Source: Bryum argenteum (taxonomy: Eukaryota; Streptophyta; Bryopsida; Bryales; Bryaceae). From it: a stretch of DNA of 64,000 nt. Both the position numbers and the translations under genes were made by a program. The stretch lies in the NCBI GenBank assembly GCA_037043015.1, contig CM073321.1:191001-255000 (forward strand), given 5' to 3'. Positions 1 to 64,000 of the stretch are shown piece after piece (positions within the stretch are counted from its first letter, which is position 1; each line of letters begins with the position of its first letter). The notes below the pieces were generated by a model, which searched no databases, was not told the origin of the DNA, and saw only the letters and a list, made by a program, of their open reading frames with translations.

Positions 1-309
1 TTGGGCAAAACTCCTAGAAGCATGCTCATTTTATGTATGATGTTGGTTGGTTTTGAGATTTCAATTTTTTTTATTCCAGATTTGAGCTGATGATGTTCAT
101 TCATGGAGCGAGTGAACTAGTACCATGAGGTAATTAAAAGGCCCAGTAAATTTTAATTTGGTGATCAAAGTGCTTAATTTTGTATGTATTTGAGACTGAT
201 CAGTCATTTTGGGACAATTTGGGACAAATGAAAAGGGTGTAAAATCACTTATATTGAAACACAGGGAGGACTATACTACACTTCATGTTCCAAGACCTTT
301 CCTTACATG
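1..309. other. Unassigned AT-rich flank
   Basis: Left of the Tc1 element I see no coding stretch, repeat array or element end. Confidence 0.5.
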
Positions 310-311
310 TA

Positions 312-342
312 CAGTGACCTTCAAAAGTGTCCCAATGTTTAT
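312..342 (+). repeat. Left terminal inverted repeat of the Tc1 element
   Basis: Matches the reverse complement of 1878-1908 except for one base. A second, inverted copy of its CATTGGGACAGTTTTGAA part lies at about 504-522 inside the left end. Confidence 0.92.
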
Positions 343-660
343 AATTTGAAAGTTTGGTGAGTCACCACATAGTGATTGCATGCTAGACTGACATGGCATC
401 AATTTAGTTACATACTATCATTAGTAAGGTAATCAAGGAGCAAGGCTTACCACTTGTCTCTACATGTATGTGCATGAATTGAAGCTCTAGATATTTTCTC
501 TTCATTGGGACAGTTTTGAAAGTACATATGAGTGAATCTTGTATGCATAGCAAGTGAAGTGTACATGCATTGTGAATTGCTTGGTTTGTGTTCTGTTGTG
601 TGTATTTGTTCTTCTTGCGTCATATATTTGTTTCTTTCGTGTTTAGCTTCACAAGTGAAA

Positions 661-1680
661 ATGGTGAGACCATTGTCCCAGGGGAAGCAACAAGGTATAC
701 TCTCTTTGCTTCAAAAAGGTTGTAGTGTGAGAGAGATAGCAAATTCTTTGCATGTTGGTAAATCAAGTGTACAGAGGCTCCGTAAGAAGCATTTTCCAGA
801 TGCAAAGCTTTTAGTTGGAGGTAGACCACGCAAGTTGACAAGTGCAATGGAGCGGTCTTGTGTAACTAGTATAACAAGAGGGAAGGTGTCTACTGCAAGA
901 GAAGCTACTAAACATGTGCAAGAAGTTTTTGGAGTACAAGTCAGTGAAGTTACTGTACGCCGTGGACTTTGTAGAGCAGGTTTGCAATCGCATGTGAAAG
1001 AAAAGAAACCACATTTGTCACGCAGTAATATTAGGGCTCGCTTAGAATTTGCCAGAAAGTATCAGCACTATACTATTGATGACTGGAGTCACGTGATATT
1101 CTCAGATGAGACTAAAATTAACAGATTTTCTTCAGATGGGAGAGTTTGGTGTTGGGTTCGTGATCCACAGGAACTTTCAGAGCGGACCGTTATTCCGACT
1201 GTTAAGCATGGTGGTGGTTCTGTGATGATATGGGGATGTATGTGTATACATGGACCTGGCATGATGTGTAGAATTGAAGGTCGCCTCAATCAGCATGGTT
1301 ATCAAAAAATCTTGGAGGAGCATCTCCATGGTACAATTCAAAAATATAATTTAGATCCATCGGGAGTCATATTTCAACAGGATAATGCACCTATACATAC
1401 CAGTAATAGTATGAAACAATGGTTTTCTAGGCAACCTTTTGGTGTCTTATCTTGGCCTGCTCAGTCTCCAGATTTGAATCCTATAGAAAATCTATGGGCA
1501 ATTTTGAAAAGGAGATTGAATCGATATGACACACCACCAAAAGGGATACTTGAATTATGGTCTCGTGTAGAAGAAACCTTCCCTTCTATCACTGTTGATG
1601 ATTGCAAGAGACTTATAGAATCAATGCCCAGACGAATAGCAGCTGTATTAAATTCCAGAGGAAAATGGACAAAGTGGTGA
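661..1680 (+). CDS. Tc1 transposase (DD34E)
   Basis: Cut-and-paste transposase that binds the terminal inverted repeats and inserts at TA. The 339-residue product from the ATG at 661 has the usual Tc1 length. The frame is open from an ATG at 532, but that extra 43-residue start is hydrophobic and unlike the family, so 661 is preferred. An N-terminal paired-like helix-turn-helix pair fills residues 1-115 (SVREIANSLHVGKSSVQRL is the first recognition helix region), followed by a GRPRK-type basic hinge near residue 54. The catalytic triad is visible as D149 (FSDETK), D241 (QQDNAPIHTS) and E276 (NPIENLW), with 34 residues between the last two. No stop or frameshift interrupts it. It is the only gene in its element. 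Confidence 0.95.
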   Translation: MVRPLSQGKQQGILSLLQKGCSVREIANSLHVGKSSVQRLRKKHFPDAKLLVGGRPRKLTSAMERSCVTSITRGKVSTAREATKHVQEVFGVQVSEVTVRRGLCRAGLQSHVKEKKPHLSRSNIRARLEFARKYQHYTIDDWSHVIFSDETKINRFSSDGRVWCWVRDPQELSERTVIPTVKHGGGSVMIWGCMCIHGPGMMCRIEGRLNQHGYQKILEEHLHGTIQKYNLDPSGVIFQQDNAPIHTSNSMKQWFSRQPFGVLSWPAQSPDLNPIENLWAILKRRLNRYDTPPKGILELWSRVEETFPSITVDDCKRLIESMPRRIAAVLNSRGKWTKW

Positions 1681-1877
1681 GGAATTTCCATGTTGGACGT
1701 TCAAAAGTGTACCAATGTACAGAGTAGCTTTAGGTTTTTTTCCTTTCTCATTGAGCGCTTCAATTTTGTTGGAATTTTTGTAATCAATTAGTACATTGTA
1801 TGTACTATTTCAATAAATTTACTACATTCCATTCCATGAGTTTCTCTCACCTACATTATTTTTTGAATGTAACATGT

Positions 1878-1908
1878 ACAAACATTGGGACAGTTTTGAA
1901 GGTCACTG
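1878..1908 (-). repeat. Right terminal inverted repeat of the Tc1 element
   Basis: Partner of 312-342. A related inner copy (GTTCAAAAGTGTACCAATG) lies at about 1698-1717, just after the transposase stop, inverted relative to this end. Confidence 0.92.
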
Positions 1909-1910
1909 TA

Positions 1911-2428
1911 TGAGATTTGTAACAGTTTTCACAAAAATTCTTCTATAAAGGCTCTACATGCAGCCAACAACTCGATGTCGAATTCTCTTTTGAATTAAAG
2001 TACGTTACATTACAAGGAAAGCACAGTGTTTCGACTATGGATGTGGATGTGGTTGTATTGTGAATTGGAATTGGTTAAAAATAACTAAGAATATGACTAT
2101 TGGTAATAATCTTTATTTGGAATACGACTTTGTGGTCATGTTTCTATGAATTGATATATATATATTTCACTTCAATGATAATGAATTGTGATATTCCTAG
2201 TTAATTTGGACAAGTCGGGCGTTGGATCATATATATGTATAAAAACACCTTGATTTCCTTGTGGGAGATGCTTAGGGTTTCCATATTCAATTTTTTGAAA
2301 CTTCCAACTGAGCGCTAAGATGTTGGTCTTTTTGATTGCTATTAAATTTTTCACCATTTAGATATCGTAAGCAACCAGTTGTTTATTGTTAAATTTTGTC
2401 ACAACTGTCACATAACTTCTTTAGAGTA
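1911..2428. other. Unassigned spacer
   Basis: AT-rich sequence between the Tc1 element and the minus-strand LTR. A 61-residue minus-strand frame at 2172-2357 has no recognisable domain and is not called. Confidence 0.4.
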
Positions 2429-2978
2429 TGTTAAGGGGTTTCTTCAAGAAACTACCCTAACGAGTCTAAGTTACAGCTCCTACTAGTCAATTTAAAGATG
2501 GGTAGTCAAAAATGTGACGAACGGAGAAAGAAAGAAGTTCACTCTATGACTAGCAAACGACTAGTATATTAGTAGACATTAATGTCAAATTTGCCAATTA
2601 CTAGAAGAAAAACAATCACGCAATTTTAATATACCGATGAAGAATCTTTCATAGTATGGTCGATTATCCTATTTAAACATACATGTCAAAAGAACAGATT
2701 TGAACACCATGCAAGAAAACTAGGACTACGAGCAAAAAGAGAATAGACACGGTAGAACTACTGTCACATAGTGTAGAGAGATATACATAGTTGGCTAGAT
2801 CTAACTACTAGGTTGTCCACATAGTGGGGTGTCCAAAATAAGTCTTGTGATTTTAACTATGTTCAATAGAGAACGGACATGCTAACTCTACCGCTTATCG
2901 CCTGCTGAGTCTATACAAGCTGGGTATAGACTAGACCATAAATAGCCTAGTGAATATACTATGAATATTTTGTTGACA
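2429..2978 (-). repeat. Solo LTR fossil (same family as the LTR at 57902)
   Basis: Read on the minus strand this resembles the LTR at 57902-58495 from end to end: it starts TGTCAACAAAATATTC and ends ...CCCTTAACA, with a shared ACCCTAACGAGTCTAAGTTA stretch near the end. Clear divergence suggests an old insertion. No internal retrotransposon sequence adjoins it, so it looks like a solo LTR. Confidence 0.75.
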
Positions 2979-3752
2979 CATTATAGACTCTAAGGGAATA
3001 GACTCTAGGCTTCTTTGAGTTTTGTGCTTTAAGTTTGCCAAATTTGATCTTTGATCTCTAAAGTAAAAACATGCGATGAAATGAACTCATTTGAGTGATA
3101 GGAAATGCAACAATAGGGAGATCGTAGATGGAGTGAGAATGGAGCACCAATTCTACGCATCATGCACAATGTCGGGTGGCAAAATTTGATTCCTTGGAAG
3201 AAAAGCTTCTAATCCATAGTAGTTTGTTTCATAAGCATGTATTTGCTCGTGTGCGCCTCAACAAAGAGTGGAGGAGGTTAGGGTTCCATGAAAATGTAGT
3301 AGAGTTTAATTAACGGTACGAGCAGCCAAATTTTCTCAACGACCCATACCTATTATATTAAGCGAGATGGTCAAGTTATAAGAGGTATAATTCAGGTTGT
3401 AAATAAACTTTCCAAAAGGAGAGAACGTTTTTATAAATTCGTTATGTATTTGCGATCATAGAAAGACAAAAAGTCTTCTTTGTGTCCAACAGAAGCTCAT
3501 TTTGTTATACTAGTATGCTCTTGTGGCATTGCCATACCACCTCAAATACTTTGACCATGCTCCTCTTCTTCTTCTTGGTAGATATGGAATTATGTGATTA
3601 TTGTAATTTCTTAGTGATATGGAGGCTAAAAAACTTCAAAATCTAATATCTTGGGATCAGTCGGCTTGGTTTTATATATATTATCCTTGCCCGTACCTCT
3701 ACAAAAATCTCACTTTCAACATCAATCACTCGCTCACACCCTCGCTAGAGCA
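2979..3752. other. Unassigned spacer between LTR fossils
   Basis: No recognisable gene or repeat array. Confidence 0.4.
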
Positions 3753-4150
3753 TGTTAACGAAATATCAGTAGTACATTCTCTAAGCTATTTGTGGTCCAG
3801 TATATACCCGACATGTATAGACTCGACACGCGATACTCGGTAGGAAGTACGACGGTTTTTTATGGGGCATAATAAGTGTTGGACTCATTTTGGACATCCG
3901 ACTTTTTGGCCGACTTAGCAATGAGGTCAACCGATTGTTGTCATCAGCTAAATCTGACAACTAGTGAGACATGACCAATTATTTGTATCTATCTCTACTA
4001 TGTGAGATTTGTTGCTTGCTAATCCATTCTCACAATGCTAGTAACGTCAATTTCATTCATGGTCTTCAATACTGCTCTCTTGTTGCGTATGCTTGAATAT
4101 AGTCAACTTGTGCGACTCAAACTATTGCCCTTGTGGAAGCGTCTTAGAAC
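3753..4150 (+). repeat. 5' LTR remnant of the Gypsy fossil
   Basis: Starts TGTTAACGAAATAT, matching TGTTAACGGAATAT at 57902, and shares the ACTCATTTTGGACA block and the following order of motifs. The 3' end of this LTR is not clear. Confidence 0.7.
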
Positions 4151-5678
4151 GATCTAAAGTGCTTTGTAATTCAGTTGATTAGAAGGGGTCGATCATGTTT
4201 CTGGGCTATCTGCAGGGTGGCGTGTGGAAGAGGTTGGCGGTGCCAAAGAGTTACTGAGTAACCTTTGTTAGATAAGCTATGTAGACCTTAAAACAAAATT
4301 CTATTAGATCAAAATCACCTTTGAGATTCAACGTCAAATCTATATTGACGTCAAGTCCCCATGTCAACACTATGTTGGGCCCACATATACGTGCCACTAG
4401 CTATCCAAGGCCTCACGAACTCATAGTTGACCAATTTAACTACCTTCGTGCAAACAGAGAATGGTGCAACCTACACACGGACTCAACCAATTAGCGGTCG
4501 ACAAAGACCCGTCGATAGAGGTGGATTGCTCCCTAACTTACAAGATCAAGCGCCGAGTTTCCTCCTCGACTCTGTTCCACCCAACCCTACACTATTACAT
4601 GGGAAACACACAAGAAAAAATGGATAGCTCCAAAAGCTCCATTTGTAAACAAACGACCATACAAATACCTTATAGTATGTACACTCAACCTCTCGCTAAT
4701 TCAAATCCGATGACCACCACCTCAAATCACTCGGGTCACGTCAATTCCATATGGTGTTTGGAGTCAACATCTAACCTTTCTACGCCATGTAACCGATCCA
4801 TCCACAGGGTGATCTTCCATGCGCGGACCGTTTTGCGCGTCACAGCGCCCAGTCAAGCTCCGTGTCGAGTTTCCCAGTTAACTTCAAAATCTAGACTTGG
4901 ATATTGATAGATTACGTCGCATTTAGGACAAACTAGAATCCCAACTCGCCCGTCTTTTGTCTAACAAGGTCTACGTGATAGACCCTACTTATAAAAGCAA
5001 CGTCTTCTGTCGACACTCTCAATCTCCGGTATCTCACTCGGAATAAGATACTCTAGATCGACAACCTACTTGACCTTGAACCTCCCACAGTTATAAACAT
5101 CTCGCGACACGTGGGAAAGTTATAGACCGAGCCTAGTCTATCATATTTGTAATGTGTATCACACTTATCAAGAAGTCGATCCGTTTGTCATTCCACCCAC
5201 ACTACTTAACATTCAAACTTATTCACATCAGCCACATGTACTGACCTTAGATTAGTGACGAGTGATCCAATCGACCACCTCCTACTCCGTTACGCGGATA
5301 GTACATGTCTTTCAAGTCAGAGTATACCGCTTGAGGTTGTTAGTATACGAATACAGTCGATCCAACACCATGTTCGGTATACCCTGACCCTGGTTCGGTC
5401 AATAACCCAAATCATTGTAAGTCTAGTAGTGACAATCCTCTTTCAGACCCAGCTAATTAGAAGTCTACTTACTTTAAGTCCGTACGTAGCATTTTTTCCA
5501 ATGTACAGTTACCCTTTGTGCCGCGTGCAGCACAAACAACCATTAAATCGATCTCTGCCTGTATAACGTTCTACATGGGTCGGTAGACTATACGGCGCTG
5601 AGTGCACCAGCTTCATCCTAACATGGTACTCGACAACGGCCCTACAAAACAAGAAAGAGTGCATGAAAGGTAGTCGAT

Positions 5679-5918
5679 ATGCCTACCTTTAATGAAAGTG
5701 AATGTTTTATGACGCTCGTAAATTTTTTCTTTAACTCTCTAAGCCTAAATGAGAAAGCTGGCTCTACGACTTGTATTACATCGTTTGGTAACCCCCTAGT
5801 GGATGTTAACATTCATAAGTGGTTTACGAATCAAAGGTCGACCCTTCCCTACAAGGACCTGCAAGGTCTACTAGAAGCTTCTAAACATCGCTATCAAGGT
5901 ATAGATAATCATGAGTAG
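5679..5918 (+). pseudogene. gag capsid-region fossil
   Basis: Resembles the gag at 59089-60993: MPT(F/Y), FGN.LVD.N...WFTNQRSTLPY.DLQ and the KHRYQ.IDN stretch are shared. In the family this region builds the retrotransposon particle. The copy is broken. Confidence 0.75.
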
Positions 5919-6973
5919 GCATATCTTTGATTATGTGGTATAAACAAAGACTCTAAGGAGTGAGTTGAGACTATTATGAACGCATGATGAAACTCGCCGG
6001 CCAATTTAAAGTTACCCTAGCTGACAATTTTCTACTAAGGAATTTTTGAGCTAGGTTGTTGAAGTACTTGTAGGTAGCTATAGTAGAACAACCTAGGTTG
6101 AGTACGACATAGACAAAGCAATGAGCGAAGCTAATAGAGAGCGGACTATCAAAAGAGCCCGACACAAACCTTGCAACCAAACGTCCTAATGAGATTGCAG
6201 TGCAAACAACGTTGTTTGACCGCTTTTTAATAGGTCGGGACATAGAACACATGATTGTTGGCTTAATCCGGAAAGCGATTTTGCCAAACTGCACCGACGC
6301 CAACCGTAGTAGCTGCCACACCAGTCTAATCGACATCAGCATTGAGGAGTCAACCTTCTCGGGACACTAAGACATATACTTTCATGCTCTCTTTGTAAGT
6401 TGTTGGATCACTCAACACACATGAGCTCTATCATAAAAGATCCTCGAGTGGTTAAGTCTCCCAGCGTACACACAAAAAGAGAACAAGCCTAACATGTCAA
6501 CAACCCTTTGTACTTCAGTTGGTTTAGTAACGGTTTGTGTAAAACAAGTCTTCACTCAACAAATCTCCACCCAACTAGCAAGTCAATGAGCCAACGGACA
6601 TGCCAGTCTTAAAGGTCTAGGGAGATTAGATAATGCAAGAAGCAAAGTTAGAACCACCTACTCTTACTTAAGACTCTCAATCGGTAGAGGAAACCCCCTT
6701 AGTTGACTAGGTTGCGGATGCTTTAATGCAGCAACCAATCACACCTCGACAAGAACCAACACTATCAACTCTATGTTTAGTCGACTCAATTAAGGTAACA
6801 CTTGGAAACTTATACCAACAGATTTTGAACAAGCTTCAAGATTGCAAGATGCACATGTTCATGAAGGATCTTTTTCAACTCTCCCCAACTCCCACACACT
6901 CGTAAGAAGTCGACCTAACTAACGTGACTCACCCGACCCGATTACCATAGTCGTTCTAATTGCCGAGGAAGTC

Positions 6974-7290
6974 ATGATCGCAGCGGCAGAAGCAATCAAT
7001 GGACACATGCTGGTCATGTCAATGCCGGTCGGTAAGAATATGGTTGACGATGCCCCAATTGACGGTGACCCTCGAGTAAACGCCATTATAGAGGATGGGC
7101 AACGGCGATTAGGACTTTTGAAGCCCACTCTAGCACCTTTTAACCTCAAGATGGCGTACAACACACTTGCTCGATCAAAGGGTTGCTCATGGATGTATAA
7201 ATTCACATGCATGGCAGAGTAATTATGGTCGTCCTGGAATGCTCAATATTCAAGTCGGACTACCGGATATTACTCAGTCGACTCTGACTC
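6974..7290 (+). pseudogene. Retropepsin-region fossil
   Basis: Corresponds to about 61915-62230 of the plus-strand element (shared VGKN.VDDA.IDG, RRLGL.KP..APFNLKMA). The family's aspartic protease releases gag and pol proteins. Broken and old. Confidence 0.75.
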
Positions 7291-7941
7291 AAACATGCCA
7301 AGTTTATACATAATGGGCGCAAGAATGAGGTTCAGATTATGGGCAATGGAACAGTAAAGACTATCAAGATCAACAAGGAGTTAATATAAGAGTTGGTCAC
7401 ATCACATGCTTTGGTCTGTTATAACTTTGTAGAAGGAATGACAGATGAGGAAGATGCCATACTTCAGGCATCCAATCTCGACCTTTACCAATTTTGGTAT
7501 CAATGATTGGAATCTGCTGACGACCAACTCTACATCAGACCAACTAGACCACGCTCAGATTGATCCACCAAGCAAGTCATGTGTCGACCTTCTACATGAC
7601 CTGCCGGAGGCGTCTCGAGTCACTCATCCAATTGACCAGCGACTTGAGACTAGACTCGACCTTTTAGTCAACACCTCAGGTGAACAATCATCGACTGAGT
7701 TGATTCAACCACTACATATTACAATTTTTCAAGAGCCCTTGTTGATGCCGCTCAATGGAACATGTATATAGCAGAAGCTCCAGTAGGTATACCTTGCCCG
7801 GTACAACGACAATGAAGAGGATGGACTTGAACTGATTAATGTTGCTACCGCTACAAAACCGGAGCTCTTGAAGCTTAAGGCCAAACTGAGCCTTGATCTC
7901 ATGCCAGTTGCACAGTCATTTTTCATAAAGTACATCAACAT

Positions 7942-9413
7942 TGTCACGGCCCAAATTACTCCCAACTCTTTTTCCCATAATAAGCCTTACTCAATTGCAG
8001 AATCACGGCTCACTTTGTTGGTAGCAACCGGCCACAACTTAACTAACATTGTACATGCTACGCAAATAGAATGTTAGCACAACTTCTAGTCAAGGTGTCC
8101 AACCCACCTTGACTCCTAACACATTCTCCGGTATTCATTACCTGGAACTCCCACCAACACATGGACGTGCCACTAAGTGGCACGGGGCGGCCTTCCACAA
8201 ATGTCTAAGCTCCCAAGGGTGGCACCATTCCCCGCCGGAGCTAACCGCCCTTACTCATTGTCCAACTTTCCACTAGTCCCCTCCTACATTTCTCTCTCAC
8301 TCCACTCAGGACTCTACCGAAAATACTCCCGAAAACCGGTACTAGTATTCCCGAGGACTAGCTTGGAGCCAGACTCTTTCCAACCCAATGTTGCGGGATA
8401 CTCAAGAGCATCCCACAATGCCCAAGGTGTGGGAGTGAGGCTTCCTTTCCACGCCTTACCCTTTAGAGCCATTCCCGGCCACTCCTGAGAACCGGCACTA
8501 CTTATCACGGGGACTAACTTGCAGAGTGACACTTCCCAACCCCATGTTTAGAGATGCTCCAAAGCACCTTTTCATTTCCCCAAGATGCGGGAGTGAGGCC
8601 CCATCCCAAGCTTCACCCCTTGGAGCCACCGCGGCTTTCCTTGGCACCATGTGCAAGTGAGGAGGGAGACCACCCCTCTTCATAGTACTCTCTCGAGTCT
8701 TTAGTAGGCACCCCCCTCTTGTGTTGAGGGGCCTTCCGTGACACACTTTTTTTTGGAAGACCACCCGTTGTTGCCTTAATCTCAAAAACGGGTCGTAACT
8801 TCTCCTCGGGCTAGCTCCTAGCTTAGATATCTAAATGGGACGTGCGAGCCCATTTTTGACATCATGTCTTTGAGTGGATATCAATGGACTACCTACCTAG
8901 TTGTCCTCAGGGAGATATGCCCCTCTAAACATTCGGTGTCCCGGGAGGCAACCTTCCCGAGTCCCGAAGTCCCGTCCGCTTTGAGGAGCCATATCTCCTA
9001 GATCATTGCTTTGCTCATTATGAGCCTCAGCATTCTAGAAAGCCCTTGTTTTTAACCTTCCAGCAATATGCAACATGCCGCCTTTCACAAAGGTCGACAC
9101 ATTGAGTCCCGGGAGGCAACACTCCCAAGTCGTGGAGTGACCCGGAACACGCTCCAACTTTGGAGAGCCATATCTCATGACTCACAACTCTAAATCGCGC
9201 GTTCTTTGGACCCTTGGGTGCGTGCTCAAACAAGGTTTCCAACCATGTAAAGCACGCTACCATATTTGTCCCGAGCACGACGTCATTGCGTGCTGTTTGC
9301 TCGGGACTCCCCTTGGTCACCTCACCTTGTCTCTTGTCAAGCCGAGGACGGCACCCCCGGGGTCCTCTTGGCTCACCGCGGTGTTCGAACATCCTTTTGA
9401 AAGGGATGTGACA
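7942..9413 (+). repeat. Solo LTR, about 1.47 kb, nested in the Gypsy fossil
   Basis: Ends are TGTCAC...GTGACA, an LTR-like inverted terminus. Flanks AACAT (7937-7941) and GACAT (9414-9418) differ at one base, fitting a 5-bp target duplication. The reverse-complement partner is at 51364-52881. Several frames within it (8177-8488, 9177-9623) are shadows of the LTR, not genes. Confidence 0.85.
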
Positions 9414-9607
9414 GACATCTTTGTCTTTTTGTATAAGGACTTCCGCAACATTCTAATACATATAGCAATCGATTCGATTGACCTCAACATGACAATACCT
9501 CTAAGTCACCGAGCCAACTATAGAATGAACCTCAAGCAAGCCAAAGTAGTTAATCACCACTTTAGTTTGCAGGGTTTATCGCCCCGGACAACCAGCCGTC
9601 AAGGCTG

Positions 9608-9790
9608 TTGCATATCGTCATAATCCCTAAGAATAATGGAAAGCTCAGAATATGTATAAACTTTTTCCGACTTAATGCTACTTCTAAGAAGAACCTGCAT
9701 CCGTTACTCTTCAGGGATGAGGTACTTGAAATAGTCTTAGAATGTCAAGCTTACTCATTCCTAGACTGTTTTCAAACTGTCACCAAGTAG
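9608..9790 (+). pseudogene. Reverse-transcriptase fragment
   Basis: Short piece with the Gypsy RT signature IPKNNGKLRICINFFRLN followed by a SFLD-like stretch, comparable to the RT in the minus-strand element near 57.2 kb. Fossil. Confidence 0.75.
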
Positions 9791-9830
9791 AGTCATTTAG
9801 TCGACGAACTTTAGAAGCTCCACTATAAGA

Positions 9831-11082
9831 AAGCCTTGGGATGTCTAGTAAGTGAGAGAGAGCGCACGGGTGTGAGCAGTGAGCGGTAAGGCAACAATGC
9901 CGGCAACATTTTAAAGTAAGGATCCTATTACCATTGAATGGGTGGTAATGAAAAATCTAAATGGTTATTTTTAGAAATAGGAGTACCTTAAATCATGGAT
10001 ATAGGTCCTAATTCTGTCTCAAAATCCTAATATACGTTCCTACTATACTTCTTAATAAATCTATATCAGTGAGTTTATATATGATTTTATTTAAATTAGG
10101 GCTAATGTCATTACTTTTAATCCACACGATTCAAACAATATACTAGCTCCAAACACTAATCAAAGATAAAAATACAAATTTTGAAAGAAGATACAACAGG
10201 ACCGTTAGAGCTATTGTGCAACTTTTGCCAACGATATATAAACCTATCATAAATGATATATAAACGTATCATAAAATTACATGAATGACTAATGTCGTAC
10301 GACAACCATAGATAGGTTGCCTACATACTCATAGACAAAATATGGAAAAAGACACATACTACATTTATGGAGACATACCATTAAAATGGTGGAGACATTG
10401 ATCAGCCTCATAATCTATGAATGTAAGCACGTATTTGCCGAAGTGCTGACGTATAGTGTCACATAAAATAGGAGATGGAGCTAGGACATAATCTTGAGCG
10501 ATCCTCTCCGCATATGACGGTAGGGTGAATGTTGACCAAAGACTATTGTAGACATGCGCATTATGAGTCAATCGTCCTTTGAAAGGTGAGATTCTAAAAG
10601 TACAAACAAAGTCAGTAGAAGCTATAACCCCATGTTCGTTATATTTGGAACATTTTTATCTCCCAAATTAAAACAAGACAACGGATGAAGCAGAAATCAA
10701 CATTTAGAGGGGTTTCACCGTATGCATATGTACTCGGAATTTACTAATTTCCATTATATTTGGAGATGATATGAGACCTCTTGAATCTTAAAAAATATTT
10801 TTATCTTAAAAAAGGTTTCCAACCATACATACATATATATGATACGATACATGTCAAGATTAACATACTAACAAAAAATAATTTTCTTTCAATTGATAAT
10901 AATGATGGAGTCAACTTAAACAATCTTCTCATACAAAATTAATACATTGAATATCGATAGTAAATAGTACAAATATATAATACTCTATATACTAAATTTC
11001 AAAGTAATATATATGTCAATACCATGTTTAAGTACTATCACACCTACTTCCATAATAAATACTATATACTAGAAGACTACTC
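9831..11082. other. AT-rich region downstream of element A gene T
   Basis: Mostly low-complexity AT sequence. A 68-residue minus-strand frame at 10365-10571 (SLWSTFTLPSYAERIAQDYV...) has a coding-like composition and could be an exon of a gene following T, but it matches nothing I know. The left end of element A probably lies here; no clear terminal repeat was found. Confidence 0.35.
10365..10571 (-). CDS. Possible orphan exon, unknown function
   Basis: A 68-residue frame in otherwise AT-rich, non-coding-looking DNA, on the same strand as gene T and about 0.5 kb beyond its stop. It has a balanced composition (YAERIAQDYVLAPSPILCDT) but no motif I recognise. It might be the last trace of a second minus-strand gene, as element B has in the comparable place, or a chance frame. 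Confidence 0.25.
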   Translation of the reverse strand: MTHNAHVYNSLWSTFTLPSYAERIAQDYVLAPSPILCDTIRQHFGKYVLTFIDYEADQCLHHFNGMSP

Positions 11083-12279
11083 CTAAGAAGATGAATCAAG
11101 CTCTCGTAAAGAAGCCTTGATGATTTCGACCTGCTTCTTGGGTATTGTAATAATAGCGTCTATACCTTCACTGCTTTCCTCATCAAAATGTGTAATTCTT
11201 GATTTCCAAGCAGTGAAAATAGCATCTGTAGGTTGCGAACATACATCTACACCTTTCTCAATAGTCCATCGAAGCTTTCTATTTGTATCCCAATCTGTGT
11301 AATACTTCAGAATTTCTTTGGAGCGTGACATTGGACGGAAGAACTGGATGTCGACCGTATTGGGTAGGTCTAGGTTTGAATTTGGATCAGACATTGCTCG
11401 CCCGAGCCAAAAAGGCCGGCCATCGGTGCCGCATGGACGTAGTGCAACAAAATAACCCTTATAAAGGTCACGTTCAACTCGAAATGAGGGAGCAGGACGA
11501 TCACGTCTCTGGCCAACAAAATGATCATCGTCGTCGTACTCTTCGCGCACATTCCCTTCTAAAGTAAACTCATCTTCCATAGCATGTGCAAGTCGAGTTG
11601 ATGGCCAAAATCCATGTTGTAACGGTAATGGTTCCTTCAAACTTGACGGAATCCCATTTTGTGACGATGCAAGTACGTCCATGGGTATACAAAGAGCATC
11701 TTTAACGCCGCTCCAGTAATATGAGAGAGGCTCGTACAATCTCCGTAATTCAATTGACTCACGTGATAATCGTTCCCAATGATCAACAAAGCCCGAAATC
11801 CCTTTCACCACCTCAGGCAAATTACGCATCTCGTTTGGACGCATTGCATCCGGTTCACCACGTGGCCATAATGATCTGCCTTGAGAATCCTCCTTCCACA
11901 ATTTAATACCAGCATGATCACCTCTAGGAAGCCATTCCTCGACGTGACAGGAAATCTTATACTTCATTACGGGGCATCCACTTGGATCCATGTAAAACTT
12001 GAATTGATGCACTTTCGTATGCCCTACCAATGCTTCATCGCCACCTAACATCCACTCTTCAATGAATTTCTTGAAGTCCGGAACCTCTTGAACGAGGTGT
12101 GGAATAACAAGAAGTTTTTCTATCCTCATAAAAGATTTTATGAGAAGAGGGATGGTACGATAATCCTCCTTTCGCAACGCCATGCTCCAACGCCCAAATA
12201 ACGCATCTATGTCATCATGAGTGTGACCGACGAGCATAAAATTTACATATATCTCTTGGAATACTCGCTTCGCTACCAA
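11083..12279 (-). CDS. Gene T (A), C-terminal block with VGHTHDDID motif
   Basis: A 398-residue open block. The motif VGHTHDDIDALFGRW (about residues 17-31) is the strongest family signature and supplies the presumed third acidic catalytic residue. The rest aligns along its length with 33137-31963 of element B: both have a D..RPSF/HRRDHPRASFRV-type stretch (GQRRDRPAPSFRV here) and end in an acidic, serine-rich tail after IPKKQVEIIKAS. Confidence 0.75.
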   Translation of the reverse strand: MVAKRVFQEIYVNFMLVGHTHDDIDALFGRWSMALRKEDYRTIPLLIKSFMRIEKLLVIPHLVQEVPDFKKFIEEWMLGGDEALVGHTKVHQFKFYMDPSGCPVMKYKISCHVEEWLPRGDHAGIKLWKEDSQGRSLWPRGEPDAMRPNEMRNLPEVVKGISGFVDHWERLSRESIELRRLYEPLSYYWSGVKDALCIPMDVLASSQNGIPSSLKEPLPLQHGFWPSTRLAHAMEDEFTLEGNVREEYDDDDHFVGQRRDRPAPSFRVERDLYKGYFVALRPCGTDGRPFWLGRAMSDPNSNLDLPNTVDIQFFRPMSRSKEILKYYTDWDTNRKLRWTIEKGVDVCSQPTDAIFTAWKSRITHFDEESSEGIDAIITIPKKQVEIIKASLRELDSSS

Positions 12280-12762
12280 AAGTTACCAGAAACTGAAGAC
12301 GAATCTATTCTTGTTATCACTCACAGCATTATCCATTTGGACATTCAAAATCGGAGGCAGAGACTTTGCTGGAACTAGGATGTCAGGAATCGGGCCTAAT
12401 GGATCCATACACACCTCTGAACCTCGTAAAAGAGCAGTATACAATGGATGGGATGGGGGCTCTGTAAAGAGTTGTCTAGATGAGGATTTAGGTGCAGCTT
12501 CGAGATCCCGCAGAAGTCTTGCAAACGAGCCGACCGTATAATTGGCATCATGTGAGTAAACATCTAGTCCGTAATGAGCGTATCGCTGGTCTACATGACC
12601 ATGAGCAAGAATTCCCGTAACTGCAAGAGGTAACTTCATGAGTCCGTCTAAGTTCTTCACCTTATGAGACTGTGAAAGTGGTATTCTTCATACCCCTCCA
12701 AGTACCTTACCTATGATGTTGTAACTCTCTGAAACCCTAAAAATTCTATATACTGTCACCCA

Positions 12763-12840
12763 ATACTGCTCCTGATACTGCTCTCAATACTGCTCCCAAT
12801 ACTGCTCCCAATACTGCTCCCAATACTGCTCCCAATACTA
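12763..12840. repeat. 12-bp tandem repeat (AATACTGCTCCC)
   Basis: About six to seven copies of a dodecamer inside the 650-bp stretch that splits gene T of element A. Confidence 0.9.
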
Positions 12841-13047
12841 ACACGGAAATCTCCACACTTGGGTTTAACACCTTTTACATACAAATCCATTAATAATGTC
12901 ATTGAAAAAAATGGTAGTGGTACAAACATTTCCTGCCTTGGTAGTGCTACCTGGTCCTTCCAGGTACCATGAACTGACCTAAGCAGTAGTTCCTGTCACT
13001 ATCCAACACTCCACACACACACACCACACACACGCTCCTAGCTCCAG

Positions 13048-13084
<37 letters not shown>
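13048..13084. repeat. (GA)n microsatellite
   Basis: A run of GA dinucleotides, followed by CTCCAAAAAA and AACCCTAA-type boxes, in the same intervening stretch. Confidence 0.95.
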
Positions 13085-13086
<2 letters not shown>

Positions 13087-13155
13087 TCCAAAAAACTAAC
13101 TCCAAACCCTGGCCGCCAAACCCTAATCTCCAACCCTAGCTGCCTTCATCCATCC

Positions 13156-13263
13156 ACAGGATTTCATCCCAGGACAAGATTTCATCCCAGAACAGGATTT
13201 CATCCCAGGACAGGATTTCATCCCAGAACAGGATTTCATCCCAGAACAGGATTTCATCCTAGG
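13156..13263. repeat. 18-bp tandem repeat (CAGGATTTCATCCCAGAA)
   Basis: Six copies with small changes. Each unit contains a short palindrome-like GGATTTCATCC. It adjoins the end of block 1 of gene T. Confidence 0.9.
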
Positions 13264-14205
13264 ACTCTAAAGTCTAGTAGTCTTAATAGGCTACTAGCAG
13301 ATTTACTCTTTTACTGGCTAGGTAAATCCCCGGTTAACAGAGACAAGGCAGGTGATGCTGTTTTTGAGTGGTCCATCTTGTCATGCATAATCGTCAAAAC
13401 ATCCTGAGGCGACTCCCTAGACCTAAAGCGGTTGAGGTAGTACAAGTCTCTGTGCGCATATGCGGAATCTAAGTGCACATTCAACTTCCTCGACCATATA
13501 AGCGATGATGGTGTCCCGGAAAGAGTGAGCTTCATCAGTGATTGTAACTCATCACACTTGGAACAACGCGCGAAATTGTCCCCTGATCGTTTAGCATAGT
13601 ATTCTGGATAGCTGAGGCGGCGAATCTTACTAAGGTTTGAAGTTGACACCGGCGGGAGCCCACACTCTTCAAGGTGATGATCAAGAAGAGGAATTTGGTC
13701 CTTCCACTTAAAACTTGAAGGAAGTACCTTGGCAACGACCTTCTCCCCTGATGGAAGGCTCCGGCACTTGTGAGGCATGTGATCGGCATGTCTATCAAGT
13801 ATTGCCCCTAAGACGGCAGAAGCAACAATCGTATGCCTCCTAGGCTTTCGCAAGCCCGTGTTCCCGTGTAACCGGGCCTCATGCCCATCAGCTGCACTCT
13901 GGGCGTTGCGATAAAACGTACCGTTGCTCACGCCCATGATCTTCATCCGCGCAATTGGACAAACATCAATACCCTCTAAAGTGACTACATTTCGCCTTTC
14001 AGCATTTCTGTGAAACTGCCTATGGACATCGAGTTTGACGTGATTCTTGAACTGCATAGTTGTCTTGTCGTACATGCGACACCTGAGAACCTTAGTCTAA
14101 CCTACACCCCTTGCAGTAAAGCCTGACTCGAGCACAAGTGGGAATACTGTTCCGCGCTATAGATTAGCTCAACACCAGCTAGACAATTTCACCTGATGTA
14201 TGCTA

Positions 14206-14323
14206 CAGGTTAGCTCGACCCGAGCTAAACTGTCCGACAAGATGCATACAGCAGTTTAGCTCGACTCGAGCTAAACTGCAGATGTATACATCTATACAGT
14301 TTAGCTCGACTCGAGCTAAACTG
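14206..14323. promoter_or_regulatory. Element A palindrome cluster upstream of gene T (3 copies)
   Basis: Near-perfect palindromes with core TTAGCTCGACTCGAGCTAA at 14206-14232, 14251-14279 and 14297-14323, plus a weaker relic near 14163-14182. Arms extend to 12-14 bp around a single central base. They begin about 130 bp upstream of the first gene T block, so they could be binding sites for an element-coded protein at the promoter. Confidence 0.9.
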
Positions 14324-14960
14324 CATGGCAAAGTACCAAACTAGTCCCGGAATATCCGGAGGGTTTCACAGGATTCGAATAGAATTTCGAATACCGTTAC
14401 AACCAGCGCTCTCCCATTCTATCGTCACACGCAGGAATCAAAATATATTCCTGTACCAATGTAATCGTCAAATCAAAATAATATGTCAACAACGACTCCG
14501 AATGCACCATGCTGATGTACAAGTCATTAGAATACAACCATTGAATTGAAATCGTCAAGTACTACTACTGAAGATAAGAAGCAAACTATGAAGAATATGA
14601 ATCTAACAATGCGAGAAGCTGTGCAAAGCAAGTTGAACGACAAACAATCATGTATAAATGCAATCGACAAACACGTACGCGAAGGTAGAGGGCGAATTGA
14701 AGGAAGCGCGGAGAACTCAGAAACGTCGAGGGAGTTCGGCAAACTGAGAGATTGAAAAAAGAATCATTCCGTCCTGGATTCCGAAGGTCATTGCGTAGCG
14801 CAATGCCGTTTTCGCGCTAACCCAGAATTAAGAAATGGGAGGGAATTGACTTTTAGAAATTGAAAATTGGCGGGAACTGAAGTCTCGACAAATGAAGTGT
14901 CAACAGTTAATAATGGGCGGGAAGAAACGGGCCGCCATTTGGAAATTGGCGGGATTGGGG
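14324..14960. other. Intergenic region upstream of the A palindromes
   Basis: Contains GGCGGGAA-type E2F-like boxes (GGCGGGAA at about 14871 and GGCGGGAAG near 14917). A 69-residue plus-strand frame at 14546-14755 is not supported by any motif. Confidence 0.35.
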
Positions 14961-14963
14961 TTA

Positions 14964-14991
14964 TAGGGTTTAGGGTTTAGGGTTTAGGGTT
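14964..14991 (+). repeat. TTTAGGG telomere-type repeat, about four units
   Basis: Plant-type telomere units. Read on the minus strand they are AAACCCTAA telo-boxes upstream of gene T, a known plant promoter motif. The corresponding array in element B is at 36359-36460. Confidence 0.9.
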
Positions 14992-17750
14992 ATATTATAG
15001 GTGTGTGATAATTGTAATTGGTCAAAAAAATGTTAATATTTATACACCTACTGTGAGGAATACTATGTTAGCAAACACTCAATGACACAATAAAATTTTA
15101 GTATAATTACTTGTAGGCAATACAATTGATACAACTTTCAATTTCATATTTTTGTGAATCGAGTATTCTTAACCTCAAACTTTTCTTTCTAAATAAAGTT
15201 CCTATACAATAAATTCGATGCAATTTTTATCTTAAGGTGAAGTATGACATATTTAATTAAATATGGACAGTCCACGATCTACAATTAAGTACAATAGTTG
15301 CAAAATGATTTCTATAATCTAGATTCCATGAAGATACTCTTCAAATATGTAGATTTTAAGGTCATGGATGGAATGATCTCCACATGTTTTAAAGTCCATA
15401 ATAAGCCCAAACTCCATATTTAATTAAATGATGCATAAGTCTTAGTAAGTATTAGGTTATTAATATCTTATCTATAAGTTTACTACTACTAACGTTTTTG
15501 TGTGTATGCACTTGCTAAAAATTCTTAATTGAATGTTGATTATTATACACTTCAAATTAATTCTATCATATGCAATATCTCGTTAAAAATTGTATGAGTA
15601 AACATAATTTTTATTAAATTCTGTTTACTTCTTCGTATATACGTAATATATTTGATAATTATATACAATTTAATATAGTAAATGATATTTATTACATATT
15701 ATATTATATATTATTTATCCATAAAAAAAAAAATCTTTCAAAATGTAAATTCATACAATGTAAATATAATCTTAGTATATTATGTAGAGTATCAAAATGA
15801 TTCAGCTATAAATTGTACTGATGAAATCAACTATTTTAACTTTAAATTTTAAATGAAATTTTCAAGGTTATCAACAATGAAAAATTTATACTATTTCATA
15901 AGTAAGTTTGTAAATCTTGTCAAATACCCTTTGGAATATAAAAGAAGTTTTAATATACATAAAATTTTATATTTAAACTTAATTTCATTGTATAGATGCT
16001 CAATAGTATATATGTCATTCAATTCTTTTTAACGTAAAGCTTAACAAAATAAGATTACTATTGAACGTTTTAATTTCATTTGTAGATGTTTAACCTTAAA
16101 ACTCGATTTTGTATTGAAATGATCAAAATCAATTGCAAATATGAATATCTTTTCGTTTGAAATATGCATTCATCAAATACCTTCAATACATCCATTGATC
16201 TTTAAAGTTGAAATTCTATTCTGCAAATTTCAGTTAGTATCAAATTATAAATTACATATCTTCTGTGTCAAATTTTAATTAGATATCTATTGATTGTCCA
16301 AGAAATGGAGATTTCAGCTTATAGCCTAATTAGTTACGGATGTTACCATCCAAACGACCCTTACTTAAAAGCATCCGCCCCAGATAAACTAACCACCATG
16401 CAGTGTTCCGCCTCTGTTTCGACAGTTAGACATCCTTGGACGAAATAGTGGTATTTCAAGATTGATGGTGACGTGCAACGTCACCACTTCCCACCTATCT
16501 TACACATTGAATCAAGGTTCTCTTTGCAAAGCTATAGTAAAGGTGCACGGAGTCGTTCTGTCTAGCCGTTGGTACTCCGCATCTTCACGGAGAGTTCAAT
16601 TTCAGTGTGTCCATGTTGGAGAAAGCAGGGCAACCATTTATTCTTATCATTAGTATTACTTCTTTTATGACGTTATATTAGATTTTAACTTTCATTCTTG
16701 AGGATTAAATAACTAAACAAACATCTGAGTATTTAAGAAAGTCAATGTGTGAGAAATTGAACCTATTCCATGCTTATGTCTTAAATTATTTCACCTTGTG
16801 AAATCATAAGAATAAGATTTATGAAAACTAATTAAAGAAATGAAATTTTTTAGTACAAGATCTTCTTAAGCTTAAACGTAAGCTTAAAACACGTAATTTG
16901 TTATAATCGGAATATTCAGATTATCAAATTGATGAAAATTGAGCTTAGGTTGAGCCAAATGTACTATGTGGGTACATTTTCCTCGACCCAAGCTAAACCC
17001 ACATTAATTTTCTCAAAATCAGTGAAGAATACCATTATAATGAATTACGTGTTTTAACCAAATCAAGTTTATTTCACCATAATTATATTGTTTTCGTTGT
17101 AATAATTATAATGAGTCATAAACATATGAAACTTTTTACGCCTTATTAATATGAATTCTACGCAATATAATATAATTTACATTTATTTTAAGTATTGTGC
17201 TTAATCTTGGACATTTCTTTTTTTAAAAGATGTTCATACTTCAAATTAAAGATTGTAAAAATTATTTACGTTTATTGAAATTATATTTTTGAAATTATTT
17301 GTAGAAACTATACTTTTAAATGAATAAGCTTCTCGATAAGACTATCTTACAGTACTCTACAATATATAATTAGGCATTAACAACGCGACACTGCAATGGA
17401 CATTTATATTTATCTATACTTTATCAAAATATAACTTATAAAAAAGCAACTTTAAGTAAAATTTATTTATAATTTTACAAGCAAGCCAAAAAGGTATTAC
17501 AAATAAAACTTGTAAAACATTATAACTGAAATTATTCATTTTTATCGTCTAGAAATTACTCAAACATATTGCTTAGCATCATGTGTATATTAGGTTACTT
17601 ATTTTAGAAATGTTTAGCTACTGTTGATCGAGATATCAATCATCTTTTGTAGTAATTGTATCACGTCAAAAGTTGTGCAGTTTTCAAATCTTCTATCACT
17701 TATAGCTATGCATGGCCACTGAAAACCTTACAATATCAACACTTCTCACA
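14992..17750. other. AT-rich spacer of element A, first part
   Basis: Low-complexity AT-rich DNA without convincing frames. It holds one MITE (16888-17052). Confidence 0.6.
16888..17052. mobile_element. MITE, 165 bp, with 4-bp TTAA duplications
   Basis: Terminal inverted repeats AACACGTAATTTGTTATAAT and AACACGTAATTCATTATAAT, flanked by TTAA at 16884-16887 and 17053-17056. A related 150-bp copy lies at 63846-63995 with a different 4-bp duplication (CCAC). The centre has GTACTATGTGGGTACAT and CTCGACCCAAGCTAAACCC, which resembles half of an element A palindrome. Confidence 0.85.
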
Positions 17751-17929
17751 CTGAGCAGCATTAATACAGGTTGCTGCTCCCTCGTTTATGATGAACAACT
17801 TGAGCTGCAAAAGTCTGACAATAAAGAGTGCGAGCCGAAAGATTGAGTCCGATCACTGAGGTGGAGAGTACAACTCACCGGAGCTGATGGGCACTAACGA
17901 TGTGAAAAGCATGTCGTTCAAGATTCCTG

Positions 17930-18424
17930 ATGAAAGCTTCAAGTTCTTCACATGTTGCAGAATATTAAGAACTTCGAGAATACTTTTACACGGGCATGGA
18001 CGACGAATTCAGCCTCAGGTATTGGACCGCTGAGCAATGCATATTATCTCTCCGGACTGATAACTCATTATTGCCAATGTACCCATGTACTAAACACTCT
18101 ATTGTCAAATTCAACTGGTTTTGAATGCCGCTTGCAAAGTAGAAAATACTCATCCTCATTGTGAGCCTTTCATCCTTAGCAATGCATTTAGAACGTAGAG
18201 TGTTCAGCGCTTTAGGCGCGTGGCTGCATACAGCGACGCATTGGCTTGATGTAGAGTGGGTGCTAACTCTCTTCGTATTGTGTAGCAATGGTAATAAGTT
18301 TCTTGAAAAGCGCGAGAAGTTTATTGGCCTTGTTGGTAATCTTATATTCCGTTCCTTCGAGCGCAATACTCCACAGAGGCTAAAAGAATGGCCTGAGAAC
18401 AAATGGTCTTTTGAACAACCTTAG
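17930..18424 (+). pseudogene. Relic D: fragment related to gene P of element A
   Basis: The part 18297-18415 closely matches 24893-25010 of gene P (FLEKREKFIGLVGN.IFRSFERNTPQRL.EWPEN against FLEKRKKFIGPTGSVIFRSF...TPQRLGDWSEN). It is an isolated duplicate lying within the spacer of element A, without the ParB-like part or the palindromes. The upstream part from about 17930 is weaker and not assigned. Confidence 0.65.
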
Positions 18425-18429
18425 AGAGT

Positions 18430-20200
18430 GATGAACTTCATCGACGTATTTATGTTTTAAACGTGACTTTTCCTTAATAATTTATTATACTACTTTATAA
18501 ATATATTTAAACGCATAGTAAAGAACAAAAAAGATTTTAAATGAACATGCAATAAGAATAAATGTACAGAAATGATCGTTGTACACTGTAAATAATAATG
18601 TGGCCAACCATGTAAACTAATACATGTTTTCATATTTTTAGAATGTAATCATAGTGATTATACTATCTAAAATAAGTCTTTTTTAATTTATATAACTGGT
18701 AAAATAAATAGTCAATAAAACTTACATTGAAATAAGGGATTATTGATTCGACTATTATAAATAAATAACTGGTAAAATTTTGACTTCTAAAATAATGTTC
18801 GAATTAATAATTCAGTTATTAACTAATGTTGTCAAAGACACTACTTATAGAAGTATCAAAAATTAAAAAAATATCATATTATAATTTTTAATTATCTATA
18901 TATAAACTATTATATCAGCAATAACTTTATGCAATATCAGCTCATTCTCAAAAAACAAGTGTATTTCATATGTAATAATAATCTATTCCTAACCTTCTTT
19001 CAAATAATCTACTATGAAAGAGTGTATTTATTAATTTCTTATACCTAGATAACATATCTATAAAATACTATATTTATTGGATAACCAATTTATTAGTCTA
19101 TTAAAGTCAATAAAACTAATAATTGAGCTTTCCAAATAATTGATTTATTGACCTACTATTTTCAAATACCAAATTAATAAGATCATATATTTATTAGCGT
19201 ATTAGTTCTTTCAATAAATAGTCGAATCAATAATCCCTTATTTCAATGTGTATTCAATAATTTGTTTATTGTTAGTTATTTTTCAATGTACTATATTTAT
19301 TAGATATTGTATCTTTTGATGATCAATTTATTATATGATTGTATATTTATTTATTTTTGTACATTAACATATTTTTAAAAAGTCTATAAAATATCTACTG
19401 ATTGACAAATTAAATGTGTATTAAATAATCACTTCGTTAAGACTTATGTTATCCAAAAAATAATCCATTAAAGATATTATTTAATAACGAGTAATACGAA
19501 AATAACTTAATTTTCAAAAATTTAGATTCTTATTATTTATTTATTTAATTATTTTTATTTTTCTGAAATATTGAAGAGGTATTAGGATAGAGAGTGATAA
19601 TTTTGATTTCTAATTTTCTTAAAAATGACATCAAATTTTTTTTTTCTTAACTTTTGCATTTCAATGTTATCGCATATATCTTTTCATACTTAAGTTAACC
19701 TCAATGTGACTAGAGTACAAAACGAAAATTCACGTTTCTAAAAACTTATGGTTATATTTATTTATACTAACAAAATATTATTTGTACTTGTCAATACCCA
19801 TCATCTGAAAATAGTACATACTATAGAAGTAGAAAAACTAATATGTATAAGACAATTTTTGTTACAGAAATTCAGTATATTTGTTTTACTTGGATGATTA
19901 AAAAATCACAAATCAATTACAAGGTGAAGAGCCTTATATAGAATTATTTTATTTTAAAAAGGTTTCTACCTGTGTATACTATAGGTGATAAAAACAAAAC
20001 ATGACATCCCTTTATTACAGTAGATAGGGAATAACGTACTCTCTAAATTATGAGTTAAAACTAAGAATTTAGAGTACTTTACAATACTAAATTTAGTCAC
20101 AAACTTTCATTAAAAACCTAAACATGTACTTAGTCAAATTTTGGACAAAAGTTGGACATAAACATAGTCAAATCCTAGTCAAAACTTAGCCAAGAATTAG
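18430..20200. other. AT-rich spacer of element A, second part
   Basis: Very AT-rich, no gene. Holds the inverted-repeat pair at 18724-19249. Confidence 0.6.
18724..19249. mobile_element. Probable MITE with 33-bp perfect inverted repeats
   Basis: The segments 18724-18756 and 19217-19249 are perfect reverse complements (starting ACATTGAAATAAGGGATTAT). They enclose about 460 bp of AT-rich DNA with no frame. Weaker similarity continues outward, so the true ends and target duplication are unclear. Confidence 0.7.
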
Positions 20201-20201
20201 T

Positions 20202-20326
20202 GAAAAAATTAGTAAACATTAGTAAACTAGTAAACATTAGTAAAAATTAGTAAACATTAGTAAAAATTTGTAAACATTACTAAAAATTAGTAAACATTAG
20301 TAAATATTAGTAAACTAAAATTACTA
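20202..20326. repeat. Short tandem array of AGTAAACATTAGTAAAAATT
   Basis: Degenerate roughly 10-20-bp units built on AGTAAA/ACATT, directly left of the CATG hairpin. Confidence 0.85.
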
Positions 20327-20341
20327 AAGTAAAAAAGTTTT

Positions 20342-20443
20342 CCATGCCCATGATCATGTGCATGGGCATGGTCATGTACATGGCCATGTTTGTGTGTATG
20401 ACCATGTGCATGACCATGCCCATGCACATGATCATGGGCATGG
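20342..20443. repeat. NNCATG hexamer hairpin of element A
   Basis: A 35-bp perfect inverted repeat (20342-20376 and 20409-20443) made of NNCATG hexamers (CCATGCCCATGATCATGTGC...), with a 32-bp loop that is also CATG-rich. The flanks TTTTCC/GGAGAA extend the pairing. It starts 1.88 kb upstream of the gene P start. Frames through it encode His- or Met-repeat peptides but are repeat artefacts. Confidence 0.95.
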
Positions 20444-20552
20444 AGAACTTTTCCATGATGGGATTGCCACGTCCCACCACCACCGCCATTTCGCAGTGTC
20501 CATCCCCCCAACATTTCCATCAGCCAGGCTCATTTCCTGCATTCCTTCTTTC

Positions 20553-20665
20553 TCTCCTCTGCGCTGCACACTCGTGCTTCTCCATCAGGATTTTGTCGTT
20601 TACTGTTTATCTCCTCTGCGCTGCAACACTCGTGCTTCTCAAACAGGGTTTTGTCGTTTTGCGCT
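20553..20665 (+). repeat. 57-bp tandem duplication in the P leader (A)
   Basis: Two copies of a unit starting TCTCCTCTGCGCTGCA and containing CTCGTGCTTCTC and TTTTGTCGTTT, in the GC-rich stretch after the hairpin. Confidence 0.85.
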
Positions 20666-20935
20666 TATTCTGCGTTGGCGCCATTTTGCTCCAGTCTCTT
20701 TACTTAGTGGTGTAAGGGTTTGCGCCGAGGTGAGGCTGCGAGGCTCTGTAGTTGAGTGCTTCGCGGATTTTTTTCTTGAAAAACTGTAGGGACTGCTTGG
20801 CGGAGGTTTAGGGTTTGGCTTCGTAGTTGAGTGCTTGGCGGAGTTGGTTTGGATGTGTAGTTGAGTGCTGGCAGAGGTCGGCGGAGGCTTTTTTGTTGAG
20901 TGAGGCGGAGGTGCCGCTGCTTGGGGGAGCCCGCA

Positions 20936-21066
20936 GGTGTTTTCGGAGGTTTTCGGAGGTGCCGCTTTTCCGCAGGGAGGTTTCGGAGGTGCCGCTTTTC
21001 TGCAGGGAGGTTTTCGGAGGTGCCGCTTTTCCGTAGGTGAGGTTTTCGGAGGTGCCGCTGCTTGCG
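20936..21066 (+). repeat. GC-rich tandem repeat GGTTTTCGGAGGTGCCGCTT
   Basis: Three to four imperfect copies of a unit of about 33-38 bp in the probable 5' leader of gene P. Frames through it give GGAAF-type repeats and are not believed. Confidence 0.85.
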
Positions 21067-22294
21067 GGAGCTCGAAGAAGGTGCTCGCCGAAGCTGTAGC
21101 CGGATTGAAGGTTATCTGCAGTTGCTTGCCGGATTGGGGTTCTGCTTCCGGTTCTGCTTCGTTGCTTGTCGGAGGTTGTGCTTCCGGAGGAAAAGCTGCT
21201 GCTGCGCGTTCACCGGTGCGGTTACGGATAACTTAGGTAAGCAGTGAATGCCACTAAAAATTCTAAGCGATTCCTCCAGCTGCGTGAGAGACATTTGCTT
21301 TTTCTGGTCGTTAGAGAAATTTTTGAGTTTCTAAGTTAGAGAATTTCGGTGTTCATGTTTGTTAGAGGGAGTTGGTGTTCCTGTTCGTTTGCGCCTAGGG
21401 TTGCTGGAGACTGGTACTTGCGGAGTACGGGGGAGTGATTTGCGGCTACTTCTGCTTTTTGGAAGTGATTAGCGGCGACAGAATTTTGCTGAATTCTTCT
21501 TCCTCGTAAGTCCTCAGTCCCAATTTAATCTACTTTGATTGCATCCCATTTGAGAAGCATACATCCACGCATTTTCCGATTCATTGCAGGTAGGAACTGG
21601 ATTTGAACTAAAATTTTCAATCTCTTATGAGATTTTGCAATAGTTAGTTTGAGATTTAGCTCGACGTGAAGTAGTTGCGCAATTTAAGTGAGCCGGTCAC
21701 TAGTAGGGTTGTGTTTGTATGCATGATTTGATTCTTGCATCCATTCTTGTGCATTACTTGTCATGTTTTTTCTGTAACATACAATACAGTTTCATTGTTC
21801 ATCTTGTCTTTGAATGTGCCCGACACTAATGTACTAATTTTGACTTCGAATGTGCTCAGCAGTATTTGATTTCTGTTCTTCACAATAGCACTTCTTTTCT
21901 AACTGCATTCATGTTGAATCTTGTATATGTGTGAATTCCATTTTAAGCATTGAAAAAAACAATGGATGCAGCATGTTCTGTTGAATTGGGTCGGCTTATG
22001 AATGGAGAAATTAGACTTTGTCCTTCAGCTACACTATCATTAAACTCCCAATCGAACTCCCCAACCAATTTTTTTCATACAAGATCTGTAACTCATCACA
22101 AATGCTAACATGCAAACGAAGTTAATCACATCCTTCCCATATCATGACTAAACACATTCTTGTGCAGGTCAAGCCAAGGACAAGCGCAGCAACCAAGCGC
22201 ATTATCAACTAAAAAAACGAAAATGGCAGACAGGTAACGATCATCACCTGCATTCTAATGACAATTTAGCTAATAAATAGTTAGGTACTCCCTA

Positions 22295-22508
22295 TAGTTT
22301 AGCTCGAGTCGAGCTAAACTGTAGTTGACAGAGGCAACTACAGTTTAGCTCGACTCGAGCTAAACTGTAGAGGCTGCTCGAAATTACAGTTTAGCTCGAG
22401 TTGAGCTAAACTGTAGTTGCATTTGTCAACTACAGTTTAGCTCGACTCAAGCTAAATCGTAGTAGACAGAGGCAGCTACAGTTTAGCTCGACTCGAGCTT
22501 AACTGTAA
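22295..22508. promoter_or_regulatory. Five A-type palindromes in intron 1 of gene P
   Basis: Copies at about 22295-22322, 22338-22370, 22384-22413, 22430-22461 and 22477-22508, each ACAGTTTAGCTCGA, one base, then TCGAGCTAAACTGT with few changes. The central base is C in some and G in others. They are spaced about 45 bp apart. Confidence 0.95.
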
Positions 22509-22597
22509 GTTAAATATATCTTACTACTTAAATGCTAGGCTGCAGAAGGATAAAACCAAACCGATTGTATGAACTAACACACAATCCCACTTCACAG

Positions 22598-22967
22598 CCA
22601 GGAGAAAGCACGAGTGCAGGAAGCGCTACAGCACTTCTTCAAACTCAGGCCGTTGGACACAGACGATGACGATGGCGACGACACGAAGCAGTTAGACTGC
22701 TGGGAATTCAAAGACTCATCTAAGGTGCTTTTGTGGTCTGCGAGATGGATCCCGTACACAGCATTCCTTTCCCTTGTCGTGACATACGAAGGAGATGTAG
22801 AAGACCCCATGTGCGTTGACATTGACTCCAAGCTCATCGACATCGATCAAGAAACAGAAAAGGAAGTCATAGCAACGTGCACAACCTTCAAGGAGAAAGA
22901 CAAGGACTGTGCCTACAACTACGCCATACTCATCGATATTAAGCAGACTCGTTTCGACTTGGGGTAG
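22598..22967 (+). CDS. Gene P (A), N-terminal exon
   Basis: After the splice acceptor at 22596-22597 the frame gives SQEKARVQEALQHFFKLR, an Asp-rich patch and a domain ending YNYAILIDIKQTRFDLG. This last part parallels HQHSIVLDCRKEHARFNLENL in element B (about 41010-41080), so it is a conserved N-terminal domain of unknown fold. The frame closes at 22967, though coding-like sequence resumes further on. Confidence 0.6.
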
Positions 22968-23302
22968 TTAGTGGAGAGTTTAGAAGCGTCTAGTTTTGAT
23001 GATATCAAAACAACATTGAAGCATGATATGCTTACGAAAGCATGACAAACAAAACAGGGGGGAAATCTTAAGGCCAAGCAACTCGCGACCAAACTGAGAT
23101 CTGTAGTCTCGGCTCTAACACACGCTGACATTATGGCCAAGACTATTCACCTCTAAGGAAAGGTCCACTAGAGGGGTCTGGGCTTACTGCAACGGGGAGC
23201 GGCGTACAGAGCAGGACCCCATCACGCTCACAGCGTGCGACAAGGCCTGCCCCTACAACCACCACGGCTTCTGACTCGCCCGTAAAGAGGAGAGAAGCTC
23301 CC

Positions 23303-24028
23303 GTGAAGAAGTCAATCGAGGCGAAGAAGAAAAAGCGCATGCTAATCCCCGAAGAGGATGCGTTAACGGCTTTGAACGATGCTATTCAATGCATTCCAAA
23401 GAAAGTTAATACCGTGAAGGAAATTGATTTTGAGAACGTCAACCTCATCTATCAGAAGTTCTTCACAGACTGTCAGGATTGTTTCGTCTTTCCAAAACCT
23501 GACACGAAGATGGAGATCGACACAATGAAGATGATCGAGTTCCCTCCACAATGGACGATTCGGGCATTCGAGAAGGGGGCCAAGACGGACTTGATGAACT
23601 TTCTGATCAATATGCCCGACAGGTCGCAGAAGCAAACGCTCTGCGTGATGCCAAAATTGGATGTCAAGTCGAACGGAATAGAAGAAATGTAGGACTGCGA
23701 TTTTTGGATCATCAACGGCCAGCACAGTGTTGCCGCCTCCAAGCAGATGTTTGAGTCCAAAGTCCCGGAAACAATTCGTAAGGACTTTCGGGTGTGGTCT
23801 GCATTTGTGGTTTGGACGAAGGATGAAGCCAAGCTACGCAAAATATCGGCGTTTTATAACAGAGTGAACCATTTCACTCCGTTTAAACCAACATGGGCAT
23901 CAAATATTCTTGCAGCCCGCACCGTGTAGGAGAACTATGGGCGCCCAGCCAACAGACATGCAGCAGCTGGGGTGGCGGACAAACGAGTTCAAGCGAAGCG
24001 AGTTCTGGCACAATTCGCAAATTTTGAC
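23303..24028 (+). CDS. Gene P (A), basic linker and ParB-like NGQHS block
   Basis: The block begins with KKSIEAKKKKRM and runs through EIDFENVNLIYQKFF, RSQKQTLCVMPK and then DFWIINGQHSVAASKQM (about 23699-23750) and VWSAFVVWTKDEAKLRKISAFYNRVNHF. ParB, sulfiredoxin and DGQHR proteins have a GxHR-type motif followed by an alanine two to three residues on and a conserved Asn about 40-60 residues later, as here. The arginine of GxHR is serine in both A and B. A stop separates the linker part from the motif part. The exon ends in a clear GTAAGT donor. Confidence 0.65.
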
Positions 24029-24088
24029 GTAAGTGTTACCTCATGCCACATCGCAACTCTACCTTCTCTACCTGCAATCATTTGCAGT

Positions 24089-24150
24089 GACAGTTTCGCT
24101 CGAGTCGAGCTAAACTGTCATTGCAGTTTAGCTCGACTCGAGCTAAACTG
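24089..24150. promoter_or_regulatory. Two A-type palindromes in the middle intron of gene P
   Basis: At 24089-24120 and 24123-24150, within intron 24029-24221. The equivalent intron of element B holds a B-type palindrome. Confidence 0.93.
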
Positions 24151-24221
24151 TCACTGCAGTTTCAACAAGCTTCTTAATTTCGGATTCACACAAGCTCTCT
24201 TATACTTCTGTGCCTTTGCAG

Positions 24222-24810
24222 AAATTCGTTGACTCTATACGGCATAGGTTCGCCATGATTGATGTTGCCAAGGCCCAAGTAGAGGTGAAGAACAAGGTCT
24301 TGTCCCTAACGAATGAGCTAAAGATCATCACCTTCCCTGATGATCTCTGGAACCTATGGGCAGAGTTGATCGGAAGTGTCGCTCAGGGGACCCTTATCAA
24401 CCCCTACTCCTTGAGGCAGATGTGTGACAAGCCAAGGTTCAAACCAGATAACGACCAAACCCTGTTGAGGGAATTTTTAAAAAACCTCGGTAACCTTTCA
24501 GAGTCGGATCACAGGAAATTCTGTACCCATATGCTCAATTAGTCAGGTCCGTCGAGGAAATTGGAATACCCGAAGGTTACCCTCAAACAGCCAGTAACTC
24601 TTCTTGATGATTGCTACTCCGTGAAGGAGTACGTTGAGCGCTTGAAGCGGAAGGCGACCGCCCAGCTTCAGATCCACAAGATCCGCCCCGAACTTGGGAT
24701 CTTCAAGAATAATGAGTTCGCCGTGGATGCGTGGAAGAAGTTCAAGAAAGACTACCACGTCACGAAGGCCTCCAAGCGCGCACTTTTGGAATGGGGAATC
24801 CCTGACAAAT
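24222..24810 (+). CDS. Gene P (A), helical middle region
   Basis: Begins at the acceptor TTTGCAG with KFVDSIRHRFAMID; the element B exon begins SFTDAVMERFQNI at the equivalent intron. Both continue through LTNELKIITFPDDLWNLWAE / LKNELRMIILPDHIWNHWKE and an S..DH/DF segment. No known domain; predicted mostly helical. Interrupted once by a stop near 24541. Confidence 0.6.
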
Positions 24811-25019
24811 AATATGCGGATCAGAGGCAGACCCAGCACAGGAATACCAACTGCGAGGATCTCTCTCCCTACGCAAAGAGATTCTTCGAGGTTTTCCTGG
24901 AAAAGCGCAAGAAGTTCATAGGCCCTACGGGTAGTGTTATATTCCGTTCCTTCCACCGCTAAACACCACAGAGGCTCGGAGATTGGTCTGAGAACTCATG
25001 GCCGGAGGTTGCTCCTGAG

Positions 25020-25574
25020 ATGAACGTTGGAATCATCGACTTCAGATTGATTCCGGGTAGTGGTAGCACCTCCGTAGATTCATCGCCTGAACACCCGTTC
25101 TTCGAAATGTTCATGGCAATCTTATCGTCTCAGAACAAGCCAACTCTCAAAGATGTACATTGCTGGTTCTTCATTTGCGGGGATGACGATGATTACCTGC
25201 AAGTCGAGGCGTTTGCGAGAAATCCTGCCTACTTCCAAGGGGCAAAGTATAAGCTGATTCCATCGATGAACTATCCATTTCCGCACGAACGGATCGCTGG
25301 ATTCAATGCAAAAGCCAAGCAAGCCTCGCAGCCCGTGCGTCTTCTCTTCATGATCAGGGAAGACATAAAACTTGCGAGATTGCCAGAGACCGAGTACCGC
25401 GCTCCTAAGCACGCGCTTTACGAGAAGCCGCGGAAGTACAACGAGTCTCGGTATCACATGTACCCGATCGAGTTGAGGATGGATTTTTATTTGCAGGTCA
25501 TCCAGCTTTTTTGCCAAGAGCAGGAGAATATTTTTCTTGTCTACGCCGGCGGAAAACTAGTCTGCGCAAGCGTG
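25020..25574 (+). CDS. Gene P (A), methyltransferase-like block
   Basis: The order of features fits the permuted N4/N6 DNA methyltransferase fold: NVGIIDFRLIPG stands where DPPY would be, then VHCWFFICGDDDD, EAFARNPAYF, QPVRLLFMIRE, YPIELRMDFYLQVIQLFC and ENIFLVYAGGKLVCAS, which resembles VLDPFAGSGTT..A (motif I). No DPPY or DPPW is visible and the FxGxG is degenerate, so if homologous it is probably catalytically dead and used for binding. The match is by eye and could be wrong. Upstream, 24893-25010 is duplicated at 18.3 kb. Confidence 0.55.
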
Positions 25575-25612
25575 GTAAGCTGACTTACTCTATTTTCGCA
25601 TAAATGATTCCC

Positions 25613-25694
25613 TACGGTTTAGCTCGACTCAAGCTAAACTGTACGGCAGTTTAGCTCGAGTCGAGCTAAACTGTATTCAGTTGAGCTAAACTGT
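25613..25694. promoter_or_regulatory. Two A-type palindromes and a half site in the last intron of gene P
   Basis: At 25613-25643 and 25645-25675, plus a half site (TTGAGCTAAACTGT) at 25680-25694, inside intron 25575-25749. The equivalent element B intron holds B-type sites. Confidence 0.93.
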
Positions 25695-25749
25695 CATGCT
25701 TGTTCTCCAACCATGTTCGCTTTAGCTAAGCTGCACTGTTTTTTTGTAG

Positions 25750-26493
25750 ATGTTGTCTCTCGATGCCTACGCCATATTCGATCTCGAAGGTAAAGAGGAC
25801 ATCGACCAAGCGTACACCGACGGGCTTACTCTTGATTCCACTGACTTCTCCGTGAACGGCTATTACGTGGACAAAGTCGAGTTTCCGGAGGTCGGGGCCA
25901 TGCTCTTGAAGGGCAAGCGCAAAGCTGTTGCGTCTTTGGATGACGAGGCCCTTGACGACGAGGCGGACGTCATCGACCGGGAGGACTCTGGGTCAAGCGG
26001 AAGGCAACCTCACTGCGAAGGCAGCACTTACAGCCTTGGTTCCAGAGGAGATGACTCCGCTCCAGGCGAAGAGCAAGACATGGAGTTGGACACGACCCCT
26101 CGGACACCGCAGGAGTCGCGTACCGCTCCAGGGCGAGGAGGCGGCAGGGGGAGTGCAAAACGGAAACGTAATCCCCTGTCGAAGGACTCACCCTCTAGTA
26201 GGTTCAAGGCCGAAGAGAGTGCCGAATTGGCAGCACTACAGCGCAAGATTGAGGAGGAGACGACACAGCGGAGGAAGTTGGAAGAGCTCCTTGCGCAGCA
26301 GCAAATTGCGCAGCTGGAACGCGAAAAGAGGGACTAGGAACGCCATGACTTGATGATGGAGATGATGCAGAATTTTACTGCCGGCAACGCATTAACTTCG
26401 GTGCGGATAATGGCAACCACTACTGCTACATCTCTGCAGCTACTCACGTCCATGCCGCCTCCAACTACCGAGCCTTCCGTGCCTACGCCTTAA
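25750..26493 (+). CDS. Gene P (A), C-terminal charged tail
   Basis: Follows a palindrome-bearing intron. MLSLDAYAIFDLEGKEDI completes the methyltransferase-like strand pair, then come an Asp/Glu-rich stretch, SAKRKRNP (second basic motif) and a coiled coil (AALQRKIEEETTQRRKLEELL). The frame meets a stop at 26338 but composition continues in frame to about 26491 with a Pro/Thr-rich end. Confidence 0.6.
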
Positions 26494-26675
26494 TCTCCTA
26501 CGCCTGAAATACAACCTGAGGGTGGCGCAGAAGAATCTATAGGTCCTCCTTCATGTTAGATTTTGGATCGAGTGTATAGTATTTAAGCTGTAAATGCTGG
26601 AAAACACATATACATGTGAAATTTTGTATCAAACAGACATTTTTTTGTAATTAATACAGGCCTTTACTATTTTGC

Positions 26676-26703
26676 AGTTTAGCTCGACTCGAGCTAAGCT
26701 GTT
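26676..26703. promoter_or_regulatory. A-type palindrome between gene P and the FCP1-like gene
   Basis: GCAGTTTAGCTCGACTCGAG followed by CTAAGCTGT. Its place about 95 bp before the first FCP1-like block suggests that gene belongs to, or is regulated with, element A. Confidence 0.9.
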
Positions 26704-26796
26704 GCCTTTTTTCCTATCTGCTTCTTATTGGCTCCCATATTCTATTTCCTCCATGTTATTGTTTCCTGATTCCATGAATTTGTATTGCGCTGCCAG

Positions 26797-27938
26797 ATGT
26801 TAATTTGGATGACGAAGCAATCGATGTTCCAGTCATGGATGATGTCACGCTTGAATGTTATTGCCATGAGCGGGTTCCACCGGTAGAGGACACACTTAAA
26901 ATGCATGATGTCTCACATAAAGAGAATGTTGTTGCTGTGCGTGATGAGATAGATGCACTGAGCAGTCACTCGGGTCAATGGGTGTCCAAGTTGACTAAGA
27001 GGAGAGCAATTATGATAATCAGGTATTTTCTGTTCCACAAACACTGCTCTCACCCATGCCATCGTTGTGATGTATTTTATGTTTCTGACCTTGAATTCAT
27101 TGCACCAGTGACGAAAGCTCCCTAGTAATTTTGTCGTGGTGCGCCGTTTTCATTTCAGGTCACCGAAGCATTGGTCAATGATTTAATTTCTAGAGAAGAC
27201 ATAGGTCGGGTTCCAAGGAAATCCTCCGGTACTTGGTTAAATGTTGTTCTCGACCTCAATGGTATCCTCTGCAGTTGCACCCCATTTTGGGAAGCTAAAG
27301 GATACAGAAATCGTGACTTCCGTATTCACTCGGCCACGTTGCCAACCGAGGTGGAGAAGAAGCTTGTATGGGTGAGGCCCAACTATAAGGACTTCCTCTC
27401 TCGGGTGGCATCGTTTGCTACCATTACGGTTTGGAGTTCGATGATGAGAACAACTACAGAAGCCATTTGTGATTTTCTCTTCGGTCCTATAAACCCTATA
27501 AGGCCACTACGAATTTGTGGTCAAGAAGACTGTGATATGATTCCCTTGAAATCTGGTGGGAGCCGACCATTGTTCATGAAGGAACCGGGAACTCAAAAGT
27601 CCATCTTCCTTAAGACCTTGTCAGCTCATCCCTTCAATAGCTTTGATGGGTTTTATACAGAGGCTAATACGCTCATCATAGATGATAGTCTGGTTAAGCA
27701 CGTGCTTAATATGCAGGAGAATGTTCTTTTACTACCTTCTTGGTCTCACAAGGACAATAGGGCACACGAGGATTCTATTTTGTTAGATGAGGTTTGGCCG
27801 TGTCTGTTAGAGCTCCATGAGTTTGACGGTCCCCTTAGCAAGTTTCGGTCATCGTTTCAATTTGGACGTGCCATGATATATGATGATCGTGCATCATTAG
27901 ATCTGTATAATGATATACAAAAGGCATTAATAGTATGA
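26797..27938 (+). CDS. FCP1/NIF-type HAD phosphatase-like gene
   Basis: Two exons: 26797-27022 (after TGCCAG; donor CAG|GTATTT) and about 27160-27938. The second carries the FCP1-homology layout: VVLDLNGILCSC as motif I, ATITVWSSMM as motif II and NTLIIDDSLVKHV as motif III, ending near residue 220 of the exon with LLPSW and EVWPCLLEL. FCP1-type phosphatases act on phosphoserine proteins such as RNA polymerase II tails using DxDx(T/V). Here the first motif is DLNG, with Asn at the second catalytic position, as in a group of plant proteins, so activity is uncertain. The frame is open in both exons. It may be cargo of element A or a captured host gene. Confidence 0.65.
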
Positions 27939-28150
27939 AGAATTATTTTATATTCTATTGTCGATAATTTTCGACCCTTTGATTTTATTTGAATTTGTAT
28001 ATTAGAATGTGATGCTCCCGTAGTAGATTTGTAGGACTTCATAGGTTTCAGAATTTTCAGTTTCTGAATACAAAGTCTCTCTTGCATGAACTTTATGTAC
28101 TCTAGATGATTGATGATTTGTTTGGAAAATTGTGGAAATAGATTACGCAG

Positions 28151-28901
28151 GGTGATTGTCATGCTTCTGTGGATTCTTTGATGAATGCTGCGGATTTCGG
28201 GCCTTCACTTCGGAGTAGAGGACGTTTATTGCAGTCTGCTGAAACGGCTCAATCTACCATGGATTTTTCGACAATGGCAATAGAAGATGGAGTAGTTAAC
28301 AGCCCTGTCACTAAGTCATCACCTCCAAAGGTGTTGCAATCCGCCTCCCATGTGGCGCCTCCAACATTTAACCAAAATGGTTCTCCTCTTCAAAATACAT
28401 TTACGCCTACGAAGCGTATGTTATACGACATTGACCTGGATATTTCTGAAGAAGTTTTCGTGAAGGTTTGTACCACAGTGTGCATTTAATGCTTTGAGTT
28501 GAGTGTTTGCAAAAACGAATAACTATTTGTTGATCTACTGCTATACACTCTAATACGTTATAGAATTCTTAGACATTGTACTCATATGCTACCTATTGCA
28601 TGTATGTATCTATTCGCTCGTTAACTTATAAGAAATTCTGTTGTTTTATTTTGTTCAGGATCGTGTTTTGGAGAGTCCAAAAGCATGTCCTTCGAAGTCT
28701 ATGGAACAGGGAGCAATTAAGCCTTCGTCAGAAACCCGCCGCCACTCACTACCTAAGTCAAGCATTGAGGACCGGCGTCGCGAAAGACTGCAACGCCTTC
28801 TTGATAGTCCATTGATGCAAGACAATGATTCTAGCTGGACTCATCGGCGTCAACGAGCATTCATCCAATCTCGTATTGTCGCTTATGGTGGAACTCCGTA
28901 G
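28151..28901 (+). CDS. Unknown Ser/Pro-rich protein downstream of the FCP1-like gene
   Basis: Two exons fit: 28151-28464 (after ATTACGCAG; donor AAG|GTTTGT) and about 28659-28901 (after TTGTTCAG). The product has LRSRGRLLQ, a VVNSPVTKSSPP stretch, FTPTKRMLYDIDLDIS, and an Arg-rich end SIEDRRRERLQRLLDSP. This looks like a disordered nuclear protein; no domain recognised. It could be the C-terminal part of the FCP1-like gene, although that frame ends in a stop at 27938. The minus-strand protein at 47.4-48.1 kb has a similar DVVNSPPS stretch. Confidence 0.45.
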
Positions 28902-29210
28902 TAGTTACATTTATTAGTTACTGAAGTAATTTTGTACAGATTTGATAGTCATTACTCTTGTATGACATATTCTGTGAATCATGATTGATATTTACAAGCG
29001 AATAAATGGAATATTCTTTTATTCCCATCCGTTTTCTATTGTTTGTTCAGAGCGATGTCTCTTTTTACATATAATCATATCATGTTTGATGCAAGATCTA
29101 GTACTTTATGCTTAACATTGATCGATATTTTAGATGATTCTCTACTCTTAAATCTCCTAAAGTCCTGCATATTTCCCAATATAACGAATATGGGGTTCTA
29201 TTTGCAAGTG
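28902..29210. other. Unassigned spacer between elements A and B
   Basis: AT-rich, no supported gene. The outer boundaries of the two elements presumably lie near here but no terminal repeat or target duplication was found. Confidence 0.4.
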
Positions 29211-29245
29211 TTGTTCAAAATGAAAGAATGTTGGTGAAGATGATA

Positions 29246-31260
29246 ATATGCATAAATAAATTTTTGTGGCTTCCTGACTATCGGTGCGTCAAAGTTGTAA
29301 TTGACACCTGAAGCTGATTCTCCACTCTCTTCTTCAACGGGAAGATCATACTTGTAGGTCCAGAGATCACCTTCAAAGATCTCTTCAACATATTCCATAG
29401 CGATAAGTAGACGGTTCAATTGCGCACAGGCAATTATAGAAGCGCTTGAAGATAAAGGCACCTATATTAGAAATGCAATATGTAATGATAAGGTGGCTTG
29501 AGCGAAGAATTACTTGTGCTATCGCTCCAATCAAAGATGATATCTCCGTTGTCTGTGAGACGATCCACAAAGCATTGGGGTTCGCGTTTTCAATGATGTT
29601 CAAATGCCTTCTTTTACAAACTCACTCTCCACTTCTCCACCTAATCAAGTGGCTTCGGAACAACATTAGTCCTCTGAATTGGTAAGTTGGACTCGGTCAT
29701 GAGCGTTTTCAGTTGATCTTCTAGGTATTTTTCCAACTGCAAATGAAGCCCACATATGAGAAAGTGATGAACTAGTAGTAGTAATGAAGCATTACAATAT
29801 AAAGGTTGTTTGAAAAAGCGTTTTATCTGAGGCCAAATAGTCGCGCGATTGAACCAAACACATAGGAAAGTGGACAACTTTTCAAATTGAGGTTGATGAA
29901 TTCTACCATTGGAGCCACTGCGCCTTGAATGTAAAATACGCATTTGTAGTTGCAATAAAGTAGGGTCTTTGACGGTATTTGTTATCATTGAAGCGGGAAT
30001 AGATCTCAACAAGGACAAGAAAAGGAGAGGACAATCATTAAAACAATGATTCACAAAGATAGATTGAAACGTTTATAGCAAACAAATTAAAGAGGTTGGT
30101 TAGAAGAGTGAGATTCAAGATAAACCAGTTTTGCAAATTTGATCTCAAGCTGGTTGTTAGCCATAGCGTGCATTTTATCTAAATTCTTTTTACAAATTCT
30201 CCTAATTTCTAACTTCATGGCATTTGTCATAACACCCCAAAGCCCCAGCCTAGTGCGTTTTTTCTCAAGATTAGTGTCGTTGTACAGTGCCTCGGCCTCG
30301 TCAGAAGCCTTTGCCAATTTCCTCTGTGGAACAAAGAAATGAAAGTCATTAAACCGTGGTGGGATTGAAGAAACAAAAGTTCACGAATTTGGATTTATAG
30401 ATTATAATGCATAGAGGAATTTGACAAATACGTCTACTGTCAAAGAATACCAAGTAGGCTTCTTTAGCTTGACTTTTGCTCTCTTGCAGATTTAGTAATC
30501 CTCTTTACTCATAAGACCTTTGAACATTGGAAGCTTAAGTTAACCAAACTTCCTCATGCGTTGGAGTTTAGCATACAAGTTGTCTTCGATGTGATCATAT
30601 TCTATTGACCTACAGAGGAAAAAATTTGAGATCATGTTTAGAAAATGCATAAGTAAACTGAATAAAATGAATATTAATGTCACTTACCAATTGATATTGT
30701 TCATTGCACTCATCTCCTCCTTCTTCTCATCACCTCCTTCTTTTCATCACGTGCATCGAGTAAGATACAATCAACGGAGATGTACCACTTTGGATTGTTC
30801 TTATAGGATTTATGGATGTGCTTCATCTAAGCAGTCATTCGGTGATTTCCTCCGTACACGTCAAAGTATCTTCTGATGTATTGATGAAGATTTGGATTGG
30901 CTAGCAATGACTTCTTGAATTTGTTGTTAACAGCTTTCCGAAGAGGATTTGCCTAGACCTTGTCCCGTGGCGTGAGGCGCGTGACCAAGTTTTCCTCTTT
31001 CTTTCTATTGAAGACGGAAACGTACATCACATGGTCGCCCTCACAGTAGCCCTGATTGAACTCATTCATTAATTTCTTCACGTCTCGTTTGTTGATCACT
31101 TAGACCTTTGGATAACAAAGGAGACGGCACAATGGAATTAGCATGCGAGATTTTTCACAAGTTTAGCGCGCAACCGATTGATGATGAAAATTGAGTCGCC
31201 CTTGTGAATTTGCCGCATTTCATTAGCACTCCATCATGAGTCCTTGTTTTCAAGATGAGG
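29246..31260 (-). pseudogene. Element B second ParB-like gene (GGNHR motif)
   Basis: Read on the minus strand downstream of gene T. Between about 31090 and 30740 it gives INKRDVKKLMNEFNQGYCEG, then ANPNLHQYIRRYFDVYGGNH followed by RMTA and YISVDCILLDA. GGNHR..A is a good ParB/sulfiredoxin-family box, and this one keeps the Arg that gene P lacks. Further blocks follow at about 30610-30425 (YDHIEDNLYAKLQRMRKFG), 30330-30087 (Lys/Arg-rich helix), 29980-29640 and 29600-29246 (IEYVEEIF, acidic patch), with intron-like gaps. Several stops interrupt it. DNA binding is inferred. It differs from gene P, so two ParB-like families may sit in one element. Confidence 0.5.
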
Positions 31261-31299
31261 GGGCATTTGAAATCTATACTCTTCGTAAATACCTTGGAC

Positions 31300-31962
31300 T
31301 AGAGTAAAAACATCTAGTACTTTCAAATCTAATAATAAGGCCATATTCGTTAAAATGAGACAAGTTTAAGTCTCATATTAATCTCACTAATTTTAGATCA
31401 TTGAATTCGTTCATTAAATTGAGACACATCATTAAATTGAGACATATCATTAAAATGAGACTTGCAATTCTATTTAAATAACACTTTCAATTTATTCATT
31501 AAATTGAGACAAGCAATTAAAACGAGACTCTATATTATGTACTTGCTCTAACTCCCATTGAATTTCTTCATTCCAATCAAAATTATCTAAGGCCATCATC
31601 TTCAAACCACACCTATAGCGTTCCTAAACATTAGTATGAAACATCTGACATATTCTATTATTCTAAAAAGGAAAAAAAATTATCAATAAACGACATTGGA
31701 ACAAATAATGAAATGTGAATATGCTATAAATAGTAACAACCAATCCTTACACTTCTAGGTACGTCGATGTGAATAATAATGAGAATTTTCTCAAGCTATC
31801 AAAAAACATTTGTATATGCAAATTATAGACTATGCCAAATTCTATAACGACAACAACTAACATATCTTTGAAGTAATCATTTATCTCTAACCAATGGAAT
31901 CCATAGTCTAATCTATCTCTTCATCAACAAAAAAACAAACCACTATATACTTAAATGACACA
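31300..31962. other. AT-rich gap with ATTGAGAC repeats
   Basis: Contains repeated (T/A)CATTAAATTGAGACA segments at about 31420-31520 and starts with GGCCATATTCGTTA..GAGACAA (31342), also seen at 46888, so it may be a small MITE. No gene. Confidence 0.5.
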
Positions 31963-32183
31963 TCATTCTGCAGCAGAAGAGTCTTGTTCTGAGTCACTTG
32001 AAAAGGCTTGAATGGATGCCTTGATGATGTCAATTTGGGCCTTAGGTATTGCCACCTTTGGATCTGAAGTTCCTTCCCGAAAACGTGGCTTCCAAGCTGT
32101 CATGATACAACTTGTACTAGACCAAGTTGGATTCATAGACCGATCTTCGCGCCAAGAGTTCCCTTTTTTTGTATCCCATCCTT

Positions 32184-33137
32184 CTATGTTTTCATGTTAA
32201 TGTGTCGATCAGAAGACGCAGGCTTCCAATATTGAATCTCGATCATGTGCATATGACCCGGATCCGGAGTGGGGTTTGTTGTCGCCCTAGCCAGCCACAT
32301 CGGCCTCAAGTCATCATCCGCAGGGCGAACTACAACAAAATAACCTGCAAAAGTATCCCGATTTACACGGAATGAAGCGCGTGGATGATCACGTCTATGT
32401 CCAACAAAGGGTTCATCCTCTGCATCCTCTTCTTGGAGCCTCCCATCTCTCATCCTACGATCCGCCTCGTCATGAAGTACCCTCGTGGCCGGCCAAAATC
32501 CGTGTAGTAACCTTTCTTGAGGCTCGAGTTCTGCATGAAGAGCTAATCGAACATCCTTCCAGTACTCTTTTAAAGGATCATTCTTGCGTCTAAATTCTCC
32601 GGAGAGATCATTGTTTGCCATTCCAGTCCAATGAGAAATAAAACCGTTCAACCCTTTTTTGATCTCATCAAGTGTACGCAGCTTACGTGGTTCAACCGGA
32701 AAGGGTTCACCATCTGGAACTATGGGTCGCCCGTCCTCTGTCTTTGACCACAACCGGATCCCGTTGCCATGCGCAGGCAACCACTTCTTATCCGTACACA
32801 TAATCTTGTACTCCATCAGTGGCCATCCATCAGAATCCAGAAAGAATTTGAATTGCTGGGATTTTGAATGACCTTCTAAAAAATCACCACCACTCCCTAA
32901 ATAACCTTCAACAAACTCCTTAAAATCGCAAACTTCTTCTATCAAATGAGGAATCACAGGGTGTGTCTCACAATCCATGAAAGATTTCATAAGTCTAGGA
33001 ATAGTTGGAAAGTTATTTGCCTTTAACTTCAAGCTCCATCGCCCAAACATGGCATCTATGTCTTCATGTGTGTGCCCTACTATGAGAAAGTTGATGTACA
33101 CCTCACGGAAATGCCTTTGTATACAAATAGCGAACAA
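32184..33137 (-). CDS. Gene T (B), C-terminal block with VGHTHEDID motif
   Basis: A 317-residue open block starting with REVYINFLIVGHTHEDIDAM. Aligns along its whole length with 12279-11083. Shared features include WPATRVLHD/WPSTRLAHA, FVGHRRDHPRASFRV and YFVVVRPADDDLRPMWLARA. This is the best-preserved part of the gene. Confidence 0.78.
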   Translation of the reverse strand: MFAICIQRHFREVYINFLIVGHTHEDIDAMFGRWSLKLKANNFPTIPRLMKSFMDCETHPVIPHLIEEVCDFKEFVEGYLGSGGDFLEGHSKSQQFKFFLDSDGWPLMEYKIMCTDKKWLPAHGNGIRLWSKTEDGRPIVPDGEPFPVEPRKLRTLDEIKKGLNGFISHWTGMANNDLSGEFRRKNDPLKEYWKDVRLALHAELEPQERLLHGFWPATRVLHDEADRRMRDGRLQEEDAEDEPFVGHRRDHPRASFRVNRDTFAGYFVVVRPADDDLRPMWLARATTNPTPDPGHMHMIEIQYWKPASSDRHINMKT

Positions 33138-33964
33138 AATGCAAAAACGTATCTATTTTTATTGTCTCCAGAAGCATTATCCAACTGCAAAACCAATATA
33201 GGAGGCAAGGGTTTAGTAGGAATCACCACCTCTGGTAGAGAAAGAAGGGAGTCCAAACACATCTCAGAACCCTTCAAGACAACCTTGGTAAATGGAGTCT
33301 GCGTATTTTCCTCCAAAAATAGCTTGCGGGAGGAATTTTTTGGTGCCCCCTCTAGATAACTTAGCCATAGATCCAATGGTATGGTTGGAATCTGTTGCAA
33401 ATGTGTCAAGGCCATAGTAGGCATACTTAACATCTCCATGACCATGAGCAATCATTCCCGTTACTGCAACCGGCATCCTTAGGTAGGAATCTGTAGCTTT
33501 GGTCTTGTGAGAATAGTGCGGTGACGCAGTCTTTGAATGATCCATTTTGTCATGGATGATAGTAAGCATCTTATCAGGAAAGCCTTCAGAAACTGTACAA
33601 TTGAAATAGTACAGTTCTCTATGGGCCGTTGCGCATTGAAGGTGCGCTTCCAACGCCTCGGTCCACTTTGATTGTGCATATGAGAGGGGTGTACAAGCAC
33701 TCCGTAATTGCTTGTACTTATCACACAAACCACAACGAGAGAAACTGTCTCCTTTAGCCTTCGCAACAAATTCAGGAAAAGACGACCGTCAAATATTACT
33801 CAAGCCAGTATAAGAAATTGGCGGCAAATCAAATGCTGCATTAATCTCATTGATGTGACTTATCTCGTCACTCCAACAAAATGCTGAGGGTAAAACCGTT
33901 GATGGAACTTTCTCACCAGAAACCAGAGTTTTGGTCTTGTGTGGCATTCGGTCGGCATCAGAAA

Positions 33965-34822
33965 CTATAAGTGATCGAAGCGTTGCGGTAGCTTGGACTG
34001 TGTGAAGTCGAGGTTTTTCAAAGCCACATTTCCGTGCACCTCAGCTTGTTTCCCCCCTTTAGCCGCATCTTTGTACCTGTAGAAGGTAGCTCTCGAAATC
34101 CCATGAATGGTCCACCACATTGTGGGACAAACTTCCCTTCCTTTCAACCTAATCCACTCGTTTCCTGCACAATCCTTGTGGACTTGTCTATACACCTCAA
34201 GAAGACATTTCTTTCGAGAGTACACGCTATCACTAATATGTAGTTGTGAGCGAATAGCATGAATTTGCCCGCGAGGAAATGGTTGCAGGCAATTTTGCTC
34301 ACAACATGTAGGAGTGGAAACTAAGGTGATTGCTTGAGGAGCAAGAAGAGTCTCTTCCTTTGGGGGTACAGCAGCCTCAACTCTCTCACGCATGGTTTCA
34401 TAGGAACGTACACCTTTCCGGCCTCTTTTCTTGATATCCTTTACGGCCATGTTGTACAGGTGAGTCGTGTAATGGTCAAAGAGACTGACACCATCTAGTA
34501 TGACTAGTTTAATATCCCATGAATGAACGGACCACATCGAACCGGATGGAACTTCCAACTCGCACAAGGACTCCGCAATTTGATCAAACACTTTGTCGTC
34601 CCCTAAAGGCTCGACAGAAGGAGCGTTAGGATCCAATGTATCATCAAAGGCAGAAGAATCCGTGTTCTGGCACAAGGCCTTGGCGACGTCTACACCGTCA
34701 TTGTTGCGTAAAGTAACTGCCTTCAAATACCACTTAGCACAAGGCAGCCCTTCGCAAATAGCAATCCCTGGAGGTAACACATGAATAGTTCTGGCAAAAT
34801 CTGAAGGCCGATGCGTGTCCAT
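33965..34822 (-). CDS. Gene T (B), N-terminal block
   Basis: A 285-residue open block with acidic stretches, SVHSWDIKLVILDGVSLFDH, a KKRGRKG basic motif, the CC..C cluster, and the HGISRATFYRYKDA / AEVHGN signature. The first ATG at 34822 is preceded by an intron-like gap to the palindrome array; upstream coding of 34.99-35.03 kb is possible but unproven. The A copy lacks most of this part. Confidence 0.7.
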   Translation of the reverse strand: MDTHRPSDFARTIHVLPPGIAICEGLPCAKWYLKAVTLRNNDGVDVAKALCQNTDSSAFDDTLDPNAPSVEPLGDDKVFDQIAESLCELEVPSGSMWSVHSWDIKLVILDGVSLFDHYTTHLYNMAVKDIKKRGRKGVRSYETMRERVEAAVPPKEETLLAPQAITLVSTPTCCEQNCLQPFPRGQIHAIRSQLHISDSVYSRKKCLLEVYRQVHKDCAGNEWIRLKGREVCPTMWWTIHGISRATFYRYKDAAKGGKQAEVHGNVALKNLDFTQSKLPQRFDHL

Positions 34823-35252
34823 CCTGCGATAAAAAGATCCCCGGTCAAAACAATGGAGTAGTATATATATTTTGCAACAACTTCACACCACATAATAATA
34901 ACAAAAGAGTCAGTACTTAACGCACAAATACCCGCAAGGACGGATCCTTCACGCGGCTTCGCAAATGAGAAGGTGACATATATATCGTCGGGACAACGAT
35001 AACAATGAAATGCAACACAATGTAAGCCTCGCAAGGGGTCCTAGACAGAAATCGTAACACGGACATAAATATAAGTATCTGTCAAAAAATTCAATACATG
35101 AAGCCAACAACCTATCACACCGTACGGATGTTTAGAAACGAAGCATCCGATTCTTGACACATTGAAGTATATCGGCTGATTACCACCGGTTTCCAGTAAA
35201 ATACAAACTCATAAATGAAAATAAAAACTAATTAAACGCTAGATGTAAGATA

Positions 35253-35922
35253 GTTATCATCGACCCGACGATAACCTGTATCGTAAAAACCGTTTGAGAA
35301 CACACTGTTATTGTCGACCCAACGATAAACTATGCTGCAGACACTACTAAAGGCAAAAAAGTTATCGTCCGCCCGATGATAAACTACGTTGTGAACACTA
35401 CTGAAGGCAAAAAAGTTATCGTCCGCCCGATGATAAACTACGTTGTGAACACTATGTAAGCCAACATAGTTATCGTCGACCCGACGATAAACTATGTTGA
35501 ACACACTATTGAAGGCAACATAGTTATCGTCAACCCGACGATAAACTACATTGTGACACTGTGTAATGCAACATAGTTATCATCGGCCCGACGATAAACT
35601 ACGTTGTACACACAATGTAAGGCAACATAGTTATCGTCGGCCCGACGATAAACTACGTTGTAAACACAATGTAAGGCAACATAAGTTATCGTCAACCCGA
35701 CGATAAACTATGTGGTAGACACTATTGAAGGCAACATAGTTATCGTTGACCCGACGATAAACTACATTGTGACATTGTGTAATGCAACATAGTTATCGTC
35801 GGCCCGACGATAAACTACGTTGTACAAACAATGTAAGGCAACATAGTTATCGTCGATCCGACGATAAACTACGTTGTATACACTATTTAAAGCAACGTAG
35901 TTATCGTCGACCCGATGATACC
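35253..35922. promoter_or_regulatory. Element B palindrome array, 13 copies
   Basis: Thirteen palindromes of core TATCGTCGACCCGACGATA begin at about 35253, 35307, 35361, 35415, 35469, 35523, 35575, 35630, 35685, 35739, 35792, 35847 and 35900, a period close to 54 bp. The linkers are themselves related (AAACTACGTTGT, ACAC, AATGTAAGGCAACATAG). They sit directly upstream of gene T, where element A has three A-type palindromes. Frames through it give repeated YRR.DDNY peptides, which are artefacts. Confidence 0.97.
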
Positions 35923-35929
35923 AGTAACA

Positions 35930-36356
35930 ATCGCCAACGCACACTCCGGAAAATGCAGCACATATATTGGACCGTGAATAACTCTATACATTGAAGTTTA
36001 CAAACGATTCATAGAATACATCCTGAAATGATCTTCTTTTCCAACTCAATGAAGGGCCTTGCTATCACTAACCTCAGAATGATTCTCAATTTTGAAATTT
36101 AAGAAGAAGGAATATACATACAGCACTTGAGGAACAGCAACGATTCTACAACATTCTGAGACTCGCGCGAAATTGAAAAACTTTCCACAGAATACAACAA
36201 TCAACCTTGGAAGAAGAACTGAAGCAAGTTTCTTTATTCCTACTAAATAAAGCAGGAATTCTATAATTTGTGTCTTTTAGTATTTGTCCATACGCCTTGG
36301 AGTTCAATGAAACTACCAAGTTAACGATACTTTACGGTGTACTATTTCTGATTTAA
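35930..36356. other. Region between the palindrome array and telomere-type repeats
   Basis: No gene seen. Confidence 0.4.
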
Positions 36357-36358
36357 GG

Positions 36359-36460
36359 TGTAGGGTTTAGGGTTTAGGGTTTAGGGTTTAGGGTTTAGGG
36401 TTTAGGATTTAGGGTTTAGAGTTTAGGGTTTAGAGTTTAGGGTTTTAGGGTTTTGGGGTT
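36359..36460 (+). repeat. TTTAGGG telomere-type repeats, about 14 units with decay
   Basis: Seven near-perfect units followed by degenerate ones; a further loose continuation runs to about 36535. Same order relative to gene T and its palindromes as the four units at 14964-14991 in element A. Confidence 0.95.
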
Positions 36461-36739
36461 TTAGGAATTAGGAATTAGGGTTTAGAGTTAGTTTAGAGTT
36501 TTGAGTTTAGAATTTAGGGTTTAGATTTAGGGGGTTTAGAACTATGGGTTTACTAAGAAAAGAAATATGAAAAAGATGCAAGCAATTGCCTTCATGGAGT
36601 TTGAGATCCTTTACAACCACTAAACTTGACTTGAGTACTGTGGAGAAAAGGCCTCGAAGTATATTGGCGATCCGAAATTATAAACCTGCCGTGGCTATTC
36701 AAGATCATACTTATGATAACTTACTTAATTTACAAAATA

Positions 36740-38115
36740 AAAATCCTAGAATACCACACCTAATTTAGTAAATACTAATCTTCCGCTTCGTAACATACTT
36801 TAGTAAATACATATCTTAGAATACCACAGTTAATAAAATTGAATATAACTAAATTTTTATCTTAGAATACTTGAACTTATTTCACTAAATACTTATTTTA
36901 GAATACCTTAGATAAATAAATTGAATATTATCCTAATAATAACTCTTTTGATTTACTTATAAAGTGTTTTACACCTAATTTACTAAATACTTAGCACACC
37001 TAATTTACTAAATACTAATATTAGATTATGACACATCAAATAATTCAATTGTAATTTTAGATTTACACATTCCTGATAATTGAATACTATACTTAATGTA
37101 TTACACCAAGTTTAGTAAATACTAATCTCAGAGAACCACAATTAAATAGATTGAATATTATACTCATAATAATTGAAATAATTTACAAAATAGTAATCTT
37201 CGAATACCACACCTAATTTAGTAACTACGAATTATACAATATTGTACATCAGTTGACGGATTTGATGAATACAAAATAATCTTTGAGAATAAAGGCACCG
37301 CAAATCTTACAAGCGTCCGCAAGTTTACATGCTTCACTCCGAAATAAACCCAACAATTGTCACGATTAAAATTTTTAAGTAAAGCAAACTGATACATCTT
37401 CATAATCGTTGTCAATGCTTACGGGGCTTCATCCCATTTCGCAATCCGTCCCATCACCATCACGGATTACAACTCACAACCTTCTCTCCTATCAACTTGT
37501 ATCCTACACCCTTGGATCATGAAGATCAAGAATTGCGATTAAAGAGTGCATAATCAGTTTTGAACGATAACCGACTGGCTACTACGCGTCTCTGAACTAG
37601 AAAAACATTGAAAAATACTGTTGATGCGAAATTATAAGCCTCTAGTGCCCATTCACTATTATACATATAATAACTAGCTTAATTTACAAAATAATAATTT
37701 TAGAATACTACACCTAAATTAATAAATATTAATCTTAGAATACTACACCAAAATTAATAAATACTAATCTTAGAATACTACTCTTAAATAACTTGAATAT
37801 CATACTTAAAATACCACACTAGATTCATTACATAATAATATTAGAATATTCCAATAGATTTAGTAAATTCTTGTCTTGTAAATTTTAGTAAGAATACCTA
37901 ACTTCAATTAATTAAACATTTTACGTATAATAACTCACTTAATATACCAAATAATAATCTTAGAATACATCAGCAATTTGTGAAGTACCAATCCTAGGAT
38001 ACGTTACATACTTTGGTATATACTTATTTTAGAATACCACTGACAATTAAATAGAATGATTATTATACTTATAATAATCGACTTAGTTAACAAAATATTA
38101 ATCTTAGATTACCAC
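36740..38115. repeat. Degenerate repeat-built spacer of element B
   Basis: Many loose copies of a motif like CCTAATTTAGTAAATACTAA followed by TCTTAGAATACCAC occur throughout, among them near 36755, 36790, 36975, 37000, 37110, 37205, 37685, 37715, 37745 and 38020. No gene. Confidence 0.75.
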
Positions 38116-38393
38116 ACTTACTAGAATCCAAGATATACTTCACCAATTCCTAGCACAAATATGACTAATTTTAAAAATTAGAGTATTTTATAAGCTTCCC
38201 AACTTAGCAAATATCAGATTGAATTCCGAAGCACCTTATGATAGGCTCATAATTGTAAATGATTCTACTTTGAAGACATAGACTTTTTGAATTTGCATAT
38301 TCAACTTAGGAATATATGTTTAAACAAAAGCAAAAGTACAAAGAAAAAATCAACAATATGTTTTTAAAAATTCAAATATAAAAATTTACATGG

Positions 38394-38496
38394 CCATCAT
38401 TACTCCACATGAACATGGTCATGTGCATGGCCATGTGCATGGTATATGCATGCGCATAGCCATGCGCATGAATATGCGCATGGGGAGTAATGATGG
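38394..38496. repeat. NNCATG hexamer hairpin of element B
   Basis: Perfect 13-bp outer arms (CCATCATTACTCC at 38394-38406 and its complement at 38484-38496) enclose NNCATG-type hexamers that pair imperfectly. It starts 1.85 kb upstream of the gene P start, almost the same distance as in element A. Confidence 0.92.
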
Positions 38497-38511
38497 CTGG
38501 GCTATGATGAC

Positions 38512-38627
38512 CCAGCGCCGTCATTCTCACCTTGCTGCTCCGAACTCTCCGCGCGCTCTCTTGTCCTCGCAGCGCCGTCATTCTCACCTTGCTGCTCCGA
38601 ACTCTCCGCGTGCTCTCTTGTCCTCGC
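38512..38627 (+). repeat. 58-bp tandem duplication in the P leader (B)
   Basis: Two near-identical copies of a unit starting AGCGCCGTCATTCTCACCTT, in the GC-rich stretch after the hairpin. The unit differs from that in element A, but position and period (57-58 bp) agree. Confidence 0.92.
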
Positions 38628-38629
38628 CC

Positions 38630-40246
38630 CAGCCTGTGCGCTCTCTCTTCCTTGTTCAGCCTTCGCTCTCATCTCTCCCGTCGCTCGCCCGAAATTTTGC
38701 TGTCGCTTGTCGCTTTGTTGCTGTGGTGATTGTTGCGGTGCTTTTCGGTGATCGTTGCGCTCTCCGATTCATTGGCTGTAAGCTTCCACATTCGAAACCA
38801 TTCGTTCCTTCTGCCTTTGTGTGAAGCTCGCAATTAGGTAATTTCTGTGCTTTTTCTAGTTGTTGGGTGGTGCGTTTCGGCGCATTCAGCTGAGCGCCTG
38901 AACGTGGAGCGCGGCATTTGCAGGTCGATGTGTTCATTCTCACCTTTTCAGGCTGGCAATTTTGCAAGGACGATACGGCCCTTATTTCAGGTGATGCAAC
39001 GTCACTAGCTCCAGTACATTTGTTTTGTTCTCGAAGCTTACATTTTTCGCCCATGTTGATGCTGTGAGCTGGTTAATTAGGTCTAGCTTTTTAGTATGGC
39101 AGGTATTCAATTCAAGCTCCTCGCATCTTCATTGTCAGGTATAGAATTCAATATACTAGGGTTTTAGCTAATCTTCAATGCTTTTCGTGTCTTCATTAGG
39201 TTTTCTTTGTCATTTACGGGTTCTGGACTGTGAGGTACTGAGAAACGTTCTACACACAGGATTTAGACCTGAAACTTGCAGTTTCAACAGGTAATACTCA
39301 ATTTCAAGATTTTAAAGATGTTGGTAGGTGCTGTACAGCTTTGATTCGTATTCTGCTTTTATCGTTGTTGAAAGAATGAGAAACGCTAGACCTTGTAATT
39401 ACTGGTGGTCGCTAGAATCTACAACTGTCATAGATGTTAGATTGTACAATTGAATGGAAAAGATAAACTGGGAATTTTGTTATATGCTATAATCTACGAC
39501 TGTAGTAGATTTTAGGTCTAATTGCCATTGAATAATCTTCGATACTAGCTTTCCCAGCTTTTCGATATTAGCTCTTCGATACTAGCTTTTCTAGCTTCAC
39601 ATCTGTATCGTCGCCTCGACGACAAGTTTAGAGTTTATTTAATATGCATATTTAACCTAGTAAAACCGAGACAACGATGTTATTGACTCGATGGTAGATA
39701 TTCAATTTTTTCAAAAGAAACGTTTATCTTCATACATGTGGGTAAATGTGGGTAAATATGGGTAAACGTGGGTAAATGTGGATAAATGTGGGTAAATGTG
39801 GTTATCGTCGACTCGACGGTAGGCCGGTTTCATTTTCGAACTCCCTAAAAGAGCTGAACAGCAGTTATCGTCGTGTCGACGATAAGATTTTCCTGAGAGT
39901 TGGCTAAATTCATCGATATGATTCAGAACAAACGACACGTGATACAAAATAAACGTAGATACATAGCAGTTTGACATAAAGAAACAATTATAATAAGATT
40001 CAAAAATATGCACATCATGTTTAATATAATTTTATATCAGGTACTTTACTTATCGTCGACTTGACTTAAAGCTTCTTATCGTCGACTTGACTTGACTTAA
40101 AGCTTGAGCTTTTGTCACTTAAAGACTTAGTCTGTGAAGCTGATTAGAAACTCGTTGTAGTTATCGTCGAGTCGACGATAAGAACATTCCTTAGATATAG
40201 TGGGAAAATAGAGGTATAACATGATAAAATCTGGATTTTTTCAGAA
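38630..40246 (+). promoter_or_regulatory. Probable promoter and 5' leader of gene P (B)
   Basis: GC-rich at first, then AT-rich. Contains B-type palindromes or close relics near 39605-39625, 39800-39822, 39863-39885 and 40160-40181 and half sites near 40049 and 40076. A short GTGGGTAAAT repeat runs at about 39739-39800. Confidence 0.6.
39605..40181. promoter_or_regulatory. B-type palindromes in the leader of gene P
   Basis: Four full or near-full sites and two half sites as listed for the leader; the copy at 40160-40181 (TTATCGTCGAGTCGACGATA) is a perfect palindrome around a single central base. None is A-type. Confidence 0.9.
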
Positions 40247-40509
40247 ATGCCGAGGACAAAGAGCACCGCTAGAATTGTTCGGATCGAAAACATGAATGCT
40301 GATCAACCGTCGGGTGATACATTAAATCAAACTGAGGTACGACTTCCTTAGAGTAAGTTTATAATTTCAACACACATGTTTGCATGATGTCGAATAATCA
40401 TTGATATGAAGATTAGTTTGAACTGATACTAAATTAATTACCTACATATAGTGACCCTTCCTCCCTATCATATTTCTAGATATTCGCACCGCTATAAGAA
40501 TCATCAACT

Positions 40510-40600
40510 CTTATCGTCGGGCCGACGATAAGAATATTACTCCTGCATTCTTATTAGTACACTATGCAAAAGGTGGACTTAGGATATCGTCGAGTCGACT
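40510..40600. promoter_or_regulatory. Two B-type palindromes in intron 1 of gene P
   Basis: Full site TTATCGTCGGGCCGACGATA at 40510-40530 and a shorter relic ATCGTCGAGTCGACTAT near 40583-40600, inside intron 40337-40685. Confidence 0.9.
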
Positions 40601-40685
40601 ATTCATGAGGTTGCTAAGCCATGCAGTACTATGTCATTTTGATCCTAAAGTAAATAGTTAAGGTTTCTTCTTACACTCTGTTCAG

Positions 40686-41621
40686 ATGGCGATGATGACA
40701 TCCGAAGATACATACAACTACGTTGTAACTCGTCATCATCTCGTACCGTTCTAGAATCCCTTCGAGCCGGAAGCATTCAGCGACATGCAAGACACATACG
40801 GCCAACTCTTTGAGTTCCGAGATAATATAATGCAGTGGTCCTTCGGTGTAAACAAGCTCAAGAATTTCGTCATGCTGCGAATTCAGGACGGAAGCTCAGG
40901 GATGTTTAGTGTTTGGAACTTAAACGAGAAGGTCTCAATCATCGAGAATGTCCGGGAACACTTCATCGTAATTGTACTTAGAGCGGTAGATGACGATGGG
41001 AAGGAGCTCGATCACCAGCACTCAATCGTCTTGGATTGTAGAAAGGAGCATGCGAGGTTCAATCTAGAGAACCTTATGTCATTCATCGAGGGAACGAAAT
41101 GGGAGCCCCTCAATAAGCAATTTAGGGAATCTAGTTATATTCCTTGGGTGTACAATAATGGAAATAGTATTTCCAATCGTCTTAATAGGATTTTTGCTTC
41201 CCTTGATCGATACGCTACTGTATCCGTCGTGAAGACCCCAAGTATTGGGGGCAAACCAAAGAAGAAGGTCGCGGCTCCCACGAAGTCGCGGACGGACCTT
41301 ACCTCCAGTGGCGCAGGATCTGGTAGCCGCGCTCCAAAGCCAAGTCAGCCAAGAGTGGGGGCGACGAAGAGAGATGCCTCCGTTCCGGCAGCTCTTGGAT
41401 CGAGCCGAAAGCGGAGGAAGAGCACAGCATCGGCTCGTTTGGTAGCTGCTGAAGATCCTCCTGCTGGAAGCGGTGTTTCAGCTATCACAGTGGTTACAGC
41501 CGGCCGCACATCTTCCAAAGATGAAGTGTCCAATTTTGAGAAGATAGCGGGAGATCAAAAGGAATTCTGGGATAAGCACACGAGTTGCTTTCTCTTCGAT
41601 ATGGAGCATGTGCAAGACTAA
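40686..41621 (+). CDS. Gene P (B), N-terminal domain and basic linker
   Basis: Coding starts MAMMTSEDTYNY and, from 40785, is open for 278 residues. It has a compact domain (LKNFVMLRIQDGSSGMF ... HQHSIVLDCRKEHARFNLE) and then a Lys/Ser/Arg-rich linker (KPKKKVAAPTKS, SSRKRRKSTAS) typical of nuclear proteins. A stop precedes the main frame at 40755. Confidence 0.65.
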
Positions 41622-41657
41622 CCTTCACACTTTGATTGACGTCCGGTTGATAAGAAT

Positions 41658-42077
41658 ATGATTGACGTCCGGCAGAGACAGAAGGTCTGCTTGACGCCGG
41701 TTGATAAGAATAATCAACTTTTGAAAAAGAAGCCTTCAAAATGGGAAGACATCAAGGACGGCAAGTTTATGATCATAAACGGCCAGCACAGCATCTTCGC
41801 ATCGAAGGCACTCCAGACAGGAGGTTGCAGAGCAGATCGTCGTGAGAAGCTTCGCACATGGAGTGCATTTATCGTGTGGTCCTTGGATCCAACTGAGCTG
41901 AGGGCTATTTCGAAATTCTATAACATCACAAACCATCTGGACCATGCCAAGCCAACATGGGGCAACCAAACTGTGAGTTGTAGAATCATCTGGACCTCGC
42001 TCAAACGTCCTGCTGATTCGACCCTCGAAGCCAAGGAGAGGGGTAATAATGCAATCTTCAACGAGTCTAACTACAAG
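41658..42077 (+). CDS. Gene P (B), ParB-like NGQHS block
   Basis: MIDVRQRQKVCLTPVDKN, then WEDIKDGKFMIINGQHSIFA (about 41736-41797), then TWSAFIVWSLDPTELRAIS and FYNITNHLDHAKPTWGN. Aligns closely with 23610-23915 of element A: QKQTLCVMP, FWIINGQHSVAASK, VWSAFVVWTKDEAKLRKIS, FYNRVNHF..FKPTWAS. Just before it a segment containing TTGACGTCCGG and GGTTGATAAGAATA is locally duplicated. Confidence 0.72.
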
Positions 42078-42098
42078 GTCAACTTGCAGTTCTGCTTC

Positions 42099-42119
42099 TT
42101 TTCGTCGGGTCGACGATAA
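42099..42119. promoter_or_regulatory. B-type palindrome in the middle intron of gene P
   Basis: TTCGTCGGGTCGACGATAAG inside intron 42078-42176, the equivalent of the element A intron with two A-type sites. Confidence 0.9.
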
Positions 42120-42176
42120 GGGTCTCTATTGCTTGGGTGATTCTTGTTCCCTAATTACATTGGTTTTTTATTTCAG

Positions 42177-42854
42177 AGCTTCACGGACGCTGTCATGGAG
42201 AGGTTCCAGAACATCAACCCAGAAAGTGAGGGAGCTAAGATCCACTCATTGAAAGATCTGAAGAACGAGCTCCGAATGATCATTTTGCCGGATCATATCT
42301 GGAATCACTGGAAGGAATTTCTCACGTTGCACCACGACGGAGAAATTATTGACCCAACCACAATGGAGCCGTATAAGCTTGCGAATGGATACAGAACGTA
42401 CGTTTTGAAGCGCGAGTTCTTCAAACGATTCGGTTGGTTCACGGACAAGGACTTCGAAACCGTGGTTCTGCGTTTGCTCACCTTGACCCCGGGCCGGATT
42501 GCACCGTATCCCAAAGTTTCCACCAACCGAACGAAATATCTTGTACCCGACAACATGTCGAGCGCTGACTGGGTTGAGCGGCATAAGCGCAAGAAGGCTG
42601 TGATGCAAGAAATCATGGACATCAAGCCTTCACTTAAGCTCGCGGACAATGGTGGTGATGTGATCAAGGCAACGTGGTCTGCCTGGAAAGCTAGGCAGAA
42701 GTTTATGTCGGCTACATGGGATCATCTTATTGCACTTACGCCTGCAGAGTTTTCAAGAAAAGGCTCCGCAATGAGGCAAGGCATCGCAGAGCAAAAGATA
42801 TGGCCGACGCTCATCCCGAGGTATTCTATATGTTCACAAGATTTATGGCCTTGA
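42177..42854 (+). CDS. Gene P (B), helical middle region
   Basis: Open from the acceptor TTTCAG. Contains LKNELRMIILPDHIWNHWKE, a segment FFKRFGWFTDKDFETVVLRL and YPKVSTNRTKYLVPDNMSSA, parallel to the element A region 24222-24810. It stays open longer than in A. Confidence 0.65.
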   Translation, partial: SFTDAVMERFQNINPESEGAKIHSLKDLKNELRMIILPDHIWNHWKEFLTLHHDGEIIDPTTMEPYKLANGYRTYVLKREFFKRFGWFTDKDFETVVLRLLTLTPGRIAPYPKVSTNRTKYLVPDNMSSADWVERHKRKKAVMQEIMDIKPSLKLADNGGDVIKATWSAWKARQKFMSATWDHLIALTPAEFSRKGSAMRQGIAEQKIWPTLIPRYSICSQDLWP

Positions 42855-42859
42855 AATAC

Positions 42860-43495
42860 CGATTACCGGGGAGTACAGGAGGGGTACATATGAGAGGCAT
42901 AGACTGGCCTGTCACGGCGCTTGTTGTAAGTTCTACTTATACTTACACTCGTCGGCCAGTAAACCTCGCTCTATTGGATGTTCGGAACATTCCGCGTCCC
43001 CCTAGCACCGACACACGACCAGCCATCGATCCGTTCCTGAACTTCTTGCAAGAGAATTTCGAGCCTGCGATCGATACACCCAAGATTTGGCTCTTTATCC
43101 TGCTGGGTAAAGACGACATTCGAGTCGCATCATCATTTGCTGCTCGGGAGCTCTCCGGATATGAGGCGAAAGTCTGTACATACGTTCCCGCTAGAGCAGA
43201 AATGCTCGATAAAGTCACAAACCGGGCAATTTCTCCGGACGTGACACTTCTCTTCTTCTTCAAGAAGGGCGCCGAGTTTGCAGGTTTAGCAAAAGCTTTA
43301 ATCAAGGATACATATTCCACCCCTGCAACTTGTGTGTATTATACAGACATCTCCAAGAATACAGAGGCAAAATGGAGACATTACGCAACTAAACTCCGCA
43401 TGGAGTTTTACTTGGAGATACTACACGCATGTGCCGAGCCGAACGAAAACGTGATCGGGGTGTACGCCGACGCAAAGTTTCTTCTAGCGTCGAAG
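42860..43495 (+). CDS. Gene P (B), methyltransferase-like block
   Basis: VNLALLDVRNIPRPPST takes the place of a DPPY loop, followed by PKIWLFILLGKDDIRVASS, the helix region around ELSGYEAKVCTYVP, DVTLLFFFKKG, and LRMEFYLEILHACAEPNENV followed by IGVYADAKFLLASK, which mirrors VLDPFAGSG..A. As in A, neither DPPY nor the Gly-rich loop is intact. Frame changes once between this block and the middle region. Confidence 0.55.
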
Positions 43496-43513
43496 GTAAT
43501 GACACATCCTTCG

Positions 43514-43664
43514 CTTATCGTCGGGTCGACGACAACATTCAGTATACTTCATAGGTCTTTGATTCTTTCATATGTAGAGATCCTATGCCTAATTGTTTAG
43601 GCGAGGCGACGTTTACGTTTGGTTTGAGCTCGTCTGGTAACTGCTATCATCGACGCGACGATAG
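43514..43664. promoter_or_regulatory. Two B-type palindromes in the last intron of gene P
   Basis: At 43514-43534 (TTATCGTCGGGTCGACGACA) and 43643-43664 (GCTATCATCGACGCGACGAT), inside intron 43496-43716. Confidence 0.9.
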
Positions 43665-43716
43665 CATGCGGACTCGTTTTAAACTAATTATCTGGCTCCT
43701 TGATTGTTTTTATCAG

Positions 43717-44418
43717 ATTTTCGGAGCATACTATTTTGGCTTCACAGACCAGAAGAAAGTGAAGGGAGCCTTAAAAGTTGCTGGAGTCGCAAAGAGGATG
43801 GACAAGAACGATTTCATGTTTGCGAATTCTCCATATTCGCTCACCTACGAGCGCCCAAAGAGTCGCGTGCCTATCGTTGTGCACTCCGATTCTCCCACTT
43901 CTTCAGAGAATTCTCTTTATTCAGCCGTGGAGATATTGCCTACTGTTGTTAGAGACATTGAGTGTGTGGGTCCACATGTCTCTAACGATCCTGAAATTGA
44001 AGGTCTCGATCAGTTCGGGACAAACACATTCCGGATCATGTCACTGTTGTCATCTTCCCCCAGAATGTCGTTAAATCCGACAGGGGAAGGGGGTGATGTG
44101 TTCGTGTCGCAGACTCAGATTCCCATCGGCGACGTGGCGCATGCGACAGAGACAAATGAGAGCAGGTCGGATTCGGACTCTAAATCAGAGGCACATGATG
44201 ATCTTGACCCATCTTCACCGCGCGCTTCTGCTCATGGCACAGCAGATCTGGACGACTTCAATGCAATCGTTCCATTCGATGAAGCCGTTCCAGACATTGC
44301 TAGAGAACAGCCGGATCATACTGCCGCAGGTCTTCCTATCGACGAGGATGTCATTATTACAGAAGTTCTCGGAAATGTGGTTAAAGGATTTCTGGACCAG
44401 ATCCTCGACGAGGATTAG
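43717..44418 (+). CDS. Gene P (B), acidic region
   Basis: IFGAYYFGFTDQKKVKGALK continues the methyltransferase-like fold after the last intron, equivalent to MLSLDAYAIFDLEGKE in A. The remainder is Asp/Ser/Glu-rich (SRSDSDSKSEAHDDLDPSSP) and probably disordered. Confidence 0.6.
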   Translation: MFGAYYFGFTDQKKVKGALKVAGVAKRMDKNDFMFANSPYSLTYERPKSRVPIVVHSDSPTSSENSLYSAVEILPTVVRDIECVGPHVSNDPEIEGLDQFGTNTFRIMSLLSSSPRMSLNPTGEGGDVFVSQTQIPIGDVAHATETNESRSDSDSKSEAHDDLDPSSPRASAHGTADLDDFNAIVPFDEAVPDIAREQPDHTAAGLPIDEDVIITEVLGNVVKGFLDQILDED

Positions 44419-45210
44419 TTGGGTTCCGACAATCAGGCGGGGCAGGTCAGTTTGATGGAAGAAGGTCATGATGGGCAGGCCGCTGACGGTCCGGTGGCCG
44501 GGGATGCTCCACGGGCGAACGAGGAGGAAGAGATGGAGGTCGTTAATGATGACGATGTCACGATCTCTGCAATAGTCGAAAGACAACCTCCCGACCCCAA
44601 AGACATCATTGACTTGAGTGATGATGAATTCAACATCCACTCTTCCGATAGCGATGATGAAGAGGATGATCAAGTCCCGCCCGACATGAAAGCCATTGTT
44701 CATAAGGGGAAGACGATTAAGGTGGAGAAGGACTACTGGAAGAGGTCCGAGGAGAAGTATGCCAGGAAATTGGAGCGCCGGAAGGTTAAGGCGCAAAAAG
44801 AGAAGGAGCGGCTTGAGGAGCAGCAGAAGCTTGCTGATGCCGAGGACGCCATCAGGATTGCCAACGAGAAGGTCGCCCAGGTTCAGGCTGAGGCTGCGGC
44901 AAAGATCAGGGCTCTACAAGATGAGTGAAGGGAGATGTTCAAACATTTGCAAGCTCAGATGGCTGCCTTGGCTGCAGCGGCTTCCGCTTCTCAAAGCCAA
45001 CCTTTTACGACTCCGCGAGCCGCAAGCGCATCTCTATTGTCGCCGTCTAGGAGCGCTCCACTGCCTCAGCCTCCAAGAGATGTTGTACCTGTCTATCGTC
45101 GACCCGACGATACGGTTGGCACACATTCTGAGGTTGCCACTATCGCCCTTGAAAGTTCTGCTGCTCCGATACGGCGGCTACCAAACTCCTCTTTCTTCCA
45201 ACGGCCGTAA
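44419..45210 (+). CDS. Gene P (B), coiled-coil tail
   Basis: Acidic DIIDLSDDEFNI stretch (SUMO-interaction-like in look), then a long Lys/Glu/Ala coiled coil (RKLERRKVKAQKEKERLEEQ, ANEKVAQVQAEAAAKIRAL) and an Ala/Ser/Pro end. One B-type palindrome (45092-45113) lies inside the coding region and encodes VYRRPDD. A stop separates this block from the acidic region and another lies at 44926. Confidence 0.6.
45092..45113. promoter_or_regulatory. B-type palindrome within the gene P coding tail
   Basis: CTATCGTCGACCCGACGATA in the last coding block; reads VYRRPDD in frame. Confidence 0.88.
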
Positions 45211-45379
45211 ATCCTAGCTCGTTGCTTCAAATTGGGCGCGCAAGGTGTCCTCGGAGAGAGGACGACCTGATCTAGGTTGTCCCCAAAGCTCAGCTCCTGA
45301 ATCGCTGTAGATCGTGCGCTATCGCCCTTGAAAGTTCTGCTGCTCCTATTTGGCGGCTACCAAACTCCTCTCCCTTTGT

Positions 45380-45983
45380 CCCTTCCACCTACACGCATCC
45401 CCACACACACACTAACGGCCTCTCCCCAAAAACAAACCCAAATACTTAGATCTCAAAAAACTTGCCAAAACTACCTAAGGTTTTTTCCAAAAAACACACA
45501 CACACCCAAAAAAACTTCTAGATCTCCTCCTAGAACGCACACAATCAACTCCTCGCACATTCCTCAAAAAACTAGAACCCTAATTCCTCTCTCTCTCCCT
45601 AGTTGGATACTTGGATGTGGTAGAGTTTCATCCGGTAAAACCGGATGAAACTTTGTTCATCCAGCATTTCATCCGCAACATTTAACTAATTACTTTGATT
45701 ATGCTTATTCATTAGGATGATTCTAGGTAATTATGAATAATGATAAATTCCTAAAACATAATAAAAAACATGTCATACTAATTTGACGAAATTTAATATT
45801 GTTAATTTAGTATAAACTAAACACTACCGGGCCATTTAGGCAAGACCCCTCCAATTATCATAGAATTTCCGGAAACCGAAGGAATTAGCCTAAATGTCCC
45901 AATTGGGGATTTTGAACATAAAAATATTAGACTAATGCTTGTAGATAAAGTTTCGTACAAGCGTGAACCGTTTCGACGGTTCA
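45380..45983 (-). repeat. LTR fragment of the minus-strand Gypsy family
   Basis: On the minus strand it begins TGAACCGTCGAAACGGTTC, matching the LTR that ends at 54728, and the two stay similar through CGGGCCAT.TAGGCAAG, GGTAATTATGAATAATGATA and CTCCCTAGTTGG. The left edge is blurred. It cuts off relic C. Confidence 0.75.
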
Positions 45984-46922
45984 CAGTGGGATTGTGAACG
46001 GAGTTGTTATTCAGTGTCTCAATCTGGTTCATGCTTCTAGAGGAACGGCCACAGTTGATCCGAATAGACCTCCAAGGTTTTATTTGGTTGCCCCACGTCG
46101 GCTGGGCGTGCTTAAGAGGTTCGTGGTGTTCTAGAATGCCGAAACCGCTGTGAGGCGCTTCAGGTCGGTATCGTAAAGAATTTACGCATACCGCGATTGA
46201 AGTTCTACCTTCCTCTCCGTTGTCACGGGCTCGTTCTAAAGCTCCCTTGAGGCTTCTACGGAGTGCAAGCCATCAATGATGGCAAATCATACATCCTTGA
46301 TGGACTCCCATGTTGTCAGCCGCCTAGGGAGCAAATTTCCTGCGACATCGAAGGTGGTGATAATCATTGTCTGCTTGTGATTGATATTCCCTAGCATTGA
46401 GAGGTAAATCTTGATGTTAATTATTATGTCCCTTTCTAGACTTCGTACAAGCAAAGTGTGCTTTTCCCTTTCAAGCTAGAAAATGGGCACTACCTTCTGT
46501 TCTTTCTTGAACAAGGAGTCTTTGAAGCTGGCGTTGAAGTATGTCTGCTCACAAGAAAATTTCACATAATCTGCCACTTCATTCGAAGGTTTGGAATAAT
46601 CCTTCTTTTGTTGAGCAGGCACTTTGACGATAGAAGTTAAGGCGAATCCTTGACTTGCGCTGGCAAGGGGAGCTGTACGCTGCCTCTTCGTTTTGGAGGC
46701 GGCGCTGCCCGCTACAATCGCATCATTCATTAGCCTCTTAGCAGGCACTCGCGGAGGAGTCGACACAACAGCACTTGATAGCGGGGCTGAAGCTTCAGAC
46801 TGCAAGGCTAGTGCAGAGGCGACGGGTGCCTTTTTTGTCTTTGCTCCTTTACTGCTTGATCCTTCATGTGACTGTGAGAGTCTTAAAAGGCCATATTCGT
46901 TAGATCGAGACAAAATACACAT
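45984..46922 (-). pseudogene. Relic C: third ParB-like gene P copy, inverted
   Basis: On the minus strand: a Lys/Ala/Ser-rich linker (KTKKAPVASALALQSEAS, SKTKRQRTAPLASASQGF, 46922-46476), then near 46350-46130 WESIKDV, FAIIDGLHSVEAS and LKRLTAVSAF, matching WEDIKDGKFMIINGQHSIFA and LRAISKFYN of element B. The motif here is IDGLHS, closer to the DGQHR form. It has several breaks and is truncated by the LTR at 45983. No B- or A-type palindromes were seen beside it. Confidence 0.65.
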
Positions 46923-47380
46923 TTTGAGACTTTTAAATAGTTGCCAAACAAAAATAGTTGTTCAACCCAACAATAACTATGACAATAATTGGACATCAAT
47001 TACCAATACATTGTGGAGCAGAACTTGTCTTGAGGTAAGTTTAGAGAATGTAGAACAAATATACCATCCATACATTAGAAGATGTGGGTAAAAGATTACT
47101 ACCTAACATCGGCAATAAATGGGACCCATGAGCCATGATGAAGAAGAGTCTTAATGAAGACTACATGTTTATTTAATATTGTTATTTTATACATATAAAT
47201 GTTGATGAATTCACAACATTGATGAAAAGACATACATATGAATGATTCTATACTATATATAGGCACCATGTGGTGGTCACAGACCAAATGGAATATGAAA
47301 CGTCTATTTAAGGTCCATATTTCTAAAATTATATTTGTAAGTTAATACTTATTTTAGAGAAATATCTTCTCTTGGAGAGC
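46923..47380. other. Unassigned spacer
   Basis: AT-rich, no gene. The GGCCATATTCGTTAGATCGAGACAA stretch near 46888 resembles that at 31342. Confidence 0.35.
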
Positions 47381-48127
47381 TCACTTCTTCAATAATGCTT
47401 CCTCCCTTGCCTTAGCAGCTTCTTCTACTTTTAGCTTGGCCAAACCTCTCATGATATCGTCCTGATGTGAATAAAAGGAGGTGTAATCCAAACCTGCCGC
47501 ATTATAACATTCACTATCGTATCCTACTCTCCCGTAGTTTGGTTTTTTTCTTCCAGTGCTATCTGAGGCCTTGCCCACCTTGCCCTCCAAAAGGGACCTT
47601 GTTCCTAGAGTAGGAAGCCGGGACATTGTGGCATTGAGCTTCTTTCTATACATAACTGGAATACTTGTTGGTTGTGGCGGTTCGGTGTGAGCAGGTTCGA
47701 CAACTATAGTGTCTCTAGAAAGACTTTCCTTCCGCACATATGAAGATCTAGTAATGACAGCAACATATATAGTCGGCTCAAAAACAACAACCTGACGCGT
47801 CTCTTTCACCTGTTGAAGTTCGGGCGTCTCTTTGAAGAGGAGGTTTAGTTTACGATTAGTCCCCTTGCCAGCTGGCCCATTTGGCAAAAAACAATCCTCT
47901 CAACTCGACGATACGCGCCTCGACGGAGACGGCAAACACACGGGAGTTCTTATTGGATTCCGACTAGGGGGACTATTCACCACGTCATCCTCGGTGTCTG
48001 CTTTGGAATAGTCTATGGCCGCAGATATGGCGTCGGCCACAGATCGCAGCAAGTATGGTTTGGAATATGGAAGTGAGTTGCAACTAGCTCCTTCAGAATC
48101 TGATCCAGAGCAAAGACTTCTAGTCAA
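47381..48127 (-). pseudogene. Unknown Ser/Pro- and Lys-rich protein next to relic C
   Basis: Two adjoining minus-strand frames (48127-47900 and 47887-47381). The first has SVADAISAAIDYSKADTEDDVVNSPPS; the second has LNATMSRLPTLGTRSLLEGK and ends in a Lys/Glu/Ala helix (AKLKVEEAAKAREEALLKK). The DVVNSP stretch recalls the unknown gene at 28.2 kb. Probably disordered and nuclear; no known domain. It lies upstream of relic C on the same strand and may have been part of the same element. Confidence 0.45.
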
Positions 48128-48768
48128 CCCATAAGAACTCCTTGGTTCGAGGATGCTAGTTTATCCATCTTGTTGTACACAATGCTTAAAATGAACTCCG
48201 TCCCACACCAACAAGCATATTGAAAACCAGAAAAATCCAACATGAAATACAAACATTGGAAATTAATTACAAATAAACATTTAGTCCAAGCTTGGATTGA
48301 ATTAATTACAAATAATTATGTTACAGAAAATTGCATCTTAGGTAAAACGTTTTTCACCTATGCTAAACCCACTGCTCGCAGCTGCGACCCAGAACTAACC
48401 ACTAGGGGATGCACTAGCTAAATTTATGTTGGCAACCTGCAATCAAAAATAGGGGTATTTTAATGAATTTGGGCCAATTTTTTGAAAAGACATTGAAGTA
48501 AAATAGCCTATATACAGTATATATTATTTTATTATAACTAATGATGGGTATCAGGAAATTGGTTGCTTTTGATTGATGTTTTATTATAACAAGTATGTTG
48601 TATTTGTCTATTTATGAGCCCGTGCCACTACATCGCTCCCGCCCGAGGAAGTCCTAAGCTTGAGAGTCGTGGCAGTTCACCCACTCACAACTCCCAAGCC
48701 AAGGTCCCTGTTTTGCAGCATTCCAAGTATTGGCCTCGCGTATCCATAAACCTCTTCTAACCAACCTA
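48128..48768. other. Unassigned spacer left of the CACTA element
   Basis: No recognisable gene. Confidence 0.4.
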
Positions 48769-49757
48769 CACTATTAGAAAACTCAGTGTCCAAATCAACA
48801 TGAAAACGTTGAAATTTTCAGTTGATTCGGACGCGTTGATCCGAACATTGATCAACGCGAAACTGTTGATATTATCTGTTGATTCGGTCAAGTATAGTAC
48901 ATTTTTTTATTACATTAAAATTAAAATGGCTAGGTAGGGCCCACCGTAAACCGACCTGTCGCCAAGTGGGGCCCACCGTAAACCGACTTGTCGCACAAGT
49001 GGGGCCAACCCAAACTCCTCGGTCGCCCTCTTTGCCGTGAGCGGAGCTCGAACCCAAAACCTCCCAGCTCCTAATCCACGTCCTTCGCCACCACAACACC
49101 TAAGTTCATGCGTGCACAACTATGTTTTAACACTTTACTTATGGGGTAACTGCCCTATTGGCTATTAATTTGCCTTTCATAAACGTTTTTTTATTCAAAA
49201 TTTTTTTTGCACTATTTCATGCAGGTATTTTTCTACATGTAGAAAATGTTTTGAAATTTTTCGATTTTTTTTTTTTTTTTTTTTTTTTGAGGCTTGGGCG
49301 TCTTTTTACTGCCCAGGAGAATTTGAATATTTTTCACGATGTAAAAAAATTATTTTTTTTCAAAATTTTTTTATGCTCTATTTCGTGCAGGTATCTTTCT
49401 ACATGTAGGAAAAATATCAAAAAATTTTGAATTTTTCTCTTTTGAAGAAGCCCCAAAGCATCTTCGTTTTCCATCTTCCATTTTGATCAATGTCACAAAA
49501 GATTCAAAAGGTTCCCAAAGATTCCAAAAATATTCCAAGATTTTTTCTTAATATTCCAAAAATATTCCAAAAAGATTCCATATGTGATGAAATTTTGTTG
49601 ATTCGGTCATTACACTACTCAAATCAACAAAAGATAATTTCTCAAACTGTTGATTTTTACAAAAAGCTCAAAAATCAGTGAATTCGGTCAATGCAGTGCC
49701 CCAAAAAACAAAAATCAGTTGATTTTATGTTGATTCGATCACAGTTTTCTAGTAGTG
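48769..49757. mobile_element. Non-autonomous CACTA (En/Spm) element, about 1 kb
   Basis: Ends are CACTATTAGAAAACTCAGTG and, inverted, CACTACTAGAAAACTGTG, flanked by CTA on both sides (48766-48768 and 49758-49760), the 3-bp duplication expected of CACTA elements. Subterminal repeats of TTGATTCGGTCA and its complement occur several times at both ends. It codes for nothing recognisable. Confidence 0.92.
48937..49005. repeat. 32-bp tandem duplication GGGCCCACCGTAAACCGAC
   Basis: Two copies plus part of a third inside the CACTA element. Confidence 0.85.
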
Positions 49758-49929
49758 CTAACAATCTAAAATGAGACTAGGACACATCTCACTTCAAACA
49801 TGCAATCAAGGAACTTGCCATTCACTTTACAACTTTATTATCATCCAAATGTTACAACATGTGCAAATTGCACCAAATACTAAACAAAACTCAGGCCAAG
49901 TGTACACAAGTCTGGTGATTCACCCCCAC

Positions 49930-51363
49930 TTCAAAGGTTGATGTCCTCATCAATGCTTTCTCGGTGTCTTGGAAATCTATTGGCTTTCATACCTTTCCAC
50001 CATCTCCTTTGCATAGGGCATGTACTTGTTCTCAACTCATGTTGCTTCCTTCTCATGGTTCGTTCGCCACTTCACCAAATATTCTTTGCCCTTCTTCTTA
50101 GTGATCCGGCAGTTTATAATGCCTTTTACTCCAAACTCCAAGTGATGACCAAGTAGTTCGGGTGGAGGCCGCAACACTTGCTTGCGTTCCGGCCTCACCT
50201 TATCTATGTGATATGGCTTGAGCAATGACACATGGAAGGTGGGATGAATCTTGGTCTCCGGTGGTAAGTCCAACTTATACACATCCTCAAACAACCGTTT
50301 TGCAGTGACAAATTGACTCACATACTTTGTCATGGATATGGAAGTTAAGCCATTCGGTAAGGTGAAGTTTTTCACATTCTACCACACCTTTTAGCCCTCC
50401 TCATACTCTTCATGGCGCCGTCCTTTGTTAACTTGTTTCACATACCTCTTCGGGGCCTTGTCTAGGTTACACTTGGTCCTTTTCAATAATTTGTTATCTC
50501 ATGGCTACCAAGTCTTTTGCACCTTGGCTTTGTTCCATCTCCAATTGCAATCCATCCAAAAGCTAGGTCGTTAGGCATAAGTGGCTTCACACATAAGCCA
50601 CCTTGGGCGGCGATTGACTCATAGCACCATGCCTCAATGCATTATAGCTACCAACCGCCTAACCCAAGTAATCATTCCAATCACTTTGGTCTTCGGCAAT
50701 CCATGATGCCGCCACCAAACGCTGAAAAGGAGCACCACCTTGTCAAAGGCGGTCGCCAGCCCTTTTGTTGGCTCCATCTTTGCCAACTTACAAAACCTAT
50801 CCACCACCACAAAGATGGCGTCACTTCCTCGTGACTCCGGAAGGCTTGTAATGAAATCCATGGAGACACACTCCCATGGACCATCTCGGATAGGCAAAGG
50901 CCGTAACAAACCCACTTGCTTTGGATATGACGCCCGGTTGGCTACACAAGTGATGCAAGTCATCAAATAATGGGCTATTCTTCCTTCATTTTGGACCAAT
51001 AGAATCTCTTTGAAACCAAGCATATGGTGGACTTCTCCCCTCAATGCCCCGCCATAGGTTGTCATGCTCCTCTTTGAGCAAACTCAACCTCCACTTGCCC
51101 TTTAGAACATACACCCTATTTTGCTGTAACTTATTCATACATTAATGAAGCCGGATACCTTTGGGCTTCTTGAAACACCTAAGTTCACTTAACAACTTTT
51201 GAGCCTCGGAGTTTTTCATATACGCCTCTCTCATCCGTTTTGACAAATCACCTTCTTGTGAGGCTAAATCTCGGTTATAAGTTTCTAACTCACAAGTTGG
51301 GCCGTGAGGGGGGTTGCAAACAATACAATTCTTCCAAGCAATGGACACCCTAACAAGCCCTCT
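49930..51363 (-). pseudogene. Chromovirus-type Gypsy pol fossil (integrase and chromodomain)
   Basis: On the minus strand, 51120-50630 holds the integrase zinc-binding region and core (LLRPLPIRDGPWECVSMDFI) and 50375-50037 holds the integrase C-terminus (HPTFHVSLLKPYH) and a chromodomain-like GVKGIINCRITKKKGKEYLVKW. The chromodomain assigns it to the chromovirus branch. It is broken and lacks RT and gag here. It abuts the LTR at 51364. Confidence 0.8.
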
Positions 51364-52881
51364 TGTCACATCTCTTTCCAAAGGATGCCCGAACACCGTG
51401 GTGAGCCAAGAAGACCCCGGGAGTGACGGCCCGGGCTTGGCAAGAGACAAGGTGAGGAGACCAAGGAGAGTCCCGAGCAAACAGCATGCAATAGCGTTGT
51501 CCTCGGGACGACCTTGGTGGTGTGCCTTACATGGTTGGAAACCTTGTTCAAGCACGCACCCATGGGTCCAAAAAACGCGCAATTTGGAGTAGTGAGTCAT
51601 AAGATATGGCTCTCCAAAGTTGGAGCGTGTTCCGGGACACTCCGAGACTCCGGAGTGTTGCCTTTCGGGACTCAATGTGTCGTCCTTTGTGGAGGGCAAC
51701 ATGTTGCATATCTCTCGAAAGCTAATGACAAGGGCTTTCTAGAATGCTAAGGCTCATGATGAGCAAAGCAACAGTTTAGGAGATATAGCTCCTCAAAGTG
51801 GTCGGGACTTCGGGACTCGGGAATGTTGCCTCCCGGGACACCGTATGTTCAGAGGGGCATATTTCCCTTTAGACAGCTCTAATTGAGGCAAGTAGGTAGT
51901 CTATCGATATCTACTCAAAGATTAGATGTCAAAAATGGGCTTACACGTCCTATTTGGATACCTGTTCTAGGCGCTAGCCCAAGGAGAAGTTACGTCCCGT
52001 TTTTGAAGCTAAGGCAAAAACGGGTGGTCTTCCAGAAAGATAGTGTGTCACGGAAGGCCCCTCAACACAAGAGGGGGGGCCTACCGAAGACTCCAGAGAG
52101 TACTATAAGGAGGGGTGGTCTCCCTCCTCACTTGCAAATGGTGCCATGAGGAGCCGGGGTAGCTCCAAAGGGTGAGGCTTGGGATGGGGCCTCACTCCCG
52201 CACCTTGTAGAAAACGGAGAGTGCTTTGGAGCATCTCTAAACATGGGGTTGGAAAGTGTCCCTCTCCAAGCTAGTCCCCGTGATAAGTAGTGCCAGTTCC
52301 AGCGAGTAATCGGAAATGGCTCAAAAAGGTGAGGCATGGCAAAGAAGCCTCACTCCTACACCTTGGGCATTGTGGGATGCTCTTGAGCATCCCGCAACAT
52401 TGGGTTGGAAAGAGCCCCGCTCCAAACTAGTCCCCGAGAAAACTAGTGCCGGATTCCGGGAGGATTTCCGGCAAAGTCGTGAATGGGGTGAGAAACAAGA
52501 GTGGAAGGGGACTAGTGGGAAGTTGGACAATGGATAAGGGCGGTTAGCTCCGGGGGGTGATTAGTATCACCCTTGGGAGCTTGGTCATTTGTGGAAGGTC
52601 GCCCCGTGCCACCAAGTGGCATGCCCACGTGTTGGTGGGAGTTCCGGGTTGGCATACCCATGTGTTGGTGGGAGTTCCGGGTAATGAGTATCCGGTAATG
52701 AGTTATGGAGTCAAGGTTGGTTGGACACCTTGACTTGAAATGGTGCTAACATTGTGTGTGTGGGCACATGCAAGTGTAAGCAAAGTCGTGGCCGGTTGCT
52801 ACCAACTAAGTGAGCCGGGATTCAGCTACCAAGTAAGGCTCAATAAGAAAAAAATGAGTTGGAGTAATTAGGGTCGCGACA
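51364..52881 (-). repeat. LTR, about 1.5 kb, inverted partner of 7942-9413
   Basis: Starts TGTCGCGACCC and ends GTGACA on the minus strand; similar over its length to the plus-strand copy. The flanks CCTCT and CGTAT do not match, so it may be the LTR of the adjoining chromovirus fossil rather than a solo LTR. Frames within it are not genes. Confidence 0.82.
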
Positions 52882-54728
52882 CGTATAGACAATCACTTTA
52901 ATCACTCCAAGATGAACCATGAAATTCGGAATGAATTGGGCAGCGCTTCCGCGCTTAATCGCAAATTTCCGACTTTTTAACCTAAATTTATAAGTTCAGC
53001 CTAAAAATTGGGCAGCGCTTCCGCACTACCCTTTCACGTGGTGCACAGTAACTACTCAAAAGAGCAATTCAGCAAGGTACAATCATCCCAACACAACAAC
53101 CATAAGCACCAAGCATAAAGCAACACCAATCAAATTAAATCAACCAATTTTTGGGGCAAAGAAGTTGTCATTTCTTAAGATAAAGTTCACCAACTCTTAA
53201 CACACTATCTAAGAAACAACATGAACAAACTTAAAGTAAATAGAAGGGGGAGGGAGGAACTCCCTCTCTAATATCCCCTGTGCACCCTCCGTATTATCAC
53301 ACGGAGGGGACAGGGCATCCGCTGCTGCTACAAACAATGGCTCGCAACTCCGACCGCTAGCTTGCACTTCCCACCCAGTTCACTGTCGCTGGAAATCGAA
53401 GGCCGCGCGCGTGCTGAAGCTCCTCAGCTTCGCGGTTGTTGCCGTCTTCGTGCTCTTGGCCAAACAACTACCGCCTTCCGTGCTGGTCCTGGTCGCCTTG
53501 ATCGCCGTCCTCGTGCTCTTGGCCGGACAGCTACCGCCTTCGGTGGTGGTCCTGGTCGCCTTGTTTGCCGTCCTCGTGCTCCTGGCCGGACAGCTACCGC
53601 CTTCGGTGCTAGTCCTGGTCGCCTTGTTCGCCGTCCTCATGCTCCGCTTCTGGCCAGTGCCGACCACCTTGCCGCGCTCCTCGTAGTGATCCGATCCGGC
53701 CGTGCCGGCATTGATCGCCGTTCTCGAAGCTTTTCTGACGCTCGCTCTTGTCGTCCCGGTGATGGTCTCCGGCGCTGCCGCCGACTGCTGGCATGTCCGT
53801 GTCGGTGCCGATCGATGCCTTGCCAGGGTTGCCGACCCTGGTTCGCCGTCCGTGATCGTTCTTTCGCCGAATTGCTGGTGCTGGTTCCTCGTGATCGCCT
53901 CGACAGTCTTCGACGATACTCTCCCTCCGCTGCTTCCCGAGCGCTGGATCTGTTGAGCTGACTCCGCCTGCTCTTTCCTTCAGGGCTCTCCCTGCTACCT
54001 GTCTGAGTTGCTGCTGGCGAGCCGTCGTCACAGCCACTATAGGTGTCGGCCCCTCGGATCCGCACTTCCCACGTTACGATCTCTGATCTCGTCACAGGGA
54101 AATACAATCACACGGGACAGACTCTCTCTCAAGGCACGACCAAGAAAACCTAGATTTCATACACACCCAAAAAAACCAACTTCTACTCACACATGCTCCC
54201 TTCCACCAAAAAACAACACACAAAAATCTCTCCCAACAAATGCCACCACAAAAAATTCTAGATCTTCCCCTGCACACACACTCCTTCCACACACACACTT
54301 CTTCCCCCAAAAAACTTAGAACCCTAACTCCACTTCCTCTCCCTAGTTGGACACTTGGATGGGGTAGGGCTTCATTCGGTTCAAGCGGATGAAACTTTGA
54401 TCATCTAGCATTTCATCCGCAGAGTTTAACTAATTACTTTGATTATGAATATTCGTTAGGATGAATCTAGGTAATTATGAATAATGATAAATTCATAAAA
54501 CATAACCAAAAACATGTCATACTTCTTTGACACAATTTAATATTGCTAATTTAGAATAGATAAACAACTACCGGGCCATATAGGCAAGGACCCCTCCAAT
54601 TATCATATAAATTCCGGAAACCGAAAGAATTAGCCTAAATGTCCCAATTGGGAATTTTGAACATAAAAATATTAGCCTAACACTTGTAGATAGTATTTCG
54701 TACAAGAGAGAACCGTTTCGGCGGTTCA
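52882..54728 (-). repeat. Probable LTR region of the minus-strand Gypsy element
   Basis: The right end is clear (TGAACCGCCGAAACGGTTC on the minus strand, matching 45983). The left end is uncertain. It includes a GC-rich stretch with tandem repeats at 53430-53660 that is absent from the shorter copy at 45.4-46.0 kb. Confidence 0.55.
53451..53660. repeat. 63-bp tandem repeat, about 3.3 copies
   Basis: Unit contains GGCCGGACAGCTACCGCCTT and CTGGTCGCCTTG..TCGCCGTCCTCGT. Because 63 is divisible by three, all frames stay open and give 21-residue repeats (LLAGQLPPSV.VLVALFAVLV on plus). I read this as non-coding. Confidence 0.9.
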
Positions 54729-54840
54729 GAGGTGTAGGCCATCTTCGGGGTAATTTTGCCCAAAAATGCAACGGACTCAGGCTCACGAAGCTCGTAGGCA
54801 AATGTCTCCATTGGGCTCGCACGGATACATGTGGTACAAC

Positions 54841-55350
54841 TTACATGTGGCATTTGTGCGCGGGGGAAAGGTGCGCCATTAATTTCGCGAGTTGAACGGT
54901 GTTGTTTGGACAGACATCCCATACTTCAAATGGGCCTAGCCATATAGCATCAAATTCGCCCGGAAATTCCATCCTCGTGGCATATTGGAGCATCACTAGG
55001 TCTCCTGGAGCTAAAACCCACTTCTTATGAAGCTTGTCAAAGGCCAACTTGCGACGCCGGGCCATTGTCTCAATATGTTGAGCGCTAAGGCGCCAAGTCT
55101 CACTCAACCCTTCAAGCATGAGGACTCGATCATAGATAGAGTCCGAAATAGGAAGTCTAGCCTCGACTACTATGCGCAAGGAGGGGATCTCGATTTCGAT
55201 GGGTAAAACCGCCTCTATCCCATATACTAGGGCAAACGGGGTTCGCTTTGTGGTGACCTTGAACGTGGTCCTATATGCCGACAAAGCGGCATTGAGTTTG
55301 GTGTCCCAATTCCGTTTGTTGTCATGGATAGTCTTCCTCAAAATCCTCAC
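54841..55350 (-). pseudogene. pol fossil: integrase C-terminal part
   Basis: LNAALSAYRTTFKVTTKRTP and FALVYGIEAVLPIEIEIPSL are typical of Gypsy integrases; the GPFEV..V stretch belongs to the C-terminal GPY/F module. Confidence 0.85.
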
Positions 55351-55661
55351 GATGGTTTGATTACATCGTTTGGCTAAGCCGTTGGTTTGAAGATGGTAAG
55401 GGGTGGTTTTACGGTGATCAATCCTCTAAGTCGAGGTAAGTTCCACAATAAGGTCATTGAGGAAATGGGTGCCCCGGTCGCTAACCGAAACCCGTGGGAC
55501 ACCGAAACAAGACAAAACATTTTCAAACAAGAAGCATGTCGTGGTTTTCTTATTTGCAACTTTGACCTCTTTGGCCTCTACCCATTTGGTCAAATAATCG
55601 ACCGCGAGAATGATATACGCCATTTGGCGCGACGAAGTGGGGTGCACGGGGCCCACATAGT

Positions 55662-57116
55662 CTATTCCCCACTTCTCAAAGGGAAGCAGGGATAGCGAGG
55701 GTATTGAAGGGAACGCCATGTGGAGGTCATTCCGAGCAAACCATTGGCATGCGTCACACTTGGTGGCGTGCCGGTGGATATCGGCGAACATGGTGGCCAA
55801 CAGTACCCAACTCTAAGGATTTTTTGGGCCGTGAGACGACCCGAAAAATGCCCACCGCAAGTGTCATCGTGGCATGCTACAATTATACGTGATGCCTCGA
55901 GCTCACTAACACACCGGCGTAGGACCCCGTCAATGCCGCACCGGTACAACCGGTTTGCTATAATAGCATAGTGGCGGCTATTGACCCAGATTTTGCGCCG
56001 CTCATTGGCATCTAGGTGATCGGGAAGTTTTTGTGTACTCAAAAACTCCGCAATATAGGTGTCCCACGTGGGGGTCACGGTGATGGAGAAAAGGTTGGCA
56101 TCGGGAAGCTCATCCTCGATGTCCACCATGCCCATTGACTCGGACAACCGTGAGAGGTGGTCCGCTTGAAGATGCAAGCGGCCGGGTTTGTACTCCACGG
56201 TATAATCTAGCTCCTCTAGGAGCAAAACCCATCGGGCCACCCGACCGCTAAGGTCGGGTTTGTTAACCATGTAGCGTAACGCTAAGTGGTTGACAAAAAA
56301 TACCACGGGATTCATGAGTAAGTAATGCCTAAATTTCTTGGCACTAAACACCATGGCCAAACATTCCCTTTCCGTGGTGGAATAATTCCTTTCCGCGGCG
56401 GTTAATTGGCGGCTAGCAAATGCCACGGGGCGGTCCTTGCCGTTAGGTCCATGTGGTTGACACAAGCTAAACCCCACGGCTACCGCCGATGCATCACAAT
56501 ACACATGGAAAGGGATGTCCCGATTGGGGGGCACAAGACATGGATAGGAGGTCAACTTGGTCTTGAGGGCATCAAAACCCTCTTGACACTCACTGGTCCA
56601 CTCGAATTTGACCTCCTTCCTTGTGAGGTTGGTTAAGGGTATGGCGGCCGTGGCATAATCGGCCATGATGTCCCAATACCACCCAAAATGGCCAAGAGCA
56701 CGTTGTATGCCCTTGACCGAAGTTGGGAATTCAAGGTTGAGAATTACTTCAACCTTTTCGGGGTCCGGTTCCTTGCCGGCCTTGGAAACCACGTAGCCCA
56801 ATAATACCCCTTTTTGTACCCCTAGGTACACATTGGCGGAATTTAAGGAGAGGCGGTTTCGACGGCACCGCACAAAACACTCACGCAACATTGCGTAGTG
56901 TTCTAATGCACTCATTTGGGTGCTAAAATCGTCAATGAAAACCGACATGGACTTATGGAGGAGATCAAAAAATATAAAAGTCATGACTCGTTGGAACGCC
57001 GAGGGTGCGTTGCACAACCCGAAGGGCATGACCACATAGATGAATGTCCCCCAAGGGGTTGTGAAAGCGGTTTTGTGATAATCGTCGGGATGGATGGATA
57101 CTTCGTTGTATCCCAA
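55662..57116 (-). pseudogene. pol fossil: RT thumb, RNase H, integrase start
   Basis: A 484-residue block with PFGLCNAPSAFQRVM and the VFIDDFS catalytic box of RT, YCDASAVAVGFSL and NYSTTERECLAMVFS of RNase H, and the H-H-C-C region start of integrase. The family copies RNA into DNA in cytoplasmic particles and integrates it in the nucleus. Fossil. Confidence 0.88.
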
Positions 57117-57897
57117 GTATCCATAGATCTAGGAAGGTGTAGAGCTTATGCCCCGCCACCTCATCCAAGATTTGGTTCACAAATGGAAGAGGGAAATGAT
57201 CCTTTTGGGTGGCTTTGTTTAAACGACGATAGTCGATGCACACCCTTAACTTCCCATTTTTCTTCTTCACAAGCACCATAGGGGACACCCAATCTGTGAT
57301 TTTCACCGATTTAATGAAACCCGCCTCTAAGAGCTTTTCCAACTCGGCTTTGACCACGAGTTGGAGGCGGGGGTTCATTGGGCGTTCCTTTTGCAAGACC
57401 CGTATGGACCCCGGAAGTAGGGGGATCGTGTGTTGGGCAATCTCCGGTGGAATGCCCTTGAGGTCTTTATAGGACCAAGCAAAAATGTCCCGGAATTCGA
57501 GGACAAGACCTTTGAACCTCTCAATTTCTTTCGGGAATAATTGAGCCCCCATTTTGATGGGGCGGGGCTCTTCGCCCTTTAGAGACACGTCCACATCTAC
57601 GCAATCGTTGATTGGGACCGTGACCGGGTTGGTGGGGCCATGACACCAATCACTTGGCACCGCGGAGTAAATAGGTAAATCGGAACCTACCTCCAAGTTA
57701 GGGGAGGTTTTGCGGAAGTAAAGAGGAGGAGGGAGTATTTCCTCTTCTTCCAGTAGCCCTTCAAAACCGAGGCTTTGGGTCCCATCTATTTCGAGGTTGT
57801 AAACCACCTCATAGTCAACCTCATCAACCAAGGTTGTTACCCCGGAGCATGGGCCTACCGGTTCTTCCAAAACTCTCATGGTAGTGATGACATTCAC
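56965..57897 (-). pseudogene. pol fossil: linker and RT fingers
   Basis: Contains DIFAWSYKDLKGI, the proline-rich VQKER-like loop and VKKKNGKLRVCIDYRRLNK. The upstream linker resembles the plus-strand stretch at 63.5-63.8 kb, showing that both belong to related lineages. Confidence 0.85.
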
Positions 57898-57901
57898 CGA
57901 T

Positions 57902-58495
57902 TGTTAACGGAATATTCGTAGTATATTCGCTAGGCTATTTTTAGTCTAGTCTCTACTCGGCAGGTATAGACCCGGCAGGCGATACCGGGTAGGGTTAGCA
58001 GGTCGGATCTCTAGTTGTTGTTTTTAGAGTCTTAGACTCATTTTGGACACCCGACCTTTCTGGACGACCTGGCAGACTGGTCGGCTGACCTGTTGTTCTC
58101 AGCTGGATCTGACAGTCAGTCAGACCCAGCCGACTATATGTACCACCCTCTTCTCCGTGAGGGTTGTTGCTAGCTAATCTATCCCTCTTTGCCAGTAACC
58201 TCGGAGTTCTGCATAGTCTTCTATTCTGTTCTTCCGTTGTGTGTGTTTGAATAGACTAGCCGACTTTTGTTTGCAGGATCTCTGATCTGTTTGTGAGAAT
58301 CGTGTGTTTTCTCTCTCTCTAGTGTTTAGCAGACCCGACCTAAAGCTGTCTGGTCCCTCTAGATACTCACTAGTCGGTAGAGTAAACTCCCTTCCCTTCT
58401 TGCTAGTCGCAGTTTTGATAACCCGACGTTATTGTGACTAGTAGGAAATTAACTTAGACTCGTTAGGGTATGGTTTCAGAAAAACCCCCTTAACA
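57902..58495 (+). repeat. LTR of the plus-strand Gypsy element, 594 bp
   Basis: Bounded by TGTTAA...TTAACA. Followed at once by TTTGGCGACCTATGC, a likely primer-binding region. Relatives at 3753 (plus) and 2429-2978 (minus). Confidence 0.88.
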
Positions 58496-59088
58496 TTTGG
58501 CGACCTATGCTTGAGTTCGATTCCATCGTTTCCAGATCGCGCAGATCTGAAGTAGAGCAGGTAGATCTCCCTCAACATTGGGCTACCGTGCGATTGTCTG
58601 GTCCAGCATTTTAGATCTGTAAACAAGTAGAAACTGTGTAGAGCATGCCGACCCAGATGTCGACCCTGCACAAATCTGCTCTGAAAGTGTCTGCTATAGA
58701 GGTTTAGGAGTATGCAACCTACCGGTCAGTTGACACAGAAGTTGTTGGTATCAAGGTTTCAGTAAAAATCTGTCTCCTACACTCAACAGCATCTGACCTA
58801 GTCAGGTAGAGTACGGCAACATAGCTAAAACGCGCCTCGGAGATCATAGTCGCTACGTGTCTATCCAGCAAAAGTAGAGTCGTCTAAGAGTGCTAAGAAA
58901 TCTGTAGAGCGGTGTGTGGAAGAAGCTCACGGTGCCAAAAGAGCAACTAAGTGAGCTCACACAAAACACCAGCCAAGCAGACTGCAGCCTCAGACTCTAC
59001 CTGCCAGATCCAGATTCAGATTCAGATCTAGATCTGGATCGAGATCCGAAAAAACCGGATCTCGATCTGAAAGTGACACGTCACCATT
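58496..59088 (+). other. Leader of the plus-strand Gypsy element
   Basis: Untranslated-looking sequence between the LTR and gag; the part 58905-58950 recurs in the fossil at 4215-4260. Confidence 0.6.
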
Positions 59089-60993
59089 ATGACGGGTCCA
59101 CGCACGCGTGCTGCCGGCTCTCCTGAGCCAGTCGACTTACCACCCGACCAGCTGGAAAATTCCAGACTGTATCGGGAATGGCGCAGGTTGCAGTCCCGGA
59201 TAAATCCATCTCTAGACACCCGACAGTCGACCCCAAGGGCCGACCCCCTCCCGACATATAGCGTCAGAAGACAAGTCTTTGCATCCACGTCGGATGAAGC
59301 GTCCCTGCACCACCTGGTCGAATACACCCAAGGTATGACGGACGTCCCAGAAGGTACAGTCTTTCACGAAACGTCTTTTCCAATGAATCGTGGCGGGTAT
59401 ACCGACCCGACCCGACCTGTGGCCAATTTGCCACTAACATCGTCAACAGCGGATCACTACACCCGACCTAGTGTGGCGAGACATACGATTTCGAACCCAT
59501 CAACGCCCCGACAGAACAGGGTCGACCAACCACCACTTCCTGATCGACCGTCTAGTGCCAACCAGCGGCTTGTCAGGTACAATCCTGACCCGTCCATCAT
59601 TATGCAAGAGCGTCAGCACGAAATTGATTTACTACGTAGTAGTCGGGCCGAACTCGACCTCCGTCTGGCCACTCTGTTGTCTAACCCGGGCCAGACAGAG
59701 CACCCGCCCCTACCAGGTCGGAACCCCCAGACGGCATCATCTTACCAGGAACCTAGTTCTCCTGGTCCAATGGTGAGCCGACCGGGTACACCCGTAGAAG
59801 AAAGTCCTTCCCCGACTGCTAGACAGGAGTTCGACCCCCATACGGTCCATCAGATCCAGACTATATATAATCAAGGAGTCGACCCGCTAGCAGTCAGACC
59901 CGCCTTACCCAACATTCGCACACACCCACCGGACGTATTAACATTAGATCCGCCTGTCAACCACCTACCCGACCATAGAATGTCGACCCCACAGGTTTTG
60001 ACCCAACACCGTCATCAGGCACAGCCGGCACAACGGGTCTTAGTTACCCAGCCGACCGCCACACCTGTATCATCCTCGACTTATTCCTGGCCATTCTCAG
60101 CCAGCACTTATGGTCGACCGGTAGACCCACAGTCCCTACCTATGCAGGCTGTGAGTCTACCGAGTGCACCTATACAAACGGTCACCCGACCAACCACCCT
60201 ACCCCATCCGTCGGTGTGTACGTACTGTCACACCCCGGGTCATACTTTTGAATACTGCCCCTATTTAGTGGCACCCAGACCAACAGCACCAGGTCTGGCA
60301 CCACCTGTCTACTCGACAGCAGTAGGACCGACTTACTTAGCCGTTCCGACAGCACCTGGTCAAGTACCGCCTGTCTATCCGACAGCGGTAGGACCGACCT
60401 ACCCAGTCGCTCCGGCAGTATCTACATCTGTACCGCCCGTCTATCCGACAGGTATGGTACCACCATACCCTGCTTACCAGACAGGAGCAGTCCCACCACA
60501 CTCTGTCTATCCGACAGCAGCATACCCAACCCGCACGACTGCCAGGAAACCAGTGGTCATGCCGACCTATAAAGAAGGTAAGTGTGCCATGACCCATGTC
60601 AACCGTTTTGTCAATGCGTTGATGCTAAACGGAGAAACAGATCCGAATATAAGCATTGCCCTGTTTGGTAATTCTTTAGTTGATGCAAATAATTATAATT
60701 GGTTCACCAACCAACGGTCGACCCTACCCTACCAAGACCTGCAGTGTCTAATGGAGGCCTTTAAATACCGGTATCAGGATATTGACAATGATGACCAAGC
60801 CTACCTCATTTTCCGCAGTCTCAAACAGGACACTAAGGAGTCGGTAGATGACTATTATGAGCGTATGATGAAACTGGCTGGTCAGTTCAAGGTCCCTCCA
60901 GCCGACAATTTTCTACTAAGCAACTTTCGAGCTGGCTTGTTGAAGTATTTGCAGGTAGCGACAGTTGGACTACCCAGATCCACTCTGGCATAG
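59089..60993 (+). CDS. gag of the plus-strand Gypsy element (fossil)
   Basis: A 634-residue open frame. The N-terminal two thirds are Pro/Thr-rich and disordered, with a CCHC knuckle CTYCHTPGHTFEYC near residue 380, followed by tandem YPTAVGPTYP..P-type repeats. The capsid-like domain comes last (KEGKCAMTHVNRFVNALML, FTNQRSTLPYQDLQ, SVDDYYERMMKLAGQF). A zinc knuckle before the capsid domain is an unusual order. Confidence 0.8.
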   Translation: MTGPRTRAAGSPEPVDLPPDQLENSRLYREWRRLQSRINPSLDTRQSTPRADPLPTYSVRRQVFASTSDEASLHHLVEYTQGMTDVPEGTVFHETSFPMNRGGYTDPTRPVANLPLTSSTADHYTRPSVARHTISNPSTPRQNRVDQPPLPDRPSSANQRLVRYNPDPSIIMQERQHEIDLLRSSRAELDLRLATLLSNPGQTEHPPLPGRNPQTASSYQEPSSPGPMVSRPGTPVEESPSPTARQEFDPHTVHQIQTIYNQGVDPLAVRPALPNIRTHPPDVLTLDPPVNHLPDHRMSTPQVLTQHRHQAQPAQRVLVTQPTATPVSSSTYSWPFSASTYGRPVDPQSLPMQAVSLPSAPIQTVTRPTTLPHPSVCTYCHTPGHTFEYCPYLVAPRPTAPGLAPPVYSTAVGPTYLAVPTAPGQVPPVYPTAVGPTYPVAPAVSTSVPPVYPTGMVPPYPAYQTGAVPPHSVYPTAAYPTRTTARKPVVMPTYKEGKCAMTHVNRFVNALMLNGETDPNISIALFGNSLVDANNYNWFTNQRSTLPYQDLQCLMEAFKYRYQDIDNDDQAYLIFRSLKQDTKESVDDYYERMMKLAGQFKVPPADNFLLSNFRAGLLKYLQVATVGLPRSTLA

Positions 60994-61053
60994 GCAAAGC
61001 AGTCAGCCAAGCTTGCTGAGAGCGGACTACCGAAGGAACCCAACCCAACCCCG

Positions 61054-62631
61054 ATGCCACCCGACCGGTCAGTCGACCGGACAAAACGAGTTGTATGCAA
61101 CTTGTGCAAAAAATTGGGCCATGGAGAGAGCGACTGCTGGCGGAATCTGGAGAGCGACTTTGCGAAACGACGAGCAGCAGCAGCACCGACAGTGGCAGTT
61201 GCCGCACCAACTCTTACCCAATCGTCAGCAGGGCCGACGGGTCGACCCCCGCGGGCTACCTTCCCGAAACGAATCTTCCCTTGTTCTCTGTGTAAGCTTA
61301 TGGACCACCCGACACACTTGTGTCCCATGCTGAAGGACCCAAGGGTGGTCAAATTTTTGAGTCAACAGACGAAGGAAACAAAACCAACCACCTCGACAGT
61401 GATCATAGAAGAAGCGCCATCGACTTCGGTAGGAGTCGTGACAGTAGCTGCCATAACCCGGAGCAAGATACTAAAGGAGGAGACACTACCCGACCAGAAC
61501 CTACCGGACAAACCCGACTGGCATGCACAGGAGCAGCTGCGAGACCAGATGATGCAGGACGTCAGACAGTTCCAGTCAGAACTCGAGTCCCCGACTTTTA
61601 CATATGCACAGCCAGGAGCAGACAAACTGCAAACCGACTGGGATTCAGAGGCACTACCACAGCAACCGACTTCGCCTCACACGACGCCGACAGCCTCTGA
61701 CCAGACCATACCCCACTCGACCGATTCGGCATTAAACGAGCTACACCAGCGCTTTTGGGACAGCAAGTTGCAGGTGTCCCTAAGAGAGCTTTTTCAACTC
61801 TCACCGGCACTCACGGCCCTAGTCCGGAGTCGACTATACCAATCGGCGTCACCCGACCTACCCCCTACGGTCGACCCTCTACCTGAAACAGTCGTCATAG
61901 CCGGTGCAGAGACGGTCGATCGACACATGCCGGTAATATCAGTGTCGGTCGGTAAGAACGTGGTCGACGACGCCCTTATCGATGGAGGCTCTGGGGTCAA
62001 TGTGATCACCGAGGAGGAGCGTCGAAGGTTAGGCCTTCCAAAACCGTCTCCGGCCCCCTTCAATTTGAAGATGGCAAACGGCACCCTAGCCCGCCCTAAA
62101 GGGCTACTACGGGATGTCAGGATTCACATCCATGGCATACCTTACGTAGTCACAATGGTGGTGCTAGACTGCTCGACAGTCAAATCGGACTACCGGTTGC
62201 TGCTGGGTCGACCCTGGCTCCGGCATGCTAAGGTAATCCATAATTGGGGTAAGCAAGATGTTAGATTTTTGACCGAGCCATTAATACCACCAACCATTAA
62301 CAACGGACCATCTATTGCTTCTACCTCACAAGTGCCTTCTCAAATGAACTTAATTCTACACCAACTCGCGATGGAAGAACCGGTACAAGGTGCCAATGTA
62401 CCAACGTTAGCAGTTATGACTAGATCCCAACACACGAAACCAGTTCTAACATCAATTGATGAAGAAAGTGCTTCGGAAGATTCACCGCATTTATTAGATT
62501 TAAATGATACATTGAAAAATGTTGTAGAAGACACTTTAAAAGAAGGTGTCAAAAATTCTATACTCCAACCAACTCTGCTTCCATTTGATCGATCGCCTAG
62601 GGACGAGGAAGAAAGGCTAGGTGAATTCTAG
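61054..62631 (+). CDS. Zinc-knuckle and protease region of the plus-strand Gypsy element (fossil)
   Basis: Two CCHC-like knuckles (CNLCKKLGHGESDC, CSLCKLMDHPTHLC) are followed by a disordered stretch and a retropepsin-like domain with ALIDGGSGVNVITEEERRRL and LLLGRPWLR. The tail after residue about 400 looks like a different lineage. Confidence 0.8.
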   Translation: MPPDRSVDRTKRVVCNLCKKLGHGESDCWRNLESDFAKRRAAAAPTVAVAAPTLTQSSAGPTGRPPRATFPKRIFPCSLCKLMDHPTHLCPMLKDPRVVKFLSQQTKETKPTTSTVIIEEAPSTSVGVVTVAAITRSKILKEETLPDQNLPDKPDWHAQEQLRDQMMQDVRQFQSELESPTFTYAQPGADKLQTDWDSEALPQQPTSPHTTPTASDQTIPHSTDSALNELHQRFWDSKLQVSLRELFQLSPALTALVRSRLYQSASPDLPPTVDPLPETVVIAGAETVDRHMPVISVSVGKNVVDDALIDGGSGVNVITEEERRRLGLPKPSPAPFNLKMANGTLARPKGLLRDVRIHIHGIPYVVTMVVLDCSTVKSDYRLLLGRPWLRHAKVIHNWGKQDVRFLTEPLIPPTINNGPSIASTSQVPSQMNLILHQLAMEEPVQGANVPTLAVMTRSQHTKPVLTSIDEESASEDSPHLLDLNDTLKNVVEDTLKEGVKNSILQPTLLPFDRSPRDEEERLGEF

Positions 62632-62652
62632 GAAGGACCAACAATACCGGAG

Positions 62653-63294
62653 TTGGAAAAGTTTCCCCCTCCGTTATTGGAGGAGCCAACCATCGTGACA
62701 CCATACGATTTGATATCAGATCTCACTCGCCTTAAGGCAAACATTTCGATTGCTCAATTGCTAGAGCTTGTCCCAAAGCTGTTAAAAGAGTTCAAAAAAC
62801 AATCAACGACAAGACGAAGGCAAAGGAGACCAATCGCAAGAACCGGTGCTAATTTGGTCAAAATCAAACCTTTTGTTGTAAAAGCTATCGAGATTGAGGC
62901 GTCCATAGTAGATAAGGTTATACCCAATGTGGTTGTCGATAGTGGTAGTCGGCTCAACATTATGCCTCTTAACACTATAGAGAAGCTAGGATTATCTATT
63001 ACCGGCAAGTCTCCCTATATTATTAACATGGCAGATCAAAGTGAGGATAAGCCGTTGGGAGAGATAAAAAATTGTAAAGTAACCTCAGAAGGAGAAGAAT
63101 ACTCCGTTACTTTCCAAGTCGTTAGAATAAAAACCAACAAGTATGGTTATCCTTTATTGTTAGGGCGTCCATGGTTAAGACTTGCGGCTGCTAAGACCGA
63201 TTGGGGAGGAAACAAACCACATATGTTGTATGGACCCCCTCACAACATCACCAAGGTGAGAATTACCGGTAGCAATTGTGAATGCTTTTTGTGA
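62653..63294 (+). CDS. Second protease-like region, Tat/Athila-type (fossil)
   Basis: NVVVDSGSRLNIMPLNTIEK is a retropepsin-like active-site region with D-S-G, followed by YPLLLGRPWLRLAAAKTDW. It duplicates the function of the preceding protease region, in AT-richer DNA. Confidence 0.78.
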   Translation: MEKFPPPLLEEPTIVTPYDLISDLTRLKANISIAQLLELVPKLLKEFKKQSTTRRRQRRPIARTGANLVKIKPFVVKAIEIEASIVDKVIPNVVVDSGSRLNIMPLNTIEKLGLSITGKSPYIINMADQSEDKPLGEIKNCKVTSEGEEYSVTFQVVRIKTNKYGYPLLLGRPWLRLAAAKTDWGGNKPHMLYGPPHNITKVRITGSNCECFL

Positions 63295-63845
63295 CGATTG
63301 GGACTCTTCAAGTGATGATGAATTACCGGTAGCAATTTCAGGAAAGAATAAAGGCAAACAAGTTCAATTTGCAAAACCGGAGTCTAGTGTCATACCTCAA
63401 CCCGAAACTACACCGATTCGTTGTTTAGGCCCGGCGTTGTACGATTGGGAAGATGAAGGGGGTTTTGCTCAATGGTTGGCAAACCACCCCAATTTTAATT
63501 CGGACTTTAGTGTTTCTATTAACTTCATTGAGAAATTCACCTTAGTTCCGGAGGACACGAGAGGGTCGAATCTTGTAACCTTTCTAGATGATGTGCGTTA
63601 CGAGGATGTGTTTGAATTGAGCATGGATGGGACACAAGCAAATAACATAGAACTTCTTATGGATGAAAAAGAATTAGTCCCACCCCTTAAATTCAAACAA
63701 ACATCGGAAGGAGTCATGGCCGTAAACGAATTAAAATCATACCCTTCAATTCCAAATGATTGGTATCGAGGTTTGGGAGAGCCACCCCACGTACAACAAC
63801 CGGATTCGAAAACCATGGATGTGGCTAGTATTGGAGAGAGTCCAC
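63278..63845 (+). pseudogene. Linker upstream of RT, Tat/Athila-type (fossil)
   Basis: VRYEDVFELSMDGTQ..., PPLKFKQTSEG and IPNDWYRG match the minus-strand linker at 57.6-57.9 kb. Cut by the MITE. Confidence 0.75.
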
Positions 63846-63995
63846 AACACGCACTTCGTTATAATGGAAATATTCAGATTATCATATTGTGCTTGAGTTG
63901 AGCCAAATGTACTCTGTGGGTATATTTAGCTCGACTCCACCTAAACCCACATTTCTCAAAATCAGTCAATAATACCATTATAACGAATTCGTGTT
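63846..63995. mobile_element. MITE, 150 bp, with CCAC duplications
   Basis: Ends AACACGCACTTCGTTATAAT and AACACGAATTCGTTATAATG, flanked by CCAC at 63842-63845 and 63996-63999. Related to 16888-17052. It contains TTTAGCTCGACTCCACCTAA, very like half of an element A palindrome. Confidence 0.85.
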
Positions 63996-64000
63996 CCACG

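Follow-up and report, generated by a model that had tools for sequence, protein, structure and literature searches.

Two Adjoining Transposons in the Window

The window, i.e., the whole 64,000-nucleotide stretch of Bryum argenteum DNA that was analysed, contains two adjoining elements in identical orientation, A and B, which are diverged members of a large family of DNA transposons of the cut-and-paste kind, with a typical length of about 18 kb. Element A is complete; with its target duplication it occupies 10622..29201 (+ strand), and the element proper (10626–29197) has terminal inverted repeats at both borders and is flanked by the 4-bp duplication CTAT (10622–10625 and 29198–29201). Both ends of A were read, and the same ends were found scattered across the genome. 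Element B (31337..45135, + strand) begins with its left terminal repeat at 31337 and is truncated at about 45135, an extent set by the terminus match and by homology to a further copy, E (from the left end to 45135), which is 91% identical to B over 31337–35085. The preliminary description had ended A at 26.5 kb, thereby excluding a third gene (27129–27935), and had begun B at 29.2 kb; both borders are revised here. Beyond B, on the minus strand, are a D-type P gene fragment (45986..46884, 79% to a further copy, D) and, in inverted orientation, a 3' end of B type (46887..48400, 78.5% to E).

A and B share, in order, a minus-strand gene T, palindromes, a TTTAGGG run, an AT-rich spacer, a CATG hairpin and a plus-strand gene P, as had been described, and their paralogy is borne out at the protein level (42.8% identity over 325 aa between the T pieces and about 26–45% between the P pieces). 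As A and B are neighbours in one orientation, they could be read as an ordinary host locus that was segmentally duplicated; we regard this as practically untenable, since their terminal repeats are unlike, their T proteins are as diverged as stated, and many dispersed copies have sharp ends and target duplications. Genome-wide, a right end faces 51 of the 77 A-family left ends (median span 18.8 kb), which refutes this explanation, and all five pairs with both ends read had a 4-bp target duplication; besides these, the tally included one copy without a right end in the stretch examined and one further right end seen without its left flank. The right end of D was not recognised within the 23.5 kb examined. 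Dispersed two-ended copies had been proposed as the check for mobility, and they were found; the opposing case, a single duplication with no further copies and no element-like ends, fails on every point.

The element ends are AACCCCAT or AAGGCCAT (AA...TT type), and the combination of terminal inverted repeats with a duplication of fixed length is that of cut-and-paste DNA transposons. Going by the portions of the published descriptions that we consulted, Sola elements have 4-bp target duplications and a DDD transposase, can be large, and are present in the moss Physcomitrella (PMC10741241, PMC3627910). The 4-bp duplication is a likeness to Sola, drawn from descriptions rather than from Sola sequences (PMC10741241); however, a P-like protein and element-specific dyads do not appear in those portions of the Sola descriptions (PMC10741241, PMC3627910). 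From similarly partial sources, CACTA elements have CACTA/CACTG ends and a 3-bp duplication (PMC10741241), and thus differ in both; the duplications of the KDZ group are 8 bp in Zisupton and 7 bp in Kyakuja (PMC12730594) as opposed to 4 bp here, and Ginger has TG...CA ends (PMC10741241) in contrast to AA...TT.

The T Gene

The T gene of A (11086..14096, minus strand) is broken into three pieces (11086–12282, 12286–12687 and 13314–14096), the last two separated by repeat-rich DNA (12688–13313); it matches Pfam PF25273 (1.3e-21) and can be aligned to T of B (31966..34882, minus strand), which has broken frames and a similar match (3.2e-22). In copies E and D, T is a single open frame. Together with the terminal structure of the elements, which was read directly, and a fold suggested by a model, this DUF7869 protein suggests a transposase of the DDE/DDD type, with catalysis as a prediction. 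A Foldseek search with T gave no significant match, no T relative was confirmed in the viral contigs searched, and a literature search on DUF7869 found nothing. In the portion of the source consulted, the CMCT group (CACTA and kin) is described as having C(2)C and H(3-4)H between the second D and the last acidic residue (PMC12730594); the T consensus, built by aligning two pieces from the window with 58 of the 76 relatives that had been identified, differs in having no C(2)C in this interval. Relatives of T are present in Physcomitrium and Ceratodon.

The P Gene and Its Domains

The P gene of A (22600..26336, + strand), delimited by homology to B, D and E, contains in-frame stops and has provisional exon limits, and that of B (40250..45135, + strand) has a frame broken near 41618–41640 and no 3' end; a further P fragment lies inside the A spacer (18299–18445). 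Purifying selection acts on P. The protein combines a ParB-like domain, for which the matches are weak, with a domain folded like the beta-class N4/N6 DNA methyltransferases. The ParB-like part matched phrog_1033 in four of seven members (best E-value 0.0053, weak) and SbnI in the PDB (0.81, weak), and had no Pfam match; in the viral contigs searched, no relative of its profile was confirmed. The GxxR box is a feature of the ParB CTP site, and at this place the seven aligned copies of P have GQHS or GQHH, with S or H standing in for the R.

The catalytic motifs of beta-class N4/N6 methyltransferases are (D/N)PP(Y/F/W) and FxGxG. Motif IV was covered in 43 of 46 P rows, of which 39 carry D-x-R and the other four a degraded version of the motif, PP being absent throughout; motif I was covered in 44 of 46, with GxK in 42 and FxGxG in none. 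As both motifs are replaced in the sampled P copies, methylation by P would not be expected. Proteins combining ParB and methyltransferase domains exist in prokaryotes and phages, and from these, as from the beta-class enzymes in general, P differs by these replacements. The P pieces of B and E had no Pfam match, neither DUF1985 nor DUF287 was found in them or in 18 P sequences, and a protein search with P of D yielded nothing significant among 7991 candidates scored. P copy numbers are minimum values, since scoring covered 150 of 833 candidates in one search and 150 of 696 in another. The proposal that the locus is mobile and unites a DDE-type protein with a ParB/methyltransferase-like one and a site repertoire of its own is upheld, its ParB part on weak profile evidence. 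The loss of the catalytic motifs had gone unnoticed, as had the third gene of A (27129..27935, + strand), which encodes a NIF phosphatase-like domain (PF03031, 2e-11) that also occurs in E (1.6e-9).

Repeats, Spacer and Hairpins

The TTTAGGG runs of A (14958..14994, + strand) and B (36352..36532, + strand) have a counterpart in the B-like copy E and none in D, so the repeat stands as a common part of A, B and E and is ruled out as a universal one. The AT-rich spacer of A (15000..20200) has a GC content down to 0.21. The CATG-rich hairpins of A (20333..20452, + strand) and B (38393..38497, + strand) were substantiated as far beyond chance when folded as DNA (z −13.2 and −8.5, respectively), with none of 200 shuffles equalling the native fold. 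The 57–58-bp leader duplication, reported earlier as shared, was discarded as a common part: the A and B versions are unlike in sequence, and a tandem-repeat finder detected none of that period in E or D.

Lineage-Specific 21-bp Dyads

The palindromes upstream of T are real; however, they are not confined there as first described, since the palindrome of each element recurs in its P region. All are 21-bp dyads of a common geometry, TTnnnnnCGnnnCGnnnnnAA, with inner bases specific to the lineage, and every element has multiple copies of its particular variant, some ahead of T and others within P or close to it. This lineage-specific palindrome common to both genes, also missed earlier, is the important and surprising feature. 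In A there are three sites upstream of T (14209..14320) and ten on the P side (22298..26698; at 22298, 22344, 22390, 22436, 22482, 24094, 24127, 25618, 25650 and 26678). In B, at ≤3/18 mismatches, there are 14 upstream of T (34982..35921) and nine on the P side (39605..45113). P-side dyads lie between and within the P coding pieces (A 22298–26698, B 39802–45113), the words of A and B differ, and tandem arrays reach 20 sites. Exact copies genome-wide numbered 5878 (A-type), 965 (D-type) and 127 (B-type), as against 0 for reversed controls.

A single dyad class was found in each of the 50 P-bearing stretches scored (four elements and 46 of 48 P-bearing loci, L009 and L045 being left out as B and A themselves, with L014 lying inside E and L019 and L020 overlapping). 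The classes follow the P tree, which comprised the 32 of 50 stretches that had one aligned stretch of ≥400 aa (18 were dropped, including B); the split of A, B+B2 and D is firm, and the labels B and B2, with few sites, are soft. Descent alone explains part of this agreement, because dyad word and P are linked. In A, the flanks of T-side and P-side dyads are alike (0.51), so a portion of the A sites may have been copied along with the neighbouring sequence. Among sites from the first 100 rows of the two site listings, 16 of 50 B-type sites were not within 15 kb of the 25 selected B-like P hits against which they were judged.

Palindromes, many of them between P coding pieces, might also be RNA or single-strand hairpins (in splicing, or as small-RNA precursors) or host-factor sites, which we consider very improbable. 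The arms conserve sequence and not pairing alone (core identity 0.89–0.95, partly by construction given the ≤3/18 mismatches accepted), and loops of 1–3 bases are too tight for good hairpins, on which grounds RNA hairpins were rejected; moreover, dyads lie far upstream of T as well, and host factors would leave the lineage-by-lineage difference in word unexplained. CACTA elements have subterminal TnpA sites, and dyads that are element-specific, repeated and common to every copy of a class could similarly be bound by T or P to join the ends in a transposition complex. This too is improbable: the dyads are positioned upstream of T and in P, and in A and E, for which both ends are known, there was none (≤3/18 mismatches) within 2.4 kb of either end, a distance on which we reject them as end-synapsis sites.

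A Possible Anti-Silencing Role for P

In the portion of its description consulted, the Arabidopsis VANDAL transposon combines a transposase gene with a gene for an anti-silencing protein, VANC, which carries DUF1985 and DUF287, and has a short motif, repeated in tandem ahead of the transposase and also present in introns, that differs between related families (PMC5735166). The elements described here are alike in pairing a transposase with a second, faster-diverging protein, and in having an element-specific, family-dependent motif that is repeated both ahead of the transposase and in introns, the latter deduced here from the P coding gaps (PMC5735166). They differ in that P lacks a Pfam match, and hence DUF1985/DUF287, that T matches DUF7869, and that 21-bp dyads take the place of short non-palindromic motifs. 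Certain fungal DNA transposons likewise have an accessory protein, TET/JBP dioxygenases thought to counter methylation; however, these are enzymes of another family, and lineage-specific dyads are not mentioned in the portion of that source consulted (PMC12730594). In a literature search covering titles and abstract beginnings, the best-ranked entries and few subscription journals, we found no description of P or of the dyads.

Judging from these sequence patterns, we think it somewhat probable that P binds the dyads of its own element and activates or un-silences it, a VANC-like role for an unrelated protein. A P dimer would bind the 21-bp dyad, and P on the dyads upstream of T and in the P gene would raise expression of both genes; by analogy with VANC, the most likely way is that silencing marks would be kept from those regions or removed from them. 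As the dyad changes along with P from one lineage to the next, each element would act for its own class. It is P rather than T that we presume to read the dyads, and a positive direction of effect that we presume, although T may be the reader. The placement of the dyads, ahead of T and within P, would also fit feedback by an autoregulatory repressor, with P shutting T down at high copy number and so limiting host harm; the dozens of full-length A-family copies agree with this, and activator and repressor look the same in sequence. We consider a repressor unlikely, as dyads across P, including its coding sequence, and arrays of up to 20 are closer to the VANC layout, as far as that is described (PMC5735166), than to a simple operator, and silencing relatives alone would bring little gain to spreading elements. 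With regard to the favoured anti-silencing role, a more specific and rather doubtful version is that a catalytically dead P would load at private parS-like dyads, spread along the element and exclude silent chromatin, which would confine un-silencing to the lineage that encodes the protein.

VANC of Arabidopsis is the detailed case of element-specific anti-silencing known to us. If P acts likewise, sequence-specific anti-silencing would have had a separate origin in a plant lineage other than that of VANC, the word and its reader having changed jointly, and if P spreads, a prokaryote-type ParB-methyltransferase would have been turned into a self-recognition system in a eukaryotic transposon. 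A second VANC-like layout, built around an unrelated protein and present in one genome as three or more diverged sets of word and protein, would suggest that transposons have repeatedly evolved a private reading of their own DNA. These would be natural sets for studying how a ParB-like/pseudo-methyltransferase protein changes its specificity under a constant dyad geometry, and may provide tools for the site-directed removal of silencing.

Element ends and dispersed copies

The inverted repeats AACCCCATGTTCGTTATATTTGGAA and AACCCCATATTCGTTATATTGGGAA delimit element A, at 10626 and 29197, with CTAT flanking both sides, and its look-alike B begins at 31337 with AAGGCCATATTCGTTAAAATGAGACAAG; a B-like copy elsewhere in the genome, E (C4:24800500-24825499, loci L041-L043), has both B-type ends and ACTA on either side. 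Three more A-family copies had flanks of CTGG/CTGG, CTGG/CTGG and ACTT/ACTT, a 4-bp target duplication being found in 5/5 pairs with both ends read; L052, read at its right end but not at its left flank, is outside this count, and no right end of L051 appeared within the stretch read.

The preliminary description held that many dispersed, sharp-ended copies would support mobility, and such copies were indeed found. At ≤1 mismatch, the genome (258.8 Mb searched, 25 contigs) contained A-family ends of the left type (77) and of the right type (93), and 51 of the 77 left ends had a right end facing them no more than 45 kb away, at a median spacing of 18.8 kb, compared with one outward-facing and seven same-strand pairings as controls. 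An A-like hit to the ParB-like/methyltransferase-like gene P (107 such hits) lay 8–40 kb downstream on the same strand for 32 of 40 listed left ends, the controls for these 40 being 0 upstream and 1 on the opposite strand. The window spans 191001-255000 of contig C1. This contig makes up 17% of the genome, yet it carries 59/77 left and 73/93 right A-family ends; it may be a sex chromosome. One Ceratodon purpureus relative of the DUF7869 transposase gene T has a V-chromosome-like locus name.

The 4-bp duplications, moss occurrence and size fit Sola transposons as PMC10741241 and PMC3627910 describe them, a placement by description, not protein. CACTA, KDZ and Ginger are disfavoured, as ends, target duplication or motifs do not fit.

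Several other features were noted. A P coding fragment lies in A's own spacer (18299-18445), as does a short repeat (16888-17053) 79% identical to one at the window end (63846-63995), possibly a small inverted-repeat transposon. At 45135-48400 the truncated end of B is found together with part of a D-type P gene and the 3' end of a B-type element in inverted orientation, which we read as a nested insertion or inversion. Outside A and B are an inverted repeat pair (7942-9413 and 51364-52881, 83% identical), a Tc1-like transposase open frame (532-1677; DDE_3, 6.4e-17) and LTR-type retroelement frames (55665-57903 and 59077-63898) matching reverse transcriptase/RNase H, gag and protease. An AP2-domain gene (PF00847, 1e-10; L044:1798-2790) directly adjoins D, a further copy.

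Divergence and conservation of T and P

A and B are paralogous at the protein level, their T pieces being 42.8% identical over 325 aa and their P pieces about 26–45% in protein alignments; at the DNA level they have only short stretches in common. Between E and D, identity was 31–33% for P and 53% for T, a faster divergence in P. P dN/dS was 0.18–0.26 in 11 of the 13 comparisons yielding a value, which use common references and are not independent; 0.47 and 0.53 came from two copies carrying several stops, and saturation left three distant comparisons with no value. Physcomitrium patens and C. purpureus are among the sources of T relatives, so the genome is probably that of a moss. A P relative (P0002) and a T relative (P0016) were both found on a 46,150-base contig, which may mean that T and P are linked in a second genome as well.

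Ahead of the P leader, A (20333-20452), B (38393-38497), D and E all have a CATG-rich inverted repeat (z, folded as DNA: -13.2, -8.5, -4.4 and -9.7, respectively), kept in this position while its arms vary across lineages.

A lineage-specific palindrome at two genes

A motif-free palindrome search, with nothing preset, found one repeated family per element (A 12/20, B 17/22, D 29/40, E 29/40 palindromes). The words of these dyads, TTTAGCTCG-n3-CGAGCTAAA in A, TTATCGTCG-n3-CGACGATAA in B and E, and TTATCCCCG-n3-CGGGGATAA in D, are each 21 bp and match the common geometry TTnnnnnCGnnnCGnnnnnAA. Exact genome copies numbered 5878 for the A type (one free base), 127 for the B type and 965 for the D type (three free bases each); the reversed pattern of each word, and a decoy of the same geometry, had 0 copies genome-wide.

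The key point on specificity is that two separate genes of one element share its word: it occurs upstream of T and again within and around P, some dyads lying inside open P coding frames. Flanks of T-side and P-side sites were as alike as random DNA (0.31) in B, D and E (0.30–0.33), so these sites did not simply arise by copying a single array; the value for A was 0.51. Core identity was 0.89–0.95, partly by construction, since sites were accepted at ≤3/18 mismatches, and at this threshold no dyad lay within 2.4 kb of an end in A or E.

Fifty stretches bearing P, from 4 elements plus 46 loci and with a few overlaps, were scored for words A, B, B2 (GTATCGTCG...) and D. None held a mixture: 11 had just A words, 31 just B/B2 words and 8 just D words. 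On a maximum-likelihood P tree of the 32 stretches with one long alignable segment, each label formed one clade (support ≥100/99), requiring 3 changes, the minimum possible; as word and P gene are linked, descent alone explains part of this agreement. Among A-type sites on C1, 95 of the first 100 listed lay ≤15 kb from one of 10 P hits listed there, although the 15-kb windows around these hits take up 21% of the stretch concerned; for listed B-type sites it was 34/50 vs 4.5% coverage (25 B-like P hits).

A putative self-acting protein

The simplest reading of these sequences is that an element-encoded, sequence-specific protein would act on its own element. We favour P as the candidate reader of the dyads, because its ParB-like domain is joined to a fold of the DNA-methyltransferase type, no longer catalytic but kept by selection. 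ParB proteins read palindromes. Protein domains do not place the elements among the VANDAL transposons of Arabidopsis, and P with its dyads resembles their anti-silencing protein VANC only in the sense of "works like"; the main rival to a VANC-like reading would be autorepression, with P repressing its own element. For the effect that P may have on its element, VANC is the closest precedent by analogy: its motif forms tandem repeats ahead of the transposase gene and within introns, and varies among related families, and methylation is lost (PMC5735166; see also PMC10398659).
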